Part shown: positions 1 through 64,000 of the stretch, one piece after another
How positions within the stretch are numbered: position 1 is the stretch's first letter
Layout: each line of letters starts with the position of its first letter
Assembly (NCBI RefSeq): GCF_001187915.1
Contig: NZ_LGIU01000085.1
Span: forward strand, 1-64,000
Reading direction: 5' to 3'
Length of the DNA stretch: 64,000 bases
From: Arthrobacter sp. RIT-PI-e
Lineage (GTDB): Bacteria > Actinomycetota > Actinomycetes > Actinomycetales > Micrococcaceae
Notes under the pieces: generated by a model
Databases searched by the model: none
The model's input: the letters and a program-made list of their open reading frames with translations, nothing else
What the model was told of the DNA's origin: nothing
Translations under genes and position numbers: made by a program

Positions 1-867
1 GTCCACGCCGCGCTCGTTCGTGAAGTTCGCCGCGCGGCTCCCCGCGGTGAGGATTGGCACGTCGAGTTCCACCCCCACCAGGGACCAGGTGCCCGAGGAG
101 ATGTACGCGAAGCGCTCCGTCCCCGCCGGGACGGCGGCCACCGCCGACGCGGTGTCGTGCGACCCGACGGCGACGACGGCGGTGCTCCCCGGCAGTCCCG
201 CGGCCGCGGCGACGGCCGGCCGCCGCGGGCCGCTGGGGGCCCCCGGTTCCACCAGCGGCGGGAAGAGCTCCGCGGGCAGGCCGAGCGCGGGGAACAGGTC
301 CCCCGCCCCGGCGCCCCGCCGGGCGCCCAGCAGCCCCGTGGGGGAGGCGTTCGTGGCCCCGGTCCGCCGCACACCCGTCAGCCGGTACGCGAGCAGGTCC
401 GGGACCAGCAGGGCCTGCACGCCGGTGAGCGAGGGGTCGGCGGCCAGCTGGTACAGCGTGTTGAACGGCAGGAACTGCAGGCCGGTCCGTCCGTACAGTT
501 CCTCCGGGGGCACGACGGCATGGACGGCGTCGACGCCCGCCGCCGTCCGCCCGTCCCGGTAGCTGAACGGCAGGTACCGCAGGGCCCCGGCGTCGTCCAC
601 CAGCCCGTAGTCCACCGCCCAGGTGTCGATGCCGATGCTCACCACGGTGTCCCCCGCCGCGGACGCCGCCTCCGCGGCGTTCCCGAGACCGGTCACCACC
701 TCGGCGACCAGGGCCTCGACGTCCCAGCGCAGCGCCCCATCCAGGATCTGCGCACCATTGGGGAACCGGTGCACCGTCGTCAGGTGCGTACCGGTGCCCG
801 TCGTCGACCCGAGGATCACCCGCCCGGAGGAGGCGCCGATGTCGACGGCGGCGAACACGTCCGCCAC
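1..867 (-). CDS. rhaB: Rhamnulokinase, N-terminal part (cut by window edge)
   Basis: FGGY-type sugar kinase that would phosphorylate L-rhamnulose to L-rhamnulose 1-phosphate in the cytosol. About 289 residues are visible; the C-terminus lies beyond base 1. The N-terminus reads ADVFAAVDIGASSGRVILG, the phosphate-1 loop of the family. Further on come SIGIDTWAVDYGL, the ATPase-core segment GSHDTASAVAAVP and YISSGTWSLVGVE, which are typical of RhaB. Start chosen: GTG at 867, one base after the stop of the upstream aldolase gene, so the two are probably translationally coupled. It is the third gene of the rhaI-rhaEW-rhaB operon. A xylulokinase-like sugar kinase is the alternative, but the context makes rhamnulokinase much more likely. 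Confidence 0.9.
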   Translation of the reverse strand, partial: MADVFAAVDIGASSGRVILGSTTGTGTHLTTVHRFPNGAQILDGALRWDVEALVAEVVTGLGNAAEAASAAGDTVVSIGIDTWAVDYGLVDDAGALRYLPFSYRDGRTAAGVDAVHAVVPPEELYGRTGLQFLPFNTLYQLAADPSLTGVQALLVPDLLAYRLTGVRRTGATNASPTGLLGARRGAGAGDLFPALGLPAELFPPLVEPGAPSGPRRPAVAAAAGLPGSTAVVAVGSHDTASAVAAVPAGTERFAYISSGTWSLVGVELDVPILTAGSRAANFTNERGVD

Positions 868-868
868 G

Positions 869-2992
869 TCAGCGCAGGAACGCCGCGGCCACGCCCGCGT
901 CCACCGGCACGTGGAGCCCCGTGGTGTGCGAGAGCTCGGCGGAGGTGAGGACGGCGACGGCGTTGGCCACGTGCTCGGGGAGCACCTCGCGCTTGAGCAG
1001 GGTGCGCTGGGCGTAGTACTCGCCGAGCTTGTCCTCCTCCACCCCGTACACCGCCGCGCGCTTGGCGCCCCAGCCCCCGGCGAAGATGCCGGAGCCGCGC
1101 ACCACGCCGTCGGGGTTGATGCCGTTGACCCGCACGCCGTGCCCGCCGAGTTCGGCGGCGAGCAGGCGGACCTGGTGCGCCTGGTCCGCCTTCGTGGCGC
1201 TGTAGGCGATGTTGTTCGGGCCGGCGAACACGGAGTTCTTCGAGGAGATGTAGATGATGTCCCCGCCCATGTCCTGCTCGATCAATACCTTGGCAGCGGC
1301 CTGCGACACCAGGAAGGAGCCCTTCGCCATGACGTCGTGCTGCAGGTCCCAGTCCTTCTCCGTGGTCTCGAGCAGCGGCTTGGAGATGGACAGCCCGGCG
1401 TTGTTGACCACGAGGTCCAGTCCGCCGAAGGCGAGGACGGCGGCGTCCACGGCCGCCCGGACCTGGGCGGGGTCGGTGACGTCCGCCTGCACGCCGACGG
1501 CGACGTCGGGTCCGCCGAGCTCCTCGGCGACCGTGGTGGCGCTGTCGATGTTCAGGTCCGCGATCACCACGCAGGCACCCTCGGCCGCGAGCCGGGTGGC
1601 GATCGCCTTGCCGATGCCGGAGGCCGCTCCCGTCACGAGCGCGACGCGCCCGGCGTGGGACTTCGGCCTGGGCATGCGCGCGAGCTTGGCCTCCTCGAGC
1701 GCCCAGTACTCGATGCGGAACTTCTCGCTCTCCTCGATGGGGGAGTAGGTGGAGACGGCCTCGGCGCCGCGCATCACGTTGATGGCGTTGAGGTAGAACT
1801 CCCCGGCCACCCGCGCGGTCTGCTTGTTCGCGCCGAAGGAGAACATGCCGACGCCGGGCACCAGCACGATCGCGGGGTCCGCCCCGCGCATCGCGGGGGA
1901 TGGAGCCGCGTCAGCAGGGTTCCCAGGCCGAGCTTGCGAGGCGAGGGGGCTGCCGTGGCCCTCGTGCGCGTGGCGGTCGTAGTAGGCGGCGTAGTCGGCC
2001 CGGTACTCCGCGTGGAGTTCGCGCAGGCGCAGCAGGCAGCTCTCCACGTCGGCGTCCGCCGGGAGGTCGAGGACCAGCGGCTTCACCTTGGTGCGCAGGA
2101 AATGGTCCGGGCAGCTGGTGCCGAGGGCGCCGAGGCGCGGGTGCTCGGTGGAGGCGAGGAAGTCGAGCACGCGGGGATCGTCCGTGAAGTGACCCACCTG
2201 TGCCTTGTCCGTTGAGGCGAGTCCGCGGATGGTCGGGGCGAGGGCCGCGGCCTTCGCGCGGCGCTCGGCCTCGGGCAGTGCCCCGTAGCCCTCCAGAGGG
2301 GGACCGAAGGGCTCGGACGTGCCGTGCTCGGCGATGTAGCGTTCGGCGGTCTCGATGATCTCCAGCGAGTTCGCCTCGGCCTCGGCCGAGGTGTCCCCCC
2401 AGGCCGTGATGCCGTGACCGCCGAGGATCGTGCCGATGGCCTCCGGGTGGGCCCGCCTGATGGCGGCGATGTCGAGCCCGAGCTGGAAACCGGGCCGGCG
2501 CCAGGGCACCCAGAGAACCCTGGACCCGAAGATCGCCTCGGTGAGTGCCTCGCCGTCGGCCGCCGTCGCGATCGCGATGCCGGAGTCCGGGTGCAGGTGG
2601 TCCACGTGCGCGGCATCCACGAGACCATGCATGGCCGTGTCGATGGACGGCGCGGCGCCGCCCTTGCCGTGCAGCGTGTAGTCGAACGCCGCCACCATCT
2701 CGTCCTCGCGCTCCACGCCCGGATACACACCCGCGAGCGCCCGCATGCGGTCCAGGCGCAGCACGGCGAGCCCGGACTCCTGCAGGGTCCCGAGGTCCCC
2801 GCCGGAGCCCTTGACCCAGAGCAGCTCCACGTCCTCACCCGTCACGGGATCGGTGCCGACGCCCTTGGCGGAGGTGTTGCCGCCGGCGTAGTTCGTGTTC
2901 CGCTTGTCCGCACCCAACCGGTTGGAGCGCTCGATCAGCTCGGAAACGGTCCGGCCGGCGTCGTCGTTCTTCTGCCCTGTGCTCACGCTCAT
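869..2992 (-). CDS. rhaEW: Bifunctional rhamnulose-1-phosphate aldolase / short-chain dehydrogenase
   Basis: Two-domain enzyme of 707 residues. Residues about 1-400 form a class II aldolase/adducin domain (N-terminal NTNYAGGNTSAKG, HPDSGIAIATA, ILGGHGITAWGD) that should split L-rhamnulose 1-phosphate into DHAP and L-lactaldehyde. Residues about 440-707 form an SDR domain with the Rossmann motif TGAASGIG and the catalytic YSATK. In known rhamnose pathways of this architecture (RhaEW) the second domain oxidises lactaldehyde to lactate. Start chosen: ATG at 2992, which overlaps the rhaI stop as ATGA; an ATG at 3001 is the alternative. It sits mid-operon between rhaI and rhaB. The length fits the usual 680-710 residues. 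Confidence 0.93.
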   Translation of the reverse strand: MSVSTGQKNDDAGRTVSELIERSNRLGADKRNTNYAGGNTSAKGVGTDPVTGEDVELLWVKGSGGDLGTLQESGLAVLRLDRMRALAGVYPGVEREDEMVAAFDYTLHGKGGAAPSIDTAMHGLVDAAHVDHLHPDSGIAIATAADGEALTEAIFGSRVLWVPWRRPGFQLGLDIAAIRRAHPEAIGTILGGHGITAWGDTSAEAEANSLEIIETAERYIAEHGTSEPFGPPLEGYGALPEAERRAKAAALAPTIRGLASTDKAQVGHFTDDPRVLDFLASTEHPRLGALGTSCPDHFLRTKVKPLVLDLPADADVESCLLRLRELHAEYRADYAAYYDRHAHEGHGSPLASQARPGNPADAAPSPAMRGADPAIVLVPGVGMFSFGANKQTARVAGEFYLNAINVMRGAEAVSTYSPIEESEKFRIEYWALEEAKLARMPRPKSHAGRVALVTGAASGIGKAIATRLAAEGACVVIADLNIDSATTVAEELGGPDVAVGVQADVTDPAQVRAAVDAAVLAFGGLDLVVNNAGLSISKPLLETTEKDWDLQHDVMAKGSFLVSQAAAKVLIEQDMGGDIIYISSKNSVFAGPNNIAYSATKADQAHQVRLLAAELGGHGVRVNGINPDGVVRGSGIFAGGWGAKRAAVYGVEEDKLGEYYAQRTLLKREVLPEHVANAVAVLTSAELSHTTGLHVPVDAGVAAAFLR

Positions 2993-4155
2993 GCTCCCCA
3001 TCCGGCCTGCCGACCGCCCTGTCGTTCGGTGTTGATCCGGTCCTGGTACCCGCTGGCGCGGTAGGCGTCCATCGGGTCCGCCGGCAGGCCCTTCGCCTCG
3101 CGCCAGGCGGCGAGGCCGGGGCGCACATCGGTGTAGAAGGCGTCCATCACCAGGGCGTTCGCTCCGAGAACGTCGCCGGACTCCTGCGCCGCGGTCAGTG
3201 CGGGGCGGTCGATCAGCAGGGCACGCGCCGTCATCTCCTGCACGTTCAGCACCGAGCGGATCTGCCCGGGGATCTTCTCCTCGAGGTTGTGGCACTGGTC
3301 CAGCATGAGGGCGATCCCGTTCGCCGGGTCCAGGCCGCCGCCGCGCACCACCTCGGCCATGATGCGGAAGAGCTGGAACGGGTCAGCGGATCCCACGATC
3401 AGGTCGTCGTCCGCGTAGAAGCGCGAGTTGAAGTCGAAGGAGCCCAGCTTCCCGAGGCGGATCAGCTGCGCCACGATGAACTCGATGTTGGTGCCGGGGG
3501 CGTGGTGCCCGGTGTCCAGGCACACCAGTGCCTTCTCGCCGAGCTGCAGGCAGTGGGCGTAGGAGGTACCCCAGTCGGGGACGTCCGTGTGGTAGAACGC
3601 CGGCTCGAAGAACTTGTACTCGAGCACCAGGCGCTGGTTCTCCCCGAGGCGGTCGTAGACCTTCCGCAGGGAGTCCTGGAGCCGGTCCTGCCGGGAGCGC
3701 ATGTCGCCCTGACCGGGGTAGTTGGTGCCGTCCGCGAGCCAGATCTTCAGGTCACGCGACCCGGTGACGCCCATGATGTCGATGCACTCGTACATGTGGT
3801 CGATCGCCTTGTTCCGCACCATGGCGTCGCTGTGGGTGAGGCTGCCGAACTTGTAATCGTCGTCCTGGAACGTGTTGCTGTTGACGGTGCCGAGCTTCAT
3901 CCCGTGATCGGCGGCGTAGGAGGCCAGTGCACCGTAGTCGTCCACGCGGTCCCACGGGATGTGCAGGGCCACGCTGGGTGCCAGGCCGGTCAGCTCGTGC
4001 ACCGTGGCGGCGTCGGCGATCTTCTCGTGCACCGTGCGGGGCGTGCCCGGGGTGGCGAAGACCTTGAACCGGGTTCCCGAGTTGCCGTACGCCCACGAGG
4101 GCACTTCGATGGCGAGCTGGTCCAGCTCCGTGGCGATGTCGTCGATGACAGTCAT
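2989..4155 (-). CDS. rhaI: L-rhamnose isomerase
   Basis: 388-residue TIM-barrel, metal-dependent ketol isomerase converting L-rhamnose to L-rhamnulose in the cytosol. It is of the RhaI type found in Pseudomonas stutzeri and actinobacteria, not the E. coli RhaA type. The N-terminus reads EVPSWAYGNSGTRFKVF and the core contains LEYKFFEPAFYHTDVPDWG and CLDTGHHAPGTNIEF, whose acidic and His residues are the expected metal ligands. A GGAGAG ribosome site precedes ATG 4155. It is the first gene of the operon, directly downstream of the operator at 4218-4250, and its stop overlaps the start of rhaEW. Confidence 0.95.
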   Translation of the reverse strand: MTVIDDIATELDQLAIEVPSWAYGNSGTRFKVFATPGTPRTVHEKIADAATVHELTGLAPSVALHIPWDRVDDYGALASYAADHGMKLGTVNSNTFQDDDYKFGSLTHSDAMVRNKAIDHMYECIDIMGVTGSRDLKIWLADGTNYPGQGDMRSRQDRLQDSLRKVYDRLGENQRLVLEYKFFEPAFYHTDVPDWGTSYAHCLQLGEKALVCLDTGHHAPGTNIEFIVAQLIRLGKLGSFDFNSRFYADDDLIVGSADPFQLFRIMAEVVRGGGLDPANGIALMLDQCHNLEEKIPGQIRSVLNVQEMTARALLIDRPALTAAQESGDVLGANALVMDAFYTDVRPGLAAWREAKGLPADPMDAYRASGYQDRINTERQGGRQAGWGA

Positions 4156-4217
4156 GTTCTCTCCGGCGCGATATGTCGTGGATCCTCCTCCCGGCCGAGC
4201 CGGAAGAAGGAGAATGT

Positions 4218-4250
4218 GCTTTGAATCGTTTCATTAGCACGTTTCAAAGC
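4218..4250. promoter_or_regulatory. LacI-family operator between rhaI and the regulator
   Basis: Perfect 8-bp inverted repeat GCTTTGAA (4218-4225) / TTCAAAGC (4243-4250). Inside it lies a classical LacI-type site TGAATCGTTTCA (4222-4233), followed by a second half-conserved site centred on the CG at 4240-4241, 13 bp away. It lies 63 bp upstream of the rhaI ATG and 77 bp upstream of the regulator ATG, so it can serve both divergent genes. The 12-mer is repeated exactly, in the other orientation, upstream of lldD at 20463-20474. Confidence 0.85.
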
Positions 4251-4326
4251 TATCCTTGCTCCTGAACGAGTGTCAACAGTCCCGCAGGCATTCCTGCATG
4301 CGGCGCATCAGGATCCCGAGGTGACG

Positions 4327-5358
4327 ATGAGCAGTCGGCCGGTCAGCATCAAGGACGTCGCCGACCGCGCGGGGGTGGCGGTGGGCACCGTGTCCAACGT
4401 GCTCAACCACCCCGCGCGGGTCTCGGACACCACCCGGTCCCGCGTGCAGAGCGCGATCGACGAGCTGGGCTTCGTGCGGAACGACGCCGCCCGTCAGCTC
4501 CGCGCGGGCCAGAGCCGGACCATCGGGCTGATCGTGCTCGACGTCGGCAATCCCTTCTTCTCCTCGCTGGCCCGGGCGGCCGAGGACTGCGCCGCCGAGA
4601 ACGGCAGCACCGTGGTGCTGGGCGACAGCGGGCAGGATCCCGGGCGGGAGGCGCGGTACCTCGACGTCTTCGAGCAGCAGCGGGTGCAGGGGATGCTCGT
4701 CTCGCCGGTCGGCGACCTCGGCGTGCGGATCGACGAGCTGCGCGGGCGTGGCACACCCGTGGTGCTCGTGGACCGGGTGGACCCGCAGGCGCGGTGCAGC
4801 TCGGTGTCCGTGGACGACGTCGCCGGCGGGTACCTGGCCGTGCGGCACCTGCTGGACGCCGGCCGGCGCCGCATCGTCTTCGTGGGTGCGCGTGCCGGGT
4901 ACCGTCAGGTGACCGATCGCCTCACCGGTGCCCGGCAGGCGGTCGGGGAGTGTGCGGGCGCCGTGCTCGAGGTGCTCGAGGCGGAGGACATGACCGTCCT
5001 CGCGGGCCGGGAGGTGGGCGAGGTGGTCGCCCGGCGCTCGCCCGCCGAGCTCCCCGACGGCATCTTCTGCGCCAACGATCTGCTGGCCATCGGTGTCATG
5101 CAGGCGGCGCTGCTGATCCGGGACCTGCGCGTCCCCGAGGACCTCGCCCTGATCGGCTACGACGACATCGACTTCGCCACCTCCACCGTGGTGCCCCTGA
5201 CGAGTGTCCGCAAGCCCACGGAGCTGATGGGGCGCACCGCCGTCGAGCTCCTGCTGGAGCAGATCGAGGACCCGGACTCACCGCGGCGGCAGGTGGTCTT
5301 CCACCCAGAGCTCGTGGAACGCGGCAGCACGACGGCGCTCATCACGGCCGCCGGCTGA
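4327..5358 (+). CDS. LacI-family regulator of rhamnose use
   Basis: 343-residue LacI/GalR repressor. The N-terminal helix-turn-helix (VSIKDVADRAGVAVGTVSNV, residues about 5-25) and hinge helix are followed by a periplasmic-binding-protein-like sugar domain with GLIVLDVGNPFFSSLARA, a DRVDPQ segment and IGYDDIDFATSTVVPLTSV near the C-terminus. ATG 4327 was chosen because a GAGG ribosome site lies 6-7 nt upstream; GTG codons at 4321 and 4270 are in frame but would put extra residues before the conserved start. It is divergent from rhaI, and the shared intergenic operator suggests it represses the operon, itself and probably lldD. The effector (rhamnose or rhamnulose) is inferred from context. 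Confidence 0.92.
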   Translation: MSSRPVSIKDVADRAGVAVGTVSNVLNHPARVSDTTRSRVQSAIDELGFVRNDAARQLRAGQSRTIGLIVLDVGNPFFSSLARAAEDCAAENGSTVVLGDSGQDPGREARYLDVFEQQRVQGMLVSPVGDLGVRIDELRGRGTPVVLVDRVDPQARCSSVSVDDVAGGYLAVRHLLDAGRRRIVFVGARAGYRQVTDRLTGARQAVGECAGAVLEVLEAEDMTVLAGREVGEVVARRSPAELPDGIFCANDLLAIGVMQAALLIRDLRVPEDLALIGYDDIDFATSTVVPLTSVRKPTELMGRTAVELLLEQIEDPDSPRRQVVFHPELVERGSTTALITAAG

Positions 5359-5376
5359 CGTCAATTGGACCACTGG

Positions 5377-5394
5377 GCGTGGAGATCTCCACGC
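5377..5394. repeat. 18-bp perfect palindrome upstream of rhaM
   Basis: GCGTGGAGA followed by its exact complement, with no spacer, in the 58-bp gap between the LacI gene and rhaM. It could be a weak attenuating hairpin or a protein site. There is no T-tract. Confidence 0.5.
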
Positions 5395-5416
5395 TCCCCC
5401 TCATGGAAGGAACCCC

Positions 5417-5749
5417 ATGGAACGCGTGTGCTTCCAGCTGCAGGTCAAGATCGAGCGCATCGCCGAGTACCGCGAGCGCCACCGGGCGATCTGGCCGGAG
5501 ATGGCCCGGGCGCTGAAGGACACGGGGTGGCACAACTACTCCCTGTTCCTGCGCCCGGACGGTCTGCTGATCGGGTACGTGGAGTCCGAGGACTTCGCGG
5601 CCGCCCAGGCCGCCATGGCCGCGACCGACGTCAATGCCCGGTGGCAGGCGGAGATGGGCGAGTTCTTCGTGGCCCTCGACGGTCGCCCCGACGAGGGGTT
5701 CCTCCGCCTCGAGGAGGTCTTCCACCTCGAGGACCAGCTGGAACGCTGA
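5417..5749 (+). CDS. rhaM: L-rhamnose mutarotase
   Basis: 110 residues, the usual length of RhaM. It interconverts alpha- and beta-L-rhamnopyranose, supplying the anomer used by the isomerase. The family signature EYRERHRAIWPEM is present with the catalytic His at residue 22, followed by GWHNYSLFLRPDGLLIGYVE and the C-terminal LEEVFHLE. A GGAAGGAA ribosome site precedes ATG 5417. It lies 58 bp downstream of the LacI gene in the same direction, so the two are probably co-transcribed. Confidence 0.94.
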   Translation: MERVCFQLQVKIERIAEYRERHRAIWPEMARALKDTGWHNYSLFLRPDGLLIGYVESEDFAAAQAAMAATDVNARWQAEMGEFFVALDGRPDEGFLRLEEVFHLEDQLER

Positions 5750-5768
5750 CCGGCGGTCCCGCGAGGAC

Positions 5769-8246
5769 CTACGGGACGGTGATCCGTGGGATGGACGCCG
5801 TGATCAGCGACCCGTCCGCGCGTCGCGTCCCGGCGATGTCCTTGGTGGACGGGGCGCCCCGCAGCCGCGGGCCCTGGTGGGGGAGAGGAACCGTCACCGG
5901 GGCATCCATGCGCACGTGCACCGGAGCACCGTGGACCGAGACGTCGACGGCGTCGCCGGCCTCCACGGTCAGGGTGATCGCCTGCTGCGTCACCTCGGCG
6001 CGCAGCCGCGTGCCGCGCAGGGTCACCCGGAACCTGATGCGGCTCCAGGTCTCGGGCAGACGCGGCTCGAAGGTGATGCGCCCGCCGTGGTCGCGCATGC
6101 CGCCGAAGCCGTACACCATCGCGCTCCAGATCCCACCGGTCGAGGCGACGTGCACGCCGTCGGAGGTGTTCCGGTGGAGGTCGGCGAGATCCACGTACAG
6201 CGAGGACACGAAGTACTTGAGGGCGAGGTCCTGGTACCCCACCTCGGACGCGATGATCGACTGCACCACGGCCGAGAGCGTGGAGTCCCCCGTGGTGAGG
6301 GCCTCGTAGTACTCGAAGTCCGAGCGCTTCTGCTCCGCGGTGAACTCGTCGCCCATCAGGTGCAGCGCGAGGACGACGTCGGCCTGCTTGAGCACCTGGA
6401 AGCGGTAGATCACGAGCGGGTGGTAGTGCAGGAGCAGCGGACGCTTGTCCGCGGGCGTGTGCTCCAGGTCCCACAGCTCCTTCTCGAGGAACGCCGCGTC
6501 CTGGGGGTGGATGCCGGCCCGCTCGTCGAAGGGGATGTGCATCTTGTCGGCGGCCAGTATCCAGTCGCTGAGCTCCTCCTCACGCAACTGCAGGCGCGAG
6601 ACCATCCTGGCGTGGGCGACGGCGTCGACGGCCCGGAGCCGTTCCACGGCGCGGGCGGCCGAGCGGAGGTTCGCCCGTGCCATCACATTGGTGTAGAGGT
6701 TGTCGTTCACCACGGTGGTGTACTCGTCGGGTCCGGTCACCCCGTGGATGTGGAAGTTGTCGTCCCCGTTGCTGCGCCAGAAGCCGAGGTCGGCCCACAT
6801 GCGCGCAGTCTCGACGAGGATGTCGATCGCCCCGCGGGTCAGGAAGTCCTCGTCGCCGGTGGCGGCCACGTACTGCATCAGGGCGTAGGAGATGTCGGCG
6901 TCGATGTGGTACTGCGCGGTACTGGCGGCGTAGTAGGCCGAGGACTCCTGGCCGTTGATGGTGCGCCACGGGAACAGCGCCCCGTGCTGGTTGAGCTCGG
7001 CGGCACGGGCGCGCGCCGGTTCGAGCATGCTCTGGCGGAAGCGCAGGGCGTTGCGTGCCACCACCGGTGCGGTGTAGCTGAGGAACGGCAGCACGTACAC
7101 CTCCGTGTCCCAGAAGTAGTGGCCCCCGTACCCGGACCCGGTGACGCCCTTCGCGGCGACGCCCCCGCCGTCGGTCCGCGCGGTGGCCTGCGCGAGCTGG
7201 AACAGGTTCCACCGCACGGCCTGCTGGACGGCGGGCTGGTCCTCCACCTCGACGTCGGAGCGCGCCCAGAAGTCGTTCAGCCACGCACGCTGCTTCCGGT
7301 ACTGCTCGTCCAGGGGCGTCTCGCGGGCGCGGTCGAGCGTGCGGCGGCAGCGGTCGGCGAGCTCCCGCACCGGGACGCCGCTGGAGGTGTGGTACGAGAT
7401 GTGCTTGACGAGCCGCACAGGGCGTCCCGGCTTCGCCTTGATCCGGTAGACGTGCTTCGCGAGGTCGTCCTCGAGGAAGGAGTCCTCCTGCCACTCGTTG
7501 TTCGTGACGAGCCGGTGCTCCACCGCGCACGCGATGGTCATCGTGGAGTTGGTGGTGCTGTAACCGAGGAGGTAGCGGGAGTCCTCGAGGCACTTGAGCC
7601 GCGGCTGGAGGACCCGGTCGCGGAAGGACTCCGCCCTGCGCGGGTCGAAGGCCCCCTGCTCCGCGACGGCTGCCACATGGTACTCGTCCACGGCGTCCTG
7701 CCGGTTGAGGATCTGGCTGGAGATGAGCACGGACGCCTCGGCGTCGAGCATCTCGACCTCGTAGTCGATGACGGCCAGGTGACGGTCCGTGAAGGAGACC
7801 AGGCGGCGTGAGCGGACCAGGACGTGCTTGCCCGAGGGCGTACGCCATTCGAGCTCACGGACCAGGACGCCGTCGGCGAAGTCCAACCGCCGCGAATGGC
7901 GGAGGATGTCCGCCTCCGTCAGCACGAACGCCTCGTCGTCGATGTACAGGCGGATGATCTTGGCGTCGGGGACGTTGACGATGGTCTGCCCCACGCGCGC
8001 GAAACCGAACGCCTCCTCCGCGTGCTGGATGGGCCACGTCTCGTGGAACCCGTTGATGAAGCTCCCGGACGCGTACGCGTCGCGGCCCTCGTCGAGATTG
8101 CCGCGGAGTCCGAGGTAACCGTTGCCCACGCAGAACAGGGTCTCGTTGCGGCCCTGGAGCGCGGGGTCGAACTCCGCCTCGACGAGCGCCCACTCGTCCA
8201 CGGGGAAGTGACTGCGGTCGAGTGGATCGGAGGTGATCAGATTCAT
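5769..8246 (-). CDS. Glycoside hydrolase family 65 disaccharide phosphorylase
   Basis: 825-residue GH65 enzyme, likely a cytosolic phosphorylase that splits an alpha-linked glucose disaccharide (trehalose, maltose, kojibiose or nigerose) with phosphate to give beta-glucose 1-phosphate. It begins MNLITSDPLDRSHFPVDEW and has the N-terminal beta-sandwich entry FCVGNGYLGLRGNLDEG. The catalytic-acid motif GVTGPDEYTTVVNDN places the Glu near residue 508. The (alpha/alpha)6 barrel includes GYGGHYFWDTEVYVLPF and the phosphate-binding region near TGGIWSAMVYGFGG. The partner pgmB lies 16 bp upstream, as expected for a phosphorylase. No clear ribosome site precedes ATG 8246, so coupling to pgmB is likely. 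Substrate cannot be told from sequence alone. Confidence 0.92.
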   Translation of the reverse strand: MNLITSDPLDRSHFPVDEWALVEAEFDPALQGRNETLFCVGNGYLGLRGNLDEGRDAYASGSFINGFHETWPIQHAEEAFGFARVGQTIVNVPDAKIIRLYIDDEAFVLTEADILRHSRRLDFADGVLVRELEWRTPSGKHVLVRSRRLVSFTDRHLAVIDYEVEMLDAEASVLISSQILNRQDAVDEYHVAAVAEQGAFDPRRAESFRDRVLQPRLKCLEDSRYLLGYSTTNSTMTIACAVEHRLVTNNEWQEDSFLEDDLAKHVYRIKAKPGRPVRLVKHISYHTSSGVPVRELADRCRRTLDRARETPLDEQYRKQRAWLNDFWARSDVEVEDQPAVQQAVRWNLFQLAQATARTDGGGVAAKGVTGSGYGGHYFWDTEVYVLPFLSYTAPVVARNALRFRQSMLEPARARAAELNQHGALFPWRTINGQESSAYYAASTAQYHIDADISYALMQYVAATGDEDFLTRGAIDILVETARMWADLGFWRSNGDDNFHIHGVTGPDEYTTVVNDNLYTNVMARANLRSAARAVERLRAVDAVAHARMVSRLQLREEELSDWILAADKMHIPFDERAGIHPQDAAFLEKELWDLEHTPADKRPLLLHYHPLVIYRFQVLKQADVVLALHLMGDEFTAEQKRSDFEYYEALTTGDSTLSAVVQSIIASEVGYQDLALKYFVSSLYVDLADLHRNTSDGVHVASTGGIWSAMVYGFGGMRDHGGRITFEPRLPETWSRIRFRVTLRGTRLRAEVTQQAITLTVEAGDAVDVSVHGAPVHVRMDAPVTVPLPHQGPRLRGAPSTKDIAGTRRADGSLITASIPRITVP

Positions 8247-8262
8247 GGAGTGCGATCCCGGA

Positions 8263-9017
8263 CTAGGAGGTGGGGGCTGCAGGGAGGAGGGGAACGAACT
8301 CGCCGAGGTCGTCGACGACGACGTCGGCGCCATGGCTGAGCAGGGTCTCGGCGCCCACGCCGCGATCCACCCCGACCACGAGGCCGAAGCCGCCGGCCCG
8401 GCCCGACTCCCCCCCGGCGGGGCGTCCTCGATCACCGCGCAGGCGGCGGCCGGGGGGCCGGGGAGCTCCGCCGCATAGGCGTAGGTGTCCGGGGCGGGTT
8501 TGCCCGCCATGCCGCGTTCGGCGGCGACGAGGCCGTCCACCACCACCGTGAACCGGTGCCGGAGGTCCGCGGCCTCGAGGACGGCGACGCCGTTGCGCGA
8601 GCTCGTGACCACGGCGATCTGGAGGCCGTGGGCCACGGCCGCGTCGAGGAGTGCCACGGAGCCCGGGTACGCGGTGACGCCCTCCTCGCGCAGCGTGCGG
8701 TTGAACACGGCGTTCTTCCGGTTGCCCAGTCCGCAGACGGTCTCGCGGTCCGGTGGGTCGTCCGGGAGGCCCGCCGGCAGCGACACACCGCGTGAGGCCA
8801 GGAACGCGCGCACGCCGTCGTAGCGGGGGCGTCCGTCGATGTACGTGAAGTAGTCGCTGTCCGTGTAGGCCCCGGATTCCGCGGTGACCGCGTGGTCGTC
8901 GAACAGCTGTGACCAGGCCCGCATGTGCACCTCGGCGGTGGGCGTGAGTACGCCGTCGAGATCGAAGAGGAGCGCCTCGAGCGGTGCGAGGCGGCTCGAG
9001 AGGGGAGATGACGGCAC
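8263..9017 (-). pseudogene. pgmB: Beta-phosphoglucomutase, one-base frameshift
   Basis: HAD-superfamily mutase that would convert beta-glucose 1-phosphate from the GH65 enzyme to glucose 6-phosphate. HAD motifs are in order: LLFDLDGVLTP, VVTSSRNG, MAGKPAPDTY and VIEDAP. After VIEDAP the frame is lost at a run of seven C (plus strand 8409-8415). Adding one base restores GRAGGFGLVVGVDRGVG and a normal stop at 8263, giving 251 residues, the family length. Start chosen: GTG 9017; it has only a weak ribosome site, and a GTG at 9176 is an alternative. Without the extra base the frame runs on into the GH65 gene. Sequencing error or recent mutation cannot be separated here. Confidence 0.85.
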
Positions 9018-9397
9018 GGGGCGGCAGCTTTCGGGTTCGCGGGGAGGGGCGACGACGGTCCGGCCCCGGCCAGGAGGACGATCCGGCTCCGGTTCACCGG
9101 ACAGGACCGGGAACCGGGCGGGTCGAGGACCGCCTGTGACATCCGGCTGTCGACATCCGGTCGGCCCGAGCCGCACCTTGCGTCGGGACCGACCCCATCC
9201 TATCCTCCGGGACCTCCGGAGCGGGTGCTCCCGGTGCCCTGTTACGGGCGCACGCGGCGGAGGGTGTTCGTGTGAGACCGCACGGGTCGGTGTGTTCCGC
9301 GGCTAGACTCCCGGCAGGGGCTGTGACGCGGTGCCGCGCGGACCCCACCGTCACCCCTCCGCTCCCCGCAGCCGCCGCCACCACGAAGGAACACCCC
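9018..9397. promoter_or_regulatory. Divergent intergenic region
   Basis: About 380 bp between pgmB and the NmrA-like gene. A TAGACT box at about 9303-9308 could be the -10 of the plus-strand gene, and TAGGAT (complement, about 9197-9202) the -10 of pgmB. A 9-bp direct repeat GACATCCGG occurs twice around 9138-9160. No gene is recognised. Confidence 0.35.
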
Positions 9398-10306
9398 ATG
9401 ACCACGACAGTCCTGGTAGCCGGTGCCACCGGAGATCTCGGTGAGCGCATCGTCCGTGAACTCCTCCTCCACGACACCCGGGTGCGGGTGCCCCCCCGTC
9501 CCGGCGGGTCCCGTGCCGCCGTGCTTTGCGGGCCCCGCCGGGACCGCGTGGACGTCGTCGAGGCCGCCTACACGGATCCGGTGGCGCTCACCTCAGCCCT
9601 GCTGGGCGCGGACGCGGTGGTGTCCGCGGTGAACGGGACCCAGGACGTGATCCTCGACGCCCAGCGTGCCCTGCTCGCGGCCGCCGTCCGCGCCGGGGTG
9701 CCGCGGTTCATCCCCTCCGACTACTCGGCGGACTACCGACGGATCGCGCTGGGCAGCAACCGGAACTTCGAGCTCCGCCGGCAGTTCGCGGCGGATCTCG
9801 ACGCCGCTCCCGTCCGCGCCACCTCGATCCTCAACGGCGCCTTCACGGACATGCTCACCGGTCAGGCGCCCATGATCCTGTTCGCCCGGCGGCGCGTGCT
9901 GTTCTGGTCGTCGGCGGACCAGGTCCTCGATTTCACCACCAAGGACGACGCCGCCGCCGTCACCGCACGCGTGGCGCTGGACGAGGACGCCCCCCGCGTG
10001 GTCGAGATCGCGGGGGATCGTGTGACCGCCCGCGACGTCGCGCGCATCATGGGTGAGCTGACGGGAACGCCCTTCGGCCTGCAGTGGGCGGGTACCACGG
10101 GATCCCTCGCGGCCATGAGCAATCTCATGCGGCGGTTCTCGAGGACCACGGCCGAGCCCTTCCCGGCCTGGCAGGGCATGCAGTACTTCGTCAGCATGTT
10201 CAGCGGCCAGGCCCAGCTGCGCCATGTGGACAACGAGCGGTACGGACGGTGGGAGTGGACCACCGTGCGCGACGTCATCGGCGCCCATCTGGCCGCACAG
10301 GGCTGA
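9398..10306 (+). CDS. NmrA-like NAD(P)-binding protein
   Basis: 302-residue atypical SDR of the NmrA/isoflavone-reductase type. The N-terminal Rossmann loop is VLVAGATGDLGERI, followed by GADAVVSAVNG and RAGVPRFIPSDYSADYRR, which carries the family position of the conserved Lys/Tyr region. The C-terminal part lacks further motifs. ATG 9398 follows a GAAGGA ribosome site 7 nt upstream. The family includes redox-sensing regulators as well as true reductases. Substrate is unknown and neighbours give no hint. It stands alone as a monocistronic gene. Confidence 0.85.
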   Translation: MTTTVLVAGATGDLGERIVRELLLHDTRVRVPPRPGGSRAAVLCGPRRDRVDVVEAAYTDPVALTSALLGADAVVSAVNGTQDVILDAQRALLAAAVRAGVPRFIPSDYSADYRRIALGSNRNFELRRQFAADLDAAPVRATSILNGAFTDMLTGQAPMILFARRRVLFWSSADQVLDFTTKDDAAAVTARVALDEDAPRVVEIAGDRVTARDVARIMGELTGTPFGLQWAGTTGSLAAMSNLMRRFSRTTAEPFPAWQGMQYFVSMFSGQAQLRHVDNERYGRWEWTTVRDVIGAHLAAQG

Positions 10307-10402
10307 GCCCGGCACCCCGCGCTGCGGGGAGCGAGACCGACGCGTCGCAGCCCCGGTCCGTCCGGCGTCCGTCGTCGTTGGGCAATACCGGCGCGGCCTC
10401 AG

Positions 10403-10408
10403 TACTGT
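10403..10408 (+). promoter_or_regulatory. -10 box of a leaderless start
   Basis: TACTGT ends 6 nt before ATG 10415, where transcription would start at or next to the A of ATG. A TTGGGC -35-like hexamer lies at 10378-10383 (19-bp spacer). There is no ribosome site. Confidence 0.5.
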
Positions 10409-10414
10409 TTGACC

Positions 10415-11263
10415 ATGGCCTCCTCCCTCAGAAACAGCCGCGCTGCTGCGCTTCCCGCCAAGCTCTCCCGATCCTGGCTGCTGGCCTCCGCGGCGTCCGA
10501 GGACAACTTCATCCCGGCCCTGACCTCCGAGGCGGACTCCGTGGTCTTCGACATGGAGGACGCCGTACCCGCCGGCGGCAAGGCGGAGGCCCGCGAGCGC
10601 GTGGTCGAGGCGCTCTCCACGGGAATGACGGCGTGGGTGCGGGTCAACGGGATCGAGACGGACTACTGGGCGGACGATCTCGCCGCGCTCTCCAAGGCCC
10701 CGGGCCTGCGCGGGGTGATGCTCGCCATGACCGAGAAGCCGGAGCAGGTCACCCACACGGCCATGCGACTCACGGCCGGTACCCCCGTGCTGGCCCTGAT
10801 CGAGTCCGCCCTGGGCATCGAGAACGCGACGGCGATCGCCAGCGCCCCCGGCACCTTCCGTCTCGCGTTCGGCGTGGGTGACTTCCGCCGTGACACGGGA
10901 GCCTCGGACGAGCCCATGGCGCTCGCCTACGCGCGCGCCAAGCTCGTCGTCGCATCCCGCGTGGGACAGCTGCCCGGGCCGATCGACGGCCCCACCGTGG
11001 GGGCGCTCGGCGACACCCTGCTGGAGGCGTGCAAGGTCACCGCGTCCATGGGGATGACCGGCAAGCTGTGCCTGCTGACGGATGCAACGGACACCATCAA
11101 CCGGGGGTTGTCCCCGAGCGATTCCGAGATCAAGTGGGCGTCGGAGCTCCTGCGGGAGCACGAGGCGGGCGCCATCGTGGGCGACGGCTCCTACCTTCCC
11201 CGTCTGGCCCGCGCCCAGAAGATCTCCTCGCTCGCGGACTCCTACGGGCTCTGGAACGCCTGA
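10415..11263 (+). CDS. HpcH/HpaI aldolase / citrate-lyase beta-like protein
   Basis: 282-residue CitE-like lyase with a TIM-barrel fold; members cleave or form C-C bonds on CoA thioesters or oxo-acids with Mg2+. Visible motifs are SVVFDMEDAVPAGGKAEAR (metal-binding acidic residues), AWVRVNGIETDYW, LALIESALGI and LAFGVGDFRRDTG, all in family order. ATG 10415 was chosen; a TTG two codons earlier is possible. No ribosome site exists and the -10 box sits so close that the mRNA is probably leaderless. No lyase alpha or gamma subunits lie nearby, so it is not part of a citrate lyase complex. Substrate is unknown. Confidence 0.87.
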   Translation: MASSLRNSRAAALPAKLSRSWLLASAASEDNFIPALTSEADSVVFDMEDAVPAGGKAEARERVVEALSTGMTAWVRVNGIETDYWADDLAALSKAPGLRGVMLAMTEKPEQVTHTAMRLTAGTPVLALIESALGIENATAIASAPGTFRLAFGVGDFRRDTGASDEPMALAYARAKLVVASRVGQLPGPIDGPTVGALGDTLLEACKVTASMGMTGKLCLLTDATDTINRGLSPSDSEIKWASELLREHEAGAIVGDGSYLPRLARAQKISSLADSYGLWNA

Positions 11264-11920
11264 CCCCGCCGGCGATCCTCTGGGTCGTCTGCGCAGGGGC
11301 GGACTCCGGGCTCCACCACGCGGAGCGGCACGGCCGTCAAGCGAACGACGGGGTGCACGCGTCCACGGCCCACCGCTCTCCGGGAATCATGTGATGCTCG
11401 AGCGTGATCCGGCTCCCTGGAACCACATCGGTGAGGGAGTCCCATTTCCGCAGTCCTGCCGTACTCCTGCCGCGATGAACGCGTCGAGCTGCACTTTCGC
11501 ATCCCGGGCGGATGTGCTCGCGCGGGTGTTTCCGACATACCTTCGTCGACCGGCATTCCTCGGACGATCCTCGCGGTACGAAGTCTGAAGCGTTCTGCTA
11601 CGACACGACTCTCCAGGACAGCCGAGCCCTTGAACGTCTGCGGAAGTCACGAAGCTCGAAGAGTACCGATCCAATCCGCCGATCATCCATCGCATGTGAT
11701 CGTGCGACCGGTCTCGACCAGTGGGCATCCCTCGGAACGCGTTCGGCAGCGCCGAGGGATGGACGATCGACACAAGCAGGGATTGGCAGCGTGGGCGGGC
11801 ATCAGACACGAGGCGTTCGCCTCTACCCGGGAACACCATGTTCTCGCAGCAGCGGGGTCGGTGTGACTGCGCTGCTGGTTCTGGTGTTACCAGCAGTTGT
11901 GCTTCTACCGTGCACCATAC
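11264..11920. other. Gene-poor region with recombinase remnant
   Basis: About 660 bp without an intact gene. The only recognisable content is the decayed serine recombinase segment at 11387-11545. The stretch 11560-11920 shows no recognisable coding similarity. Base composition looks less extreme than in neighbouring genes. Confidence 0.5.
11387..11545 (-). pseudogene. Serine recombinase (resolvase) N-terminal remnant
   Basis: The minus strand encodes YVGNTRASTSARDAKVQLDA followed by FIAAGV. This resembles the N-terminus of resolvase/invertase proteins (YvGYxRVSTxxQdxxlQldAl..AGV), with the catalytic Ser kept in the position of RVST. The similarity stops after about 30 residues and the frame then ends; there is no start codon in frame and no catalytic core. 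It is best read as the scar of a mobile element. Its similarity is judged by eye and a profile search would be decisive. Confidence 0.5.
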
Positions 11921-12285
11921 CTAGCACCCCAGCATCACTTTTTCGAAGCGGAAGGAGCGGTCAGGGCCCGGGTGGTGGGTGTGGCTGCGCATCGGTGGTT
12001 GGTGGCCGGGGTGGAAGAACTCGGCGATGCGAAACCCGCACCGGTTGACGTAGAAGTGGATGTTGCGCTGCTCGAAGTGGGGGGTATTCGTCTCCCATAC
12101 CCGGGTGCCGGGGTAGCGGGCCCCGATCGCTTCCCGGGCGCCGCCGCCAACTCCGTCCCCGTGATGACCGGCATCGATGAAGAACAACTCAAGTCCGCGT
12201 CGGCCGTGCAGGCAAGCCGGTCCATGCGGTCGTACGGCTCGAGCTCGACAAGTCGGAGGGTGGACGTCGGGGACTGCTCAGTCAT
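11921..12285 (-). pseudogene. GNAT acetyltransferase, truncated and frameshifted
   Basis: The start is clear (ATG 12285, MTEQSPTSTLRLVELEPYDR), but after about 30 residues the frame shifts. The second frame gives ELFFIDAGHHGDGVGGG, a shortened acetyl-CoA loop, and then RNIHFYVNRCGFRIAEFFHP, a typical GNAT C-terminus. The middle third of the fold is missing compared with intact homologues of about 150-160 residues, and the open frame ends at 11921. Internal deletion plus frameshift make this a true pseudogene rather than a sequencing error. It lies divergent to the efflux gene, sharing the 92-bp gap that holds the TetR operator. Confidence 0.75.
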
Positions 12286-12346
12286 GGAGGGTCTTCTCCA
12301 CAGGTTTTCACGAGGTCCGCTTCGGAGTACCAACGACACTTGACTC

Positions 12347-12366
12347 AACAGACCATTTGGTCTGTT
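12347..12366. promoter_or_regulatory. TetR-type operator before the efflux gene
   Basis: Perfect inverted repeat AACAGACCA (12347-12355) / TGGTCTGTT (12358-12366) with a 2-bp centre. It ends 11 bp before the ATG of the MFS gene, where a bound repressor would block transcription. The TetR gene immediately downstream of the pump is the obvious candidate ligand. Confidence 0.8.
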
Positions 12367-12377
12367 AGATTCCTCGC

Positions 12378-13883
12378 ATGAACAATGTCGAAGAGCAAGC
12401 GGCCACCAGAGCCACGACGAAGGAGTGGGCATCGCTCGGCGTCCTCACGCTGGCGGTCGGGCTGTTATCGGTCGACGGAACCGTTCTGGCGCTCGCCGTA
12501 CCCTCGATCAGCGAGGATCTGCGACCGACGAGCACCCAGGTCCTATGGATCGGGGACATCTACTCCTTCGCCCTCGCGGGCCTCCTCGTCACGATGGGGA
12601 ATGTGGCCGACCGGGTCGGACGTAAGCGACTGCTGTTGATCGGGGCCGCCTGCTTCGGTGCGGCGTCGGTGCTGGCGGCTTTCGCGCCGAGCCCGGAGGT
12701 GCTCATCATGGCTCGGGCCCTGCTCGGCGTTGCGGGGTCGACGTTGATGCCCTCGACGCTCTCCCTCGTGCGGGCCACATTCCGCAACCCGCGGCAGCGC
12801 ACCACGGCCATTGCCGTCTGGGCGGCAGGGGCCTCAGGCGGGGCCGCGGCAGGCCCCCTCGTCGGCGGCGCGCTGCTCGAGCACTTCCGGTGGGGCTCGG
12901 TCTTCATGATCAACGTGCCGATCATCGTCGTGATCCTCGTCGCAGGTGTCTTCCTGCTCGAGGAGTCGCGGGGTCGGGATCGCGCCGCGATCGATCTGCT
13001 CTCGGCCGGACTGTCCGTCACGGCGATCGTCCCGGTGGTGTACGCCGTCAAGCCCCTCGCCGGACACGGTCTGGAGTGGTCCGTGCCCGCCTCGGCGGTG
13101 CTCGGTGTGGTCGCGGGCGTCGCCTTCGTCCGGCGCCAGCGTCATCTCCGCACCCCGCTGATCGATCTCACGTTGTTCCGCGTCCCCGCGTTCACGGGGG
13201 CGATACTCGCGAACTCACTGGGCGTCTTCGCGTTCATCGGGCTGCTGTTCTTCTTCTCGCAGTACCTGCAGCTGGTCCGCGGACTCTCACCGCTGGAGGC
13301 GGGCATCCACCAGCTGCCCTCGACCGTCGCCTCCGTGACGGCTGTCGCCGTCGTGGGCCTGCTCGCACGCCGTCTCGGTCGTGGACGCGCCATCGGCGGT
13401 GCCCTCCTCGTCGCGGGTGCCGGTATGGGAGCCCTGGTGGTGACGGAGGGCTTCTCGACGTATGCCGGCATCGCCCTGTCACTCGTCGCCCTCGGGCTCG
13501 GCGTCGGGGTGTCGATGACGCTCGCCACCGACGCCGTCGTCGCGGCGGTACCTCGCGAACGGGCCGGAGCCGCATCGGCGATCTCCGAGACCGGGTACGA
13601 ACTCGGCACGGCCCTCGGTATCGCGGTCCTGGGGTCCCTGCAGATGGCCTTCTACCGCTCACAGCTGGATCTCGACGGCGTGCCCGCAAAGGACGTCGAC
13701 GCAGTCCGCGAGTCCCTCGCGAGGGCCTCGGACGTCCTGCCCCCGAGCTCGGAGGTCCTCTCTCGGGCCCAGGAGGCGTTCACTGTCGGTATGCAGCTGA
13801 CCTCCGTGTGCGCCGCCGTGCTCCTCGTCGTGGGGGGCGTCATCGCCCTACGGGTCATCGCCGCCGATGAGGACGCCACGTGA
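12378..13883 (+). CDS. DHA2-family MFS drug efflux transporter (QacA/SmvA-like)
   Basis: 501-residue inner-membrane proton antiporter with 14 predicted helices, expected to export lipophilic or cationic compounds. Seen: helix 1 GVLTLAVGLLSVDGTVLALA with the Asp of motif D1, the loop 2-3 motif A GNVADRVGRKRLLLIG, and motif C in helix 5 (AAGASGGAAAGPLVGG). The C-terminus ends with one more helix before the stop. ATG 12378 lies 11 bp after the operator and has no strong ribosome site. The stop overlaps the TetR start as GTGA, so pump and regulator form one operon with likely autoregulation. Confidence 0.92.
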   Translation: MNNVEEQAATRATTKEWASLGVLTLAVGLLSVDGTVLALAVPSISEDLRPTSTQVLWIGDIYSFALAGLLVTMGNVADRVGRKRLLLIGAACFGAASVLAAFAPSPEVLIMARALLGVAGSTLMPSTLSLVRATFRNPRQRTTAIAVWAAGASGGAAAGPLVGGALLEHFRWGSVFMINVPIIVVILVAGVFLLEESRGRDRAAIDLLSAGLSVTAIVPVVYAVKPLAGHGLEWSVPASAVLGVVAGVAFVRRQRHLRTPLIDLTLFRVPAFTGAILANSLGVFAFIGLLFFFSQYLQLVRGLSPLEAGIHQLPSTVASVTAVAVVGLLARRLGRGRAIGGALLVAGAGMGALVVTEGFSTYAGIALSLVALGLGVGVSMTLATDAVVAAVPRERAGAASAISETGYELGTALGIAVLGSLQMAFYRSQLDLDGVPAKDVDAVRESLARASDVLPPSSEVLSRAQEAFTVGMQLTSVCAAVLLVVGGVIALRVIAADEDAT

Positions 13884-14461
13884 GCGGCAGCCGGGGGGTT
13901 CGCCCCCTGCGTGATCGTGACCGGACGAGGGCGCAGATCCTGGAAGCCGCGGAACGGATGATCGCGGTACAAGGCCTGGCAGTGAGCGTCGCCGGCATCG
14001 CCCAGCGGGCAGGTGTCTCCAAGAGCGGGCTCCTGCACCACTTCCCCTCGCGGGAGGCGCTGCTCCTCGCTGTTGCCGAGCGGGGCCTGCAGGAGCTGAT
14101 CGACGAGGTCGAGCGGCACCTCGACCCTGCTGACACAACCCCTGGTCGGCGTACCCGGGCCTATGTCCGGACGCTCTGCGGAGACAGCCCGAGAGCCGCG
14201 GCCCTGTTCTCGCCGACCGCACTGCTCAACGCCCTTCTCACCGTCCCCGGTGCGCAGGCCCTGGTGCGCCAGGACGCCGAGTACTGGCGCCGGTTCTTCG
14301 GCGAGGACGGGCTCCCTGCGGCGCGCTACCTGGTGGTCCGTCATGCAGCCGAGGGCTTGGCCGCGGCCTCCACGGTCTCCCCCTACCTCACGCCCGATGA
14401 GCTCGCCGTGGCTCGCGGCGCCCTCCTCGACCTGGTCACCGCCGTTCCGGGTGGGATCTGA
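13880..14461 (+). CDS. TetR-family repressor of the adjacent pump
   Basis: 193 residues. The N-terminal TetR helix-turn-helix spans residues about 12-58 (RAQILEAAERMIAVQGLAVS, AGVSKSGLLHHFPSREALL). The C-terminal ligand domain is of the TetR_C_37 kind, with few fixed residues. GTG 13880 overlaps the stop of the MFS gene (GTGA), indicating coupled translation. The perfect inverted repeat in the promoter of this two-gene operon is the probable binding site, and a substrate of the pump the probable inducer. Confidence 0.9.
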   Translation: MSGSRGVRPLRDRDRTRAQILEAAERMIAVQGLAVSVAGIAQRAGVSKSGLLHHFPSREALLLAVAERGLQELIDEVERHLDPADTTPGRRTRAYVRTLCGDSPRAAALFSPTALLNALLTVPGAQALVRQDAEYWRRFFGEDGLPAARYLVVRHAAEGLAAASTVSPYLTPDELAVARGALLDLVTAVPGGI

Positions 14462-14466
14462 GCCCA

Positions 14467-14486
14467 CCGAGCGCCGCGGGGCTCGG
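14467..14486 (+). terminator. Hairpin after the tetR gene
   Basis: CCGAGC (14467-14472) pairs with GCTCGG (14481-14486), 6 nt after the stop codon. The stem is short and there is no T-tract. Confidence 0.35.
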
Positions 14487-14757
14487 ACTCCCGACCACCC
14501 TTGCAACACGATGAGGTGGGCGGACGGGAATGTGGGCGAGCCTCGGTGGTCGCGTCAGGTCCGAGCCCGCGAGCCGCAGCCTGCTCGGTTGGGCTTCCAC
14601 CGACCCGTCGACGACCACCATCACGACCCTTACGACGACTGTGCGAAAAATCGCCGTCCGCTCCAGGGCCAGGTGGGGTTGTCGTACTCCCGGTCCCGGT
14701 GGTGCGACCAGCCAGAAGATGATCGGACCGACGATGCCATAAGCCAGTAGGAGCGCC

Positions 14758-14835
14758 GGCCGGAGCCGGCCTCGACCGGTCGAGGAACACGTCCGGGTCC
14801 GCCGTGCGTACGACCGCAGACTCTTCTGCGGTCGT
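14758..14835. repeat. Cluster of three inverted repeats
   Basis: GGCCGG/CCGGCC (14758-14763, 14766-14771), a 16-bp perfect palindrome CCTCGACCGGTCGAGG (14770-14785), and an 11-bp stem ACGACCGCAGA (14810-14820) with its complement at 14825-14835 and a 4-nt loop. The last would fold stably as RNA in either direction. No gene is near enough to assign a terminator. Confidence 0.55.
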
Positions 14836-15165
14836 TCGGCCGTTCTTCACACCGTTCTCGTTGTTTTCCCGCACACGGCGGGGTCGAGCTCGAGCACCCC
14901 GACGGGGACCACGCGCGACAGCTCGGTCGATGATGCTCGTGTCTGCATCCGGCAAAGCTGCTCAGAGCGGTACTACCGGTCGGTGTCCTCGGAGGCGTCG
15001 CTCCCTGGAGTCGGAACATCGCCTGAGGGGCCGTCGTCGCAGTGACAGGTGGTTCACGGATCCCTGGCGCCCACATCACACGACGCCCACCTCCTCCGGG
15101 GCGCCTGTACACCCCGACCGAATCCGAACTGTGTGAGGACAATTTCGAGTACCCCGGAAACGACG

Positions 15166-15204
15166 GCCGTGGAAGCCACCGAGTTCTGCCGTGGCTTCCA
15201 CGGC
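15166..15204. repeat. 14-bp perfect inverted repeat
   Basis: GCCGTGGAAGCCAC (15166-15179) and its exact complement (15191-15204) are separated by 11 nt. It could be a strong hairpin, a transposon-end relic or a terminator. It stands outside any gene. Confidence 0.65.
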
Positions 15205-15348
15205 GACTATCACGACCATGGTCACATCAAGCGTTCGGACGACGGTGACGGTACCTCTGCTCATCGTCCGAAGCTTGACCCGTGCAGGCGGGACCCGCCG
15301 GAGACGGGACCGAGTGACTCATGACGAGTGGTCCAGCGGAAGCGCGGT

Positions 15349-15810
15349 TCAGCGTGCGTCGATGAAGGTGGGGTGTTGATCCATCGGGTGAGGGCGCCGA
15401 GGTGTGCGTCGTGGGAGACGTCGGCGGGTTCGGCACGGTTGTCCTCGTGCCGCGGTGGGTGAACGGGATCGTCTGCTCGTCGGTGAACATGCCGTGTTCG
15501 GCGTAGAGGGCCGGGGTCGGGGCGGTGATACTCGTCCATTCCTCCCAGCAGGGTCCCATGATGACGGTGATCGCCCGGGCCATCACGCCCGCATCGAACC
15601 GCGGCCACGAACCATCGTCGCGTTCTTCGACGTTCGCGACCCACGCAGACGCAGGAGGGCGGTCCCCGAGAGTGGCCCACGAGGACGACTTCTCGGCCGG
15701 TGGAGTGTGGGTGTCAGGAGAGGAATTCCCGGCTGCCACCGGCGAGTCCATGAAGTATCACCACCGCCGGATCGGCGCCGTCGAGGACGGTGCAGGTCGT
15801 GCTCACACCC
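15349..15810 (-). pseudogene. Alpha/beta hydrolase remnant
   Basis: Minus-strand pieces of one hydrolase in the expected order but in different frames. GADPAVVILHGLAGGSREF is the oxyanion region after strand 3, then REVVLVGHSRG is a degraded nucleophile elbow. Next comes MGPCWEEWTSITAPTPALYA with EHGMFTDEQ, the region before the acid residue, and SHDAHLGALTRWI is the catalytic-His region. The ancestral stop is at 15349. At least two frameshifts and a large loss between the N-terminal and central parts are needed to explain it, so it is not functional. A substrate cannot be assigned. Confidence 0.75.
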
Positions 15811-16080
15811 CGTGGGAGACGATTCCCTGCGTCAACTCGGCCGTCCAGTGCTCCCAGGGCGAATTCTCCGCGTTCGTCGAGGAGCGCTGCAGGATCGCGC
15901 CGGATGGGGATGATGCCGTCCTCACCGGGGTGGAGGGGTCTGCTGTGTGGTGGAGCGTGGGATCGGTTCATGGGTCCCGGGCCGGGTTTCATGACACCGA
16001 CCGGTGTGGTCGAGGATCCGGTGGTCAGTGGCATGGAGCGGGTGGAGCTCGAGGAGCACATCGCCCGTGAGAGATGGCAC

Positions 16081-16112
16081 GAGCCCTGTTTCCGTTGCCG
16101 GAAACAGGGCTC
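16081..16112 (-). terminator. Strong 14-bp hairpin after the YrzE-like gene
   Basis: GAGCCCTGTTTCCG (16081-16094) pairs perfectly with 16099-16112 around a TTGC loop. It lies 52 bp downstream of the stop of the minus-strand membrane protein gene. It lacks a T-tract, as often in actinobacteria. Confidence 0.65.
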
Positions 16113-16164
16113 GTGGTGTGAGCGACGTATCTGCCTCTTCGTCCAGCAGGAGTATGTCGTCGGG

Positions 16165-16911
16165 TTACTTGCGGGTGGTGTGCTCGTCGATGCGTGAAGT
16201 GCTGACGGAGCGTGATCCGAGGAGTCCGGTGAAGGAGGCCACGACTGCGCCGATCAGGAGGCCGAAGAAGGTCCACAGGGTCCCTGCGGCCGCGGTGTCG
16301 GCTGCTTCTTCGGCTTCGGGGGCGTTCTCCTGTGCGGTTCGGGCCACCTCGTCCTGTGCGTCGGAGGCTGCCTGGCTGGCTTCTGCGGCGCTGACGTCAG
16401 GAGCGGCGTCGGCGGCCTGCTGGGGGTTCTGCGTCACGGCGTCACTGACGGTGGAGGCGGTGGATCCGAGGATGCTGCCGGCGGCGCCCAGGACATTGCC
16501 GACCAGCAGGCCGGCGAGTACCACGATGGCCAGCAGGGACGTGGCCCAGGTGAGGAAGCCGTGGATGAGGCCGCTGCGGGCCGAGAGGGCGCCGGCGACG
16601 TATCCGCCGGCGGCCAGGGCGAGGGCCAGGGTGATGATGGAGGAGATTCCGGTGGCGATTCCGACGCCCTCGCCGGGATTACCTGAATCCAGGTCCGCCA
16701 GACCCAGACCGAGGGTCGCGGTGATGAGGGAGAGCAGGATGGTCAGGGCCAGGAACGTGACGACGCCGGCGATCACCGCTCCCCAGGAGATGTTGCGGAG
16801 GCTACCGGGTCGGTCGTCGCCGAAAGCGGCTTCTTTCCATGAGGTCCTCGGTGTTACGGAGACTTCGTGGGACGAAGCGCGACCGGCCTTCGAGGGTGTG
16901 GTGCTGGGCAT
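16165..16911 (-). CDS. YrzE-like multi-helix membrane protein
   Basis: 248 residues with a hydrophilic N-terminus of about 38 residues. There are four predicted helices: about 42-68 (SWGAVIAGVVTFLALTILLS), 88-108, 115-145 (HGFLTWATSLLAIVVLAGLL) and 212-233 (LWTFFGLLIGAVVASFTGLL). An Ala/Glu-rich stretch at about 160-205 (SAAEASQAASDAQDEVARTA) lies outside the membrane and may be coiled. The arrangement resembles YrzE/PhnA-like membrane proteins of unknown function. A second protein with the same ARSGLIHG-type helix pattern lies at 24289-25245. It sits in a stress-gene neighbourhood (csbD, marR, glsB). Confidence 0.75.
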   Translation of the reverse strand: MPSTTPSKAGRASSHEVSVTPRTSWKEAAFGDDRPGSLRNISWGAVIAGVVTFLALTILLSLITATLGLGLADLDSGNPGEGVGIATGISSIITLALALAAGGYVAGALSARSGLIHGFLTWATSLLAIVVLAGLLVGNVLGAAGSILGSTASTVSDAVTQNPQQAADAAPDVSAAEASQAASDAQDEVARTAQENAPEAEEAADTAAAGTLWTFFGLLIGAVVASFTGLLGSRSVSTSRIDEHTTRK

Positions 16912-17097
16912 GGGAGCTCCTGAAAGAGGTGGAGGTCATCCCCGGTGGATGAAGGGTACGCGGGGATGATGTGAGTAAGGGTATTGATGCGTATCCATGC
17001 GGGCGTGCGAGGGCTGCGCGGGTCTCGAGGAGAACTCCGGAGGGCTGTCCCGGCTCGCCTGGTGCAGGTGGGGGCAGATGTGGTCGAGCAGGCGTCA

Positions 17098-17137
17098 GGG
17101 ACCACCCGACAGCGTGGGGGTGGTGTCGGGTGGTCCC
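17098..17137. repeat. 14-bp inverted repeat
   Basis: GGGACCACCCGACA (17098-17111) and its complement (17124-17137) with a 12-nt loop, between csbD and the YrzE-like gene. It may be a second terminator or an RNA processing site. Confidence 0.5.
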
Positions 17138-17157
17138 CGACCTCCGCCTGACCTGGA

Positions 17158-17188
17158 CCACCTGGTAGTAAGGGGTAATACCAGGTGG
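17158..17188 (-). terminator. Terminator of csbD
   Basis: CCACCTGGTA (17158-17167) pairs with TACCAGGTGG (17179-17188) around an 11-nt loop, 14 bp beyond the csbD stop on the minus strand. Confidence 0.65.
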
Positions 17189-17202
17189 TTGCCCGGGGAT
17201 GG

Positions 17203-17373
17203 TTATTTGAACGCGTCCTTCACGTTCTCGCCGGCGTCCTTGAGGTTGCCCTCGGACTGTTCGGCCTGCCCTTCCGCCTGGAGACGCTCGTTATCGGTCG
17301 CATCCCCGTAGGCCTCCTTGGCTTTTCCGGCGACCTTCTCGGCGGCGTTCTTGATCTTGTCGTCCAGTCCCAT
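17203..17373 (-). CDS. csbD: CsbD-family stress protein
   Basis: 56-residue hydrophilic helical protein beginning MGLDDKIKNAAEKVAGKAKE and ending GNLKDAGENVKDAFK, the signature of the CsbD family. It is rich in Ala, Lys, Glu and Gly with no Cys. In Bacillus CsbD is a sigma-B general stress protein of unknown mechanism. A ribosome site (GAAGGAA) precedes ATG 17373. A terminator hairpin follows, so it is probably transcribed alone. It is divergent from the MarR gene, with the AT-rich island between them. Confidence 0.92.
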   Translation of the reverse strand: MGLDDKIKNAAEKVAGKAKEAYGDATDNERLQAEGQAEQSEGNLKDAGENVKDAFK

Positions 17374-17504
17374 GGCGTGTTCCTTCGTGTAGATGTTGCT
17401 GATGGATCGGGTCGGTGCACTGCTGTCATCCAGGGATGAGGGATCATCTCCGAGATCTGGCGGCTGGTGTGTCGCCGAACTCCTTGATCGATGTATCCAT
17501 CACC

Positions 17505-17630
17505 TCTACCAGACCATACAGACTCACTCGAAAATCTACAAACTAGGTATTCTTTTTAGTCATTATTTTAGTAATAAGTACTCTTGTTATCATTGTGTGA
17601 CAGGCTGGTTCGTTGACGTCAGCTGACGTC
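17505..17630. promoter_or_regulatory. AT-rich promoter island before the MarR gene
   Basis: A conspicuous AT-rich block (about 17525-17605) within otherwise very GC-rich DNA, including TTATT/AATAA inverted repeats (17563-17577). It is followed by a perfect 16-bp palindrome GACGTCAGCTGACGTC at 17615-17630. It lies between divergent csbD and marR genes. The palindrome ends 35 bp before the MarR ATG and is a candidate autoregulatory site. Confidence 0.6.
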
Positions 17631-17665
17631 TGGTCCTCAGGACGGTCATGGAAGGTGAGGCAAAG

Positions 17666-18157
17666 ATGAGTGAGTGCGACGATGATCGGGCTCGCTCCCG
17701 ATCGAACCCGCTCGAGCACGTCGAGACCATGGTGGACACCCTGCGCCAGTTGCGTCAGCTCACCGATCGGGGATACCGGGAGCACCGGGACGCCATGCAC
17801 CTCAATGACAAGGACATGGCTGCTCTGGAGTATCTGTCCCAGGAGTGGAAGGACGAACGCACGGTGAGTCCCAAAGACGTTGCGGCACACCTGGGGCTGA
17901 CCTCCGCCACGACGACGGCGATCATCGACAGGCTCGAGAACGAGGGATATCTCCAGCGCCGTCGTGCCACGCGTGATCGCAGAGGGGTTCATCTCACGCC
18001 GGCACCGGCGATGAAGGATTGGGAACGGCGGCATCCTGTCGAATCATTACGGGCAAGCGTCATCGACGCCGCCACTCATCTCGGTGGTGAGGAGGCCCGC
18101 ATCGTCCAGGGCTATCTCTCCACGGTCCTCGACGACGTCCGACGACGCCTGACCTGA
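17666..18157 (+). CDS. MarR-family regulator
   Basis: 163 residues with a winged helix-turn-helix: MAALEYLSQEW, TVSPKDVAAHLGLTSATTTA (helices 3-4, residues about 68-90) and the wing LQRRRATRDRRGVHLTPA. ATG 17666 was preferred over ATG 17648 because GGTGAGG sits 6 nt upstream of it. The C-terminal dimerisation helices are intact. Targets are unknown; the palindrome at 17615-17630 and divergent csbD are the nearest candidates. Confidence 0.9.
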   Translation: MSECDDDRARSRSNPLEHVETMVDTLRQLRQLTDRGYREHRDAMHLNDKDMAALEYLSQEWKDERTVSPKDVAAHLGLTSATTTAIIDRLENEGYLQRRRATRDRRGVHLTPAPAMKDWERRHPVESLRASVIDAATHLGGEEARIVQGYLSTVLDDVRRRLT

Positions 18158-18797
18158 GAACCGCCTCGTCCGGATCATGAGTAGCAGAGCTCACCCAGGA
18201 GCAAGACCTTCCTGGCATGTTCCCGCAGGGATGGATGCTCATGTCGAACTACGGGACCGGCAACACGACGCCGCCCGTACTCGGGAGCATCAGCACGGAG
18301 TGGTGAACACGACGCCCTGTCCTCCAATGGCCGACAGCCCCGTCGACCGCTCGACGACTGAAGTCGACACATGTTCCCTCATCCGAACCGACGACGACTT
18401 CGGACTGTCCCGAGAAGTTTCCCATCCACTGAGACCGTCCAGAAGGCGTTGACAGGGCTGACGTCCTGGAGGGAAACGGCTATGGCTGCAGGCTTGGGCA
18501 AAGCAGATACCGCATGGCTCGACGAGGATGCTGCAGGGACCATCGGGCATCCGTGATCATGGCCTTCGAAGAGGCGAGCTCGCCGTACGCCCCCGAGGAG
18601 AACCGAGTAGGGGATTCGCGTAGCCATGGCTCATGCCCGTGGAGGCCGACAGGATCTGATCGCGCCTCGCCCAGCCGTGCAGTGGCTCCTCTCGTCCGGG
18701 CGGGGATCCCGGGGCAGGCAATAGAAACGGGCGCAGACAGGTTACAACCGTTCGACACCAGCTTCCCGCTGTTCATCGACCTACCAGGAGACACCTC
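18158..18797. other. 640-bp region without recognisable gene
   Basis: Only short frames in all phases, none with family motifs or a good ribosome site. The last 15 bases hold the AGGAG ribosome site of glsB. It may contain a long leader or decayed sequence. Nothing specific is seen. Confidence 0.5.
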
Positions 18798-19058
18798 ATG
18801 ATCGGATTCATCATCGCCGGCCTCATCATCGGCGCACTTGCACGCCTCATCAAACCGGGGAAGCAGAACCTGGGCCTTCTCGCCACGCTGCTGCTGGGGC
18901 TCGTGGGATCCATCATCGGCGGCTCGGTCGCGAGCCTTCTCGGCACGGGCGACATCTTCGAGCTGAACATCTTCGGATTCATCGTCTCGGTCATCGCGGC
19001 CGTACTGTTGATCGGCGTCGCCGAGACGCTCGCCGGTCGCCGCCGCGTCACCCGCTGA
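18798..19058 (+). CDS. GlsB/YeaQ/YmgE-family membrane stress protein
   Basis: 86 residues with three hydrophobic helices: IGFIIAGLIIGALARLIKPG (residues 2-21), LLATLLLGLVGSIIGGSVAS, and FGFIVSVIAAVLLIGVAETL. The GALARLIKPG turn and GLVGSIIGG are family hallmarks (formerly transglycosylase-associated protein). AGGAG lies 9 nt upstream of ATG 18798. In Gram-positives the family is linked to envelope stress; the exact function is unknown. Confidence 0.92.
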   Translation: MIGFIIAGLIIGALARLIKPGKQNLGLLATLLLGLVGSIIGGSVASLLGTGDIFELNIFGFIVSVIAAVLLIGVAETLAGRRRVTR

Positions 19059-19065
19059 GTACTGC

Positions 19066-19097
19066 AGGGGAGGGGCGGCGCCGGCTGTTCCTCCCCT
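19066..19097. terminator. Bidirectional hairpin between glsB and lldD
   Basis: AGGGGAGG (19066-19073) pairs with CCTCCCCT (19090-19097); the 16-nt loop itself contains GC-rich complementarity. It separates two convergent genes. Confidence 0.5.
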
Positions 19098-19115
19098 ACC
19101 CGGCGCCGGTCCGGC

Positions 19116-20381
19116 CTATCCCGGGTAGGCGGCCATCTCACCGGTTGCCCGTGGAACGGGTACGAGGCGGGTGAGCTGGGTGACGTGCTTGGGTTCGAGC
19201 TCGCCGAGGTGGCTGACGCCGAGCAGGCGCATGGTCCGCTCGATCTCGTCCCGGAGGATCGCGATAGTCCTGTCCACGCCCTCGCGCCCGCCGGCCATCA
19301 ACCCGTAGAGGTAGGCGCGGCCGATCAGGGTGAACTTCGCCCCCAGGGCCATGCACGCCACGATGTCCGCCCCGTTCATGATGCCGGTGTCCACCATGAC
19401 CGTGGCATCCGCCCCCACCTCGCGGACCACCTGCGGCAGCAGGTGGAAGGGGATGGGTGCGCGGTCGAGCTGACGGCCGCCGTGGTTGGAGAGGATGATG
19501 CCGTCCACCCCCAGATTCACCAGGCGCACGGAGTCCTCGACGTTCTGCACACCCTTGATCACGATCTTCCCGGGCCACAGGTCCCGGATGACGGCGAGGT
19601 CCTCGTAGCTGATGGTCGGATCCATGGCCGCGTTGATCAGATCCCCCACCGTTCCGCCGGTGTCGGTCAGGGACGCGAACTCGAGCTTGCGCGTGGTGAG
19701 GAAGTCGATCCACCACCACGGCCGGGGGACGGCGTCGAGGATGGTGCCGATGGACAGCTGAGGTGGGATCGAGAACCCGTTGCGCTTGTCCCGCAGGCGG
19801 GCGCCGGCCACCGGGGTGTCCACGGTGAACATGAGGGTGTCGAATCCCGCCTCACCGGCACGGCGTGCGAGCTCGTAGGAGATCTCCCGCTGTCGCATCA
19901 CGTACAGCTGGAACCAGTTGCGCCCGTTCGGATTGGCCTCCTTCACGCCCTCGATCGAGGTGGTCCCGAGGGTGGAGAGGGTGAAGGGGATGCCCGCGGC
20001 CGCCGCGGCGCCGGCCCCCGCGGTCTCGCCCTCGGTCTGCATGAGCCGCGTGAACCCGGTGGGGGCGATGCCGAAGGGCAGGGCGCTGGGGCCGCCGAGG
20101 ATCTCCACGGAGGTGTCCACGTGCTCGGCCGGGCGGAGAATCGAGGGGTGGAACTCGATGTCCTCGAACGCCTGCCGGGAACGCTTCATGGACAGCTCGC
20201 CCTCCGCGCCGCCGTCCGTGTAGTCGAAGGCGGCCCGCGGGGTGCGCCGCTTGGCGATCGTGCGCAGATCCCCGATGGTCAGCGCCGCGTCCAGCCTCCG
20301 CTTCTTCCCGTTCAGCTCGAACTTCTTGAACTGCATCAACTCGAGCAGTTCGGCGGGGACGGGAAGCTGGCGCTGGATCAC
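19116..20381 (-). CDS. lldD: FMN-dependent L-lactate dehydrogenase / alpha-hydroxy-acid oxidase
   Basis: 421-residue TIM-barrel flavoprotein that oxidises L-lactate to pyruvate, feeding electrons to the quinone pool. Motifs: [20 protein letters not shown] (FMN entry), [23 protein letters not shown], the catalytic SNHGGRQLD with His at residue 300, and [12 protein letters not shown] at the phosphate site. The start is GTG 20381, with AAAGGA 8 nt upstream. An exact copy of the rhamnose operator lies 82 bp upstream at 20463-20474, so this gene probably oxidises the lactate made from rhamnose. Other 2-hydroxy acids (mandelate, glycolate) cannot be excluded by sequence. Confidence 0.92.
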
Positions 20382-20462
20382 GGGGAACGTCCTTTGGACT
20401 TCGACGGCGAAGGATCGGGTGAGCGGGTGCCCGCCCCGGCGACCGGGACCGGATCCACTCGT

Positions 20463-20474
20463 TGAAACGATTCA
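20463..20474. promoter_or_regulatory. LacI-type operator upstream of lldD
   Basis: TGAAACGATTCA, the exact reverse complement of the site at 4222-4233 in the rha promoter region. The central CG and TGAA/TTCA arms are classic for LacI-family repressors. It lies 82 bp upstream of the lldD start. Confidence 0.8.
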
Positions 20475-20543
20475 CTCTAACCGTCCGGCGAACCCGAGGG
20501 CAACCATCGGATCCGGAGACCGACCAGCAGGAACTGCGGCGGG

Positions 20544-21179
20544 CTACACGGAGGTCCCGGTACCGGGCCCGCCGTAGTGACCGGGCCACTCCTCCAGCCG
20601 GATGCGGGTGATGTCCCGGATCTCACCGGCGGTACCCCACTCGTTCCGGCCCAGCCGTGAGAGCGGTTCCAGGGCGTCGATGGCGGGGTGGTCGCCGTCG
20701 AGCACGTCCTCGGAGACCACAGCGTGCAGCACCTCCCCGAACACCAGGGTGCAGTCGCCCATCTCCTGGGTGGAGTGCAGTCTGCACTCCAGTGCCACGG
20801 GGGATTCGAGGACCCGCGGGGGCCGCACGGTGGCGCTCGGTTCGCGGGTGAGCCCCACCATGTCGAACTCGCTCACGTCCGGTGCGAAGCCGGTGCCGGT
20901 GGCGTTGACCTCCTCGAACAGGCGCTCCGGGGTGAAGGCCACCACGAATTCGCCCGTGGCCTCGATGTTGCGCACCGAGTCCTTCCGTCCCACGGAGGTG
21001 AACTGGACGATCGGCGGGTTCACCGAGGCGATGGTGAAGAAGGAGTGCGGGGCGAGGTTGTCCATGCCGTCCGCGGAGGTGGAGGAGATCCAGGCGATGG
21101 GGCGCGGGACCACCACGGAGGTGAGGAACGCGTAGAAGTCCCGGCTCGACGCCGGATCGGGCACCACGTCCCTACGCAT
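20544..21179 (-). CDS. Flavin reductase-like FMN-binding protein
   Basis: 211 residues of the flavin reductase split-barrel family (DIM6/NTAB-like). Motifs: PRPIAWISSTSADGMDNLAP (FMN contacts), HSFFTIASVNPPIVQFTS, KDSVRNIEATGEFVVAF and a late GEVLHAVV. Members reduce flavin for partner monooxygenases or act as oxidoreductases themselves. ATG 21179 overlaps the stop of the upstream NAD(P)H-binding gene by 8 nt, so the two are translationally coupled. No monooxygenase is nearby. Confidence 0.87.
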   Translation of the reverse strand: MRRDVVPDPASSRDFYAFLTSVVVPRPIAWISSTSADGMDNLAPHSFFTIASVNPPIVQFTSVGRKDSVRNIEATGEFVVAFTPERLFEEVNATGTGFAPDVSEFDMVGLTREPSATVRPPRVLESPVALECRLHSTQEMGDCTLVFGEVLHAVVSEDVLDGDHPAIDALEPLSRLGRNEWGTAGEIRDITRIRLEEWPGHYGGPGTGTSV

Positions 21180-22026
21180 CGGAGCCCGGTGCCTTCCCGG
21201 CGAGCAGTGCGCGCAGGGTGAGCGGCGGGCGCCCGGTGAGGTGCTCGACGTCGGGGGAGAGCCCGGCCATCTCGCCGCGGGCGATCGCCGTGTAGGTGCT
21301 GACCCAGCGCTCCACCTCCCACTCCGGTGCGCCGTGGTGGGCGCGCGAGGCGAGAGCCTCCTCGTGCGTCTCGTCCACGAAGCGGACGGTGGCCGGGGTC
21401 AGCTCCGTGATCAGCGCCGCCGCCTCCGTGAGCGTGAAGGCCTCGGATCCGGTGAGATCGTAGCTCTTCCCGGCGTGGGCGCCGGGGTCCCTGAGCACCG
21501 CTGCGGCCGAGGCCGCGACGTCGGACTGCGCGACGGCGGAGAGGCGCCCGTCACCGGCCGGTCCGCGGATGACGCCGTCCTCGGCGAAGGCGGGAACGGC
21601 CTCGAGGTAGAGGTTGTCCCGCAGGAACGTCCAGGAGAGGCCCGAGGCGCGGAGGTACTCCTCCGTGTGCCAGTGGTCGCGGCCGAGGAGGAACGTGGCC
21701 TCGGGGGAGGCACCGAAGAAGGACGTGTACACGACGTGACGTACCCCGGCCTGCCGCGCGGCGTCGATGAAGGAGCGGTGCGTGGCCACGCGGTCCTCCT
21801 CCTCGGCGGCGGAGACCATGAGGACCACGTCGACGCCGGTCAGTGCCTCGACGGTCGCCCCGACGTCGGCGTAGGAGGCCTGCCGGACGACCGACTCCGG
21901 GAGCTGCGGCGCCCGGTCCGGTGAGCGGACGGGGAGCACGAGCGGTACGCCCTCGGAGGAGAGGATGCGGGCGACGCCGCCGCCCACCACCCCGGTGGAT
22001 CCGGTGACTGCGATGCGAGGTTCCAT
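21172..22026 (-). CDS. NAD(P)H-binding oxidoreductase (NmrA/QorB-like)
   Basis: 284-residue atypical SDR resembling NAD(P)H:quinone oxidoreductase 2. The Rossmann loop is IAVTGSTGVVGGGVARIL, followed by GVDVVLMVSAAEEEDR and AARQAGVRHVVYTSFFGASP, a late extended-SDR signature. The C-terminal WEVERWVSTYTAIARGEM is typical of this group. ATG 22026 with GGGAC upstream was chosen; no better start is present. It is the first gene of a two-gene operon with the flavin reductase. Confidence 0.85.
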   Translation of the reverse strand: MEPRIAVTGSTGVVGGGVARILSSEGVPLVLPVRSPDRAPQLPESVVRQASYADVGATVEALTGVDVVLMVSAAEEEDRVATHRSFIDAARQAGVRHVVYTSFFGASPEATFLLGRDHWHTEEYLRASGLSWTFLRDNLYLEAVPAFAEDGVIRGPAGDGRLSAVAQSDVAASAAAVLRDPGAHAGKSYDLTGSEAFTLTEAAALITELTPATVRFVDETHEEALASRAHHGAPEWEVERWVSTYTAIARGEMAGLSPDVEHLTGRPPLTLRALLAGKAPGSDA

Positions 22027-22134
22027 GTCCGTCCCAGCCACGACCGGGCCGGAATTATTTCCTCGTCGATCATCTCCTCGTGTCCGTTCATCCCCTGTTC
22101 GCCCCGGCGTAGGGCCCCGTAGGTCGCGTGCGTC

Positions 22135-22140
22135 TACCGT
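22135..22140 (+). promoter_or_regulatory. -10 box of a leaderless start
   Basis: TACCGT ends 7 nt before ATG 22148; there is no ribosome site between. Confidence 0.45.
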
Positions 22141-22147
22141 GGCTCCA

Positions 22148-22951
22148 ATGGCCGGACGATTCGTGGCGATCGGGGACTCCTTCACCGAGGGCGTGGGGGA
22201 CTGGAACCCTACGTTCCCCAACGGTGTGCGCGGGTGGGCGGATCGCGTGGCCAAGCAGCTCGGGCGGCAGGACCCGGGCTGGGAGTACGCGAACCTGGCC
22301 ATCCGCAGCAAGCGCCTGCACCATGTCCGCGACGAACAGCTGGAGTGGGCGCTGGCCCTGGAGCCCACGCTCGTCAGCCTCTACGCCGGGGGCAATGACA
22401 TCCTCGAGCTGCGCACCGACATGCCCGTGCTGCTCGGCGAGTACGAGCGCATGGTGGCGCGCATCGCGGACTCCGGGGCGCGCCCGCTGCTCTTCACGGG
22501 GTTCGACATCCCGCTGAGTCCCGTGTTCGAGCCGATGAAGCGCCGTAACTGGCAGTTCAACGATGCCGTGCGGCGCATCGCCGGCGACCACGACGCCGTC
22601 CTGGTGGACTACTGGTGCTTCGAGGAGTACTCGGACCCCGGTCTCTGGGACGCGGACAGGATCCACATGTCACCTGCAGGGCACCGCAATCTCGCCGCCC
22701 ACGTGCTGCGGATCCTCGGCGTGGACCACTCCCTGGTACCGCGGCTCCCCGAGCCTGAGGGGTACGCGGGTCTGGTGGCGGGCCTGCGCCGGGAGACGGC
22801 GTGGCTGGGGGAGTGGGTGGTGCCGATGTTCGGCCGGCGGCTGCGGAGGATCACCCTGGGGGACGAGCTGCAGCCGAGGTGGCCCACCCCGGTGCGACCT
22901 GCCGACGGGTTGAAGCGCCTTGCCCGCGCGCGGCGGGCGGTCACGAAGTGA
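22148..22951 (+). CDS. SGNH/GDSL-family hydrolase
   Basis: 267-residue cytosolic esterase/lipase of the SGNH fold. Block I is FVAIGDSFTEGVGD with the catalytic Ser, block II a Gly in NLAIRSKR, block III the Asn of YAGGNDILEL, and block V DADRIHMSPAGH with catalytic Asp and His. A C-terminal basic tail of about 60 residues follows (FGRRLRRITLGDELQPRWPT). ATG 22148 lies directly after block-I-less sequence and 7 nt after a TACCGT box, so the mRNA is probably leaderless. No signal peptide. Substrate unknown. Confidence 0.92.
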   Translation: MAGRFVAIGDSFTEGVGDWNPTFPNGVRGWADRVAKQLGRQDPGWEYANLAIRSKRLHHVRDEQLEWALALEPTLVSLYAGGNDILELRTDMPVLLGEYERMVARIADSGARPLLFTGFDIPLSPVFEPMKRRNWQFNDAVRRIAGDHDAVLVDYWCFEEYSDPGLWDADRIHMSPAGHRNLAAHVLRILGVDHSLVPRLPEPEGYAGLVAGLRRETAWLGEWVVPMFGRRLRRITLGDELQPRWPTPVRPADGLKRLARARRAVTK

Positions 22952-22992
22952 ACCCCGGGGGCAGGGAGTGCCGCGGTTAGACTGGGCGGACT

Positions 22993-23091
22993 ATGGACTT
23001 CATGCGCAGACTGAGCACCCCGATCATCTGGCTGCTGATTGTGGGCCTCGTCCTCGGGATCGGCGCGGGTTTCTTCCAGGTCGTCTTCTGA
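22993..23091 (+). CDS. Small single-helix membrane protein
   Basis: 32 residues: a short basic start (MDFMRRLS) followed by one hydrophobic helix TPIIWLLIVGLVLGIGAGFF and a short C-terminus. A TAGACT box lies at 22978-22983 and GGGCGGA just before the ATG could be a ribosome site. It lies 41 bp after the SGNH gene. The positive-inside pattern and clean initiation signals argue it is translated, but the family is not recognised. Confidence 0.6.
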   Translation: MDFMRRLSTPIIWLLIVGLVLGIGAGFFQVVF

Positions 23092-23167
23092 GCCCTACCC
23101 GACGCCCGGGTCCGGTGACCAGGGTCCGACGACGGGTCGCACGGGTGCGCTCCACCGAGTAGGGTGA

Positions 23168-23179
23168 TAAGCATGCTTA
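23168..23179. promoter_or_regulatory. TAAG-N4-CTTA palindrome upstream of the SDR gene
   Basis: TAAGCATGCTTA, a perfect palindrome 71 bp upstream of ATG 23251. A site of the same form (TAAG-N4-CTTA) lies upstream of the membrane protein gene at 25278-25289. Confidence 0.5.
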
Positions 23180-23250
23180 GCGTTCGACGCTCGGCTTGAC
23201 CCGTCCGGCACCCCAGCGCCGGACACCCCGTCTGTAGAGGGAGAATATCC

Positions 23251-24168
23251 ATGGCCTCCGAGAACACAGCAGGATCGACCGACCAGTACACATTCCAGAA
23301 CCCCGTCACCCGGTTCGAGAGCATCACGCCGCCGGCCGAGCACACGCCCGAGCCCGGCCTCGACGCCGACATGGGGATCAAGGCGGACCGCGGCGAGACC
23401 TCCTACCGCGGCACCGGCCGGCTCGAGGGCCGCAAGGCACTCATCACCGGGGCCGATTCCGGCATCGGTGCCGCCGTCGCCATCGCCTACGCACGTGAGG
23501 GTGCCGACGTCGCCCTCTCCTACCTCCCCGAGGAGGAGGAGGACGCCCAGGTCATCAAGGGCCTGATCGAGGCCGAGGGGCGCACCGCGGTGTGCCTTCC
23601 CGGCGATCTCAAGGACGCCGACTACTGCGTGTCCCTCGTGCAGCAGGCCGTCGACGGCCTCGGTGGCCTCGACATCCTCGTGAACAACGCCGGCAAGCAG
23701 ATCGCCGTCGAGACGCTCGAGGAACTGACCGACGAGCAGCTGGACCACACCTACAAGACGAACATCTACTCGTTCTTCCGGGTGACCAAGGCGGCGCTGA
23801 AGCACCTCCCCGCCGGTTCGGCGATCATCAACAGCACCTCGATCCAGGCCTACGAGCCCTCACCCACCCTCGTGGACTACGCCAGCACCAAGGCCGCGAT
23901 CAACAACTTCACCAAGGGACTGGCCCAGCAGCTGGCACCCAAGGGGATCCGCGTCAACGCCGTGGCCCCGGGTCCCATCTGGACGCCGCTGCAGCCCTCG
24001 GGCGGACAGCCCGCCGAGGAGCTGCCCGAGTTCGGCAAGAGCACCCCGCTCGGCCGCGCCGGCCAGCCCACCGAACTCGCACCGGCCTACGTGTTCCTCG
24101 CCTCGGCGGAGTCCAGCTACGTGATCGGTGAGACGCTCAACGTCAACGGCGGTATGCCTTCGCCGTGA
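23251..24168 (+). CDS. SDR oxidoreductase, YhdF/YghA-like
   Basis: 305-residue classical SDR with the extra N-terminal arm (about 45 residues, FQNPVTRFESITPPAEHTPE) seen in YhdF/YghA-type general-stress dehydrogenases. Motifs: ALITGADSGIGAAVAIAYAR (cofactor), DILVNNAGKQ, the active-site Ser in NSTSIQAY, YASTK and PGPIWTPLQPSG. GAGGGAGAATATCC precedes ATG 23251. The family is mostly NAD(P)-dependent with uncertain substrates. It is followed by a strong terminator. Confidence 0.93.
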   Translation: MASENTAGSTDQYTFQNPVTRFESITPPAEHTPEPGLDADMGIKADRGETSYRGTGRLEGRKALITGADSGIGAAVAIAYAREGADVALSYLPEEEEDAQVIKGLIEAEGRTAVCLPGDLKDADYCVSLVQQAVDGLGGLDILVNNAGKQIAVETLEELTDEQLDHTYKTNIYSFFRVTKAALKHLPAGSAIINSTSIQAYEPSPTLVDYASTKAAINNFTKGLAQQLAPKGIRVNAVAPGPIWTPLQPSGGQPAEELPEFGKSTPLGRAGQPTELAPAYVFLASAESSYVIGETLNVNGGMPSP

Positions 24169-24211
24169 TCCGCAGCGGTGCGATCCATCCCGAGTGGATC
24201 GTGCCCCGCAC

Positions 24212-24251
24212 GAAGAACCCCCGGTCTCCGCGAGGAGACCGGGGGTTCTTC
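24212..24251. terminator. Strong bidirectional terminator
   Basis: An 18-bp perfect stem, from GAAGAACCCCC at its base to GGTCTCC, with a 4-nt GCGA loop; the 3' arm ends GGGGGTTCTTC. It serves both convergent genes. Confidence 0.9.
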
Positions 24252-24288
24252 CGTTCCTGGACCCCGGAACAGGGGAGGTTCGAAGTGC

Positions 24289-25245
24289 TCAGCGTTCCCC
24301 GGGGGCGTCGAAGTCCATGCGGTCGATCCGGCGGTGGTACCGCATCCCGGTGAGTCCACCGAGCACCGCGCCGACCAGGGCGATCGCGGCCACGACCAGG
24401 AGCCCGATCAGCCCCGGTCCCGTGAGGTCACCGAGTGCAGGGACGCCGATGCTCCCGAACTGGGCCGGAACGTCGATCCTGTTGCCGGCGATCAGGCCGA
24501 TGATGGTCAGCACCACGGCCACGATCAACGCCCAGAGCCACACGGCGACACCCTGCAGGAGCCCGCTGAAGCGTGCCATCCGGCCCGCGACGTAACCGCC
24601 CGCGTAGTAGGAGGCCAGGAGGATCACACCCAGGACGACGGCGGCGGTGATGCCGGTGGCCTGCAGCTCCGCCGAGCCGGTGGTCAGATCAGCGGTGGTC
24701 AGGTCGGACCCGTACCCGAACAGGGCCGCCACGGAGCCGGCCAGCGCGGTCAGGATCACGAACAACCCGGTGGCCGTCAGCCAGCCGAAGAAGGCGGATC
24801 CGAACTTCATGCCACCGAAGTGCTCCTTCTCCCGCTGGTGGATCAGTTTCCTGTCCTCGAGGCTGGGCAGGGGGCGGGCAGTGGTGCCCGGTGCCGGGGA
24901 GCGGTCGAGGTCACGGTCGAGGTCGCGGTTCCCCGTGTCGAGGTCACGTGCCGGCCGGTGGTCCCTGGTCGCGGTGACCGGGACGGCCCGGGTGTCCGTG
25001 CGCCCCTGCATCCCGGGCCCTGTCACCTCCGGGCTCCGGGTGGTGTCGGTGGTCCGTGAGGCGGGGATGGGTGATGTGGAGGGCCGGATCTCGTCCGCCG
25101 AGCCCCCCGAGTACATGCCCGGGACGTACTCCTCGGTGAGGTCGTCGTCCACGGAGTGACTGCCCGCGGCGTCCCGCGATCCGCCGGACATGCCCTGACC
25201 GGCGGGATCCCGCCGGTCGCCGTCCCTGTTGCCTGGTGTACTCAC
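24289..25245 (-). CDS. Membrane protein with acidic, low-complexity N-terminus
   Basis: 318 residues. The first about 150 are hydrophilic and disordered (Asp/Arg/Gly/Ser-rich). They are followed by four helices: GWLTATGLFVILTALAGSVA, TGITAAVVLGVILLASYYAG, GVAVWLWALIVAVVLTIIGL and LIGLLVVAAIALVGAVLGGL. The helix pattern (ARFSGLLQG before the third helix) matches the YrzE-like protein at 16165-16911. GTG 25245 was chosen because AGGAGG lies 5 nt upstream. A TAAG-N4-CTTA palindrome lies 33 bp upstream. Function unknown. Confidence 0.8.
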   Translation of the reverse strand: MSTPGNRDGDRRDPAGQGMSGGSRDAAGSHSVDDDLTEEYVPGMYSGGSADEIRPSTSPIPASRTTDTTRSPEVTGPGMQGRTDTRAVPVTATRDHRPARDLDTGNRDLDRDLDRSPAPGTTARPLPSLEDRKLIHQREKEHFGGMKFGSAFFGWLTATGLFVILTALAGSVAALFGYGSDLTTADLTTGSAELQATGITAAVVLGVILLASYYAGGYVAGRMARFSGLLQGVAVWLWALIVAVVLTIIGLIAGNRIDVPAQFGSIGVPALGDLTGPGLIGLLVVAAIALVGAVLGGLTGMRYHRRIDRMDFDAPGER

Positions 25246-25277
25246 TGGTCCTCCTGATGTCAGGGCCCGGAGGCTCC

Positions 25278-25289
25278 TAAGTCGGCTTA
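25278..25289. promoter_or_regulatory. TAAG-N4-CTTA site upstream of the membrane protein gene
   Basis: TAAGTCGGCTTA, 33 bp upstream of GTG 25245. Same arms and spacing as the palindrome at 23168-23179. A weaker version, TAAGGGTGCTTT, lies at 44486-44497 before the YjdJ-like gene. Confidence 0.45.
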
Positions 25290-25361
25290 GCATCACCAGT
25301 ATTCCACGGCGCCTCCAGGTGGAGGCCGTGGCGCGGCGCCCGTGGATGCGAGACTTGCGTC

Positions 25362-25862
25362 ATGGAACTACAGGTCATCATGACGGTCGTCTGCGGGGCG
25401 CTCATCGCGGTGGGGATCGCCGGGATCATCATCCCGGTGCTGCCCGGGAGCATCCTCGTCATCGTGTCGCTCCTGGTGTGGGCGCTCACCGTGGCCAGCA
25501 CCGAGGGCTGGGTGGTCTTCGCGATCGGCACCGTCCTGGCGGGTGCGGGGCTCGCCTCGGGGCTCGTGCTGACCGGCCGGGCGCTCCAGCAGCGCCAGAT
25601 CCCCGGACGCTCGGTGGTCGTCGGGGTGCTGGCGGGGATCGTGGGGTTGTTCGTGATCCCCGTCGTGGGCCTGTTCGTGGGCTTCGCCCTGGGCCTGTTC
25701 GCCAGCGAGTGGGTGCGCCAGCGCAGCGTGGGCCCCGCCGTGGGCTCGAGCATCCACGCCCTGAAGGCCACGGGCCTCGGGATCCTCGTGGAGCTCGGTC
25801 TCGCCTGCGCGGCCGCGACCACCTGGGTGATCGGCGCCTGGGTCTACTTCGCCACCGCCTGA
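25362..25862 (+). CDS. DUF456 membrane protein
   Basis: 166 residues, almost entirely hydrophobic, with about four helices: VIMTVVCGALIAVGIAGIII, VIVSLLVWALTV, VVVGVLAGIVGLFVIPVVGL and a C-terminal VELGLACAAATTWVIGAWVY. The GIIIPVLPGSILV turn near residue 25 is the DUF456 hallmark. No ribosome site is obvious before ATG 25362. Function unknown. Confidence 0.9.
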   Translation: MELQVIMTVVCGALIAVGIAGIIIPVLPGSILVIVSLLVWALTVASTEGWVVFAIGTVLAGAGLASGLVLTGRALQQRQIPGRSVVVGVLAGIVGLFVIPVVGLFVGFALGLFASEWVRQRSVGPAVGSSIHALKATGLGILVELGLACAAATTWVIGAWVYFATA

Positions 25863-25865
25863 CGC

Positions 25866-25887
25866 CCGGCCCGAGGTATCGGGCCGG
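25866..25887. terminator. Terminator between convergent genes
   Basis: CCGGCCCGA (25866-25874) pairs with TCGGGCCGG (25879-25887), loop GGTA. It separates DUF456 from the GH15 gene. Confidence 0.65.
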
Positions 25888-25896
25888 GGTGTGACG

Positions 25897-27597
25897 TCAG
25901 TACTGGGCGGAGAGCGAGAGCGCTGCCACGATGAGCGCGAGGTGGCTCAGCCCCTGTGGCAGGTTGCCCATGAACGAGTTGTCCGACGGCTCGATCATCT
26001 CCGCCATGATGCCGACGTCGTTCGCGAGGGGCAGGAGCTGCTCCATCAGCTCCACCGCCTCCTCGCGGCGGCCCACGGCCACGAGGGCGGACACGGCCCA
26101 GTAGGCGCAGGCCACGAACGTGGACTCCTCCTTCTCCATCCCGCTGTACCGGTACAGCAGGGGGCCGGCGCCGAGCTCCTCGCGCAGGGCGTCGATGGTG
26201 GCGGACATCCGGGGGCCGGTGTCGAACCCGGTCATGGCGTGCAGCAGGATCGAGGCATCGAGTTCGGTGGAGCCCGGGTACCAGACGTAGCTCTGGCGCT
26301 CCTCGGACCATCCGTTCTCGTGGACCCACTCGCTGATGCGGTCCCGCTCGGCCGCCCAGCGTTCCACCGAGCCCTGCATCTGCCCACGCTCGGCGAGCAG
26401 TACCGCGCAGCGCAGGGCGTTCCAGCACCCGAGCTTGGAACTGACGTAGTGCCGTTCCTCCGGTAGCTCCCAGATCCCTGCGTCGCGCCGGTGCCAGACG
26501 TCGCAGGCGAGATCGGCGAGGTCGGCGAGCTGGCGGATGGTGGCCGGGTCCAGGACGTGACCGGCGTCCACGTACTGCCAGACGATGTCGAAGACGTCGC
26601 CGAAGACCCCGAGCTGGAGCTGTCCGGCGGCGGGGTTGCCGTCCACCACGGGGCCGATCCCGCGCCACCCCGTCAGGTCGGGGGTCTTGGTTCCCTGCGG
26701 CAGGTCGCCGTTGAGCCGGGTGAACACCTCGAGCTCCGTACCCTGCGCGCGGAGGTTCTTCAGCATCCAGGACACCGCGGCGTGGACCTCCTCGCGGACC
26801 CCCACCCGGGTGAGCGAGTGCAGCGTGTAGGCGGTGTCCCGTACCCAGGTGTAGCGGTAGTCCCAGTTCTTACCGCCCGCGAGGCTCTCCGGCAGGGAGG
26901 TGGTGGCCGCTGCGGCGATCGACCCCGACGGGCTGTGCAGCAGGAGCTTCAGCGCCAGGGCACTCCGGAGCACCTCCTCCCGGTAGTCGCCGTCGTACGC
27001 GAAGTCCTCGGACCAGGTCTCCCAGTTGCGGATGGTGCGGTCCACGCCGTCGTCGATGGTCCGCGGATCCGGGAGCGGGAGCGGCTCCTTGTGGGTGGAG
27101 ACCACCGCGATCAGGTGGCGTGATCCCTCCTGCGTGGTGAAGGCTCCCTCGACCAGCTGGCCCTCCGGCTGCGTGAGCCCGTGGTCGATCCCCAGGATCC
27201 CGAGCGCCGTGCCGTCGAGCCGCAGGATCGGATGGTCCGCACCGAGGTCCAGCCAGGGCGAGGCCGCCCCGAAGCAGGTACCGGGCCTGACCTGCCAGGC
27301 CATGCCCACCTGGCCGGAGAGACCGTCGACGCGACGGGCCAACTCCCCCCAGGGCAACCGCCCGGCCACACCGGTGTTGAGGGAATCGGTGACGCGCACG
27401 GTCCCGGTGTCCGTGGTGTAGGTGGTCTCCAGCACGTTGGTCCCGGGCGCGTACCGCCTCTCCACCGCGTACTCGGTGGTCGGCGCGAGCATCATGAAGC
27501 CCTCGTCGGCGTCCAGGATCCGCGCGAAGGCGGGGCGCGAGTCGAGGTCCGGCGTGGGATACCAGTCGATCGAACCGTCCAGTGCCACCAGTGCCAC
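25897..27597 (-). CDS. GH15-family glucoamylase/trehalase-like enzyme
   Basis: 566 residues from GTG 27597. Motifs: SIDWYPTPDLDSRPAFARIL, AGGKNWDYRYTWVRDTAYTL (substrate site), the catalytic segment GIWELPEERHYVSSKLGCWN, and the C-terminal AEMIEPSDNSFMGNLPQGLS, all GH15 hallmarks. It is probably cytosolic; no signal peptide is seen. Conserved-looking coding sequence (DLRSYAALGDGRTVAL) extends in frame upstream to about 27663 but has no ATG, GTG or TTG there; the frame only opens with ATC at 27663 behind GAGAGG. The true start is therefore uncertain and may be an ATC codon or a damaged ATG. Substrate (dextrin, trehalose) unknown. Confidence 0.87.
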   Translation of the reverse strand: MALVALDGSIDWYPTPDLDSRPAFARILDADEGFMMLAPTTEYAVERRYAPGTNVLETTYTTDTGTVRVTDSLNTGVAGRLPWGELARRVDGLSGQVGMAWQVRPGTCFGAASPWLDLGADHPILRLDGTALGILGIDHGLTQPEGQLVEGAFTTQEGSRHLIAVVSTHKEPLPLPDPRTIDDGVDRTIRNWETWSEDFAYDGDYREEVLRSALALKLLLHSPSGSIAAAATTSLPESLAGGKNWDYRYTWVRDTAYTLHSLTRVGVREEVHAAVSWMLKNLRAQGTELEVFTRLNGDLPQGTKTPDLTGWRGIGPVVDGNPAAGQLQLGVFGDVFDIVWQYVDAGHVLDPATIRQLADLADLACDVWHRRDAGIWELPEERHYVSSKLGCWNALRCAVLLAERGQMQGSVERWAAERDRISEWVHENGWSEERQSYVWYPGSTELDASILLHAMTGFDTGPRMSATIDALREELGAGPLLYRYSGMEKEESTFVACAYWAVSALVAVGRREEAVELMEQLLPLANDVGIMAEMIEPSDNSFMGNLPQGLSHLALIVAALSLSAQY

Positions 27598-27696
27598 GGT
27601 ACGGCCGTCACCGAGGGCGGCGTAGGAACGGAGGTCGACGAAGCCGGCCTGGTCTCGTGTGATGATGTGCCCTCTCGTTCCTGCGCCGCCGTGGTC

Positions 27697-27819
27697 CTAC
27701 CTGCCGTACTTCCCGTTGTACCGCCGCTTGTCCGCGCGGGGCTGCTGCTGGTTGCCCCTCCTGTTCAGGACGCGGGAGGCGATGACGGGTACCAGGGCCC
27801 AGAGGATTCTTTTCAGCAT
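27697..27819 (-). CDS. Small basic protein
   Basis: 40 residues: one hydrophobic stretch ILWALVPVIASRVLN followed by a very basic Gln/Arg/Lys/Tyr tail (RRGNQQQPRADKRRYNGKYG). AGGA lies 6 nt before ATG 27819. It directly precedes the GH15 gene in the same direction and may be its operon partner. The family is not recognised; it looks like a membrane-attached or nucleic-acid-binding peptide. Confidence 0.65.
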   Translation of the reverse strand: MLKRILWALVPVIASRVLNRRGNQQQPRADKRRYNGKYGR

Positions 27820-27881
27820 GGGATGTCCTAACGATCAGCGGTCGGTGCCGCGGTGGTGATCATCATCCTACTGACTATTTC

Positions 27882-29348
27882 CTACATGGTTCCGGCTTCC
27901 GTCACGAACGCGCGCAGGGCCCGGAGCTGGGCGTCCCGTGCCGTCGGATTCAGGTACATCATGTGACCCGCCTCGTGGTAGTGGTGGGTGAACCGTGCGC
28001 GTGCGGCGTCGTCGAGGTTCATGTGCGCCCACACGTACTCGGCCGCGAAATGGGGTGTTGCGCCGTCGTGGTACCCGTAGTCCACGTGCACCCGCAGGGC
28101 CGGGTTGTGCACCATGAGCCGTTCCAGCACGCCCGACACGTCCACGGGAGCACCCTCGAACGTCCGGTAGCTCCACGGGTGCACCCGCGCGGTGAGGATC
28201 TCGTAGGGGAGGTCGTTCTCGTACCCGAGCTCGGCGCGGACGTAGTGGTTCATCGCCGCGGAGTACGGGCCGGTGATGGCCCTGATGCTCGGATCGTCGA
28301 AGGAGTCCGAGGCCTGCAGGTGTTCCGGCCGGGCCGTGAAGCGCGCGTCGATCCGGCCGACGGCCAGACCCTCCTCGCGCAGGAGCTCCGCGGCGAACTC
28401 GTGGTACGCCCAGCGGAGGTCTGTCCGGCGGATGAAGCCCTCGTCCAGGGTGGTGATGGCGTGCAGGCGTGCCACCACCTCGTCCTTCTCCGCAGCGGTG
28501 AGCCGGCTGCCCTGGGTGAGCGCGTACCCGAAGTCGCGCGCCGCGTACTCCTCGGCCTCACGGACCACGTCCGCGAGCTCCCGGTCGCCGTGCCTGCCGT
28601 GGTAGTGGGCCACCGCCGCGTAGGTGGGCAGGTGCAGCGCGTACGGGAGGTCGCTGCCCGGGAAGAACCGCAGCGTGGACATGTTCAGCACGGTGGAGAT
28701 GAGGCCCAGGCCGTTCACGGTCATGCCGTAGGCGTCGAAGAGCCTGCCGGCCACGGCCACCGCGCGGAGCGTGCCGTAGCTCTCGCCCACCAGGTACTTG
28801 GGGGAGAGCCACCGGTTGTTGCGCGTGGTCCAGAGCCGGATGACCTCGGCCACGAGGTCCCGGTCCTCGACGAAGGCGTGGAACTCGTCGGCCTGCTCAC
28901 CCTCCACCACGCGGGAGTACCCGGTGTTCACGGGGTCGATCATGACGAGGTCGCTCGACTCCAGGAGCGAGTCCGGGTTGTCCACGAGGCCGAAGGGTGC
29001 CGGCGTCATGGAGCCGACGTCGCCCGAGTCCACCAGGCGGGGGCCGAGCAGCCCCAGGTGCAGCCACACGGAGGCGGAGCCCGGCCCGCCGTTGAAGGCG
29101 AAGGTCACGGGCCTGCCGGGTTCGGCGTCCTGCTTCGTGTAGGCCACGACGAAGATCTCGGCCTTGGGCCTGAAGCCGTCCGCCTTGCCGTCCTTCGTCT
29201 CCTCGCGCCGCAGCACCAGCCGGCCCGTGGTGGTGGTGTACCTCAGGCCCGAGGGGGAGGTGTGCTCCTTGACCGCGAAGTCGTCGGAGACCTCCTTCGC
29301 CGTGACCGGGGAGGAATCCTTGGGTGTGTCCTTCGTCTCGTCAGCCAT
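27882..29348 (-). CDS. S10 family serine carboxypeptidase-like peptidase
   Basis: 488 residues. Catalytic Ser in VGESYGT near residue 190, Asp in VDYGYHDGATP and His in HHYHEAGHMMYL, in the S10 order. The oxyanion region is FAFNGGPGSASVW. No signal peptide, so it is probably cytosolic, as is usual for bacterial S10 proteins. ATG 29348 follows a TAGAGT box by 6 nt with no ribosome site, so a leaderless mRNA is likely. Substrate unknown; it stands alone. Confidence 0.93.
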   Translation of the reverse strand: MADETKDTPKDSSPVTAKEVSDDFAVKEHTSPSGLRYTTTTGRLVLRREETKDGKADGFRPKAEIFVVAYTKQDAEPGRPVTFAFNGGPGSASVWLHLGLLGPRLVDSGDVGSMTPAPFGLVDNPDSLLESSDLVMIDPVNTGYSRVVEGEQADEFHAFVEDRDLVAEVIRLWTTRNNRWLSPKYLVGESYGTLRAVAVAGRLFDAYGMTVNGLGLISTVLNMSTLRFFPGSDLPYALHLPTYAAVAHYHGRHGDRELADVVREAEEYAARDFGYALTQGSRLTAAEKDEVVARLHAITTLDEGFIRRTDLRWAYHEFAAELLREEGLAVGRIDARFTARPEHLQASDSFDDPSIRAITGPYSAAMNHYVRAELGYENDLPYEILTARVHPWSYRTFEGAPVDVSGVLERLMVHNPALRVHVDYGYHDGATPHFAAEYVWAHMNLDDAARARFTHHYHEAGHMMYLNPTARDAQLRALRAFVTEAGTM

Positions 29349-29354
29349 GCCAGC

Positions 29355-29360
29355 ACTCTA
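29355..29360 (-). promoter_or_regulatory. -10 box of a leaderless start
   Basis: TAGAGT on the minus strand, 6 nt before ATG 29348. Confidence 0.5.
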
Positions 29361-29408
29361 CCGGTGGTTCCCCGAAGCAACAGATCTCCGCCGGTGGGTC
29401 CGGGTGTC

Positions 29409-31007
29409 CTACCGGGGCTGCTGCACCTGCTGTGCGGACCCGGGTGAGGGTGCGTCGTCGAGCGCCGGTTCCGCGGCGGAGCCGCCGGCCGGGGAATGCC
29501 CGGTCGCGCCGGCGTCGTCCGCCCAGGCGGTGGTGTGCTGCGGTTTCGCGAAGAACAGGGCGGCACCGAAGCCGATGATCACCACGGTGGCCGGGAGGTA
29601 GAGGGCCTGGCCCATCGACAGTGCGTACCCGGCCAGTGCCTCGTCCGGTAGCGCCGTCCCCGGCGTGGTGCTGACGCCGTCCGCCCCCACCAGGTTCGTG
29701 GTCAGGCGCGCCTGCATGATCGCGGCGATCGCCGCGCTGCCGAGCACCGCGCCCATCTGCCGCGTGGTGTTGTAGACGCCGGATCCCGCACCGGCGAGCG
29801 ACGGGCTGAGGTTGCGGGTGGCGGTCAGGGACACCGGTGACCAGATCCCCGCGCTCGAGAGTCCGAGCAGGGCGATCGGCAGGAGCAGCTGCCAGATCGG
29901 GACGTCCGGGGTGAGGATGGAGCCGAGCCAGAACAGTGCCGCGGACATGCCGGCGAACCCGGCGATCGCGATGTACTTGGGGTTGCCGCGCTGCACGTAC
30001 TTCCCCACGAACGGTGCCAGGACGCCGGAGATCACGGCCATGGGGGTGAGGAGCAGTGCCGCCTGCGTGGGGGAGAGGCCCCGGACGGTCTGGGCGTACA
30101 GCATGAGCGGCAGGGTCATGGTGGTGATGGTGAAGCCCATGGCGGTGATGGAGGTGTTGGCCAGGGAGAAGTTGCGGTCCCCGAAGAGCCTCAGGGGTAC
30201 CAGGGGCTCGCCCCGGTTGAACCGCTGCCAGAGCACGAAGGCGAAGAGCAGCACGATGCCGCCGATGATCAGCGACCACACCGAGAGCGGCCCGGCGATG
30301 GTGCCCCAGTCGTACGTCTCGCCCTCCTGGATGCCGAACACCAGGCAGAAGAGGCCGGCGGCGCTGAGGAACACTCCGAGGAAGTCGAACCGGCGGGACG
30401 TGGTGGGCAGCGTGGGCACCAGGCGTGCGGCCAGGACGAAGCCGACGACGCCGACGGGCACGTTGATGAAGAAGATCCACTCCCAGCCGGCGGAGTCCAC
30501 CAGCAGGCCGCCGACCACGGGCCCCACGAGGGTCGCGATGCCGGCCACGGACCCCCACAGCCCCATCGCGGCCCCACGCCGCTCCGGCGGGAAGATCCGG
30601 GTGATCACGGACATGGTCTGCGGTGTCATCAGGGCCGCCCCGAGGCCCTGAAGCACGCGCGCGAGGATGAGGGCGTCCACGGAGCCGGCGAACCCGCACC
30701 AGGCACTGGAGACGGTGAACACCACGAGCCCGATCAGGTAGATGCGCTTCGGGCCGAAGCGGTCCCCGAGCCGCCCGGCCATGAGCAGCGGCACCGCATA
30801 GGCCAGGAGATAGGCGCTGGTCACCCAGATCACGCTGTCGATCCCCGCTCCGAGTCCCTCCATGATGGCGGGGGTGGCCACCGAGACGATCGTGGAGTCC
30901 ACGAGGATCATGAAGAAACCGATGACGAGGGACCACAGGGCCGGCCAGGGCCTGATGTCCTGATCCGTGTGCTGGGCAGGGGTCGACCGGGGGGCTTTGC
31001 TGGGCAT
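29409..31007 (-). CDS. DHA2-family MFS efflux transporter
   Basis: 532 residues with 14 predicted helices. Seen: ALWSLVIGFFMILVDSTIVS (helix 1 with the conserved Asp), loop motif A AGRLGDRFGPKRIYLIG, motif C in helix 5 (SVAGIATLVGPVVGG) and VDSAGWEWIFFINVPVG typical of the EmrB/QacA group. An acidic/Ser tail of about 40 residues ends the protein. Start ATG 31007 follows TAGTCT by 7 nt without a ribosome site. An upstream start (31037) would add ten residues. Drug or metabolite export is likely; no regulator is adjacent. Confidence 0.92.
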   Translation of the reverse strand: MPSKAPRSTPAQHTDQDIRPWPALWSLVIGFFMILVDSTIVSVATPAIMEGLGAGIDSVIWVTSAYLLAYAVPLLMAGRLGDRFGPKRIYLIGLVVFTVSSAWCGFAGSVDALILARVLQGLGAALMTPQTMSVITRIFPPERRGAAMGLWGSVAGIATLVGPVVGGLLVDSAGWEWIFFINVPVGVVGFVLAARLVPTLPTTSRRFDFLGVFLSAAGLFCLVFGIQEGETYDWGTIAGPLSVWSLIIGGIVLLFAFVLWQRFNRGEPLVPLRLFGDRNFSLANTSITAMGFTITTMTLPLMLYAQTVRGLSPTQAALLLTPMAVISGVLAPFVGKYVQRGNPKYIAIAGFAGMSAALFWLGSILTPDVPIWQLLLPIALLGLSSAGIWSPVSLTATRNLSPSLAGAGSGVYNTTRQMGAVLGSAAIAAIMQARLTTNLVGADGVSTTPGTALPDEALAGYALSMGQALYLPATVVIIGFGAALFFAKPQHTTAWADDAGATGHSPAGGSAAEPALDDAPSPGSAQQVQQPR

Positions 31008-31014
31008 GCCGAGA

Positions 31015-31020
31015 AGACTA
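31015..31020 (-). promoter_or_regulatory. -10 box of a leaderless start
   Basis: TAGTCT on the minus strand, 7 nt before ATG 31007. Confidence 0.45.
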
Positions 31021-31067
31021 CTCCCGCCTCCTGACAAATCCCGGGCTCGCCCGGGGAACGGTGTGCT

Positions 31068-31097
31068 TTGGGCATACCCTCCGCTTCTGGGTACAGT
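31068..31097 (+). promoter_or_regulatory. Promoter of tRNA-Ala
   Basis: TTGGGC (31068-31073) and TACAGT (31092-31097) with an 18-bp spacer; the tRNA begins 22 nt downstream. Confidence 0.55.
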
Positions 31098-31118
31098 ATT
31101 GGTGTTCGGAAGTGGTGC

Positions 31119-31191
31119 GGGGCTTTAGCTCAGTTGGTAGAGCGTTTCGTTCGCAATGAAAAGGTCAGGGGTTCGATTCCCCTAAGCTCCA
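31119..31191 (+). tRNA. tRNA-Ala(CGC)
   Basis: 73 nt with all four arms. Acceptor GGGGCTT pairs with AAGCTCC, including the G3-U70 wobble that identifies alanine tRNAs; discriminator A. The D-arm GCTC/GAGC, anticodon loop TTCGCAA (anticodon CGC, codon GCG) and T-arm AGGGG-TTCGATT-CCCCT are normal. CCA is not encoded. The last three bases overlap the 68-bp palindrome. Confidence 0.96.
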
Positions 31192-31256
31192 CGATCCGGA
31201 ACGACGAAGAAGGGCCCCTGCATGCAGGGGCCCTTCTTCGTCGTTCCGGATCGTGG
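31189..31256. terminator. 68-bp perfect palindrome after the tRNA
   Basis: Arms of 34 bp without a mismatch or spacer, centred between 31222 and 31223. The core GAAGAAGGGCCCC and its complement is a very strong stem. It starts inside the tRNA 3' end and stops 13 bp before the end of the convergent DUF5684 gene, so it can terminate both transcripts. Confidence 0.8.
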
Positions 31257-31269
31257 CCACAGGTCCCGG

Positions 31270-31740
31270 TCAGTAGGCCCCGGTCGGAGTCCGGGGAGCG
31301 GACCCGAGGGGGCGCTGCGCCGCCTCGCGTCCCAGGTAGCGGGCCGAGCCGTAGGACAGCACGAAGTACATGATGACGGCGAACAGGAAGAGCAGGATCG
31401 CCGTGCCCACGCCCTTGCCGAAGACCTTCGCCACGTTGATCGCGAGGAGGACCAGGGCCACGAGGTTGAGCAGTGGGATGAAGAGGAGGATCACCAGCCA
31501 GGCGGACAGCCCGGCGATCCGGAAGAGGACGATGTAGTTGTAGATCGGGACGAAGGCGGCCCAGGCCGGGCGCCCGGCCTTCGCGAAGATGCCCTTGAGG
31601 GCGAAGCCGGTGATCACGATGGTGAGGATGAAGCCGAGGGGGCCGCCGATGGCGGCACCGGCAGCGAAGGCGGGATCGGTGGTGGTGTTCGAGGAGAGCG
31701 CCGGCAGCATGCCGCCGGCGGCGAGGAGAAGTGGTGTCAT
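31270..31740 (-). CDS. DUF5684 membrane protein
   Basis: 156 residues with four or five helices: ALKGIFAKAGRPAWAAFVPI with IYNYIVLFRIAG is the family signature, after a first helix GPLGFILTIVITGFAL. Later helices are AWLVILLFIPLLNLVALVLL and GTAILLFLFAVIMYFVL. The N-terminal 25 residues could be a signal anchor. Function unknown. Convergent with tRNA-Ala. Confidence 0.87.
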   Translation of the reverse strand: MTPLLLAAGGMLPALSSNTTTDPAFAAGAAIGGPLGFILTIVITGFALKGIFAKAGRPAWAAFVPIYNYIVLFRIAGLSAWLVILLFIPLLNLVALVLLAINVAKVFGKGVGTAILLFLFAVIMYFVLSYGSARYLGREAAQRPLGSAPRTPTGAY

Positions 31741-31795
31741 GCCTCGAACAGTACGGGCGCCCCTGCCGGATCCACGTCAACGGCGTGGCGTGGCG

Positions 31796-32062
31796 CTACT
31801 CCTCCGCCTGCCTCCGTGCCCAGGGGCGCTTGGTCACCACGCGCACCAGCGGCGCGAGCCAGGAGAGCATCAGGAGCAGGGTGAAGGTGCTGCTGAGCGA
31901 GGAACCCAGCGTGATGGCGGGAAGCAGCTGCTGCACGGCGACGACGATCACCACCACGAGGAGCACCTTCTTGACGGTGCCGAGCACCTGCAGCGGGATG
32001 GGTCGGGGCCAGGGCGTGAAGTCGGCGGGATCGGTCTCCGTCGGGTGTTCCTCGGAATTCAT
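31796..32062 (-). CDS. Small membrane protein
   Basis: 88 residues with two helices: VKKVLLVVVIVVAVQQLLPA (about 29-48) and STFTLLLMLSWLAPLVRVV (about 57-76), and a short charged end RPWARRQAEE. ATG 32062 was chosen with GGGGAGG 5 nt upstream; an earlier ATG at 32104 lacks one. The family is not recognised. Confidence 0.7.
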   Translation of the reverse strand: MNSEEHPTETDPADFTPWPRPIPLQVLGTVKKVLLVVVIVVAVQQLLPAITLGSSLSSTFTLLLMLSWLAPLVRVVTKRPWARRQAEE

Positions 32063-32151
32063 GCGGCCTCCCCGTCCTCCTGGCTGTCCGCCTCCATTAT
32101 CCACTGTGGTGCGGGGGCGTCGTCACCTCCGGGCGGCACCCCGCAGCTGCG

Positions 32152-33467
32152 TCATGATCCCAGGACGGCCCAGCCGCAGGGCGGGAGGATCAGCTGACCC
32201 GAGCCGTCGGCGCCCGCCTGCCCCGCGAGGACCTCCCCGGCCTGCCCCGTGCCACGGGAGTCCTGCGAGAGGTTCAGCGCCACCACGAGGTGGTCACTGC
32301 CCTCGGACACCCGGTACACCAGTACCTCGTTGGTCAGCTGCAGCACCTCGGTACGGGCCCGGTGCAGCCAGGCGTGCCGCCGGCGCAGGCCGATCAGCTG
32401 CTGGTGCAGCTCGTACACGGGCCGTCCCACGGGGGAGAGCTCCTCGGGGGAGGCCGGGAAGCGGGGCCTGACGTCGTCGTCGCCTCCCGCCCGGTCCTCC
32501 TTGACGCCGCGGTAGGCCTGCTCGTCGCCGTAGTACACGGACGGGCTCCCGCCCACGGTGAACAGGATCACCAGGGCGTGCGCCAGGAGATCGGGGTCCT
32601 CGAGCCTGCTGGCGATCCGCGTGACGTCGTGGTTGCCCAGGAAGGTCAGTGGCGCGAAGGATCCGAGGAGGGCGTTGTGCCGCTCCAGTGCCGCGGCGAG
32701 CTCGAAGAAGTTGGCGTCGTTGAGCGCACTCCACACGGCCTTCCACAGTTCGTACTGGGTGGTGGAATCGAGGCCGCCCTCCCGGACGGCGGCCGCGTGG
32801 TCGCCGTGGATGTACTCGCCCACGAAGTAGGCCTCCGGGTGGGACGCGCCCACCCGGGCGGTCACGCCGGCCCAGAACGACGACGGCACCGCGTAGGCCG
32901 CGTCGAGCCGCCACCCGTCCGCGCCGCGCTGCAGCCAGTGGTCCATGACCTCCACCACGAAGTCGGCCACGGCGGGTTCCTCGTGGTTCAGCGCCACCAG
33001 GTGGTGGTGCCCCTCGAAGTCGCGGTATGCGGGTTCGGCGCCGGGACCGGCGTCCTCGGGCCACTCCAGCGAGAACCACGAGGCCCGCTCGGCGGACGGA
33101 CCCTCATCCAGGACCTGCCGGAACGCGCCGAAGGACCGGCCCGTGTGGTTGAAGACGCCGTCCAGCAGGATCCGCAGACCGCGCGCGCGTGCTTCGGTGA
33201 CGAGGGTGTCGAAGTCGTCGAGGGTGCCGAGGCGCGGATCGATCCGGAAGTAGTCGGTGGTGTCGTACCCGTGGGTCTCGGAGGCGAAGACGGGCCCGAG
33301 TGCCAGGCCCGAGGCGCCGAGTTCCACCGCGTAGTCCAGCCAGGGGATCAGGCTCAGCAGGCGGGGCGGTTCTGCGGGATCGGCGGTGGGGGCTGCTCGG
33401 CCCCGGTGAGGCCGAGGGGGTAGACGTGCCACCAGACGGCGTGCCGGGCCCAGTCGGGTTCGGTCAT
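32152..33467 (-). pseudogene. GH13 alpha-amylase-family enzyme, one-base frameshift
   Basis: Four GH13 regions are intact: DGVFNHTG (I), GWRLDAAYAV (II, nucleophile Asp), VGEYIHGDH (III, acid Glu) and FLGNHDVTRI (IV). The N-terminus is clear, ATG 33467 behind AGGAG and starting MTEPDWARHAVWWHVYPLG, but the frame breaks after about 27 residues in a 5-base G run (plus strand 33388-33392). Adding one base joins GLTGAEQPP to TADPAEPPRLLSLIPWLDY and gives 438 residues, a normal length. Probably a cytosolic alpha-glucosidase or small amylase. Sequencing error is more likely than decay because everything after the shift is fully conserved. Confidence 0.87.
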
Positions 33468-33542
33468 GGGTGGAACTCCTCCGTGGTCGGTGTCCGCCCC
33501 ACGGAGGGCCGCGTCCCGGCCCCGCAGGGCCGCTGCTCCCGT

Positions 33543-33995
33543 CTAGCCTACGTGGGAGAGGAGATCGGTGTTCCCTGCACCCACGTGAGCGGAGAGGAGC
33601 GCCCGGACGGCGGCCGGGTCCAGCTGGGCGGCCTCTGCGATGTCCGGGACCGGCACCCCGGCGGCGGGGGCGCGGTGGATCGCCGCCTCGAGTTCGGCGT
33701 CCGCCTGGTCGACCTTCCCCTGGCAGGACTCCAGGGCCGCCGTGGCCGCGGCGACGCGACGCAGGGCGGGGGAGAGGGGCAGTGCGAGGTCGGCGGGCTC
33801 GGCGAAGGAGAGCTGGAAGCCACAGGAACAGGCCCACACGAGTTCGACGTCGAACCCGGCGTGCACCTGGCCGATGACGCCGTAGCCGGCACCCCGGTAG
33901 GAGGTCTCGCGGAGGGTCATCGCGTCCCCGCAGTGCCGGGGGGCATCCGCTGCGAGGTCGCCGGGGCCGAGGATCTCGGTGATGGTTGCCGTCAT
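33543..33995 (-). CDS. Unknown protein with Cys pairs and HTH-like C-terminus
   Basis: 150 residues. The N-terminal half has possible zinc ligands (PRHCGDAM near residue 20 and WACSCGFQL near 55). The C-terminal half is helical, with a helix-turn-helix-like GVPVPDIAEAAQLDPAAVRA. GGAGAG lies just before ATG 33995. Divergent neighbours give no function. Not recognised. Confidence 0.7.
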   Translation of the reverse strand: MTATITEILGPGDLAADAPRHCGDAMTLRETSYRGAGYGVIGQVHAGFDVELVWACSCGFQLSFAEPADLALPLSPALRRVAAATAALESCQGKVDQADAELEAAIHRAPAAGVPVPDIAEAAQLDPAAVRALLSAHVGAGNTDLLSHVG

Positions 33996-34121
33996 GGCTC
34001 TCCTACCCTTTCGCAGAGAACGGAGCGTGCTCCGAAGTAGTTCGTTTGTCTAGTTATATGTCTGGTGGACCATCCCTGTCCATTCCTGCGGTCCCGCTCC
34101 AAAAGGACGTTGACACGTCCG

Positions 34122-34997
34122 TCACGGGGTGTGCAGAGGAGTGCGGACCCTGTGGTCCGAAGCGCCGGGAGGGGAGCCCGGACCGGGCACGACACCGAGG
34201 CGCCGGCCGGTGCTCCGGTAGATCTGCGCGCAGAACATCACCAGGACCAGCGCGTGCACCACGTCACCGCCGTAGTACATGAGCTGCGCCCCCTGCTCGA
34301 CGGCGGCGGCCGGCACACCCTGCTGGCCCACGGCGATCATGTGCTTGGCCACCACGCCGTGGGCCGTGATCCCGGCGACGATCGCGCTGCCGCGCACCCA
34401 GGGGCGCGCACGGTGCGGATTGGGGTCCGGCCCCACGACGGCGAAGGTGAACAGGAACCCGGCCGCGAGGAAGTGCAGGTGCACAAGGGGCCCGAGCACC
34501 GGATGGTGCACGATGTCCAGGGACCTGCCACTGCCGTAGATCAGGGCCAGCGGCACCGTGGTCAGCAGCAGTGCCGTCCACGGGTGGGCGAGTAACCTCG
34601 GCAGGCGTGCTCCGGCGATCCTGCTGTAGCGACGCCCCACGCGGACCGGCACGGCCCGCAGGAAGAGCGTCACCGGAGCCCCGAGGACCAGGAGCAGCGG
34701 GACCAGCATGCCGAGGACCAGGTGCACCAGCATGTGCGCCACGAAATCGTCGTGCGCGGCGCGGGCCGGCGGGCCCACCGTGACCAGGAGCCCGAGGATC
34801 GTGCCGGCCAGCCATGCGGCCGTGCGGTGCGCGGGCCGGTCCGGGCGTCCGCGCAGGGCCGCCGCGCGTCCGGCCACCAGGTATCCCGCCGCGACCACGA
34901 GCCAGGCGCTGCCCACCATCACGTCGAGGAGGAGGTCACCGGGGTCCGGGCCACCGGCCCCGGCCGGGAGACCGCCATGGTGCAGGTCCTCACCCAT
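34122..34997 (-). CDS. Cytochrome c oxidase assembly factor, CtaG-type
   Basis: 291-residue membrane protein with about seven helices and many His: AAHDDFVAHMLVHLVLGMLV, LDIVHHPVLGPLVHLHFLAA and GGDVVHALVLVMFCAQIY. This is the pattern of CtaG_Cox (PF09678-type) proteins, which help insert copper into cytochrome oxidase. ATG 34997 overlaps the DUF2243 stop by 8 nt, so the two are coupled. DUF2243-CtaG pairs recur in actinobacteria. Confidence 0.88.
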   Translation of the reverse strand: MGEDLHHGGLPAGAGGPDPGDLLLDVMVGSAWLVVAAGYLVAGRAAALRGRPDRPAHRTAAWLAGTILGLLVTVGPPARAAHDDFVAHMLVHLVLGMLVPLLLVLGAPVTLFLRAVPVRVGRRYSRIAGARLPRLLAHPWTALLLTTVPLALIYGSGRSLDIVHHPVLGPLVHLHFLAAGFLFTFAVVGPDPNPHRARPWVRGSAIVAGITAHGVVAKHMIAVGQQGVPAAAVEQGAQLMYYGGDVVHALVLVMFCAQIYRSTGRRLGVVPGPGSPPGASDHRVRTPLHTP

Positions 34998-35451
34998 GCC
35001 CGATGCCGTGCCGCTGTTCGTCCTGCGCCGCGCCGCGCCGTCGCCCGTTCCGCCGGAGATCCACCACGACCAGCAGTGCCCCCGCGATCAGCAGGGCCAC
35101 GGCGGCGATGTTCCAGGCCAGGTCGTAGGGCAGCAGGTCCACGTCGTAGCGGATCTGGTGCAGCCCGAAGACCTTGTGCTGCACCAGGCCGTCGTACAGC
35201 TGGAAGGTGCCCACGCCCAGCAGGATGCCGCCGGCCCACAGCCGGGACCGCAGGGCGTACCGGCGCCGGAGGTCCGCGAACATGAACAGCGAAGCCACCG
35301 TGGCGAACCAGCTGAAGGCGTGGAAGATCCCGTCCGAGACCAGGCCGGCGGACGGCGTGGACCGATCGTAGAAGGAATGCCAATGGAGGAGCTGGGGGAA
35401 GACCACCTCGTCAACGAAGGCGATGATCCCGCAGCCGAACAGGAATCCCAC
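34990..35451 (-). CDS. DUF2243 membrane protein
   Basis: 153 residues with four helices and the signature FVDEVVFPQLLHWHSFYDRS, then FHAFSWFATVASLFMFADLR and the long GGILLGVGTFQLYDGLVQHK. The His/Asp motif recalls metal or heme-associated membrane proteins. GTG 35451 is the only usable start; the frame continues upstream (RRNVLV) without ATG, GTG or TTG, and no ribosome site precedes it. Overlaps ctaG by 8 nt and is probably its operon partner. Confidence 0.82.
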   Translation of the reverse strand: MGFLFGCGIIAFVDEVVFPQLLHWHSFYDRSTPSAGLVSDGIFHAFSWFATVASLFMFADLRRRYALRSRLWAGGILLGVGTFQLYDGLVQHKVFGLHQIRYDVDLLPYDLAWNIAAVALLIAGALLVVVDLRRNGRRRGAAQDEQRHGIGHG

Positions 35452-35617
35452 CAGGACGTTGCGGCGCGCCGGACCGGTGCCGGTGGCGGACGCAGGGTGG
35501 AGGGGCGGTTGGGCGGTGGTGATGGCGGGCCTGACGTCGAAGGAGTCGTGTACTCCTCAGCGTGCCAGCGGACGGCAGGGCCGTCCAGCACTTTGTCGGA
35601 AGGGCTCCGCCGTCACG

Positions 35618-35959
35618 TCAGGAGGCTTCCTGACGGTAGGACCACCCGCGGTCCACCTCCTCGGCCGCCCTGCTCCGCGGAGGGTACCGGGGAGCGGCCG
35701 GGAGTCTCACCACGACGCCGCCCCGCCGCGGGTGCATCAGGAGCATCCGCATCGCGGCCAGCACGGCGGCGGCGATGGTCACCGGTATGCTCACGGCCAG
35801 CGCGTAGAGTACCAACGCCCCGGTGATCGGTGAATGGAGGGCGGCGATCAGGTCACCGCCGCCCCCGAGGCCCAGCCACGACCAGAAGAGGCCGATGATG
35901 ATCAGTAGTGTTCGCGCGCGCCTGTAACGCAACGGACGATAGACCCGCCTACGCTCCAT
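35618..35959 (-). CDS. Small two-helix membrane protein
   Basis: 113 residues: basic start MERRRVYRPLRYRRARTLL, helices about 18-40 and 50-73 (GALVLYALAVSIPVTIAAAV), then a basic tail. ATG 35959 has GGGGAG 8 nt upstream. It is divergent from the alpha/beta hydrolase gene. Not recognised. Confidence 0.75.
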   Translation of the reverse strand: MERRRVYRPLRYRRARTLLIIIGLFWSWLGLGGGGDLIAALHSPITGALVLYALAVSIPVTIAAAVLAAMRMLLMHPRRGGVVVRLPAAPRYPPRSRAAEEVDRGWSYRQEAS

Positions 35960-36061
35960 ATGTGTCTCCCCAGACTTTTGTACGACCCCAGCGGGTGGGG
36001 CCACAGGAGAAATGATAGTTCCCGATCGGGTCCATCCCGCTGCAGGAAAGGAGAACGGCGC

Positions 36062-37063
36062 GTGGCGAGATCGACGAAGGGTGAGGACCTCCCGGACATC
36101 ACGGTGGGGAGGGTCCACCACGGGAACCTCTGGACCCGGGTCAGCCGCGTGGGTACCGAGGGCGAACGGCCTTTCCTCCTGGTCTCCGGGCTGGGCGTCT
36201 CCTCGCACTACTTCGAGCAGCTCGCCCCGCACCTCATGCAGTTCGGGCCCGTCTACGCCCTGGACCTCCCGGGTTTCGGCGGGGTGCCGCATGCCCGGCA
36301 CGCGCTGACGATCAGCGATTTCGCCGAGCTCGTGGGTGCGGCCATCGACGAGGTGGGCATGGAGGACCCGGTGGTGGTGGGCCACTCGATGGGAACGCAG
36401 ATCTGCGCCGAGCTCGCCGCGGCCCGCCCCGGCCTCTCGACGCTCGTGCTGATCAGCCCGGTGGTCGACGACCGCGCGGGTACCCTCCCCGTCCAGGCCG
36501 TCCGGTTCGTCAGGTCCGCCGTGCACGAGCCGTTCCGGGTGATGCTGCTGGCCGTCGTCGCCTACCTGACCTGTGGGTTTGGCTGGTTCTTGAAGGTGCT
36601 TCCGCAGATGCTCTCCTACCGCATCCGGGACACGGCGCCGCGGATCCGGATCCCCACGCTGATCATCCGCGGCGAGCACGACGCCGTCTCCCCCCGTGAG
36701 TGGGTCTCACGGCTCGCGGGCGACTTCCCCGACGCCTCCACCGTGGAGATCGAGGGCGCCGCGCACTCGGTGATGCACGCCCATGCCAGGGAGGTGGCGC
36801 AGCTGTGTGTCAGCCATGCCGAGGGGACGCTCAGTGCGAAGGAGGCCTCGGCGCCGGACGAACCGATCGCCGTGATGCCGGAGCTGCCGGCGGAGGAGAC
36901 GTCGCTGGATCCCGGTGACGTGGTGCAGGCGGTCGCCGCCGAGGTGAGGGGAGTGGCGATCGAGTTCACGGGCAACCACACCGACGACGACCACCTCGTG
37001 GAGCTCGGCCGCACGCAGCAGGCCGAGGCGCGCCGCCGCGGCAAGGAGGGCGCCGGCGACTAG
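36062..37063 (+). CDS. Alpha/beta hydrolase
   Basis: 333 residues. Oxyanion region FLLVSGLGVSSHYFEQLAPH, nucleophile elbow VVGHSMGTQI (Ser), acid in RGEHDAVSPREW and catalytic His in EGAAHSVMHAHA. A long acidic C-terminal tail of about 60 residues follows and is unusual. GTG 36062 behind AAAGGAGAA was chosen. Likely an esterase, lipase or lactonase; substrate unknown. Confidence 0.9.
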   Translation: MARSTKGEDLPDITVGRVHHGNLWTRVSRVGTEGERPFLLVSGLGVSSHYFEQLAPHLMQFGPVYALDLPGFGGVPHARHALTISDFAELVGAAIDEVGMEDPVVVGHSMGTQICAELAAARPGLSTLVLISPVVDDRAGTLPVQAVRFVRSAVHEPFRVMLLAVVAYLTCGFGWFLKVLPQMLSYRIRDTAPRIRIPTLIIRGEHDAVSPREWVSRLAGDFPDASTVEIEGAAHSVMHAHAREVAQLCVSHAEGTLSAKEASAPDEPIAVMPELPAEETSLDPGDVVQAVAAEVRGVAIEFTGNHTDDDHLVELGRTQQAEARRRGKEGAGD

Positions 37064-37184
37064 CGGTGCGGAGAATCGACACGGAGGAGCGGCGGGACAC
37101 GGTGGAGTCGAAGGGGTGTGCCGTGCCATCCTGGCTGGACGGCTCCGAGCCGCTGAGCCGTCCGATCTCGCAGGAGGAACATCC

Positions 37185-37697
37185 ATGACATCCGTCGAGG
37201 TACTCGTCGAGGCGTACGGCAGGCTGCCGGAGCTGGTGCACCGGGCCGTGGAGGGGCTCGACGCCGATCAGCTCGTCGCGCGTCCGGGCGGATCGGCCAA
37301 CTCCGTGGCCTGGCTGGTGTGGCACCTGAGCCGGGTGGAGGACAACCACTTCGCGGACGCCTTCGGGTCGGAGGAGGTATGGGGCGCCGGCGGTCATGCG
37401 GACCGGTGGGAGCTTCCGCTGGAGGCGGACGACACCGGGTACGGGCACTCGTCCGAGCAGGTGGACGCCGTGCGCGTCGCATCCGCGCAGCAGCTGCTGG
37501 ACTACTTCGACGCCGCGCACGGGCGTGCCACGGAGCTATTGGCCGATCTCGAGGACGAGGACCTCGCGCGGGTGGTGGACGAGGACTGGGATCCTCCGGT
37601 GACCCTGCTGGCCCGGTTGGTCAGCGTGGTCGACGACGCCGTGCAGCACGCGGGCCAGGCCGCCTACGCACGCGGCATCATCCTGGGCAGGGCCTGA
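37185..37697 (+). CDS. DinB/DUF664-type (mycothiol transferase-like) protein
   Basis: 170-residue four-helix protein. Metal ligands are expected at His47 (AWLVWHLSRVEDNH) and in VVDDAVQHAGQAAYARGIIL near the end. The family uses mycothiol or related thiols in actinobacteria. AGGAGG 6 nt before ATG 37185 sets the start; ATG-like starts upstream lack one. Confidence 0.88.
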   Translation: MTSVEVLVEAYGRLPELVHRAVEGLDADQLVARPGGSANSVAWLVWHLSRVEDNHFADAFGSEEVWGAGGHADRWELPLEADDTGYGHSSEQVDAVRVASAQQLLDYFDAAHGRATELLADLEDEDLARVVDEDWDPPVTLLARLVSVVDDAVQHAGQAAYARGIILGRA

Positions 37698-37766
37698 CCC
37701 GGCCCGGTCCAGGGGAAGTTCCGCCCGGCCCGTCCAGGGGAGGTCCACCGAGGATCCGGGGGAGGT
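37698..37766. repeat. Imperfect tandem repeat between convergent genes
   Basis: Two or three degenerate copies of a roughly 28-bp unit containing CCGGCCCG(G)TCCAGGGGA then AGTTCC or GGTCC. It may act as a weak terminator region between the DinB and AlkB genes. Confidence 0.5.
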
Positions 37767-38429
37767 TCAGCCCAGCCCGGTCTGCCGGAGGGTGATGTTG
37801 ATCCGGCCCTCGAAGCCGATGCCGTTCGGTGCAGTTCCGGGGAGCGTCCGCACCACCCCGTGGTACGCGAGACGTGAGGGGCCTCCGAACACGAACAGGT
37901 CCCCCGAGTACAGCTCCACGTCCTGCCAGGGGCGGTTCCTGGTCCGTGCGTTGCCGAAGCGAAACACGCAGCCGGCACCGCGGCTCAGGGACACCACGGG
38001 GGCCTCCCCCCGTTCCCCCCGGTCCTGGTGCATGCCCATTCTCGCGTCGTCGTCGTAGTAGTTGACCAGGGCGGCGTCGGGTTCGTACCCGGATCCTGCC
38101 CCCGGCCCGTGCGGGGCGGTCACGGCCGCGCGTCCCCGGTCCCGGAGCACCTCCGGGAAGGGGAGGACCGCCTGCCCGCCGGCGTCGTCGGCCGTGCGGC
38201 TGTAGCGGTAGGGCTGCCAGTGCCAGCCGAGGCCCAGACTGCGGACGGACATGGTGCCGCCGCTCGGCATGCGCACCGCCCGCATCGGCACGGGCCCGCG
38301 GGCCCAGGTGCGGCAGAGGACCACGAGCTCACGCTGGCGTGCGGCGTCGAGCCAGTCCGGGAGGTGCACGGCACCCAGTGCCACCTCCCTGCGCGGCCGC
38401 GGGAGCAGGGCCTCGGGGACGTCGCTCAT
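37767..38429 (-). CDS. alkB: AlkB-like 2OG-Fe(II) dioxygenase
   Basis: 220 residues, a nucleic-acid demethylase removing alkyl groups from 1-methyladenine and 3-methylcytosine. Iron ligands are His134 and Asp136 (RMGMHQDRGE) and His190 (RLAYHGVVRT); the 2-oxoglutarate Arg lies in GRINITLR (about 209). The N-terminal substrate lid (MPSGGTMSVRSLGLGWHW) is present. ATG 38429 has only GGGACC upstream. Convergent with the DinB gene. Confidence 0.92.
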   Translation of the reverse strand: MSDVPEALLPRPRREVALGAVHLPDWLDAARQRELVVLCRTWARGPVPMRAVRMPSGGTMSVRSLGLGWHWQPYRYSRTADDAGGQAVLPFPEVLRDRGRAAVTAPHGPGAGSGYEPDAALVNYYDDDARMGMHQDRGERGEAPVVSLSRGAGCVFRFGNARTRNRPWQDVELYSGDLFVFGGPSRLAYHGVVRTLPGTAPNGIGFEGRINITLRQTGLG

Positions 38430-38691
38430 GGTCCCATTGTGCGCCGACGCTCGAGAGGACGGGAAAGACCATCGGACAACGGGTCCCTTGGTCGTAGGTG
38501 TCCTCTCGGCCGAGCACCCCGGAGCAGGACGGCGTCGGGACCTGCACCACCTGCGGGCACCTCCGTCCGCGCAGTTCGGCCGAACCACGGAATTACTTGA
38601 AGGTTTCTTCAGCCGGCGGTAGGGGTGCCCTGAGATCACGGCGCGAGACTTACCGGAGAACGCAGCCGCTGCCCGATCCGGAGGACTCCTC

Positions 38692-40227
38692 GTGACCATG
38701 ACCACCACACCCCAGGAGACGCGTGGCCCCGGCCCCGCCGTCGTCGAGGACGCCATGGACGCATCCGTCCCCGCGGACGAGTACCGGTCCAGGGGGAAGT
38801 TCGACCGCATCGTGGGTCTGGTGATCGCCGGGATCGTCACCACGGCGGCGGGTCTCCTGTGGACCGCCATCGCGGTGAACCGTCCGGAGTCCGGGATCGA
38901 GGAGTCCCACCGGGCCGTGATCGGGATCTGGCAGGTGCTCTACAACTCCGAGGCGCCCGCTCCCAGCGTGATCCTCACCGCCCTCGCCCTCGCCCTGCTG
39001 GCCGCCGCCGGGCTCGCCCAGCTCGAACGCCGGGTCACCACCCGCTCCCGCAGGTCGATGAACCCGGACCACCTCCCCCTGGCACCCAAGGTGATCATGG
39101 CCTCCAACCGCGGCGAGTTCGCGGGCGAGGTCACCGTCACCGTCCTGATCCCCGCGCACAACGAGGAGGCCTCGCTCCCACACACCATCGCCTCCCTCGA
39201 GAAGCAGTCGCACCGGCCCGAGCGCATCATCGTGGTGGCGGACAACTGCACCGACGCCACGGTCCGGCTGGCTCGCGAGGCGGGGGTCGAGGTGATCGAG
39301 TCCGTGGCCAACACCGGGAAGAAGGCGGGCGCGCTCAACCAGGCGCTGAAGGTGGTGCTGCCGCAGCAGGGGGACAACGACGTCATCATGATCATGGATG
39401 CCGACACCCAGCTCGACGACGGCTTCCTCGCCAACGCCGTGGTCCGGTTCGTGCAGGACCGCGCGCTGATGGCGGTGGGAGGCCTCTTCTACGGGGAGCA
39501 GGGCCACGGGCTGATCGGCCAGTTCCAGCGCAACGAGTACATCCGGTACTCGCGCCAGATGCGCCGTCGTCGTGGAAGGGTGTTCGTGCTCACCGGCACG
39601 GCGTCGCTCTTCCGTCCCGTGGCACTGCGCACCATCGCGGCGAGCCGGAACCGCACCCTCCCGGGAACCCCGGGGGACGTGTACGACACCGCGGCACTCA
39701 CCGAGGACAACGAGCTCACCATCGCCGTCAAGTCGCTCGGCGGGCTGATGATCTCCCCGCAGGACTGCACCGTGGTCACGGAGCTCATGCCCTCCTGGCG
39801 GACGCTGTGGAACCAGCGCCTGCGGTGGCAGCGGGGCGCCCTCGAGAACATCGGCGCCTACGGGATCACCCCCACCACCCTCCGGTACTGGGCGCAGCAG
39901 CTCGGGATCGGGTACGGCGTGATCGCCCTGAGCGGCTACCTGGCGCTGATCATCCTCACCCTCGTGTCCCTCGACACCTGGATCTGGTTCCCGTTCTGGC
40001 TGGGGCTCGGCTTCCTGTTCACCCTCGAACGGGTGATCACCGTGTGGAAGGGCGGCTGGAAGGCGCGCCTGCTGGCTGTCACCCTCTTCCCCGAGCTGTT
40101 CTTCGACATGTTCCTCAACCTCGTCTACGTCAAGGGGATCATCGATCTCTCGTCCGGCCGCCAGGCCAGCTGGAAGCACCTCGTCCACGCCGCCCCCGCA
40201 CGCACCCTCGAACCCCAGGAGTCCTGA
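38692..40227 (+). CDS. GT2-family processive glycosyltransferase (membrane)
   Basis: 511 residues. An N-terminal helix at about 40-62 and a second at about 92-110 precede the GT2 domain: VTVLIPAHNEEASLPHT, DADTQLDD (metal-binding, about 236), TEDNELTIAVK (base, about 336) and the product-binding QRLRWQRG (about 374). Helices at about 405-460 follow. This is the BcsA/NodC/hyaluronan-synthase layout, so it likely makes and exports an exopolysaccharide. GTG 38692 was chosen with GGAGG 7 nt upstream; ATG 38698 is an alternative. No partner polysaccharide genes are seen. Confidence 0.9.
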   Translation: MTMTTTPQETRGPGPAVVEDAMDASVPADEYRSRGKFDRIVGLVIAGIVTTAAGLLWTAIAVNRPESGIEESHRAVIGIWQVLYNSEAPAPSVILTALALALLAAAGLAQLERRVTTRSRRSMNPDHLPLAPKVIMASNRGEFAGEVTVTVLIPAHNEEASLPHTIASLEKQSHRPERIIVVADNCTDATVRLAREAGVEVIESVANTGKKAGALNQALKVVLPQQGDNDVIMIMDADTQLDDGFLANAVVRFVQDRALMAVGGLFYGEQGHGLIGQFQRNEYIRYSRQMRRRRGRVFVLTGTASLFRPVALRTIAASRNRTLPGTPGDVYDTAALTEDNELTIAVKSLGGLMISPQDCTVVTELMPSWRTLWNQRLRWQRGALENIGAYGITPTTLRYWAQQLGIGYGVIALSGYLALIILTLVSLDTWIWFPFWLGLGFLFTLERVITVWKGGWKARLLAVTLFPELFFDMFLNLVYVKGIIDLSSGRQASWKHLVHAAPARTLEPQES

Positions 40228-40230
40228 ACC

Positions 40231-40470
40231 ATGGCCCCTCACACCGGCATCGTCATCCACACGGGGATCCTCCTCCCGGAATCGGTACTGCACTCCGGCA
40301 TCTTCGCGGTCCTCGCCGCCTTCGTGGCCATCAACACGGTGCTCTACGCGTCCCTGGCCCTCGCCAACGTCCTGCCCAAGATCTATCCGGGCGACTGGGT
40401 GTCCGGCCGGAACCGCCGCACCGAGACCCGTAGCATCTACCCCGACGCGGAGAGTCGCCACCCGATGTGA
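40231..40470 (+). CDS. Small membrane protein after the glycosyltransferase
   Basis: 79 residues, one strong helix IFAVLAAFVAINTVLYASLA (about 24-43) and a basic C-terminus (SGRNRRTETRSIY). ATG 40231 is 3 bp after the glycosyltransferase stop, so the two are co-translated. It may be an accessory subunit of the synthase, but this is only inferred from position. Confidence 0.75.
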   Translation: MAPHTGIVIHTGILLPESVLHSGIFAVLAAFVAINTVLYASLALANVLPKIYPGDWVSGRNRRTETRSIYPDAESRHPM

Positions 40471-40622
40471 GCACATGATGCCGGACCTTGCGGCATGATG
40501 AGGGCGAGGGATCGCACGGGCGGAGACGTTTCCGGGTGATCCAGTGCAGTGCTTCCGGAGGTCTCAATGCCCACTGTCCGTTGCTCCATCCGTTCTCCCC
40601 ACACCATCGGTGCGCCCCCGTC

Positions 40623-41204
40623 ATGACGGGGGCACCGGGTGTGTTCCCCCTCTCCGGCGACGAACTCGGAGGCCTCCTCTCCCGGATCCGGTGCAGGGAC
40701 GGCGCCGCGTTCGCGGAGTTCTACCGGCTCACCTCCGCCCGGGTGTTCGGGGTGGTCCGCAAGGTGGTGGTGAATCATCAGATCAGCGAGGAGGTGATGC
40801 AGGAGGTCTTCCTCGAGATCTGGACCAAGGCTGCGTCCTTCGACCCGGAGCGCGGGAGTGCGCTCAGCTGGACCATGACCATGGCCCGCCGTCGTGCGAT
40901 AGACCGGGTCCGCTCGGAGATCGCCGCCACCGAGCGCCTGCAGGTATGGGGGCGGACCACGCATCCGGCGGACTACGATTCCGTGGTCGAGGACGTCCTC
41001 TCCGCCGAGGAGCAGCAGCGGCTCGGCCGTTCCCTGACGCGCCTCACACCCCTGCAGCGGGAGGCGATCGATCTCGCCTACTTCGGTGGCCTCACCTACA
41101 ACGAGGTGGCGCAGCAGCTGGGCACGGCGTCGGGCACCGTCAAGAGCAGGATCCGCGAGGGCATCATCCGGCTCCGCGGCGAGCTCACGCCGGCCGGCGG
41201 CTGA
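40623..41204 (+). CDS. sigK: ECF sigma factor, SigK-like
   Basis: 193 residues. Region 2 spans about residues 25-95 (RDGAAFAEFYRLTSARVFGV, EVMQEVFLEIWTKAASFDPE, SALSWTMTMARRRAIDRVRS) and region 4 about 125-180 (LTPLQREAIDLAYFGGLTYN, GTASGTVKSRIREGIIRLRG). The linker and EVFLEIW motif match SigK/ECF19. ATG 40623 has no ribosome site. The usual anti-sigma gene rskA does not follow; the next gene is convergent. Confidence 0.85.
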   Translation: MTGAPGVFPLSGDELGGLLSRIRCRDGAAFAEFYRLTSARVFGVVRKVVVNHQISEEVMQEVFLEIWTKAASFDPERGSALSWTMTMARRRAIDRVRSEIAATERLQVWGRTTHPADYDSVVEDVLSAEEQQRLGRSLTRLTPLQREAIDLAYFGGLTYNEVAQQLGTASGTVKSRIREGIIRLRGELTPAGG

Positions 41205-41219
41205 CCGCGGCGTCGTCGT

Positions 41220-42047
41220 TCAGCGCAGCGGGTCCTTCTCGCCGGCCTCGATCGGTGCAGCCACCCGGTTGGCGGGAACGGGCAGGGGGCAGGTCCCGTA
41301 GGGGGTGAAGGCACTCGGGTAGTTGACCGCCCGGTTGAAGTCGAGCACCACGGCGCCGTCCTCGCCCGGCGGCGCGATCCCGAGCCTGCGCCACCCCGCG
41401 GTGGAGACCCCGTTCGTGCTGTCGTGGAACGTGACGTCGAGCGAACCGTCGTCGTCCTGCGAGGCATGGAGGCGGAACCCGGCCTCCTGTCCGGGGAGGC
41501 CGAAGCGCCCCTCCCCCGCCGTGAGATGGGTGCCGGGGACGTCGGGGTGTGCCGTGCGGATGTGCTCCGGCACCGGCTCCGGGTACGGCTCGAAGCGGCC
41601 TGGAACCACGAGGTCGGGCCGGTGGCCGAAGGTGGGCACCCCGGTGAACGCGGTGAGGGTGGGAGCCTGCGCGTCCCGCGTCCTCACGGCGTAGCGTCCG
41701 CCCCGCCGCGCCAGCTCCACCTCGGTGCGGTGGCCGTCCGCGCCACCGTACGCCACCCAGCGCAGGGACTCCTCCTCGTCGAGGGTCGCCGTCCTCGTCC
41801 CCGTCAGCGGCTGTGCGGTCACGAGCTCCGTCAGGCCGTCCTCGGCCGACGCCGTCACCGTGGCGGACGCTCCGTCCGCCGACCACAGGCCGGGCACCGG
41901 CCCCAGGACCGCCGGTTCCGCGGGCAGCCACTGGAACGAGGTGAGGGTCAGCCAGCCGTGCGGTTCCGCGAGCGCCTCGTCCCGGCGGGCACGGAAGAGC
42001 GCCCACTGCTCGGGGGGCTCCTCCGCGGATCGGGGCTCAGTTCCCAA
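41220..42047 (-). CDS. DUF1684 protein
   Basis: 275 residues. The signature is in the C-terminus: DFNRAVNYPSAFTPYGTCPL followed by PVPANRVAAPIEAGE. The N-terminal WALFRARRDEALAEPHGWLT is the usual entry. The family is soluble and of unknown function. The start is TTG 42047, overlapping the upstream gene by 11 nt; GTG or later ATG codons would cut the conserved N-terminus. Coupled to the DUF4190-like gene. Confidence 0.85.
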   Translation of the reverse strand: MGTEPRSAEEPPEQWALFRARRDEALAEPHGWLTLTSFQWLPAEPAVLGPVPGLWSADGASATVTASAEDGLTELVTAQPLTGTRTATLDEEESLRWVAYGGADGHRTEVELARRGGRYAVRTRDAQAPTLTAFTGVPTFGHRPDLVVPGRFEPYPEPVPEHIRTAHPDVPGTHLTAGEGRFGLPGQEAGFRLHASQDDDGSLDVTFHDSTNGVSTAGWRRLGIAPPGEDGAVVLDFNRAVNYPSAFTPYGTCPLPVPANRVAAPIEAGEKDPLR

Positions 42048-42510
42048 GTCTGCCGGCCATGCCGATGCCGGCGAACAGGAGGATCATGAGGAGGATCCCC
42101 AGGAGCAGCAGCCCGCCGTACAGGATGGTGAGGATCCAGCCCAGTACCTTGCCCGCGGTGGCGGGCACGCCGAGGCGTTCAGCCTTCCCGGCCTGCCAGA
42201 TCGCCAGGGGGCCGAGGATCAGCCCGGCCACGAAGAAGCCCACGATCCCGAGGACGATCGAGAGCTGCGCGGCCTTCTCGCCCTCGAGGGTCCGGGCGGT
42301 GGGCGCGTACATGCCGGGGGCGTACCCACGGTAGAGCCCGGGCTGGTAGGGCCGGTACTGCGCGGGGCCGCCCTCCTGCCGGTATGGAGGGGACTGCTGG
42401 TACGGCGGGTGCTGTTCGTGGCCGCCCTCGCGGCCGTAGGGCCCGCCGTCGTCCTGGTGGGCACCAGGGCCGCCGGACGGACGATCGCTGGGATACGGGT
42501 CCTGGGACAT
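42037..42510 (-). CDS. DUF4190-like membrane protein
   Basis: 157 residues. The N-terminal 70 are disordered, rich in Pro, Tyr, Gln and Gly (PPYQQSPPYRQEGGPAQYRP). Two helices follow: QLSIVLGIVGFFVAGLILGP and GWILTILYGGLLLLGILLMI, with a family-like AIWQAGKAERLGV between them. ATG 42510 has GAGGAA upstream. First gene of a pair with DUF1684. Confidence 0.8.
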   Translation of the reverse strand: MSQDPYPSDRPSGGPGAHQDDGGPYGREGGHEQHPPYQQSPPYRQEGGPAQYRPYQPGLYRGYAPGMYAPTARTLEGEKAAQLSIVLGIVGFFVAGLILGPLAIWQAGKAERLGVPATAGKVLGWILTILYGGLLLLGILLMILLFAGIGMAGRLGN

Positions 42511-42652
42511 CGTGGATTCCTCTGCTCGGCAGCTGTGCAGGTCCGGGAACTCATCCCGGGAACACCATTGTCCCGTGCGCACGCCCGCCGCGCACCCCTT
42601 TCCCCGGGTTACGCGCCGGGCGTGGCGGAACCCCGGGCGGTGCGTCAGGCCT

Positions 42653-42688
42653 GCATCGGGCTGCACATCGGGCTGCTCATCGGGCTGT
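42653..42688. repeat. Three 12-bp tandem repeats
   Basis: Units GCATCGGGCTGC, ACATCGGGCTGC and TCATCGGGCTGT in the divergent gap between the DUF4190-like and PNPOx-like genes. They may be a protein-binding array or replication-slippage product. Confidence 0.65.
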
Positions 42689-42756
42689 GCGTCCCGCCCG
42701 CTCTCCTGCCCGGACCCGCGTGGGAAGTCACCCCGCCGCACGGGGGACCCGGCAGC

Positions 42757-42762
42757 TAGGCT
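42757..42762 (+). promoter_or_regulatory. -10 box of a leaderless start
   Basis: TAGGCT, 6 nt before ATG 42769; no ribosome site. Confidence 0.5.
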
Positions 42763-42768
42763 GACGCC

Positions 42769-43437
42769 ATGAGTGATTCAGGTGTGATCCGCAACATCGT
42801 CCGCGGGGTCGCCGTGTTCCCCGAGCACATGCCCTCCTTCGATCCGTCCGCGGCCCCGCCGTCGCCGGTGGACCTGTTCCTGGACTGGCTGCGACGCGCG
42901 GTGGACGACGGCGTCGCCTCGCCGCACGCCGTGCACCTCGCCACCGCCGACGCCGAGGGTCTGCCCGACGCCCGGGTGGTGATCCTCAAGGACGTCACGG
43001 AGGCCGGGTGGCAGGTGGCCTCCAGCAGGGACAGCCCCAAGGGCCGCCAGCTGAGCGACACCCCCGCCGCCGCGCTGACCTTCTTCTGGCCCGAGGCCGG
43101 GCGTCAGATCAGGATCCGCGGTGCGGTGTCCACCGCGGGTGCCGAGGAGAACCACGCCGACTTCCAGCGCCGCCACCCGGTGGCGCGAGCGCTGGTGCTG
43201 GCCGGGAGCCAGAGCACCGTCCTCACCAGCCGCGAGGCCCTGGAGGAGGCGGTCCGGGAGCAGGCCGGGCGGATCGGCCAGGACGACACCGAGGGCCTGG
43301 ACCGGACGGCGTGGACGCTGTTCACCGTGGCGCCCGACACCGTGGAGTTCTGGCAGGCGGACCAGGAGCGCAAGCACATCCGCCTGCGCTACACGCGGGC
43401 CGACGAGGCCTGGACCCGGGAGATACTCTGGCCCTGA
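42769..43437 (+). CDS. Pyridoxamine 5'-phosphate oxidase-like flavoprotein
   Basis: 222 residues in the PNPOx split-barrel fold. Motifs: PVDLFLDWLRRAVDDGVASP, LATADAEGLPDARVVILKDV (FMN loop), ALTFFWPEAGRQIRIRGAVS and the C-terminal WTLFTVAPDTVEFWQADQER with HIRLRYTR, all PdxH-like. It may be PdxH itself or a related flavin-dependent oxidase. The C-terminal RLxP motif of true PdxH is replaced. Leaderless start at ATG 42769 is likely. Confidence 0.85.
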   Translation: MSDSGVIRNIVRGVAVFPEHMPSFDPSAAPPSPVDLFLDWLRRAVDDGVASPHAVHLATADAEGLPDARVVILKDVTEAGWQVASSRDSPKGRQLSDTPAAALTFFWPEAGRQIRIRGAVSTAGAEENHADFQRRHPVARALVLAGSQSTVLTSREALEEAVREQAGRIGQDDTEGLDRTAWTLFTVAPDTVEFWQADQERKHIRLRYTRADEAWTREILWP

Positions 43438-43466
43438 TGCCCCGGCCCTGACGATCGACCGGCGGC

Positions 43467-43482
43467 CCGGGCTCCGGCCCGG
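43467..43482. terminator. GC-rich hairpin between convergent genes
   Basis: CCGGGC (43467-43472) pairs with GCCCGG (43477-43482), loop TCCG. Weak evidence, no T-tract. Confidence 0.35.
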
Positions 43483-43545
43483 CCCCGTCAAGGTCGCGGG
43501 GCGGGCCGGCTGCACGGATCAGTGGCCGAACTCGGCCGGCTCTGC

Positions 43546-44373
43546 TCAGTGGCCGAACTCGTCCGAGTCCACGATCTCCGCCTGCCCGGTGTCCAGCGTG
43601 TAGAGGGAGGCGATCTCCTCCGCGGACAGTTCGAAGCCGAAGACGTCCAGGTTCTGGGCCAGGCGATTCGGATCCGAGGACTTCGGGATGGCCACGAGGC
43701 CCTGCTGCACGTGCCACCGCAGCACCACCTGCGCCGGGGTGAGGCCGTGGGTCTCGGCGATCGCGACGACGGCGGATTCCTGCAGGAGCCCGCCCCCCTG
43801 TCCCAGCGGGCTCCAGGACTCGGTGACGATCCCGTGCTCGTCGTGGAACGCCCGGTCCTCGATACGGGGGCGCTGCGGATCCAGCTGGATCTGGTTGACG
43901 TCCGGGACCACCCCCGCGTCCAGGACCTGCTGCAGGTGGGCCGGCTTGTAGTTGGACGTTCCCACGGCTCGCACCAGGCCCTGTTCCAGCAGGTCCGCGA
44001 TGCCCTGGACGGCCTCCACGTGATGGCCCTGGTCCGGGTTGGGCCAGTGCACGAGCAGGAGGTCGATGTACTCCAGCCCCAGCAGCCGGGCGCTGGTCTC
44101 GAACGCCCGGCGCACGCCGTCGCGGCCGTGGTGCTCACGGTTGAACTTGGTGGTGACGAAGAGCTCCTCACGGGCTATGCCGGACCGCCGGATGCCCTCG
44201 CCCACGCCCTTCTCGTTGCGGTAGTTCTCCGCCGTGTCGATGAGCCGGTACCCGGTCTCGATGGCGCGGCCCACCGTGGCCGCCGCCTCGTCGTCGTCCA
44301 GGGGCCAGGTGCCGAGGCCCAGGAGGGGGAGGTGTGCGCCGCTGCGCAGCTGGACGGTGGGTGCGAGTGCCAT
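43546..44373 (-). CDS. Aldo/keto reductase
   Basis: 275-residue NADPH-dependent TIM-barrel oxidoreductase. The catalytic tetrad is Asp46, Tyr51 (LIDTAENY), Lys76 (VTTKF) and His109 (LLLVHW). The cofactor region IPKSSDPNRLAQNLDVFGFE is normal. AGGAG lies 5 nt before ATG 44373. The family is 2,5-diketogluconate reductase-like (AKR5); substrate unknown. A duplicated copy of the last codons and stop follows the gene (see findings). Confidence 0.93.
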   Translation of the reverse strand: MALAPTVQLRSGAHLPLLGLGTWPLDDDEAAATVGRAIETGYRLIDTAENYRNEKGVGEGIRRSGIAREELFVTTKFNREHHGRDGVRRAFETSARLLGLEYIDLLLVHWPNPDQGHHVEAVQGIADLLEQGLVRAVGTSNYKPAHLQQVLDAGVVPDVNQIQLDPQRPRIEDRAFHDEHGIVTESWSPLGQGGGLLQESAVVAIAETHGLTPAQVVLRWHVQQGLVAIPKSSDPNRLAQNLDVFGFELSAEEIASLYTLDTGQAEIVDSDEFGH

Positions 44374-44579
44374 GGGGGCTCCTGCTCGAAGGATCGCTGA
44401 CCGGACAAGCCTTTCCCGGGTGCCACCAGCGCGTCAACCGACCCCGACGGCGGGAGGATCACCGCCCGGGTCCCCGAGAAAATAGTAAGGGTGCTTTATT
44501 TCCCATCGGGCAGGTGGGCGCCTATAGTTCGGAACGAGGCCTAGCAGCGGGCCGTTCGACCACCGTCGTGGAGCTGACC

Positions 44580-45173
44580 ATGGAAACTTCCTCACTCGTA
44601 GAGCACCTCTCGCGCAGGGCGCAGTCCTCCGGACCGGGGCGGTTCGGCCTGACCGGTGTGGCGGATTTTCCGCGCACCTCGGCCGCGCGGACCCAGGACG
44701 TCGACGTCCCGGAGGACCTCATGGCCGTCTCCACACGCCGCCTGCGGGTCCTCAGCAACCAGGTCTACCGCCTGCTGGACCGCGACTTCCCGCCCGGTGA
44801 CGCCCTGAACCGCTACGAGCTGCTGGTCGAGGAGATCGAGCGTCGTGAGGCGCAGGCCGAGGCCGGGACGGCGCCGGTCGGGGCTCGCGCCGGTTTCCGC
44901 GACAACATGCTGTTCTCCCGCTTCGAACTGTTCAGCGACGGCGTCATGACGGGCCATGTGAAGTACGAGATGGAGGGGCAGCGCACCGTCCTCACCCAGG
45001 CCGTGGTGGATCCCCGGTTCGAGACCGTGGACGTGGAGCCCGCGCTGATCCGCCAGGTCCTGCTCGACACGCACCGGCGCCGGGTGGCCGTGGTGCCCCG
45101 CTGCCCACGGGTGCAGGCGTTCCTGGCGGAGTTCCCGCAGTACCTCGCGCTGCTGCCGGCGGGCCGATACTAG
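44580..45173 (+). CDS. GNAT-like protein with YjdJ-type C-terminus
   Basis: 197 residues. The N-terminal about 95 are helical and charged (RRLRVLSNQVYRLLDRDFPP). Then FRDNMLFSRFELFSDGVMTG begins a short GNAT fold that ends RRVAVVPRCPRVQAFLAEFP, as in YjdJ proteins, which bind acetyl-CoA. ATG 44580 was chosen; GTG 44568 is in frame. An AT-rich promoter with TAAGGGTGCTTT lies about 85 bp upstream. Acceptor unknown. Confidence 0.78.
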   Translation: METSSLVEHLSRRAQSSGPGRFGLTGVADFPRTSAARTQDVDVPEDLMAVSTRRLRVLSNQVYRLLDRDFPPGDALNRYELLVEEIERREAQAEAGTAPVGARAGFRDNMLFSRFELFSDGVMTGHVKYEMEGQRTVLTQAVVDPRFETVDVEPALIRQVLLDTHRRRVAVVPRCPRVQAFLAEFPQYLALLPAGRY

Positions 45174-45631
45174 CCCCTCCCGGCCCCGGCGGGGGAGACG
45201 AGGAACCGGTTGCGGACACCGATGAGATGACGCAGGTAGGGGCGGAGCAGCCAGCGTTCCGCCACCGCCCCCAGCACCTCGAACGGAGCCGTGAACTCGA
45301 TCCTGTCCACCATGGTGGTGGCGCCGTCCTGCAGCGAGAACTCGTGGACATGGCGGAAGGCGCGGAACGGACCGCGCACCTGCTCGTCGACGAACCGGTG
45401 CGGGGCCTCCAGCTCGGTGATCGCGCTGGTCATCCGCACGGGGACGCCGAAGTGCCACGCCCGCCAGGTGACCTGCTGCCCCAGGCCGATCCGCCCGCTC
45501 GTCACCCCGGCCACCGCCCGCTCGCGGGAGAAGCGCATCGACCCCGTGTGCGCGTCGATGCTCAGTGACCTCTCGAAGAGCTCGTCCCGGTCCAGCTGCG
45601 TGGTGGTGGTGCAGGTGAAGGACACGGTCAT
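45170..45631 (-). CDS. SRPBCC-family (polyketide cyclase-like) protein
   Basis: 153 residues of the START/SRPBCC lipid-pocket fold: MTVSFTCTTTTQLDRDELFE, GLGQQVTWRAWHFGVPV, SAITELEAPHRFVDEQVRGP and MVDRIEFTAPFEVLGAVAER. Such proteins bind hydrophobic ligands; some are annotated as cell division inhibitors. Start ATG 45631. It converges with the YjdJ-like gene, the two stops overlapping. Confidence 0.82.
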   Translation of the reverse strand: MTVSFTCTTTTQLDRDELFERSLSIDAHTGSMRFSRERAVAGVTSGRIGLGQQVTWRAWHFGVPVRMTSAITELEAPHRFVDEQVRGPFRAFRHVHEFSLQDGATTMVDRIEFTAPFEVLGAVAERWLLRPYLRHLIGVRNRFLVSPAGAGRG

Positions 45632-45681
45632 CGGGTCAGTATCGCAGCCGGTCGGGACGGCCGGCTGCGATACCGCAGGGA

Positions 45682-46686
45682 CTACCGGACGCGCACGAGC
45701 ATCTTGCCCGTGTTGGCCCCGGCCATCATGTCGAGGAACGCCCCGGCCGCGTTCTCGATGCCGTCCACCACCGTCTCGTCGAACACCACGGTGCCGTCGG
45801 CGAGCCAGGTGGTCATCCGCTCGGTGAACTCCGCCTGCAGGTCCTGGTACTGGCCCACGATGAAGCCCTGGAGCTTGAGCGACCTCGTGACGATGTTCGA
45901 CATGTTGTCCGGACCCGGGGTGCGCTCCGTGTTGTTGTACTGGGAGATGGCCCCGCACAGCGCCGCACGACCTCCGGTGTTCATCCGGTCGAGTGCTGCT
46001 TCGAGGTGATCCCCGCCCACGTTGTCGAAGTAGACGTCGATCCCGTCCGGGGCCGCGGCGCGCAGCTGCTCCCGCACCGGGGCGTCCTTGTAGTTGAATG
46101 CCTCGTCGTAGCCGAACTTCTCCGTGAGCATCGCCACCTTCTCCGCCGACCCGGCCGAACCGATCACGCGGGAGGCCCCCAGCTCACGGGCGAGCTGACC
46201 GGCGATCGAGCCCACGGCACCTGCGGCGCCGGAGATGAACACGACGTCACCCTCCGCGAGCGCCGCCGCCCGCTTCAGCCCGGCGTAGGCGGTGAGGCCC
46301 GTCATGCCCGCAGCCCCGAGGAACACGGACAGGGGCAGCTCGGTGTCCGGCAGGGGGGAGAACTGCTCGGCCGGTGCCTGGGCCACGTCTCGCCAGCCGA
46401 AGTTGTGGAGGACGGCGGTCCCCACGGCCAGGGTGTCACTGTTGGACTCGACCACGCGGCCCACCGCACCACCGGTCATGACCTCGCCGAGGCCGAAGGG
46501 CGGCACGTAGGACTTCGTGTCGTTCATCCGTCCGCGCATGTAGGGGTCCACGGAGACGAACTCGTTGCGGACACGCACCTCACCGGGACCGAGATCCGGC
46601 AGCTCCACCTCCACGGTGGCGAAGTCGTCCCCGATGGGGGCCCCGACGGGCCGTGTGACGAGCTGGATCTGTGTGCTGAGGGTCAT
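45682..46686 (-). CDS. NADP-dependent alkenal/curcumin-type reductase (zinc-free MDR)
   Basis: 334 residues of the LTB4DH/CurA branch of medium-chain reductases; reduces C=C bonds of enones. Motifs: VSVDPYMRGRMNDTKSY, AGMTGLTAYAGLKR, the nucleotide site VFISGAAGAVGSIAGQLARE and VDGIENAAGAFLDMMAGANT at the C-terminus. AAGGAGCAGCC precedes ATG 46686. No zinc ligands, as expected. Confidence 0.92.
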   Translation of the reverse strand: MTLSTQIQLVTRPVGAPIGDDFATVEVELPDLGPGEVRVRNEFVSVDPYMRGRMNDTKSYVPPFGLGEVMTGGAVGRVVESNSDTLAVGTAVLHNFGWRDVAQAPAEQFSPLPDTELPLSVFLGAAGMTGLTAYAGLKRAAALAEGDVVFISGAAGAVGSIAGQLARELGASRVIGSAGSAEKVAMLTEKFGYDEAFNYKDAPVREQLRAAAPDGIDVYFDNVGGDHLEAALDRMNTGGRAALCGAISQYNNTERTPGPDNMSNIVTRSLKLQGFIVGQYQDLQAEFTERMTTWLADGTVVFDETVVDGIENAAGAFLDMMAGANTGKMLVRVR

Positions 46687-46940
46687 GGCTGCTCCTTGGA
46701 AGAGATGGTGATCGGAAGACTGTCGCAGGGAGGTAACCCCGTACGGGGGCGGATCACTTCCCGAGAAGGATGTGATCCTCGGAACGCCGGATGCCGATGA
46801 CGGGTACGCCCTCAAGGTGGTCGGAGATTCCGGAACAGTAACCATCGGGCCACCGGCCGCCGTTCCGCTTGCCTCCTCGGCGTGGAGCCTGAAGGGTGGA
46901 AGGACCGACTCGCGCACCACCGACGAACGAGGTATGAGCC

Positions 46941-47903
46941 GTGACCCTCCTCGGTTTCCACTGTTCGCACGAACAACTGGACCCCCGCACACTCCTGGAC
47001 CTGGTGAAGGAGGCGGAGGCCGCCGGCTTCGATGCCGCCATGTGCTCCGACCACCTCACCCCGTGGAGCGAACGGCAGGGGGAATCCGGGTACGCCTGGT
47101 CCTGGCTGGGGGCGGCCCTCGAGGCGACCTCGCTGTCCTTCGGCGTGGTCACCGCACCCGGGTACAGGTACAACCCGGTGATCACCGCGCAGGCCGTCGC
47201 CACGCTCGAGCAGCTGTACCCCGGCAGGTTCTGGGCGGCCCTCGGAAGCGGTGAGGCCATGAACGAGCACATCATCGGGGAGCGCTGGCCCACGCGGCCC
47301 GAGCGCAACGCCCGCCTGAGGGAGTGCGTGGACGTGATCCGGGCGCTGCTGGCGGGGGAGGAGGTCACCCACCGGGGCCTGATCACCGTGGACCGGGCGC
47401 GGGTGTGGTCCCTCCCGGACATCCCTCCGCCGCTGCTCGGGGCGGCCGTCACGAAGGAGACGGCCGCCTGGGCGGCCTCCTGGGCGGACGGGCTGGCCAC
47501 CATCCTGCAACCGGTGGACGAGCTGCGGAGGGTGGTCGACGCCTACCGCGACGCCGGCGGTCGCGGGGACGTCGTCGTCCAGGCCCAGGTCAGCGTGGCG
47601 CCCACCCGGGAGCAGGCGGTGCACACCGCGCACGACCAGTGGCGCACCAACATCCTGCCGCCACCGCTGTGCTGGGACCTCGAGACGGTCCGGCACTACG
47701 ACCAGGCGGCGGAGTTCATCTCCCCCGAGGCCGTGGCGGACTCCGTCTTCTGCACCTCGGAGGCCGCCGAGCTCTCCGAGCTGCTCACCCGCATCACCGA
47801 CACAGGAGCTGATCGTATCTATCTGCACAACGTGGACAAGAAGCAGGAGTACTTCCTCAAGGTCATGGGCGAGAGCGTGCTGCCGCAGGTGATGTCCCGA
47901 TGA
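46941..47903 (+). CDS. LLM-class flavin oxidoreductase, TIGR03885-like
   Basis: 320-residue luciferase-like TIM barrel. Motifs: GFHCSHEQLDPRTLLDLVKE, ALEATSLSFGVVTAPGYRYN, LGSGEAMNEHIIGERWPTRP and ADRIYLHNVDKKQEYFLKV. The family is thought to use FMN or F420. GTG 46941 with GAGG 8 nt upstream. Its stop overlaps the start of the GH13 gene (ATGA), a pairing that recurs in actinobacteria and suggests a role in glucan or trehalose metabolism. Substrate unknown. Confidence 0.9.
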   Translation: MTLLGFHCSHEQLDPRTLLDLVKEAEAAGFDAAMCSDHLTPWSERQGESGYAWSWLGAALEATSLSFGVVTAPGYRYNPVITAQAVATLEQLYPGRFWAALGSGEAMNEHIIGERWPTRPERNARLRECVDVIRALLAGEEVTHRGLITVDRARVWSLPDIPPPLLGAAVTKETAAWAASWADGLATILQPVDELRRVVDAYRDAGGRGDVVVQAQVSVAPTREQAVHTAHDQWRTNILPPPLCWDLETVRHYDQAAEFISPEAVADSVFCTSEAAELSELLTRITDTGADRIYLHNVDKKQEYFLKVMGESVLPQVMSR

Positions 47904-49543
47904 GGATCACCGACACGAGCGACCTCTGGTGGAAGACCGCGGTGTTCTACAACCTCAACGTGGAGACGTTCCTGGACTGGGACGACGACGGCGTGGGGGA
48001 TCTCGAGGGGCTGGGCCAGCGCCTGGACTACCTGGAGGAACTGGGGGTCACCTGCATCTGGCTCGCCCCGTTCTACCCCTCCCCGCGGAAGGACAACGGG
48101 TACGACATCGCCGACTACTTCGGGGTGAACGAGCGCAACGGGCACCTCGGTGACTTCGTGGAGATGGTCCGTACCGCCCACGACCGCGGGATGCGCGTGA
48201 TCATCGACCTCGTGGTGAACCACACCTCGGTGGACCACCCCTGGTTCCGCCAGGCCCGGTCCTCGAGGGACAACCGGTACCGCGACTTCTACGTGTGGCG
48301 GGACGAGAAGCCCGAGGACGGGCGCGCCAGCATGTTCCCCGACGTGGAGGACGGCGTGTGGTTCCACGACGAGGAGGCGGGCCAGTACTACGAGCACTCC
48401 TTCTACCGTCACCAGCCCGACCTCAACACCGCCAACCCGGCGGTGCGGGAGGAGATCGCGAAGGTCATCGGGTTCTGGCTGCAGCTCGGGATCGACGGCT
48501 TCCGGGTGGACGCCGTGCCGTTCCTCATCGAGGCCGAGGGCCGGAACGAGCACGAGTACCTGCGGGCGCTGCGCGGCTACGTGGGACGGCGCAGCGGCAC
48601 CGGGATGATGCTGGGGGAGGTCAACCTCCCCTACGAGGAGCAGAAGGCCTTCTTCGGTGAGCAGGGCAACGAACTGACCATGCAGTTCGACTTCGTTGCG
48701 AACCAGCACATGTACCTCGCCCTCGCGCGTCACGACGCCACGCCCCTGGCCGAGGTGCTCGCCGAGCGCCCGGGGATCACGGCGGTGAACCAGTGGGCCA
48801 ACTTCGTGCGGAACCACGACGAGCTCACCCTGGACCAGCTGACGGATCAGGAGCGCGGGGAGGTGTTCGAGGCCTTCGCGCCGGAGGAGTCGATGCAGAT
48901 CCACGGGCGCGGGATCATCCGGCGTCTGCCCCCGATGCTGGCGAACGACCCGCGCAGCATCCGCATGGTCTACAGCCTCGTCTTCTCCCTCCCGGGTGCT
49001 CCGGTGCTCTACTACGGCGAGGAGATCGGGATGGCGGAGAATGCATCGGTCCCCGGTCGGTCCGCGGTGCGCACCCCCATGCAGTGGTCACCCGAGGTGA
49101 ACGGGGGCTTCTCCGCCGCCGACGCCTCGAAGCTCCCCCTCCCCGTGGTGGAGGGCGGGGCGTCCCCGGAGCACGTGAGCGTCGCGGCCCAACAGCACGA
49201 TCCCGGCTCCCTGCTCCACTTCATGCGACAGCTCATCGCCGCCTACAAGAAGTCACCGGAGATCGGCTGGGGGACGTTCACCATTCTGGAGCAGGAGCAC
49301 CCCTGCGTGTTCGCGCACACGATGGTCAGCTCCATGGGTCAGCTCGTGGCCCTCCACAACTTCGCGGTCGACGCCCGCAGCGTCTCTGTGACGCTCCCGG
49401 AGGGCGAGGAGATCACCCACGTGATCGATCTGCTCGGCGACGAACAGGTGGAGTGCCGCGACGGGAAGCTCGAGATCGGGCTCGAGGGCTACGGGTACCG
49501 CTGGTTGAGGATCATCCGGGCCGGGGAGAAGCGACTGCTGTGA
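47900..49543 (+). CDS. GH13 alpha-amylase-family enzyme, trehalose-synthase-like
   Basis: 547 residues. GH13 regions: DLVVNHTS (I), GFRVDAVPFL (II), LGEVNLPYEE (III) and FVRNHDELTL (IV), with the entry AVFYNLNVETFLDWDDDGVG. The closest pattern is the N-terminal domain of trehalose synthase (TreS) or a maltosyl enzyme. The C-terminal beta-domain is short. It overlaps the LLM gene by ATGA and is followed by a terminator. Confidence 0.9.
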   Translation: MRITDTSDLWWKTAVFYNLNVETFLDWDDDGVGDLEGLGQRLDYLEELGVTCIWLAPFYPSPRKDNGYDIADYFGVNERNGHLGDFVEMVRTAHDRGMRVIIDLVVNHTSVDHPWFRQARSSRDNRYRDFYVWRDEKPEDGRASMFPDVEDGVWFHDEEAGQYYEHSFYRHQPDLNTANPAVREEIAKVIGFWLQLGIDGFRVDAVPFLIEAEGRNEHEYLRALRGYVGRRSGTGMMLGEVNLPYEEQKAFFGEQGNELTMQFDFVANQHMYLALARHDATPLAEVLAERPGITAVNQWANFVRNHDELTLDQLTDQERGEVFEAFAPEESMQIHGRGIIRRLPPMLANDPRSIRMVYSLVFSLPGAPVLYYGEEIGMAENASVPGRSAVRTPMQWSPEVNGGFSAADASKLPLPVVEGGASPEHVSVAAQQHDPGSLLHFMRQLIAAYKKSPEIGWGTFTILEQEHPCVFAHTMVSSMGQLVALHNFAVDARSVSVTLPEGEEITHVIDLLGDEQVECRDGKLEIGLEGYGYRWLRIIRAGEKRLL

Positions 49544-49545
49544 GA

Positions 49546-49579
49546 AACCACCCCGGACGATCCGTTGCCCGGGGTGGTT
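49546..49579 (+). terminator. Terminator after the GH13 gene
   Basis: AACCACCCCGG (49546-49556) pairs with CCGGGGTGGTT (49569-49579), followed by CTTCC. Confidence 0.8.
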
Positions 49580-49698
49580 CTTCCTGCCCGATCGGCCTCG
49601 TGCGGTACGGCATTTCCCGAACGGTGTGACGCACAGCATAATTGCCTGTATCAACCATGGCCGGGGAGCGGCCTCTCCAGCACGAAGAAAGGCCCTCG

Positions 49699-51081
49699 AT
49701 GAGTTGGCTCGACCGCGAGAAGACCATTGCGCCACCCGGGTTCAACCGGTGGCTCATCCCCCCGGCGGCGCTCGCCGTGCACCTGTGCATCGGCCAGGCG
49801 TACGCGACGAGCGTCTACAAGACCGCACTGACGGCGCACTTCGACGCCTCGCTGACGCAGATCGGCATCATCTTCTCGATCGCCATCGTGATGCTGGGCC
49901 TCTCCGCCGCCGTCCTCGGCACCTGGGTGGACCGCAACGGACCCCGCAAGGCGATGTTCACCTCGGCGCTCTTCTGGACCGCCGGCTTCCTGGTGGGTGC
50001 ACTCGGGATCTTCACGAACCAGCTCTGGCTGGTCTACCTGGGGTACGGCTTCATCGGCGGGATCGGCCTGGGCATCGGGTACATCTCCCCGGTGTCCACG
50101 CTCATCAAGTGGTTCCCGGACCGTCCGGGGCTGGCCACCGGCATGGCGATCATGGGCTTCGGCGGCGGCGCGCTCATCGCGAGCCCGCTGTCCACGCAGC
50201 TGCTGCGCTTCTACGACCCGAACTCCGGTGCGGAGGGCTGGGTGGCCAGTGGCGACGCCGTGGGCAAGCTGTTCCTCACCCTCGCCGTGATCTACCTCGT
50301 CTACATGATGTTCGGTGCCTTCACCATCAAGGTGCCGGCGGCCGACTGGAAGCCCGCCGGATTCGACCCCTCCACGCTCAAGTCGAAGGCGCTCGTCACC
50401 ACGGACAACGTCTCGGCGTCCAACGCCATCAGGACCAAGCAGTTCTGGCTGGTCTGGATCGTCCTGTTCTGCAACGTCACCGCCGGCATCGGCATCCTCG
50501 AGCAGGCATCCCCCATGATCCAGGACTTCTTCCGCGACACCGACAGCGCCGTGACGGTGGCGGTGGCCGGTGGGTTCGTGGGTCTACTGTCCATCGGCAA
50601 CATGGCCGGACGCTTCGTCTGGTCCACGACGTCGGACATCATCGGCCGCAAGCGCATCTACATGATCTACCTCGGTGTGGGCGCCGTGCTCTACACGGTA
50701 CTGGCCCTCGCCGGTTCCTCCAGCACGCTCCTGTTCGTGGTGCTCGCGTTCTTCATCATCTCCTTCTACGGGGGCGGGTTCGCCACCGTCCCGGCCTACC
50801 TGCGGGACCTCTTCGGTACCTTCCAGGTGGGCGCCATCCACGGCCGGCTGCTGACCGCCTGGTCGGCGGCGGGGGTCGCGGGGCCCCTGATCGTGAACGC
50901 CTTCCTCGACGCGCAGGGAACCCCGGGTCAGCTGACCGAGAGCGCCTACCAGCCCGCACTGCTCACCATGGTGGGCCTGCTGGTGGTGGGGTTCGTCGCG
51001 AACCTGCTCATCAAGCCCGTGGACCCGCGTTTCCATGAGCCCGTGAAGAAGACCGCACCAGAATCAGTGAAGGAGTCCTGA
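49699..51081 (+). CDS. OFA-family MFS transporter (oxalate/formate antiporter-like)
   Basis: 460 residues with 12 helices. The N-terminus PPAALAVHLCIGQAYATSVY, YLGYGFIGGIGLGIGYISPV and MAIMGFGGGALIASPLS are family marks, with a Lys-rich middle loop and GNMAGRFVWSTTSDIIGRKR. Members exchange oxalate, formate or other monocarboxylates. ATG 49699 with GAAAGG upstream. Directly followed, 1 bp later, by a tiny gene. Confidence 0.9.
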   Translation: MSWLDREKTIAPPGFNRWLIPPAALAVHLCIGQAYATSVYKTALTAHFDASLTQIGIIFSIAIVMLGLSAAVLGTWVDRNGPRKAMFTSALFWTAGFLVGALGIFTNQLWLVYLGYGFIGGIGLGIGYISPVSTLIKWFPDRPGLATGMAIMGFGGGALIASPLSTQLLRFYDPNSGAEGWVASGDAVGKLFLTLAVIYLVYMMFGAFTIKVPAADWKPAGFDPSTLKSKALVTTDNVSASNAIRTKQFWLVWIVLFCNVTAGIGILEQASPMIQDFFRDTDSAVTVAVAGGFVGLLSIGNMAGRFVWSTTSDIIGRKRIYMIYLGVGAVLYTVLALAGSSSTLLFVVLAFFIISFYGGGFATVPAYLRDLFGTFQVGAIHGRLLTAWSAAGVAGPLIVNAFLDAQGTPGQLTESAYQPALLTMVGLLVVGFVANLLIKPVDPRFHEPVKKTAPESVKES

Positions 51082-51082
51082 C

Positions 51083-51187
51083 ATGACCGGAGCACGCATC
51101 GCCATCGCCTGGGCGCTCGTGGGCGCCCCGCTGATCTACGGCATCACGCAGACGCTCATCCGCGCGTCGGCCCTGTTCGGCGGCTGA
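51083..51187 (+). CDS. MFS transporter small subunit
   Basis: 34 residues, one helix IAIAWALVGAPLIYGITQTL. The sequence and its place right after an OFA transporter match the small subunit annotated in many actinobacteria. AGGAGT precedes ATG 51083; one base separates it from the transporter stop, so expression is coupled. Confidence 0.8.
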   Translation: MTGARIAIAWALVGAPLIYGITQTLIRASALFGG

Positions 51188-51205
51188 CACCCGCCCACCT
51201 CCAGA

Positions 51206-51253
51206 ACGCCCGCCGGGGAGCGGAGCATCCCGCTCCTGGTCCCCGGCGGGCGT
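51206..51253 (+). terminator. Terminator after the OFA operon
   Basis: ACGCCCGCCGGGG (51206-51218) pairs with CCCCGGCGGGCGT (51241-51253); inside, GGAGCGG pairs with the CCGCTCC region. Confidence 0.75.
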
Positions 51254-51324
51254 CCTGCTGCCCGGCCGCAGTGGGACAGGACGACGGCGTGCACGCGCGA
51301 GGCACCGAAGCATCGGGAGGATCC

Positions 51325-52346
51325 ATGGAGAGCACCGGAAACCAGCAGGACGAGGCCGTCCCCCCGGAGGGCCTCCCTCCCCTCGAGGAGGTGCGCGAGG
51401 GCGTCTGGGCGCTCGCGCAATCCATGCCCGGGGGTCACCTGGCCCACTCGTCCAGCTACCTGGTGGGGGGAGCCGACGGCAGCGTCCACGTGATCGATCC
51501 CGGGTGGGACTCCGACGAGAACTGGGACCGGCTGGTCAGCGCACTCGACGTCGTCGTGCCCGGGGGCGCCGGTGCGGCCGCCGTCAGCGGCATCACCGGT
51601 ACCCATCTCCACCCCGACCACGTGGGCATGGCGGTGCGGCTCCGTGCCGCGTCGGGGGCGCCGTTCGCCCTGCACGCCGCGGAGTGCAGGGCGCTCGAGC
51701 ATCACGGGGCCCGCGGCCGGGATCCGGAGGAGGCGACGGCGCAGCTCGTGGCGTGGGGGGTCCCGCCGGACCGGCGGGGGGGGGCCGCGGGCCGGGGGGG
51801 CCGCCTCCCCGCGGGGCTCGCCTCGCCGGGGACCACGAACTCCCCGACGGCGAGGTCCTGGCCGTCCCCGGTTCCGTGATCAGGGTCCTGGCCACGCCGG
51901 GTCACACCGGGGGGCACATCTGCCTCGTGGACGAGCGCCGGAAACTGCTGTTCACCGGTGACCACGTCCTCCCCGCGGTGTTCCCCGGTCTGGGTCTCGG
52001 CGGGCCGACCGTCACGAACCCCCTGGCCGACTACGCGGAGTCCGTCCGGCGGGTGTGCAGGTACCCGGAGCACGAGGTGCTTCCCGGGCACGGGCACCGT
52101 TTCACGGGTGTCGCCGACCGGGCGCGCGAATGCCTGGAGCACCAGCTGCAGCGCACACGCCAGGTGGCCGCCGCGCTCGAGGAGGCGAGGACCCGGAGCA
52201 CCGTGCCCACGGTGTGGGAGCTCGCCGCGGGCCTCACCTGGTCCGCGGGATGGGCCGGGCTGCAGGGGTTCCAGCTGCTCTCCGCGCTGAGCCAGACGGC
52301 GATGCACCGCGACCACGTCGGCGAGCCGGGGGCGCCCGCGCCCTGA
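51325..52346 (+). pseudogene. MBL-fold metallo-hydrolase, one-base frameshift
   Basis: Metallo-beta-lactamase-fold hydrolase. Zinc ligands are in THLHPDHVG (HxHxDH), TPGHTGGHIC, TGDHVLPAVF and LPGHGHRF. ATG 51325 behind GGGAGG. The frame is lost between residues 150 and 165, where G runs of 9 (51776-51784) and 7 (51794-51800) lie; one added base restores a 340-residue protein through GDHELPDGEV. A single missing G is enough, and the rest is intact, so sequencing error is likely. Substrate (thioester or lactone) unknown. Confidence 0.85.
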
Positions 52347-52396
52347 CATCTTCGGTCTTTTTCCCGGAACCGTGCACCCGGGCTCGCGAGCGTCTA

Positions 52397-52402
52397 TACG
52401 CT
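52397..52402 (+). promoter_or_regulatory. -10 box of a leaderless start
   Basis: TACGCT, 6 nt before ATG 52409. Confidence 0.45.
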
Positions 52403-52408
52403 TCCACC

Positions 52409-52882
52409 ATGGACACCACCGAGGAATCGAGGAATCCCGGGTTCGACCACGCCATCGAGGTCCTCGAGGAGCAGACCGGTGTGCTGTGGCGCCGTGAGCG
52501 CATCACCTGCCATGCACTCGCGAAGACGGTGCACCCCGGGATGGAACCCGCCGCCTACGGCATCCTGACGCTGCTGCAACGCGATGGCGCGCTGCGCGCC
52601 ACGGACCTCGCGCTGGGCATCGGCGTGGGGAAGCCGTCCATCAGCCGGCAGCTGAGGAGCCTGGAACAGCTGGGGCTGGTGTTCCGGCAACTCGATCCCG
52701 GCGACGCCCGCTCGCAGCGCGTGCTCCTGACCCCCTTCGGTGAGCAGCGGCTCGCGGAGGCGCAGTCCGGCCGCCACACGGCGTTCGTGGAGCTGCTGCA
52801 GGGCTGGGAGCGCACGGACGTGGACCAGCTCGGCGTGCTGATCGACCGACTAATCGGCACCTACGCACGCGACACCTGGTAG
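52409..52882 (+). CDS. MarR-family regulator
   Basis: 157 residues. Winged helix-turn-helix: YGILTLLQRDGALRATDLAL, GVGKPSISRQLRSLEQLGLV and the wing RQLDPGDARSQRVLLTPFGE. ATG 52409 follows TACGCT by 6 nt, with no ribosome site. Between the MBL and malQ genes; regulates neighbours possibly, but no operator is seen. Confidence 0.9.
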   Translation: MDTTEESRNPGFDHAIEVLEEQTGVLWRRERITCHALAKTVHPGMEPAAYGILTLLQRDGALRATDLALGIGVGKPSISRQLRSLEQLGLVFRQLDPGDARSQRVLLTPFGEQRLAEAQSGRHTAFVELLQGWERTDVDQLGVLIDRLIGTYARDTW

Positions 52883-52946
52883 CGACAGCAGCGGGCGGAT
52901 CGCCACCGCAGGGGGTGGCCGGGTGCGCGGCGCGACGCCCGGCGCC

Positions 52947-52952
52947 TAGATT
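52947..52952 (+). promoter_or_regulatory. -10 box of a leaderless start
   Basis: TAGATT, 6 nt before ATG 52959. Confidence 0.5.
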
Positions 52953-52958
52953 GGGACC

Positions 52959-55130
52959 ATGGCCGACACGACGGAACACCCGGAAGCAGCTCCCGCCCAC
53001 ACCTCCGCCCTCCGGCGACTCGCCGAGGCGCACCGTGTGGGCACCACCTTCAAGGGATGGGACGGCGAGCCGGCCGAGGTGGCCCCCGAGACCCTCGTGA
53101 AGGTGCTCGCGGCGCTCGGGGTGGATGCCGGGTCCGAGGACCGGATCGCCGGCTCCCTGGCCGAGGCCGAGGACGCCCCGTGGCGCACCGCGCTCCCCGC
53201 CGTCGTCGTGGTGCGGCAAGGCCGGGCCGAACCGGTCCCGCTCTCCGTGCCGGTGGGATCCGGGACCGTGCTCTGGGCCGTGACCGAGGACGGCGTCCGC
53301 CACACCGCGACGGTGGACGACGACGCCGTGGAGACCCGGACGGTCGGCGGGCAGGAGCTGCGCCGGGTGAAGGGCCTGCTGCCCGAGGAACTCCCGCTGG
53401 GCTGGCACACACTGCACGCCTCGGTGGACGGCGAGGAGTCCTCCTGCACGCTCGTGGTGACACCGGACCGGCTGGGCACCACCGAGAAGCTCCTGGACCG
53501 CCGGACCTGGGGGCTCATGGCGCAGCTCTACTCGGCCCGTTCCTCGGACTCCTGGGGGATCGGCGACCTCGCCGACCTCGGCCGGCTCGCCGAGGCCTCC
53601 GCGGGTCTCGGCGGAGGTTTCGTGCTCGTCAACCCGCTGCACGCCGCCGAACCCGTACCGCCCGTGGAACCCTCCCCCTACCTGCCCACCACGCGCCGCT
53701 ACTTCCACCCCCTGTACCTGCGCGTGGAGGACATCCCCGAGTACGCGCGCCTGGACGAGACCGGCCGGGCGCGGATCGAGGAGCTCGCGGCGAGTTTCGC
53801 GGCGGACAACACCACCGCGGACCTCCTCGACCGGGACCCCGCCTACGCGGCCAAGCTCGAGGCACTGGACCTGGTGTTCGCCGTGGAACGCCCGGCGCAG
53901 CGGCAGCAGGACTTCGAGGCCTACCGCGCCGACCAGGGGCAGGGCCTCGTCGACTTCGCCCTGTGGTCCGCGCTCGCCGAGCACCTGGCGCCGGGCGCCG
54001 AGGAGTGGGACGAGGTGGGCCGGCCCGGTTCCGCGACCGCCGAGGATCTCGCGCAGCGGTACGCGGCGCGGATCGACTTCCACGCCTGGCTCCAGTGGCT
54101 CCTCGACGAACAGCTCCAGCAGGCGCAGCTCCGGGCCACGGGGGCGGGCATGTCCATCGGCGTGGTGCACGATCTCGCCGTGGGGGTGCACCCCAGCGGG
54201 GCCGACGCCTGGGCGCTGCAGGACGTCCTCGCGTCGGGGATCAGCGTGGGCGCGCCACCGGACATGTTCAACCAGCACGGGCAGGACTGGGCCCAGCCGC
54301 CCTGGCACCCTGAACGGCTCGCCGAGTCCGGGTACACCGCCTTCCGGGACATGCTCCGCAACATCCTGCGGCATGCCGGGGGCATCCGGGTGGACCACAT
54401 CCTCGGTCTCTTCCGGCTCTGGTGGATCCCGCAGGGTGCCTCGCCCGGCGCGGGCGCCTACGTCTACTACGACCACCGCGCGCTGATCGGCATCCTGGCC
54501 CTGGAGGCCGAGCGCGCAGGGGCCGTGGTGGTGGGGGAGGATCTCGGCGTCTTCGAGCCCGGTGTCCAGGAGTACCTCGCCGAGCGGGGGATCCTCGGCA
54601 CCTCGATCCTGTGGTTCGAGCAGGACGACGACGGCCCGAAGCCGCCCGAGGCGTACCGGGAGGGCTGCCTCACCACGGTCACCGTGCACGATCTCCCGCC
54701 GAGCGAGGGCTATCTCGCGGGCGAGCACGTGGCACTGCGGGAACGGCTCGGTCTGCTCAGCCGCCCCGTGGAGGAGGAACGGGCGGAGGACCGCGCCACC
54801 CAGGAGAAGTTCCTGGCACTGCTGCGCGAACGCGGTCTCCTCGGGAAGGAGCCGACGGTCCGGCAGACCGTCGAGGGGCTCCACGCGTTCATCGCGCGCA
54901 CGCCGTCCGTGCTGCTCGGCGTCGCCCTCGCCGACGCGGTGGGGGAGCGCCGCACGCAGAACCAGCCCGGTACCGGGAACGAGTACCCGAACTGGCGGAT
55001 CCCCCTGGCGGACGCCGACGGCAACGCCGTGCTCGTGGACGATCTCGCCGGGAACCCCCGCTTCGCAGCACTGGTCGCGGCGCTCGGCCTCCCGGTCACC
55101 GAGCAGGGACCGAGCGTTCCGATCGCCTGA
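52959..55130 (+). CDS. malQ: 4-alpha-glucanotransferase
   Basis: 723-residue GH77 enzyme (amylomaltase) that moves alpha-1,4-glucan chains, acting with glycogen and maltodextrin enzymes in the cytosol. N-terminal extension of about 170 residues as in other actinobacterial MalQ. Catalytic motifs: GIRVDHILGLFRLWWIP (nucleophile Asp about 479), VVVGEDLGVF (acid Glu about 527) and TVHDLPPSEG (Asp). RNILRHAGG is typical. ATG 52959 is probably a leaderless start. A strong terminator follows. Confidence 0.94.
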   Translation: MADTTEHPEAAPAHTSALRRLAEAHRVGTTFKGWDGEPAEVAPETLVKVLAALGVDAGSEDRIAGSLAEAEDAPWRTALPAVVVVRQGRAEPVPLSVPVGSGTVLWAVTEDGVRHTATVDDDAVETRTVGGQELRRVKGLLPEELPLGWHTLHASVDGEESSCTLVVTPDRLGTTEKLLDRRTWGLMAQLYSARSSDSWGIGDLADLGRLAEASAGLGGGFVLVNPLHAAEPVPPVEPSPYLPTTRRYFHPLYLRVEDIPEYARLDETGRARIEELAASFAADNTTADLLDRDPAYAAKLEALDLVFAVERPAQRQQDFEAYRADQGQGLVDFALWSALAEHLAPGAEEWDEVGRPGSATAEDLAQRYAARIDFHAWLQWLLDEQLQQAQLRATGAGMSIGVVHDLAVGVHPSGADAWALQDVLASGISVGAPPDMFNQHGQDWAQPPWHPERLAESGYTAFRDMLRNILRHAGGIRVDHILGLFRLWWIPQGASPGAGAYVYYDHRALIGILALEAERAGAVVVGEDLGVFEPGVQEYLAERGILGTSILWFEQDDDGPKPPEAYREGCLTTVTVHDLPPSEGYLAGEHVALRERLGLLSRPVEEERAEDRATQEKFLALLRERGLLGKEPTVRQTVEGLHAFIARTPSVLLGVALADAVGERRTQNQPGTGNEYPNWRIPLADADGNAVLVDDLAGNPRFAALVAALGLPVTEQGPSVPIA

Positions 55131-55237
55131 CCGCGAGGTGACTCGTCAGGGGCCGTCATGATCGGCGTGCCGAGGGGCGGGACGCACCGAGCCGTCCCGT
55201 GCCGCCCCTCGACGGAGGCCGACGGGCCCGGACCGGA

Positions 55238-55278
55238 ACGCAGGAGGGGCCCGGACGGTGTCCGGGCCCCTCCTGCGT
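55238..55278. terminator. Strong terminator between malQ and the YtxH-like gene
   Basis: A 19-bp perfect stem (55238-55256 with 55260-55278) with a GGT loop; its core is GGAGGGGCCCGG. It serves both convergent genes. Confidence 0.88.
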
Positions 55279-55287
55279 GCAGTGCTG

Positions 55288-55896
55288 CTACTTGCCGAGT
55301 TCCGGGCGGGTGGACTCGTCCTGGTCCTGGAACGGGGCCTCCTCGACCTCGTAGGGGTCACCGCCGCTGGGGCCGGTGTTCCCCGACGCCGCGACCACGG
55401 GGGAGGCGTCCTTGACAGAGGTGCCGCCCTTGGAGGCGGCGTCCTTGGCCTTCTCGGTGCCCTCCTTGGCCTTGTCCGCGCCCTTGGAAGCGGCGTCCTT
55501 GGCCTTCTCGGCACCTTCCTTGGCCTTGTCCGCGCCGTCCGACGCGGCGTCCTTCGCCTTGTCGGCAGCATCCGAGGCGGCGTCCTTCGCCTTGTCCGCG
55601 CCCTTCGAAGCCGCATCCTTGGCCTTCTCGGCAGCATCTGCGGCTGCGTCCTTGACCTTGGACAGCGTGTCCGATCCGGAGCCGTCCGTGTTCAGGGCAT
55701 CCTTCAGGGATTCCTGCACCTCGGGCGCCTTGTCCTTGATGGCCTCGGTGGTGGAGGACACGGTGTCCTGGACCTTGGGGTCGTTCCACAGGTCCTGGGC
55801 CTTGGTCTTGAGCTGCTCGTAGCTCTCACGGCCGGCGCGGCTCCCGAGGACGTACCCCACAGCCATGCCTGCTGCGAATACCAGTTTGTTCTTCAT
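55288..55896 (-). CDS. YtxH-like protein with 11-residue helical repeats
   Basis: 202 residues. An N-terminal hydrophobic anchor KLVFAAGMAVGYVLGSRAGR matches YtxH proteins. Residues about 75-155 are tandem 11-mers of the form DKAKDAAS(D/K)GA, repeated about eight times, giving a charged amphipathic helix like LEA proteins. The C-terminus is acidic. AAGGAG lies just before ATG 55896. A desiccation or salt-stress role is plausible but inferred from the repeat. Confidence 0.85.
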   Translation of the reverse strand: MKNKLVFAAGMAVGYVLGSRAGRESYEQLKTKAQDLWNDPKVQDTVSSTTEAIKDKAPEVQESLKDALNTDGSGSDTLSKVKDAAADAAEKAKDAASKGADKAKDAASDAADKAKDAASDGADKAKEGAEKAKDAASKGADKAKEGTEKAKDAASKGGTSVKDASPVVAASGNTGPSGGDPYEVEEAPFQDQDESTRPELGK

Positions 55897-56025
55897 GCGG
55901 TTCTCCTTCGCTGGGCGGTGTTCCCTCGAATCTAGGCCATCGGCGCAGTAGGGGCGACAGCGGGGGCCAGTTGAACTCCGCTCCCGCCCCCGGGTAGGGG
56001 CCGGAGCCGATACCCGGGCGCCCGG

Positions 56026-57237
56026 CTAGGACGTGGTCAGGGCCGTCTTGAGCCAGCCCTCCTCGCGGCGGTCGAAGGTCAGATAGGCGTCCACGACGTC
56101 GGTGAGCGGTTCGTGCTGCGTGATGAACCCGGTGGGGTCGAAGACGCCCGAGGCGACGAGGTCCAGCAGGGGCGGGGTGACCGAGCGGTGGTCGCAGTTG
56201 CCCATGCGGATGGTCAGGTTCTTGTTCATGGCCTGACCGATCGGGTAGGTCATGGTGTCCGGGCTGTACACGCCGATGATGCCGATGCGCCCGTACTTCC
56301 TGACGGTCTCGATGCTCCACCGGGACACCTGGGACGGGGCATCCCCCGGCACCCAGTTCCCACCCTGCACATTGGTGGTGGGAGCCACCTCGTCCACCTC
56401 CCGGGCGAACTCCTCCGCCTGCTCCTCGGCCTTGGCCGCGGCAGGACCGGAGGAGGGGCGCTGCGCGTCCACGCCGACGGCGTCGATCACGGCATCCACG
56501 CCGATCCCGAACGTCGCCTCCATCAGGGCCTCCACGGGGTCCTCGCGGTTGAAGTCCACCACCTCCGCGTTCTGGTCCAGGGCCTGCACCAGGCGGGTGT
56601 CGATGCCGTCGATCGCGAAGACGCGGGAGGCGCCCTGGCGGAACGCCGACGCGATGGCGAACTGCCCCACGGCTCCCGCGCCGTACACCGCCACGGTGTC
56701 CCCGCGCTGCACCCCGGCGAGCTGCGCGCCGAACCAGGCGGTGGGGAAGATGTCCGAGAGCAGGATGGCCTGTTCGTCGCTGACGTTGTCGGGCAGCCCG
56801 GTGAGGGTGTTCGAGGCCCAGGGGATGCGGGCGTACTCGGCCTGCAGACCGTTCACCGGCCCGGTGGTCGCGGGCCCGCCGAAGAAGCAGGTGCCGGCCT
56901 GCGGCCCGTTGGGGTTGGCGTTGTCGCACTGTGCGGTGTGGCCGGCGCGGCACTGCCAGCAGGCTCCGCAGGACATGGTCGAGGACACCACCACGCGGTC
57001 GCCGGGTGCGAAGCCGCGAACCGCTGAACCCACCGCGACCACCTCACCCACGGCCTCGTGGCCGAGGACTGTGCCCTCCCGCATGCCGGACATGGTGCCG
57101 CGGATGAAGTGCAGGTCCGTACCGCAGATGGCGCTCCGGGTGATCCGGACGACGGCGTCCGTGGGATCGATGATCGCGGGGTCGTCCACGGTATCCAGGC
57201 GGATGTCGCCTTCACCGTGCCAGACGAGGGCTTTCAT
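56026..57237 (-). CDS. Zinc-dependent alcohol dehydrogenase
   Basis: 403 residues, glutathione-independent formaldehyde-dehydrogenase-like. Catalytic zinc: Cys38, His60, Glu61. Structural zinc: Cys90, 93, 96 and 104 (CGACWQCRAGHTAQC). Rossmann GAGAVGQFAIASAF. An insert at about 265-310 contains PTTNVQGGNW. AAGGAG precedes ATG 57237. Substrate unknown; formaldehyde or threonine-like alcohols possible. Confidence 0.92.
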   Translation of the reverse strand: MKALVWHGEGDIRLDTVDDPAIIDPTDAVVRITRSAICGTDLHFIRGTMSGMREGTVLGHEAVGEVVAVGSAVRGFAPGDRVVVSSTMSCGACWQCRAGHTAQCDNANPNGPQAGTCFFGGPATTGPVNGLQAEYARIPWASNTLTGLPDNVSDEQAILLSDIFPTAWFGAQLAGVQRGDTVAVYGAGAVGQFAIASAFRQGASRVFAIDGIDTRLVQALDQNAEVVDFNREDPVEALMEATFGIGVDAVIDAVGVDAQRPSSGPAAAKAEEQAEEFAREVDEVAPTTNVQGGNWVPGDAPSQVSRWSIETVRKYGRIGIIGVYSPDTMTYPIGQAMNKNLTIRMGNCDHRSVTPPLLDLVASGVFDPTGFITQHEPLTDVVDAYLTFDRREEGWLKTALTTS

Positions 57238-57440
57238 GATGAGTACTCCTTCACAGCTCGGGGCAAGGGACGCACAGCTGATCGGCGACCGGGTCCAACG
57301 CTAGGAGCGGCCGCTCCGGGCAGCCACCCGCCGCGTGATCCCCGTGGGAAGTTGTCAGCGCCGGAGGGCGGGTGTAGGGCGGACGACGGCGCCCCGTCGC
57401 GGAACTGTGACCGGGGGCGCGGACCTCCGACGGCTGCGGG

Positions 57441-57689
57441 TCAGGAGTACTGCCGGGTGGCCTCGAGCCCCGTGACCAGCGGCGTCGACCCGGGCTGCCG
57501 GTCGCGGCGGTCGAGTTCCTCGGTCACTTCCTCGTGCCTGATCTCCGTCTCCGTGGACGCCGCGCCGTCGTGCGCGTACTCGTGGTCCAGTTCGCGGTGG
57601 ATCCTGCTGTTGAGGACCTCGACGGCGGTGAGGTCGAGTGCGGTGAGGTCGTCGGGGAAGTCCTCGGAGGGTGTCAGTCTGCTGCTCAT
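57441..57689 (-). CDS. Small charged protein of unknown function
   Basis: 82 residues, hydrophilic, rich in Glu, Asp, Arg and Thr. Highest order is in ALDLTAVEVLNSRIHRELDH; ends VTGLEATRQYS. GAGG lies 5 nt before ATG 57689. No motif recognised. Confidence 0.6.
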   Translation of the reverse strand: MSSRLTPSEDFPDDLTALDLTAVEVLNSRIHRELDHEYAHDGAASTETEIRHEEVTEELDRRDRQPGSTPLVTGLEATRQYS

Positions 57690-57890
57690 CTGGCCTCTTC
57701 GATCGTGCGGGGTGGCTGTGGATGAGGCCCTCTGCTAGACCGCGACCACCGGAACTGGTCCGGCAGGGGAATAGTAACCAGTCCCGGTGAGGAAGGGAAG
57801 CGGTTCCGGGACCTGACGGGGGTGGCGGAGGTTAGCGTGGGAACCGGATCCGGACGATCGGGAGAGCGCCGGTCGAGAGCAGGGGGAGAT

Positions 57891-58697
57891 GTGCCAGAGG
57901 GCGACAGCGTCTACCGGCTCGCCGCCCGGCTGCGGCGGTCCCTCGACGGGCACGTCCTGGTGCGCGGCGAGCTCCGCGTGCCCGCGCACGCCACCGACGC
58001 GCTGGACGGACTGCGGGTGATCGGCCACGACACGCACGGCAAGCACCTGCTCACCCGCTTCGACGCCGGGCTGACGCTCCACACCCACCTGCGGATGCAG
58101 GGTTCCTGGACCGTCACGGCACCCGGGAGGGCTCTGCCGCGCAAGCTGCTGCCCGATGCCCGGGTGGTCCTCGCGGTGGCGGACGGTCCCACCGCCTACG
58201 GTCTGGACCTGCCCGTCGTCGACCTGGTGCCCACCCGGGCGGAGGCGGGGGGGATCGGTCACCTCGGGCCGGACCCGCTGCGGGGGGACTGGTCCGCCGG
58301 TGAGGCGGTGCGGCGGCCCGGGCGCGCTCCGGCCGAGCGCGTCTCCGCGGGCCTGCCCGAGCAGCGCAACGTCGCCGGGTTCGGGAGCCTGTGGGCCAAC
58401 GAGCTGTGCTTCCTGCGGGGCATCCCCCCCGACACCAGGATGGCCGACGTCGACGTGCCCGCACTCGTGGCACTCGGTGCACGGTGCCTGCGTTTCTCGG
58501 CCACCCACCCCGGGGCCCACCAGGTCACCACGGGCAACACCCGGAAGGGGGAGCAGCACTGGGTGGCCGGGCGCGCCGGGAGGCCGTGCCTGCGCTGCGG
58601 GACCACGGTGCAGGTGCGGGCCGAGGTGCCGGGCGACCCGGGCCGCCGTCGTACCTGGTGGTGTCCGCGCTGCCAGCCGCCGGGGTCCACGGGCTGA
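57891..58697 (+). CDS. Fpg/Nei-family DNA glycosylase
   Basis: 268 residues. After removal of the initiator the chain begins PEGDSVYRLA, with the catalytic Pro1 and Glu2 of the family; Lys at GKHLLTRF is the transfer residue region, and HTHLRMQGSW the hydrogen-bonding segment. C-terminal zinc finger CLRCGT ... WWCPRCQ. GTG 57891 follows AGGGGGAG. Nei-like (oxidised pyrimidines) is more likely than MutM because of PEGD. Confidence 0.92.
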   Translation: MPEGDSVYRLAARLRRSLDGHVLVRGELRVPAHATDALDGLRVIGHDTHGKHLLTRFDAGLTLHTHLRMQGSWTVTAPGRALPRKLLPDARVVLAVADGPTAYGLDLPVVDLVPTRAEAGGIGHLGPDPLRGDWSAGEAVRRPGRAPAERVSAGLPEQRNVAGFGSLWANELCFLRGIPPDTRMADVDVPALVALGARCLRFSATHPGAHQVTTGNTRKGEQHWVAGRAGRPCLRCGTTVQVRAEVPGDPGRRRTWWCPRCQPPGSTG

Positions 58698-58736
58698 ATC
58701 GGGACGGGGCCGGGCTGGGTCGAGGCCGGGCGCGGA

Positions 58737-60026
58737 TCAGCGGCGGGCGGCCAGCGCGGGGGCGAGGGCGGACGCGGACGACGCCGAGCTGTCGATCCGC
58801 CAGTCGGCCTCCTTGTCGAGGTGGAACCAGATCAGCGCTGCGACGTCGGGCTGCGCGGACAGGTACCGGACCAGGTCGCCGATCCACCCGGCCTTCGATC
58901 CGCCGGATTCGGCGGACGCCGTCTCGGCGACGGCGATCGGCTTGCCCGGGGCGATGCGGCGCAGCTCGGTGATGCCCTCGCCGAAGAGCGCCTGCGGATC
59001 CTGCCAGGTGCTCCACGGCTGCGAGGTGCCCCAGTTGTAGCCGTCCAGGGCCACCACGTCCGCGTAGGCCGCTCCCGGGTAGAGCCCGTCGAGCGGGATG
59101 GACCCCTGGTAGGGCACGTTCGGGTTCCAGACCCAGCTGACGTTGCCGGCGCCCATCGACACCACGACGTCGTGCACGTGCCGGTACGCGGCCACGTAGC
59201 TGCCGGGGGCGTTGCCGTTCACGCCCTCGGCCCACGGGTACCAGTCCCCGTTCATCTCGTGCCCGAACCGCAGGTACACCGGCTGGCCCCACCGTGCCAG
59301 GTCCGCGCCCCACTGCCGCAGGTGGGCATCGAAGTCACCGGCGGCCATCCGCGCGAGCGAGTAGGCGGGCTGCTCGGTGCCCCCGCCCCACCCCCACGGC
59401 TCCCAGGCGAGCAGGGCGTCCGCGCCCCGCGCCCGCACGGCCTCGAGCTCGGCGATGGGGGCGGGCTGGTCGAAGTCCTTGTAGGAGAGCACGATCGACG
59501 GCGCCTCGCCCGCGGGGCGTGCCACCTCGTCGAGTTCGTCGACCGCCATCGGACCGCCGCCGGTACCCGCGCCGAAACGCAGGGCCTTCGGGGTGGATGC
59601 CGCCGGAGGCTGTGCGACAGGCTCCTCGGCCGGCTGCGTGATGGTGAACGGGGCGGAGGCGGCGGATCTCCCGGCGGTGACGGAGATGGACGTGGTCGCG
59701 GCCGGTACGGTGAGGGTCGAGTCGAAGGTGCCCGCCGACGTGGTGGTGAGCCGGACGCTGGTGCCGCCGGCCACCAGTGTCGCGGCGGTCCGCTTCGGGA
59801 AACCCGCCCCGGTCACCGTGATCGAGGATCCCGCCACCGCGCTCGAGCTGCTCAGCGAGATGGTCGCCGCTGCCTGCGCGGGAGGGGTCAGGCCCAGCAG
59901 GAGCACCGCCAGTGCCAGGACGAGGACGACGCCGCGACCGGACGCCGCGGCGAGGGCGGGGAGGCGGGCGGGGAGAGCGGCCAGGAGCACGTCGGGCTCC
60001 TCGGCTGATCTTGAGAAATCCTTCAT
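58737..60026 (-). CDS. Secreted GH26-like glycoside hydrolase
   Basis: 429 residues. Long signal peptide ending near residue 53 (GVVLVLALAVLLLGLTPPA), then an IPT/TIG-like domain (about 55-130, SSAVAGSSITVTGAGFPKR) and a linker. The catalytic domain has RFGHEMNGDWYPW (acid Glu), AYRHVHDVVVSMGAGNVSW and KPIAVAETAS (nucleophile Glu), as in GH26 beta-mannanases. No ribosome site before ATG 60026. Substrate mannan or a related beta-glucan is inferred. Confidence 0.85.
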   Translation of the reverse strand: MKDFSRSAEEPDVLLAALPARLPALAAASGRGVVLVLALAVLLLGLTPPAQAAATISLSSSSAVAGSSITVTGAGFPKRTAATLVAGGTSVRLTTTSAGTFDSTLTVPAATTSISVTAGRSAASAPFTITQPAEEPVAQPPAASTPKALRFGAGTGGGPMAVDELDEVARPAGEAPSIVLSYKDFDQPAPIAELEAVRARGADALLAWEPWGWGGGTEQPAYSLARMAAGDFDAHLRQWGADLARWGQPVYLRFGHEMNGDWYPWAEGVNGNAPGSYVAAYRHVHDVVVSMGAGNVSWVWNPNVPYQGSIPLDGLYPGAAYADVVALDGYNWGTSQPWSTWQDPQALFGEGITELRRIAPGKPIAVAETASAESGGSKAGWIGDLVRYLSAQPDVAALIWFHLDKEADWRIDSSASSASALAPALAARR

Positions 60027-60330
60027 TTTTCAAGTGTGACGTGGTGACTACGTCGTCGAGGTCAAGAAAGGACGGAAAGGACCTCAGGATCTGGGCAGGT
60101 TCTGCGCAGCCACCCCGCACCGGGCGGAGGGGAGGAGCAATAACGCTCATTCGCGTCGACATCGACCGCGGCCTGGGGCCCGAGCAGCTGCGTCAGCTCA
60201 GCGGGCCCTTCACAGGGCCGTCCTCGCGGAGTGCCGTGTTCCCGAGTGTCTGAAAGATGCACTGTCAGAGCAGTGCGTGCCTGCATGGGCAATCACCTTG
60301 CTCCTCGACGTGAACGAGAGGCCAGGGTCG
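60027..60330. other. Intergenic region before the iol remnants
   Basis: About 300 bp without a recognisable gene. Short dyads only. It may hold the old promoter of the inositol locus and the promoter of the GH26 gene. Confidence 0.4.
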
Positions 60331-60545
60331 ATGGAAGCTCATGAAGTACTGACGATCGGACGCATCAGCGTCGACATCCACCCGAACGGCATCGGGATGG
60401 ATCTCGAGGACGTCACCCCTCTGGCAAGCACCTGGGCGGCTCGCCCTCCGACACGGCGGTCGCGGCGGCTGTCCACGGGCGCCGCACGGCGATGACCACT
60501 CGGGCCGGCGAGGATCCCTCCGTTCCCGCACACCGCCCACCCGAG
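60331..60545 (+). pseudogene. 5-dehydro-2-deoxygluconokinase (IolC), N-terminal remnant
   Basis: Begins MEAHEVLTIGRISVDIHPNG then IGMDLEDVT, the IolC N-terminus. A shift follows, and another frame gives KHLGGSPSDTAVAAAVHGRR then TAMTTRAGEDP, the PfkB-type signature region. After that the similarity fades and frames fall apart. PfkB motif 2 and the C-terminus are absent, so it cannot be active. IolC phosphorylates 5-dehydro-2-deoxygluconate in myo-inositol breakdown. Confidence 0.8.
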
Positions 60546-61057
60546 TCGCGCCATGTCGTCGTGGACCCCGGGTACGGCCACCTGCAACTCGTCCCGCACC
60601 CCGATGTCGTCCCGTGCTTCCAGCACCCGAAGGCCGATGACGGCATCGTCGCCGATCTCCGGAAAACCTGCGACGATGCAGGGGTGACCATCGCCTCCAT
60701 GCTGCTGTGCTGTGCTGGGCGCCACCGGACGCGGACGAATGCCTGGCACCCATCCACGAGTGGAGGCGAGGCTGTCGAACCCATCGTGGACCACGCCCTG
60801 CGCCACATCACCGATCTGCCGGGTGACCCGGGACGGGTGCACCAGCACCTGAAGGTGGGCGGCGTCGTCCGGGGCGTTCTGCACCGAGCCCGGCGAGACG
60901 GGCTTCCACGACCGCGGGGACTCCGTGGTGGTCCCGAGCGTGTTCGTCGAGAACGAGCAGGCCGAGGAGGTCTTCCGGTTCCAGCCCGAGAGCATCACCG
61001 CCTCGATCGGGCAGGCGCGGGTATGACCGCCCCGATACGGAACGGGGAGGTCTCCTG
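60546..61057. other. Decayed sequence between iolC and the sugar porter
   Basis: Contains an open C-terminal fragment at 60856-61026 (57 residues, from a stop) that ends GFHDRGDSVVVPSVFVENEQ followed by EVFRFQPESITASIGQARV. It looks like the tail of a real protein but I could not identify it. The rest is scrambled. Confidence 0.45.
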
Positions 61058-62473
61058 ATGGCCTCGTCCTCCGCTTCCGTCGCGTCCGACGCCGACCTCC
61101 CGAAGGGCGGTCAGGACAGGTTCCTCCGCCGGGTCACCTGGATCGCCACCCTGGGTGGTCTGCTGTTCGGCTTCGACACCGGTGTCATCAACGGCGCGCT
61201 GCCCTTCATGGAGGAGGATCTCGGGCTGACCCCGTTCACCGAGGGCTTGGTGGCCAGTTCGCTGGTGTTCGGTGCCGCGTTCGGCGCGGTGACCGGCGGT
61301 CGTCTCGCCGACCGCTACGGCCGTAAGCGCATGATCATCGTGCTCGCCATCATCTTCCTCGTCGGCACGCTCGGGGCCTCCTTCGCCCCGAACGTCACGG
61401 TCATGGTGATCTCGCGGTTGGTACTCGGCCTCGCCGTCGGTGGAGCGTCCGTGATGGTGCCCATCTACCTCGCGGAGCTCTCCCCGGCGTCGCGCCGTGG
61501 CCAGATGGTCACCCGCAACGAACTGATGATCGTGACCGGTCAGCTCATCGCGTTCACCACCAACGCGGTGATCGGCAACACCTTCGGTGAGTCCGAGGGC
61601 GTGTGGCGGTGGATGCTGGTGATCGCGACCATTCCCGCGATCGGCCTATGGGTGGGCATGCACTTCGTCCCGGAGAGCCCCCGCTGGTTGGCCTCCACCG
61701 GTAACTTCGGGGCGACCCTCTCGGTGCTCCGGCAGATCCGCGACAGGGAAGCGGCCCGCGAGGAGTTCGAGGAGGTGCAGACCCTCGCCGTCGAGGACTA
61801 CAGGGCGAAGATGGGCACGTTCAAGGACCTGAGCGAGCCGTGGTTGAAGCGGGTGTTCCTCGTCGGCCTCGGGCTCGCGGTGATCCAGCAGATCACCGGC
61901 GTGAACTCGATCATGTACTACGGCACGCAGATCCTCACCGACGCCGGCTTCGGCGCCCAGGCGGCGTTGACGGCGAACATCGCCAACGGCGTAATCTCCG
62001 TGGCGGCGACCTTCCTCGGTATCTGGCTCCTCGGCAAGGTGGGCCGCAGGCCCATGCTCATGGTGGGCCAGATGGGAACCACGGCGGCGCTCCTCGCGAT
62101 CGGGATCGTATCCCTGGTCCTGCCCGAGGGCACCACCCGCGGGTTCGTGATCCTCGCGTTCACGGTGACGTTCCTCGCATTCCAGCAGGGTGCCATCTCC
62201 CCGGTGACGTGGCTGATGCTCTCGGAGATCTTCCCCCTGAGGATCCGCGGGCTGGGGATGGGCCTCTCGGTGTTCGTGCTGTGGATGGTGAACTTCATGG
62301 TGAGCTTCAGCTTCCCGATCCTCGTGGACGCCATCTCGATCTCGAACACCTTCTTCGTGTTCGTGGTCCTCGGCATCGGCGCGATCCTCTTCGCCTACAG
62401 GTTCATCCCCGAGACCCGCGGCAAGAGCCTCGAGGAGCTCGAACAGGAGTTCAAGGGCGAGACCACCGGCTGA
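61058..62473 (+). CDS. Sugar porter MFS transporter, IolT-like
   Basis: 471 residues, 12 helices, inner membrane; H+-symport of a sugar or polyol, most likely myo-inositol by context. Motifs: GGLLFGFDTGVINGALP (helix 1), GGRLADRYGRKRMIIV, PESPRWLASTG, QQITGVNSIMYYGTQI and PETRGKSLEELEQEF. ATG 61058 behind GGGAGG. It is the only intact gene of the old iol locus. Confidence 0.92.
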   Translation: MASSSASVASDADLPKGGQDRFLRRVTWIATLGGLLFGFDTGVINGALPFMEEDLGLTPFTEGLVASSLVFGAAFGAVTGGRLADRYGRKRMIIVLAIIFLVGTLGASFAPNVTVMVISRLVLGLAVGGASVMVPIYLAELSPASRRGQMVTRNELMIVTGQLIAFTTNAVIGNTFGESEGVWRWMLVIATIPAIGLWVGMHFVPESPRWLASTGNFGATLSVLRQIRDREAAREEFEEVQTLAVEDYRAKMGTFKDLSEPWLKRVFLVGLGLAVIQQITGVNSIMYYGTQILTDAGFGAQAALTANIANGVISVAATFLGIWLLGKVGRRPMLMVGQMGTTAALLAIGIVSLVLPEGTTRGFVILAFTVTFLAFQQGAISPVTWLMLSEIFPLRIRGLGMGLSVFVLWMVNFMVSFSFPILVDAISISNTFFVFVVLGIGAILFAYRFIPETRGKSLEELEQEFKGETTG

Positions 62474-62489
62474 CGTCGGAGTGGCAGCG

Positions 62490-62990
62490 GGCCATGAATC
62501 TCCGGTCACCCGGGGAGTGGTGCCCGCCGTCGTCCACGACTGTGCGGCCCATGGTGACGAGCGCGGAACTCCTCGGGACCCCCGGTAGAGCGGACTCGTA
62601 CCCGTCGCAGATCCGGGTACCGATGCTGCCGTGCCGGCCGGAGGTTGACCCCGGCAGTGCGGAGGACCTTGTCCGGCTCGTGCCCCCTGAGCATCTTCTC
62701 GTCCAGCTCGGCGACGTCGTCGCGTACCCGGTTCTCGATGAGCGCCGGCGGGTTGCCGTCGACCCTGCGCAACCGCACGATGCTGTAGGTGCGCTCGCCG
62801 ACGGGCAGTCCGAACCCCCGTGGACCGCCTCGTCGGCGAGGACGTGCGCGAGGGACAGTATTCGTTCTCGATCCGGCGCCCGGTGCGAACCTGCCGGTAT
62901 GGATCGCCGCCTCGGTGCCCTGCACCATCTGGTGGTAGAGCGGGACGGTGATGCGGCAGACCTCTTCGGGCACCCCGTGCTGCCGATGGT
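62490..62990 (-). pseudogene. GntR/UTRA-family regulator, deleted and frameshifted
   Basis: Minus strand: VPLYHQMVQGTEAAIHTGRF begins a GntR winged helix, but the recognition helices are missing. Then LPVGERTYSIVRLRRVDGNP with ALIENRVRDDVAEL and VLRTAGVNL belong to a UTRA effector domain, and a further frame gives CDGYESALPGVPRSSALVTM with GRTVVDDGG. About 80 residues between the two domains are lost and at least two shifts are present. It is probably the old inositol regulator (GntR-type IolR). Confidence 0.78.
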
Positions 62991-63194
62991 ATGAAGTGCT
63001 GACGTGTGGTTCGGGGCATTCACAGCGATCGCAGTGCGCCCAACCACCGGTGACACTCCAGTGGTCCGATCCGTCGTCCAGCAGGCCTCCATGGTGATCT
63101 CGCTCCTGTTCCGCGGAGCGGCACCCGGCACCCTTACCGGTGGAGGGCCCACCAACTGCATCGGTCGTCGCTCCACGGGCCCGATCTGCGCCGT

Positions 63195-63453
63195 CCTCCT
63201 CCCGATGGCCATCCGCGGTTTCGCCATGGGCCTCGCGGTTTTCTCGCCCTGGACCGTCAAGGCCGCCATGTCCCTCCTGTTCCCGATCCTCAACGACGCC
63301 CTCGGCTCCACGGGGACGTTCGGCCTGTTCGTCGCGGTGAACATCGTGTCCTTCCTGTTCGTCCGCAAGTTCGTGCCGGAGACCAAGGGTCTGTCCCTCG
63401 AGGAGCTCGAGGCCCGGTTCCGCACCGAGGGTGAGGCAGCGCGGGTAGCGTGA
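63195..63453 (+). pseudogene. C-terminal remnant of a second sugar porter
   Basis: MAIRGFAMGLAVFSPWTVKA, AMSLLFPILNDALGSTGTFG, and VRKFVPETKGLSLEELEARF, i.e. the last three helices and the PETKG tail of a sugar porter, similar to the intact one upstream. The frame is open from 63004 but the sequence before 63195 is not porter-like. About 80% of the protein is gone. Confidence 0.78.
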
Positions 63454-63477
63454 CCCGGAAGGGTCCGAGGCGGTAGA

Positions 63478-63514
63478 AAGAGTGGTCGGCCCTTCTGGGG
63501 GGCCGGCCACTCTT
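63478..63514 (+). terminator. Terminator after the porter remnant
   Basis: AAGAGTGG-T-CGGCC (63478-63491) pairs with GGCCG-G-CCACTCTT (63501-63514), with one G-U pair. A solid stem, last relic of the locus. Confidence 0.75.
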
Positions 63515-63586
63515 CCCGTCTCTGCACCTCCGCGCCCATGCACGGGGAGGTGCAGGCCCTGCTTCCGACCCTCGAGGACGTTCCCC

Positions 63587-64000
63587 ATGCACCTGACGCT
63601 CGACCCCGTCCCCTTCTCCGCCCCGGACGCCGAGCTGCTCCGGGACGCGCAGCAGGCCGAGCTGCACGTCCGCTACGGCAGCGGGGACCACGAACCCGGT
63701 GAACCTCCCACCGCGGACAACGTCCCGTTCTTCCTGGTGGCGCGCACATCGGACGGCACCGCCGTCGGTTGCGGGGGGTTGCGTCCCCTGCCCGACGGCG
63801 GCCTCGAGGTGAAGCGGATGTACGTGGTGCCGGAGCTGCGCGGACGCGGGATCGCCACCGCGATCCTCCGGCGCATCGAGCGGGAGGCGCTGGCGTCGGG
63901 GTGCAGCGAACTGCTGCTCGAGACGGGGACCGAGCAGCCGGACGCCATGCGCTTCTACGAACGGGAGGGCTACCACCGCATCCCCGCCTTCGGTGCCTAC
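63587..64000 (+). CDS. GNAT acetyltransferase (cut by window edge)
   Basis: First 138 residues of a GNAT protein. MHLTLDPVPFSAPDAELLRD is the N-terminus; GCGGLRPLPDGGLEVKRMYV and the acetyl-CoA loop LRGRGIATAILRRIEREAL are clear, then AMRFYEREGYHRIPAFG. GAGGACG precedes ATG 63587. Substrate unknown. Confidence 0.9.
   Translation, partial: MHLTLDPVPFSAPDAELLRDAQQAELHVRYGSGDHEPGEPPTADNVPFFLVARTSDGTAVGCGGLRPLPDGGLEVKRMYVVPELRGRGIATAILRRIEREALASGCSELLLETGTEQPDAMRFYEREGYHRIPAFGAY

Follow-up and report, generated by a model that had tools for sequence, protein, structure and literature searches.

Rhamnose genes and a distant lldD gene in the window

The window analysed was a stretch of 64,000 nucleotides from Arthrobacter sp. 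RIT-PI-e (positions 1 to 64,000 of contig NZ_LGIU01000085.1). On its reverse strand, rhaI (2989..4155), coding for L-rhamnose isomerase (TIGR02635 above cut-off), is followed by rhaEW (869..2992; start at 2992 read by eye), coding for rhamnulose-1-phosphate aldolase / L-lactaldehyde dehydrogenase (TIGR02632 and NF006188 above cut-off), and by the part of rhaB (1..868) that codes for the N-terminal part of rhamnulokinase. The latter leaves the window and was named by context; in relatives, a stretch homologous to rhaB comes after rhaEW. The forward strand carries rhaR (4327..5358), which codes for a LacI-family repressor (PF00356 and PF13377) and whose start was chosen in this analysis (the mechanical open reading frame starts at 4270), and rhaM (5417..5749), for an L-rhamnose mutarotase-like protein (TIGR02625 with E = 2e-17, below cut-off).

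Away from this cluster, again on the reverse strand, lies lldD-A (19116..20381), with a GTG start codon at 20381. The initial annotation had labelled its product an LldD-type dehydrogenase. The label held as far as the FMN-dependent 2-hydroxyacid dehydrogenase family: PF01070 matched over the full length (E = 1.7e-124), being the only full-length match to this model found in the genome, and the product contains SNHGGRQ, an active-site motif. It did not hold for the curated LldD models, whose cut-offs were not reached (254 of 550 bits for NF033901 and 293 of 376 bits for PRK11197), and the best solved-structure match by sequence was an (S)-mandelate dehydrogenase. From the placement of relatives' copies within the rha cluster, lldD-A probably oxidises L-lactate. 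Concerning LldF/LutB as another lactate route, none of 38 genomes had a match above cut-off, with weak partial matches only; in a control, the same model exceeded its cut-off in 4 of 14 genomes. In an lldD tree obtained by a quick method, the Arthrobacter copies fell inside Microbacteriaceae, beside Naasia, with an SH-aLRT of 92 against the tool's mark of 95.

The 12-mer in the window and in the source genome

The window contains two exact copies of TGAATCGTTTCA, at 4222-4233 (+) and 20463-20474 (-). The former, predicted RhaR operator O1, is in the rhaR-rhaI intergenic region and reads TGAAACGATTCA on the rhaI strand. The latter, predicted RhaR operator O2, is upstream of lldD-A, with its near edge 82 bp from the start. 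The positions claimed earlier for a 12-mer before rhaI and its exact complement before lldD were thus reproduced. The expected number of copies in the window was 0.01, and none of 100 shuffles reached two. When TGAAWCGWTTCA was counted by mismatches, the window gave two sites with none, no site with one or two and 14 sites with three; the empty intermediate class means that both exact sites are distinct from the background.

A scan of the whole 3.46 Mb genome gave only the rhaI-side and lldD-side matches to TGAAWCGWTTCA, so that the scatter over unrelated places for which the initial annotation had wanted the genome searched was not found. The looser TGAANCGNTTCA gave five matches, the three extra ones being TGAACCGGTTCA, TGAACCGCTTCA and TGAACCGATTCA.

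Some minor features surround the two sites. Beside O1, at 4235..4246 (+), is a degenerate second copy, TAGCACGTTTCA, taken from the list of sites with three mismatches; its half-site ACGTTTCAAAG was seen again, by eye, next to O1 in the printed contexts of relatives. A promoter scan at the tool's threshold gave no sigma-70-like match at O1 or O2. Read by eye on the rhaI strand, TTGACA-18-TAGCTT stands before O1; the lldD strand has TAGAGT, one base of which is shared with O2.

Distribution of the site in the genus and beyond

The motif TGAAWCGWTTCA occurred in all 23 rhaI-bearing genomes of the genus, in every case between rhaR and rhaI, versus 3 of the 15 genomes without rhaI, and RhaR orthologues (at least 72% identity) were present in exactly the same 23. 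Of 12 named loci having rhaR and rhaI, 11 likewise had the site between these two genes. From 76 loci named outside the genus (L091-L166), 50 genomes entered whole-genome searches and formed a second set; here the motif occurred in 38 of the 40 genomes with rhaI and in none of the 10 without it.

Orthologues of lldD-A (at least 91% identity) were present in 10 genomes of the genus, nine of them rhaI-bearing. Three of these nine have the gene in the rha cluster, with no site of its own, while the other six, including that of the window, have it as a stand-alone gene, each with the exact site upstream (far edge 57–93 bp upstream). The tenth genome (G010) has neither rhaI nor the site. The six stand-alone copies occupy four unrelated neighbourhoods; the pairs counted as unrelated have no more than 838 bases in common upstream and 563 downstream. 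Mean column identity of the six upstream regions was 57%, yet all 12 bases are intact in every one of them, and in one genome (G022) the site is inverted and closer to the gene. On the other hand, a second kind of lldD (lldD-B, 34 genomes) showed no site within 1 kb when coordinates were compared by eye. Scored with a position weight matrix, whose training excluded locus L157 because it gave no RhaR match, the best value was 0.2 for the 30 of 34 lldD-B genes that had been fetched and scored, whereas the six lldD-A sites gave 26.2 and 1500 random windows reached 13.6 at most. Another rhaI-bearing genome (G036) has a 76% lldD homologue without the site; it has about 2.7 kb in common with G002 and G024 upstream. 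The resolution of a RhaI+RhaEW tree was too poor for counting relocations.

Outside the genus the picture was different. Of 32 rhaI-bearing Microbacteriaceae genomes with a stand-alone lldD, 31 had no site at it, Naasia being the exception. Twelve Microbacteriaceae loci have rhaI, rhaEW, rhaB and then lldD on a single strand, and four more rhaI-bearing genomes of this family, grouped with the linked ones and not with the 32, have lldD beside rhaEW and away from rhaI, with no exact site in the fetched loci. Among 114 family genomes outside the genus, compared without regard to rhaI, the motif occurred in 40 and an lldD match in 76; none had the site within 1 kb of such a match. The conservation of the lldD promoter site expected earlier in genomes retaining the rha operon was borne out in the genus, for the six stand-alone copies (the other three of nine being in-cluster), and failed in Microbacteriaceae, with 1 of 32. 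As the site at stand-alone lldD is mostly absent beyond the genus, the claim made here is restricted to this clade.

Proposed regulation and its alternatives

The sites, the family-level identities of the genes, the co-occurrence of motif and rhaI, the conservation within the genus and the membership of lldD in the cluster of relatives were all established directly. The best explanation of them goes further, to RhaR binding, repression, an inducer, promoter positions and the enzyme substrate, and these we infer. The 12-mer is very probably the RhaR operator, and lldD a rhamnose-regulon gene that has been split off and is repressed by RhaR. In the absence of rhamnose, RhaR would occupy O1 and O2, adjoining the presumed -10 elements of rhaI-rhaEW-rhaB and of lldD, respectively, and so both promoters would be blocked. 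A rhamnose-derived inducer would then release RhaR, RhaI, RhaB and RhaEW would convert rhamnose to L-lactate and DHAP, and LldD would oxidise this L-lactate to pyruvate. It is this joint control, together with the origin of the lactate in the rhamnose route, that would make lldD a regulon member; in sister species the gene is either after rhaB in the cluster or stand-alone with its own copy of the predicted operator. Evidence against this reading comes from the stand-alone lldD genes of Microbacteriaceae, the linked but site-less copies beside rhaEW, the 114 family genomes, the site-less G036 homologue, the negative promoter scan, the LldD model scores below cut-off and the occurrence of the 12-mer at a Cra operator. 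The split rhamnose-lactate regulon put forward in the initial annotation thus gains support from genus conservation and from the co-occurrence of motif and rhaI, with binding and induction as its predicted parts.

That the second copy is a coincidental near-palindrome of 12 bases, with lldD not regulated by RhaR, has a negligible probability. Two-copy matches may occur at random, and the 31 of 32 Microbacteriaceae genomes with a site-less stand-alone lldD would suit such an origin; but only 0.01 copies were expected in the window, and the site is kept in six of six stand-alone orthologues across four unrelated neighbourhoods while lldD-B, in 34 genomes, has none within 1 kb. These data, the rarity in the genome, the weight-matrix contrast and the empty class of one or two mismatches led us to reject a chance match. 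It is likewise most improbable that the site is a functionless relic of the exit of lldD from the rha operon. Three sister genomes and the 12 Microbacteriaceae loci do have the gene in their rha cluster, but an in-cluster lldD has no site of its own to leave behind, the 12 bases have stayed intact in all six upstream regions at a mean column identity of 57%, G022 has the site in the opposite orientation and closer to lldD, and no site accompanies the lldD-A of the genome without rhaI.

A further alternative is that another LacI-family regulator, for instance of lactate, fructose or general sugars, acts at lldD through the same motif. Cra is itself a LacI-family protein. In E. coli, the distal fruB operator, recognised by Cra, contains the identical 12-mer, and the Cra consensus differs from it by one base in the text of PMC11157272; the identical letters mean that use of this 12-mer is not confined to rhamnose. 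Moreover, one genome (G052) has a RhaR-like gene (51%) beside the 12-mer and far from rhaI, and a first look at the source genome gave 29 candidate relatives of RhaR. Against this, a search of the source genome at E<=1e-60 yielded no RhaR-like match other than RhaR, few genomes lacking rhaI have the motif (3/15 and 0/10), and lldD-A of the rhaI-less G010 lacks the site. Action of another regulator thus seems unlikely.

An extension of RhaR control of lldD is more tentative. The lldD-A lineage could perhaps be a dedicated lactate dehydrogenase of the rhamnose route, moving repeatedly around Arthrobacter genomes and RhaR-controlled while the rha genes are present, through a place in the cluster or an operator of its own, with the operator set up at least twice, as the inverted and closer G022 site would imply. 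In the source genome, G002 and G022, no LldD other than lldD-A was found, and no protein of the LldF type reached the cut-off. If the regulation is as proposed, all L-lactate oxidation by the LldD and LldF families in these three genomes would be controlled by the rhamnose repressor, and lactate oxidation in some Arthrobacter may require rhamnose as a signal.

Relation to known regulons and further sites

The earlier statement that known RhaR-type regulons sometimes include lactate genes agrees with the literature, since RhaR regulons including lldD were predicted for certain Actinomycetales (Rodionova et al. 2013; PMC3870299), in a main text where neither "Arthrobacter" nor "TGAA" occurs. Three features of such a LacI-type regulon were found here: a gene for a LacI-family regulator next to the rha genes, a shared palindromic site upstream of them that is kept in relatives and, within the genus, conservation of this site also before lldD, the candidate member. 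Compared with that regulon, lldD here alternates between in-cluster and stand-alone positions, the latter with its own operator. Regulon membership would thus be steady despite changes in gene order, lldD being in the cluster, outside it with an operator, or neither where the pathway is absent. The sequence comparison suggests that the rhamnose-lldD link is real, well supported and of an already predicted kind, and adds a concrete predicted operator sequence and genus-wide support to the 2013 regulon. In the literature searched, the 12-mer was found as the E. coli distal fruB operator alone, and its reverse complement was not found; Cra at fruB is another regulator in another pathway (PMC11157272).

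Genus-wide, 62 motif sites were counted, of which 58 were placed and 4 were unexplained. The rha cluster holds 44 of those placed; 6 precede lldD-A, 6 precede long frames and 2 are at MFS sugar transporters. The long frames, which extend past the fetched stretches, are related to two frames with pectin-enzyme-like domains. In L177, the only relative annotated on the far side of the second cluster site, this site is followed by an ABC transporter, the binding protein of which passes the RhaS model.

Genes beside the two copies of the 12-mer

The 12-mer TGAATCGTTTCA was found at only two window positions, 4222-4233 (+), in the rhaR-rhaI gap (predicted RhaR operator O1), and 20463-20474 (-), before lldD (O2), which bears out the initial annotation of exact copies before rhaI and, on the opposite strand, before lldD. 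Two window sites match TGAAWCGWTTCA exactly; no others appear at 1 or 2 mismatches, and 14 do at 3. The genome-wide scan (3.46 Mb, 99.49% complete) returned two matches to TGAAWCGWTTCA, identical to the window pair and so without scatter, while the looser TGAANCGNTTCA matched five times.

In a profile search, rhaI and rhaEW passed the curated family cut-offs. The gene divergent from rhaI encodes a LacI-family regulator (rhaR) and is followed by a rhaM-like gene, whose match to rhaM fell below the cut-off. The gene placed 82 bp from O2 (19116-20381, -) had been described as an LldD-type dehydrogenase. It does encode an FMN-dependent 2-hydroxyacid dehydrogenase, with the only full-length PF01070 match of the genome (three others are partial), but it scored under the cut-offs of the LldD models, for which reason L-lactate is to be taken as its presumed substrate. 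Its top match among solved structures was (S)-mandelate dehydrogenase.

The rhaM-like gene is adjoined by a GH65 phosphorylase-type gene (5769-8246), with maltose and kojibiose phosphorylases as best solved matches. GH65 includes a glucosyl-rhamnose phosphorylase, and a rhamnoside is therefore a possible substrate of the window protein.

The motif and lldD within the genus

Of 38 genomes in the genus, all 23 with rhaI carry the motif, against 3 of the 15 that lack rhaI. RhaR orthologues (at least 72%) occurred in exactly the 23 rhaI-positive genomes, and in all of these, the window genome included, the rhaR-rhaI gap holds the motif. A second motif lies on the far side of rhaR in 21 of them. 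At the single locus annotated there (L177), an ABC transporter occupies that side, and its binding protein passed the RhaS model; in several relatives the distance to rhaM is similar to that in L177, 6-7 kb. In the window (5359-5749), as in genome G025, the second site is absent and rhaM directly follows rhaR.

The motif totalled 62 occurrences in the genus: 44 in rha clusters, 6 before lldD-A (the kind of lldD found in the window) and 12 at other places. Six of these twelve lie upstream of related open frames of more than 1100 aa (L196, L199, L203, L204, L205 and L206), which extend past the fetched stretches. The two frames submitted to a domain scan contained a GDSL esterase domain, one together with a partial rhamnogalacturonan-lyase domain; the long frames of these six genomes are likely further RhaR targets. 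Two more sites, TGAATCGATTCA, lie where MFS sugar transporters begin (L198, 3567; L207, 3410), possibly rhamnose permeases, and the last four are in neither setting.

Concerning lldD, two kinds were found: lldD-A (at least 91% to the window gene) in 10 genomes, the window's counted, and lldD-B (59-63%) in 34. Nine of the ten lldD-A genomes have rhaI. In three (G004, G014, G021) lldD-A is the next gene after rhaI-rhaEW-rhaB, in the same orientation and without a site of its own; in the other six (G000, G002, G003, G006, G022, G024) it stands apart from the rha operon with the exact site upstream, the far edge 57-93 bp from the gene. Conservation of the site before lldD orthologues in rhaI-positive genomes of the genus thus held for 6/6 stand-alone copies, the other three being in-cluster. 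The tenth genome, G010, lacks both rhaI and a site before lldD-A. Genome G036 has rhaI and a 76% homologue, kept out of the lldD-A count, with no site before the gene; a flank of about 2.7 kb upstream of 7458 in its locus L176 is common to this site-less homologue and the site-bearing G002 and G024 copies. For lldD-B, comparison of coordinates by eye gave no site within 1 kb in any of the 34 genomes. A PWM trained solely on 37 rhaR-rhaI sites scored the six lldD-A sites at 26.2; the top score was 0.2 among 30 fetched lldD-B genes and 13.6 among 1500 random 200-bp windows.

Basis of the RhaR assignment and proposed control

The letters of the 12-mer are not exclusive to RhaR: the E. coli distal fruB operator, a Cra site, contains the identical 12-mer, according to a section of PMC11157272. 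The assignment was made because the 12-mer is adjacent to rhaR and co-occurs with rhaI and rhaR, not on its letters.

The sites before stand-alone lldD-A could be passive relics or could be kept by selection for RhaR control. The six genes are in four unrelated neighbourhoods (G000; G002 and G024; G003 and G006; G022), a number that reflects flank similarity and is no tally of independent origins, the RhaI plus RhaEW tree being poorly resolved. Site orientation is shared by five and inverted in G022, at -57, and outside the 12-mer the upstream regions align poorly. The unrelated neighbourhoods, the inversion and the poorly aligned surroundings fit sites kept by selection for control by RhaR better than sites left behind as relics.

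With its predicted binding at O1 and O2, at presumed promoter positions, RhaR most likely acts by simple repression, and a putative rhamnose-derived inducer would release it from both. That rhamnose breakdown through RhaEW yields lactate, as initially proposed, agrees with an in vitro result in the relevant part of PMC3870299, where the RhaEW products were L-lactate and DHAP. LldD, with its presumed substrate, would convert this lactate to pyruvate.

So, lldD under a RhaR site is a further, well-supported case of a kind of regulon already predicted for certain Actinomycetales (Rodionova et al. 2013, in the part concerning RhaR regulons). What is added is that in rhaI-positive genomes lldD-A is either in the rha operon or has its own predicted operator, and that the window genome, G002 (89% complete) and G022 have no second LldD and no LldF-type protein over the cut-off.

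Relatives outside the genus

A second sample comprised 50 named genomes picked for a close lldD, most of them Microbacterium; the motif was present in 38/40 with rhaI and in 0/10 without it. Among 80 named loci, 12 from Microbacteriaceae have the order rhaI, rhaEW, rhaB, lldD on a single strand, and in 4 more rhaEW adjoins lldD with rhaI not nearby and no exact site. The rhaR-rhaI gap holds the exact site in 11/12 loci having both genes, A. ruber included, and in some loci rhaM is inside the gap. Only one of 32 rhaI-positive genomes with stand-alone lldD has a site before it (Naasia, TGAATCGATTCA, at -112), which counts against generality outside the genus. A search of 114 further genomes of the family for motif and lldD found the motif in 40 and an lldD match in 76, with no site within 1 kb of any lldD match.

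In G091, one of these 114 and of another genus of the family, a B-kind lldD lies about 6 kb downstream of a site, on the strand of rhaI-rhaEW-rhaB and with other frames between (L229, 4006-11543); its presence in the rha cluster suggests separate recruitment of a lactate dehydrogenase. In an lldD tree built by a quick method, the Arthrobacter A copies fall within Microbacteriaceae, next to Naasia (SH-aLRT 92).

In two Microbacterium loci (L244, 5650; L245, 5511) the 12-mer is immediately upstream of a RhaR-like gene (53% and 51%, respectively). That of L244 may be the RhaR of its genome, since rhaI is 5 kb off; that of L245 (genome G052) is about 200 kb from rhaI. The lldD of L156, on a contig titled Planococcus sp., groups with Microbacterium in the lldD tree, and this assembly is possibly mislabelled or contaminated.
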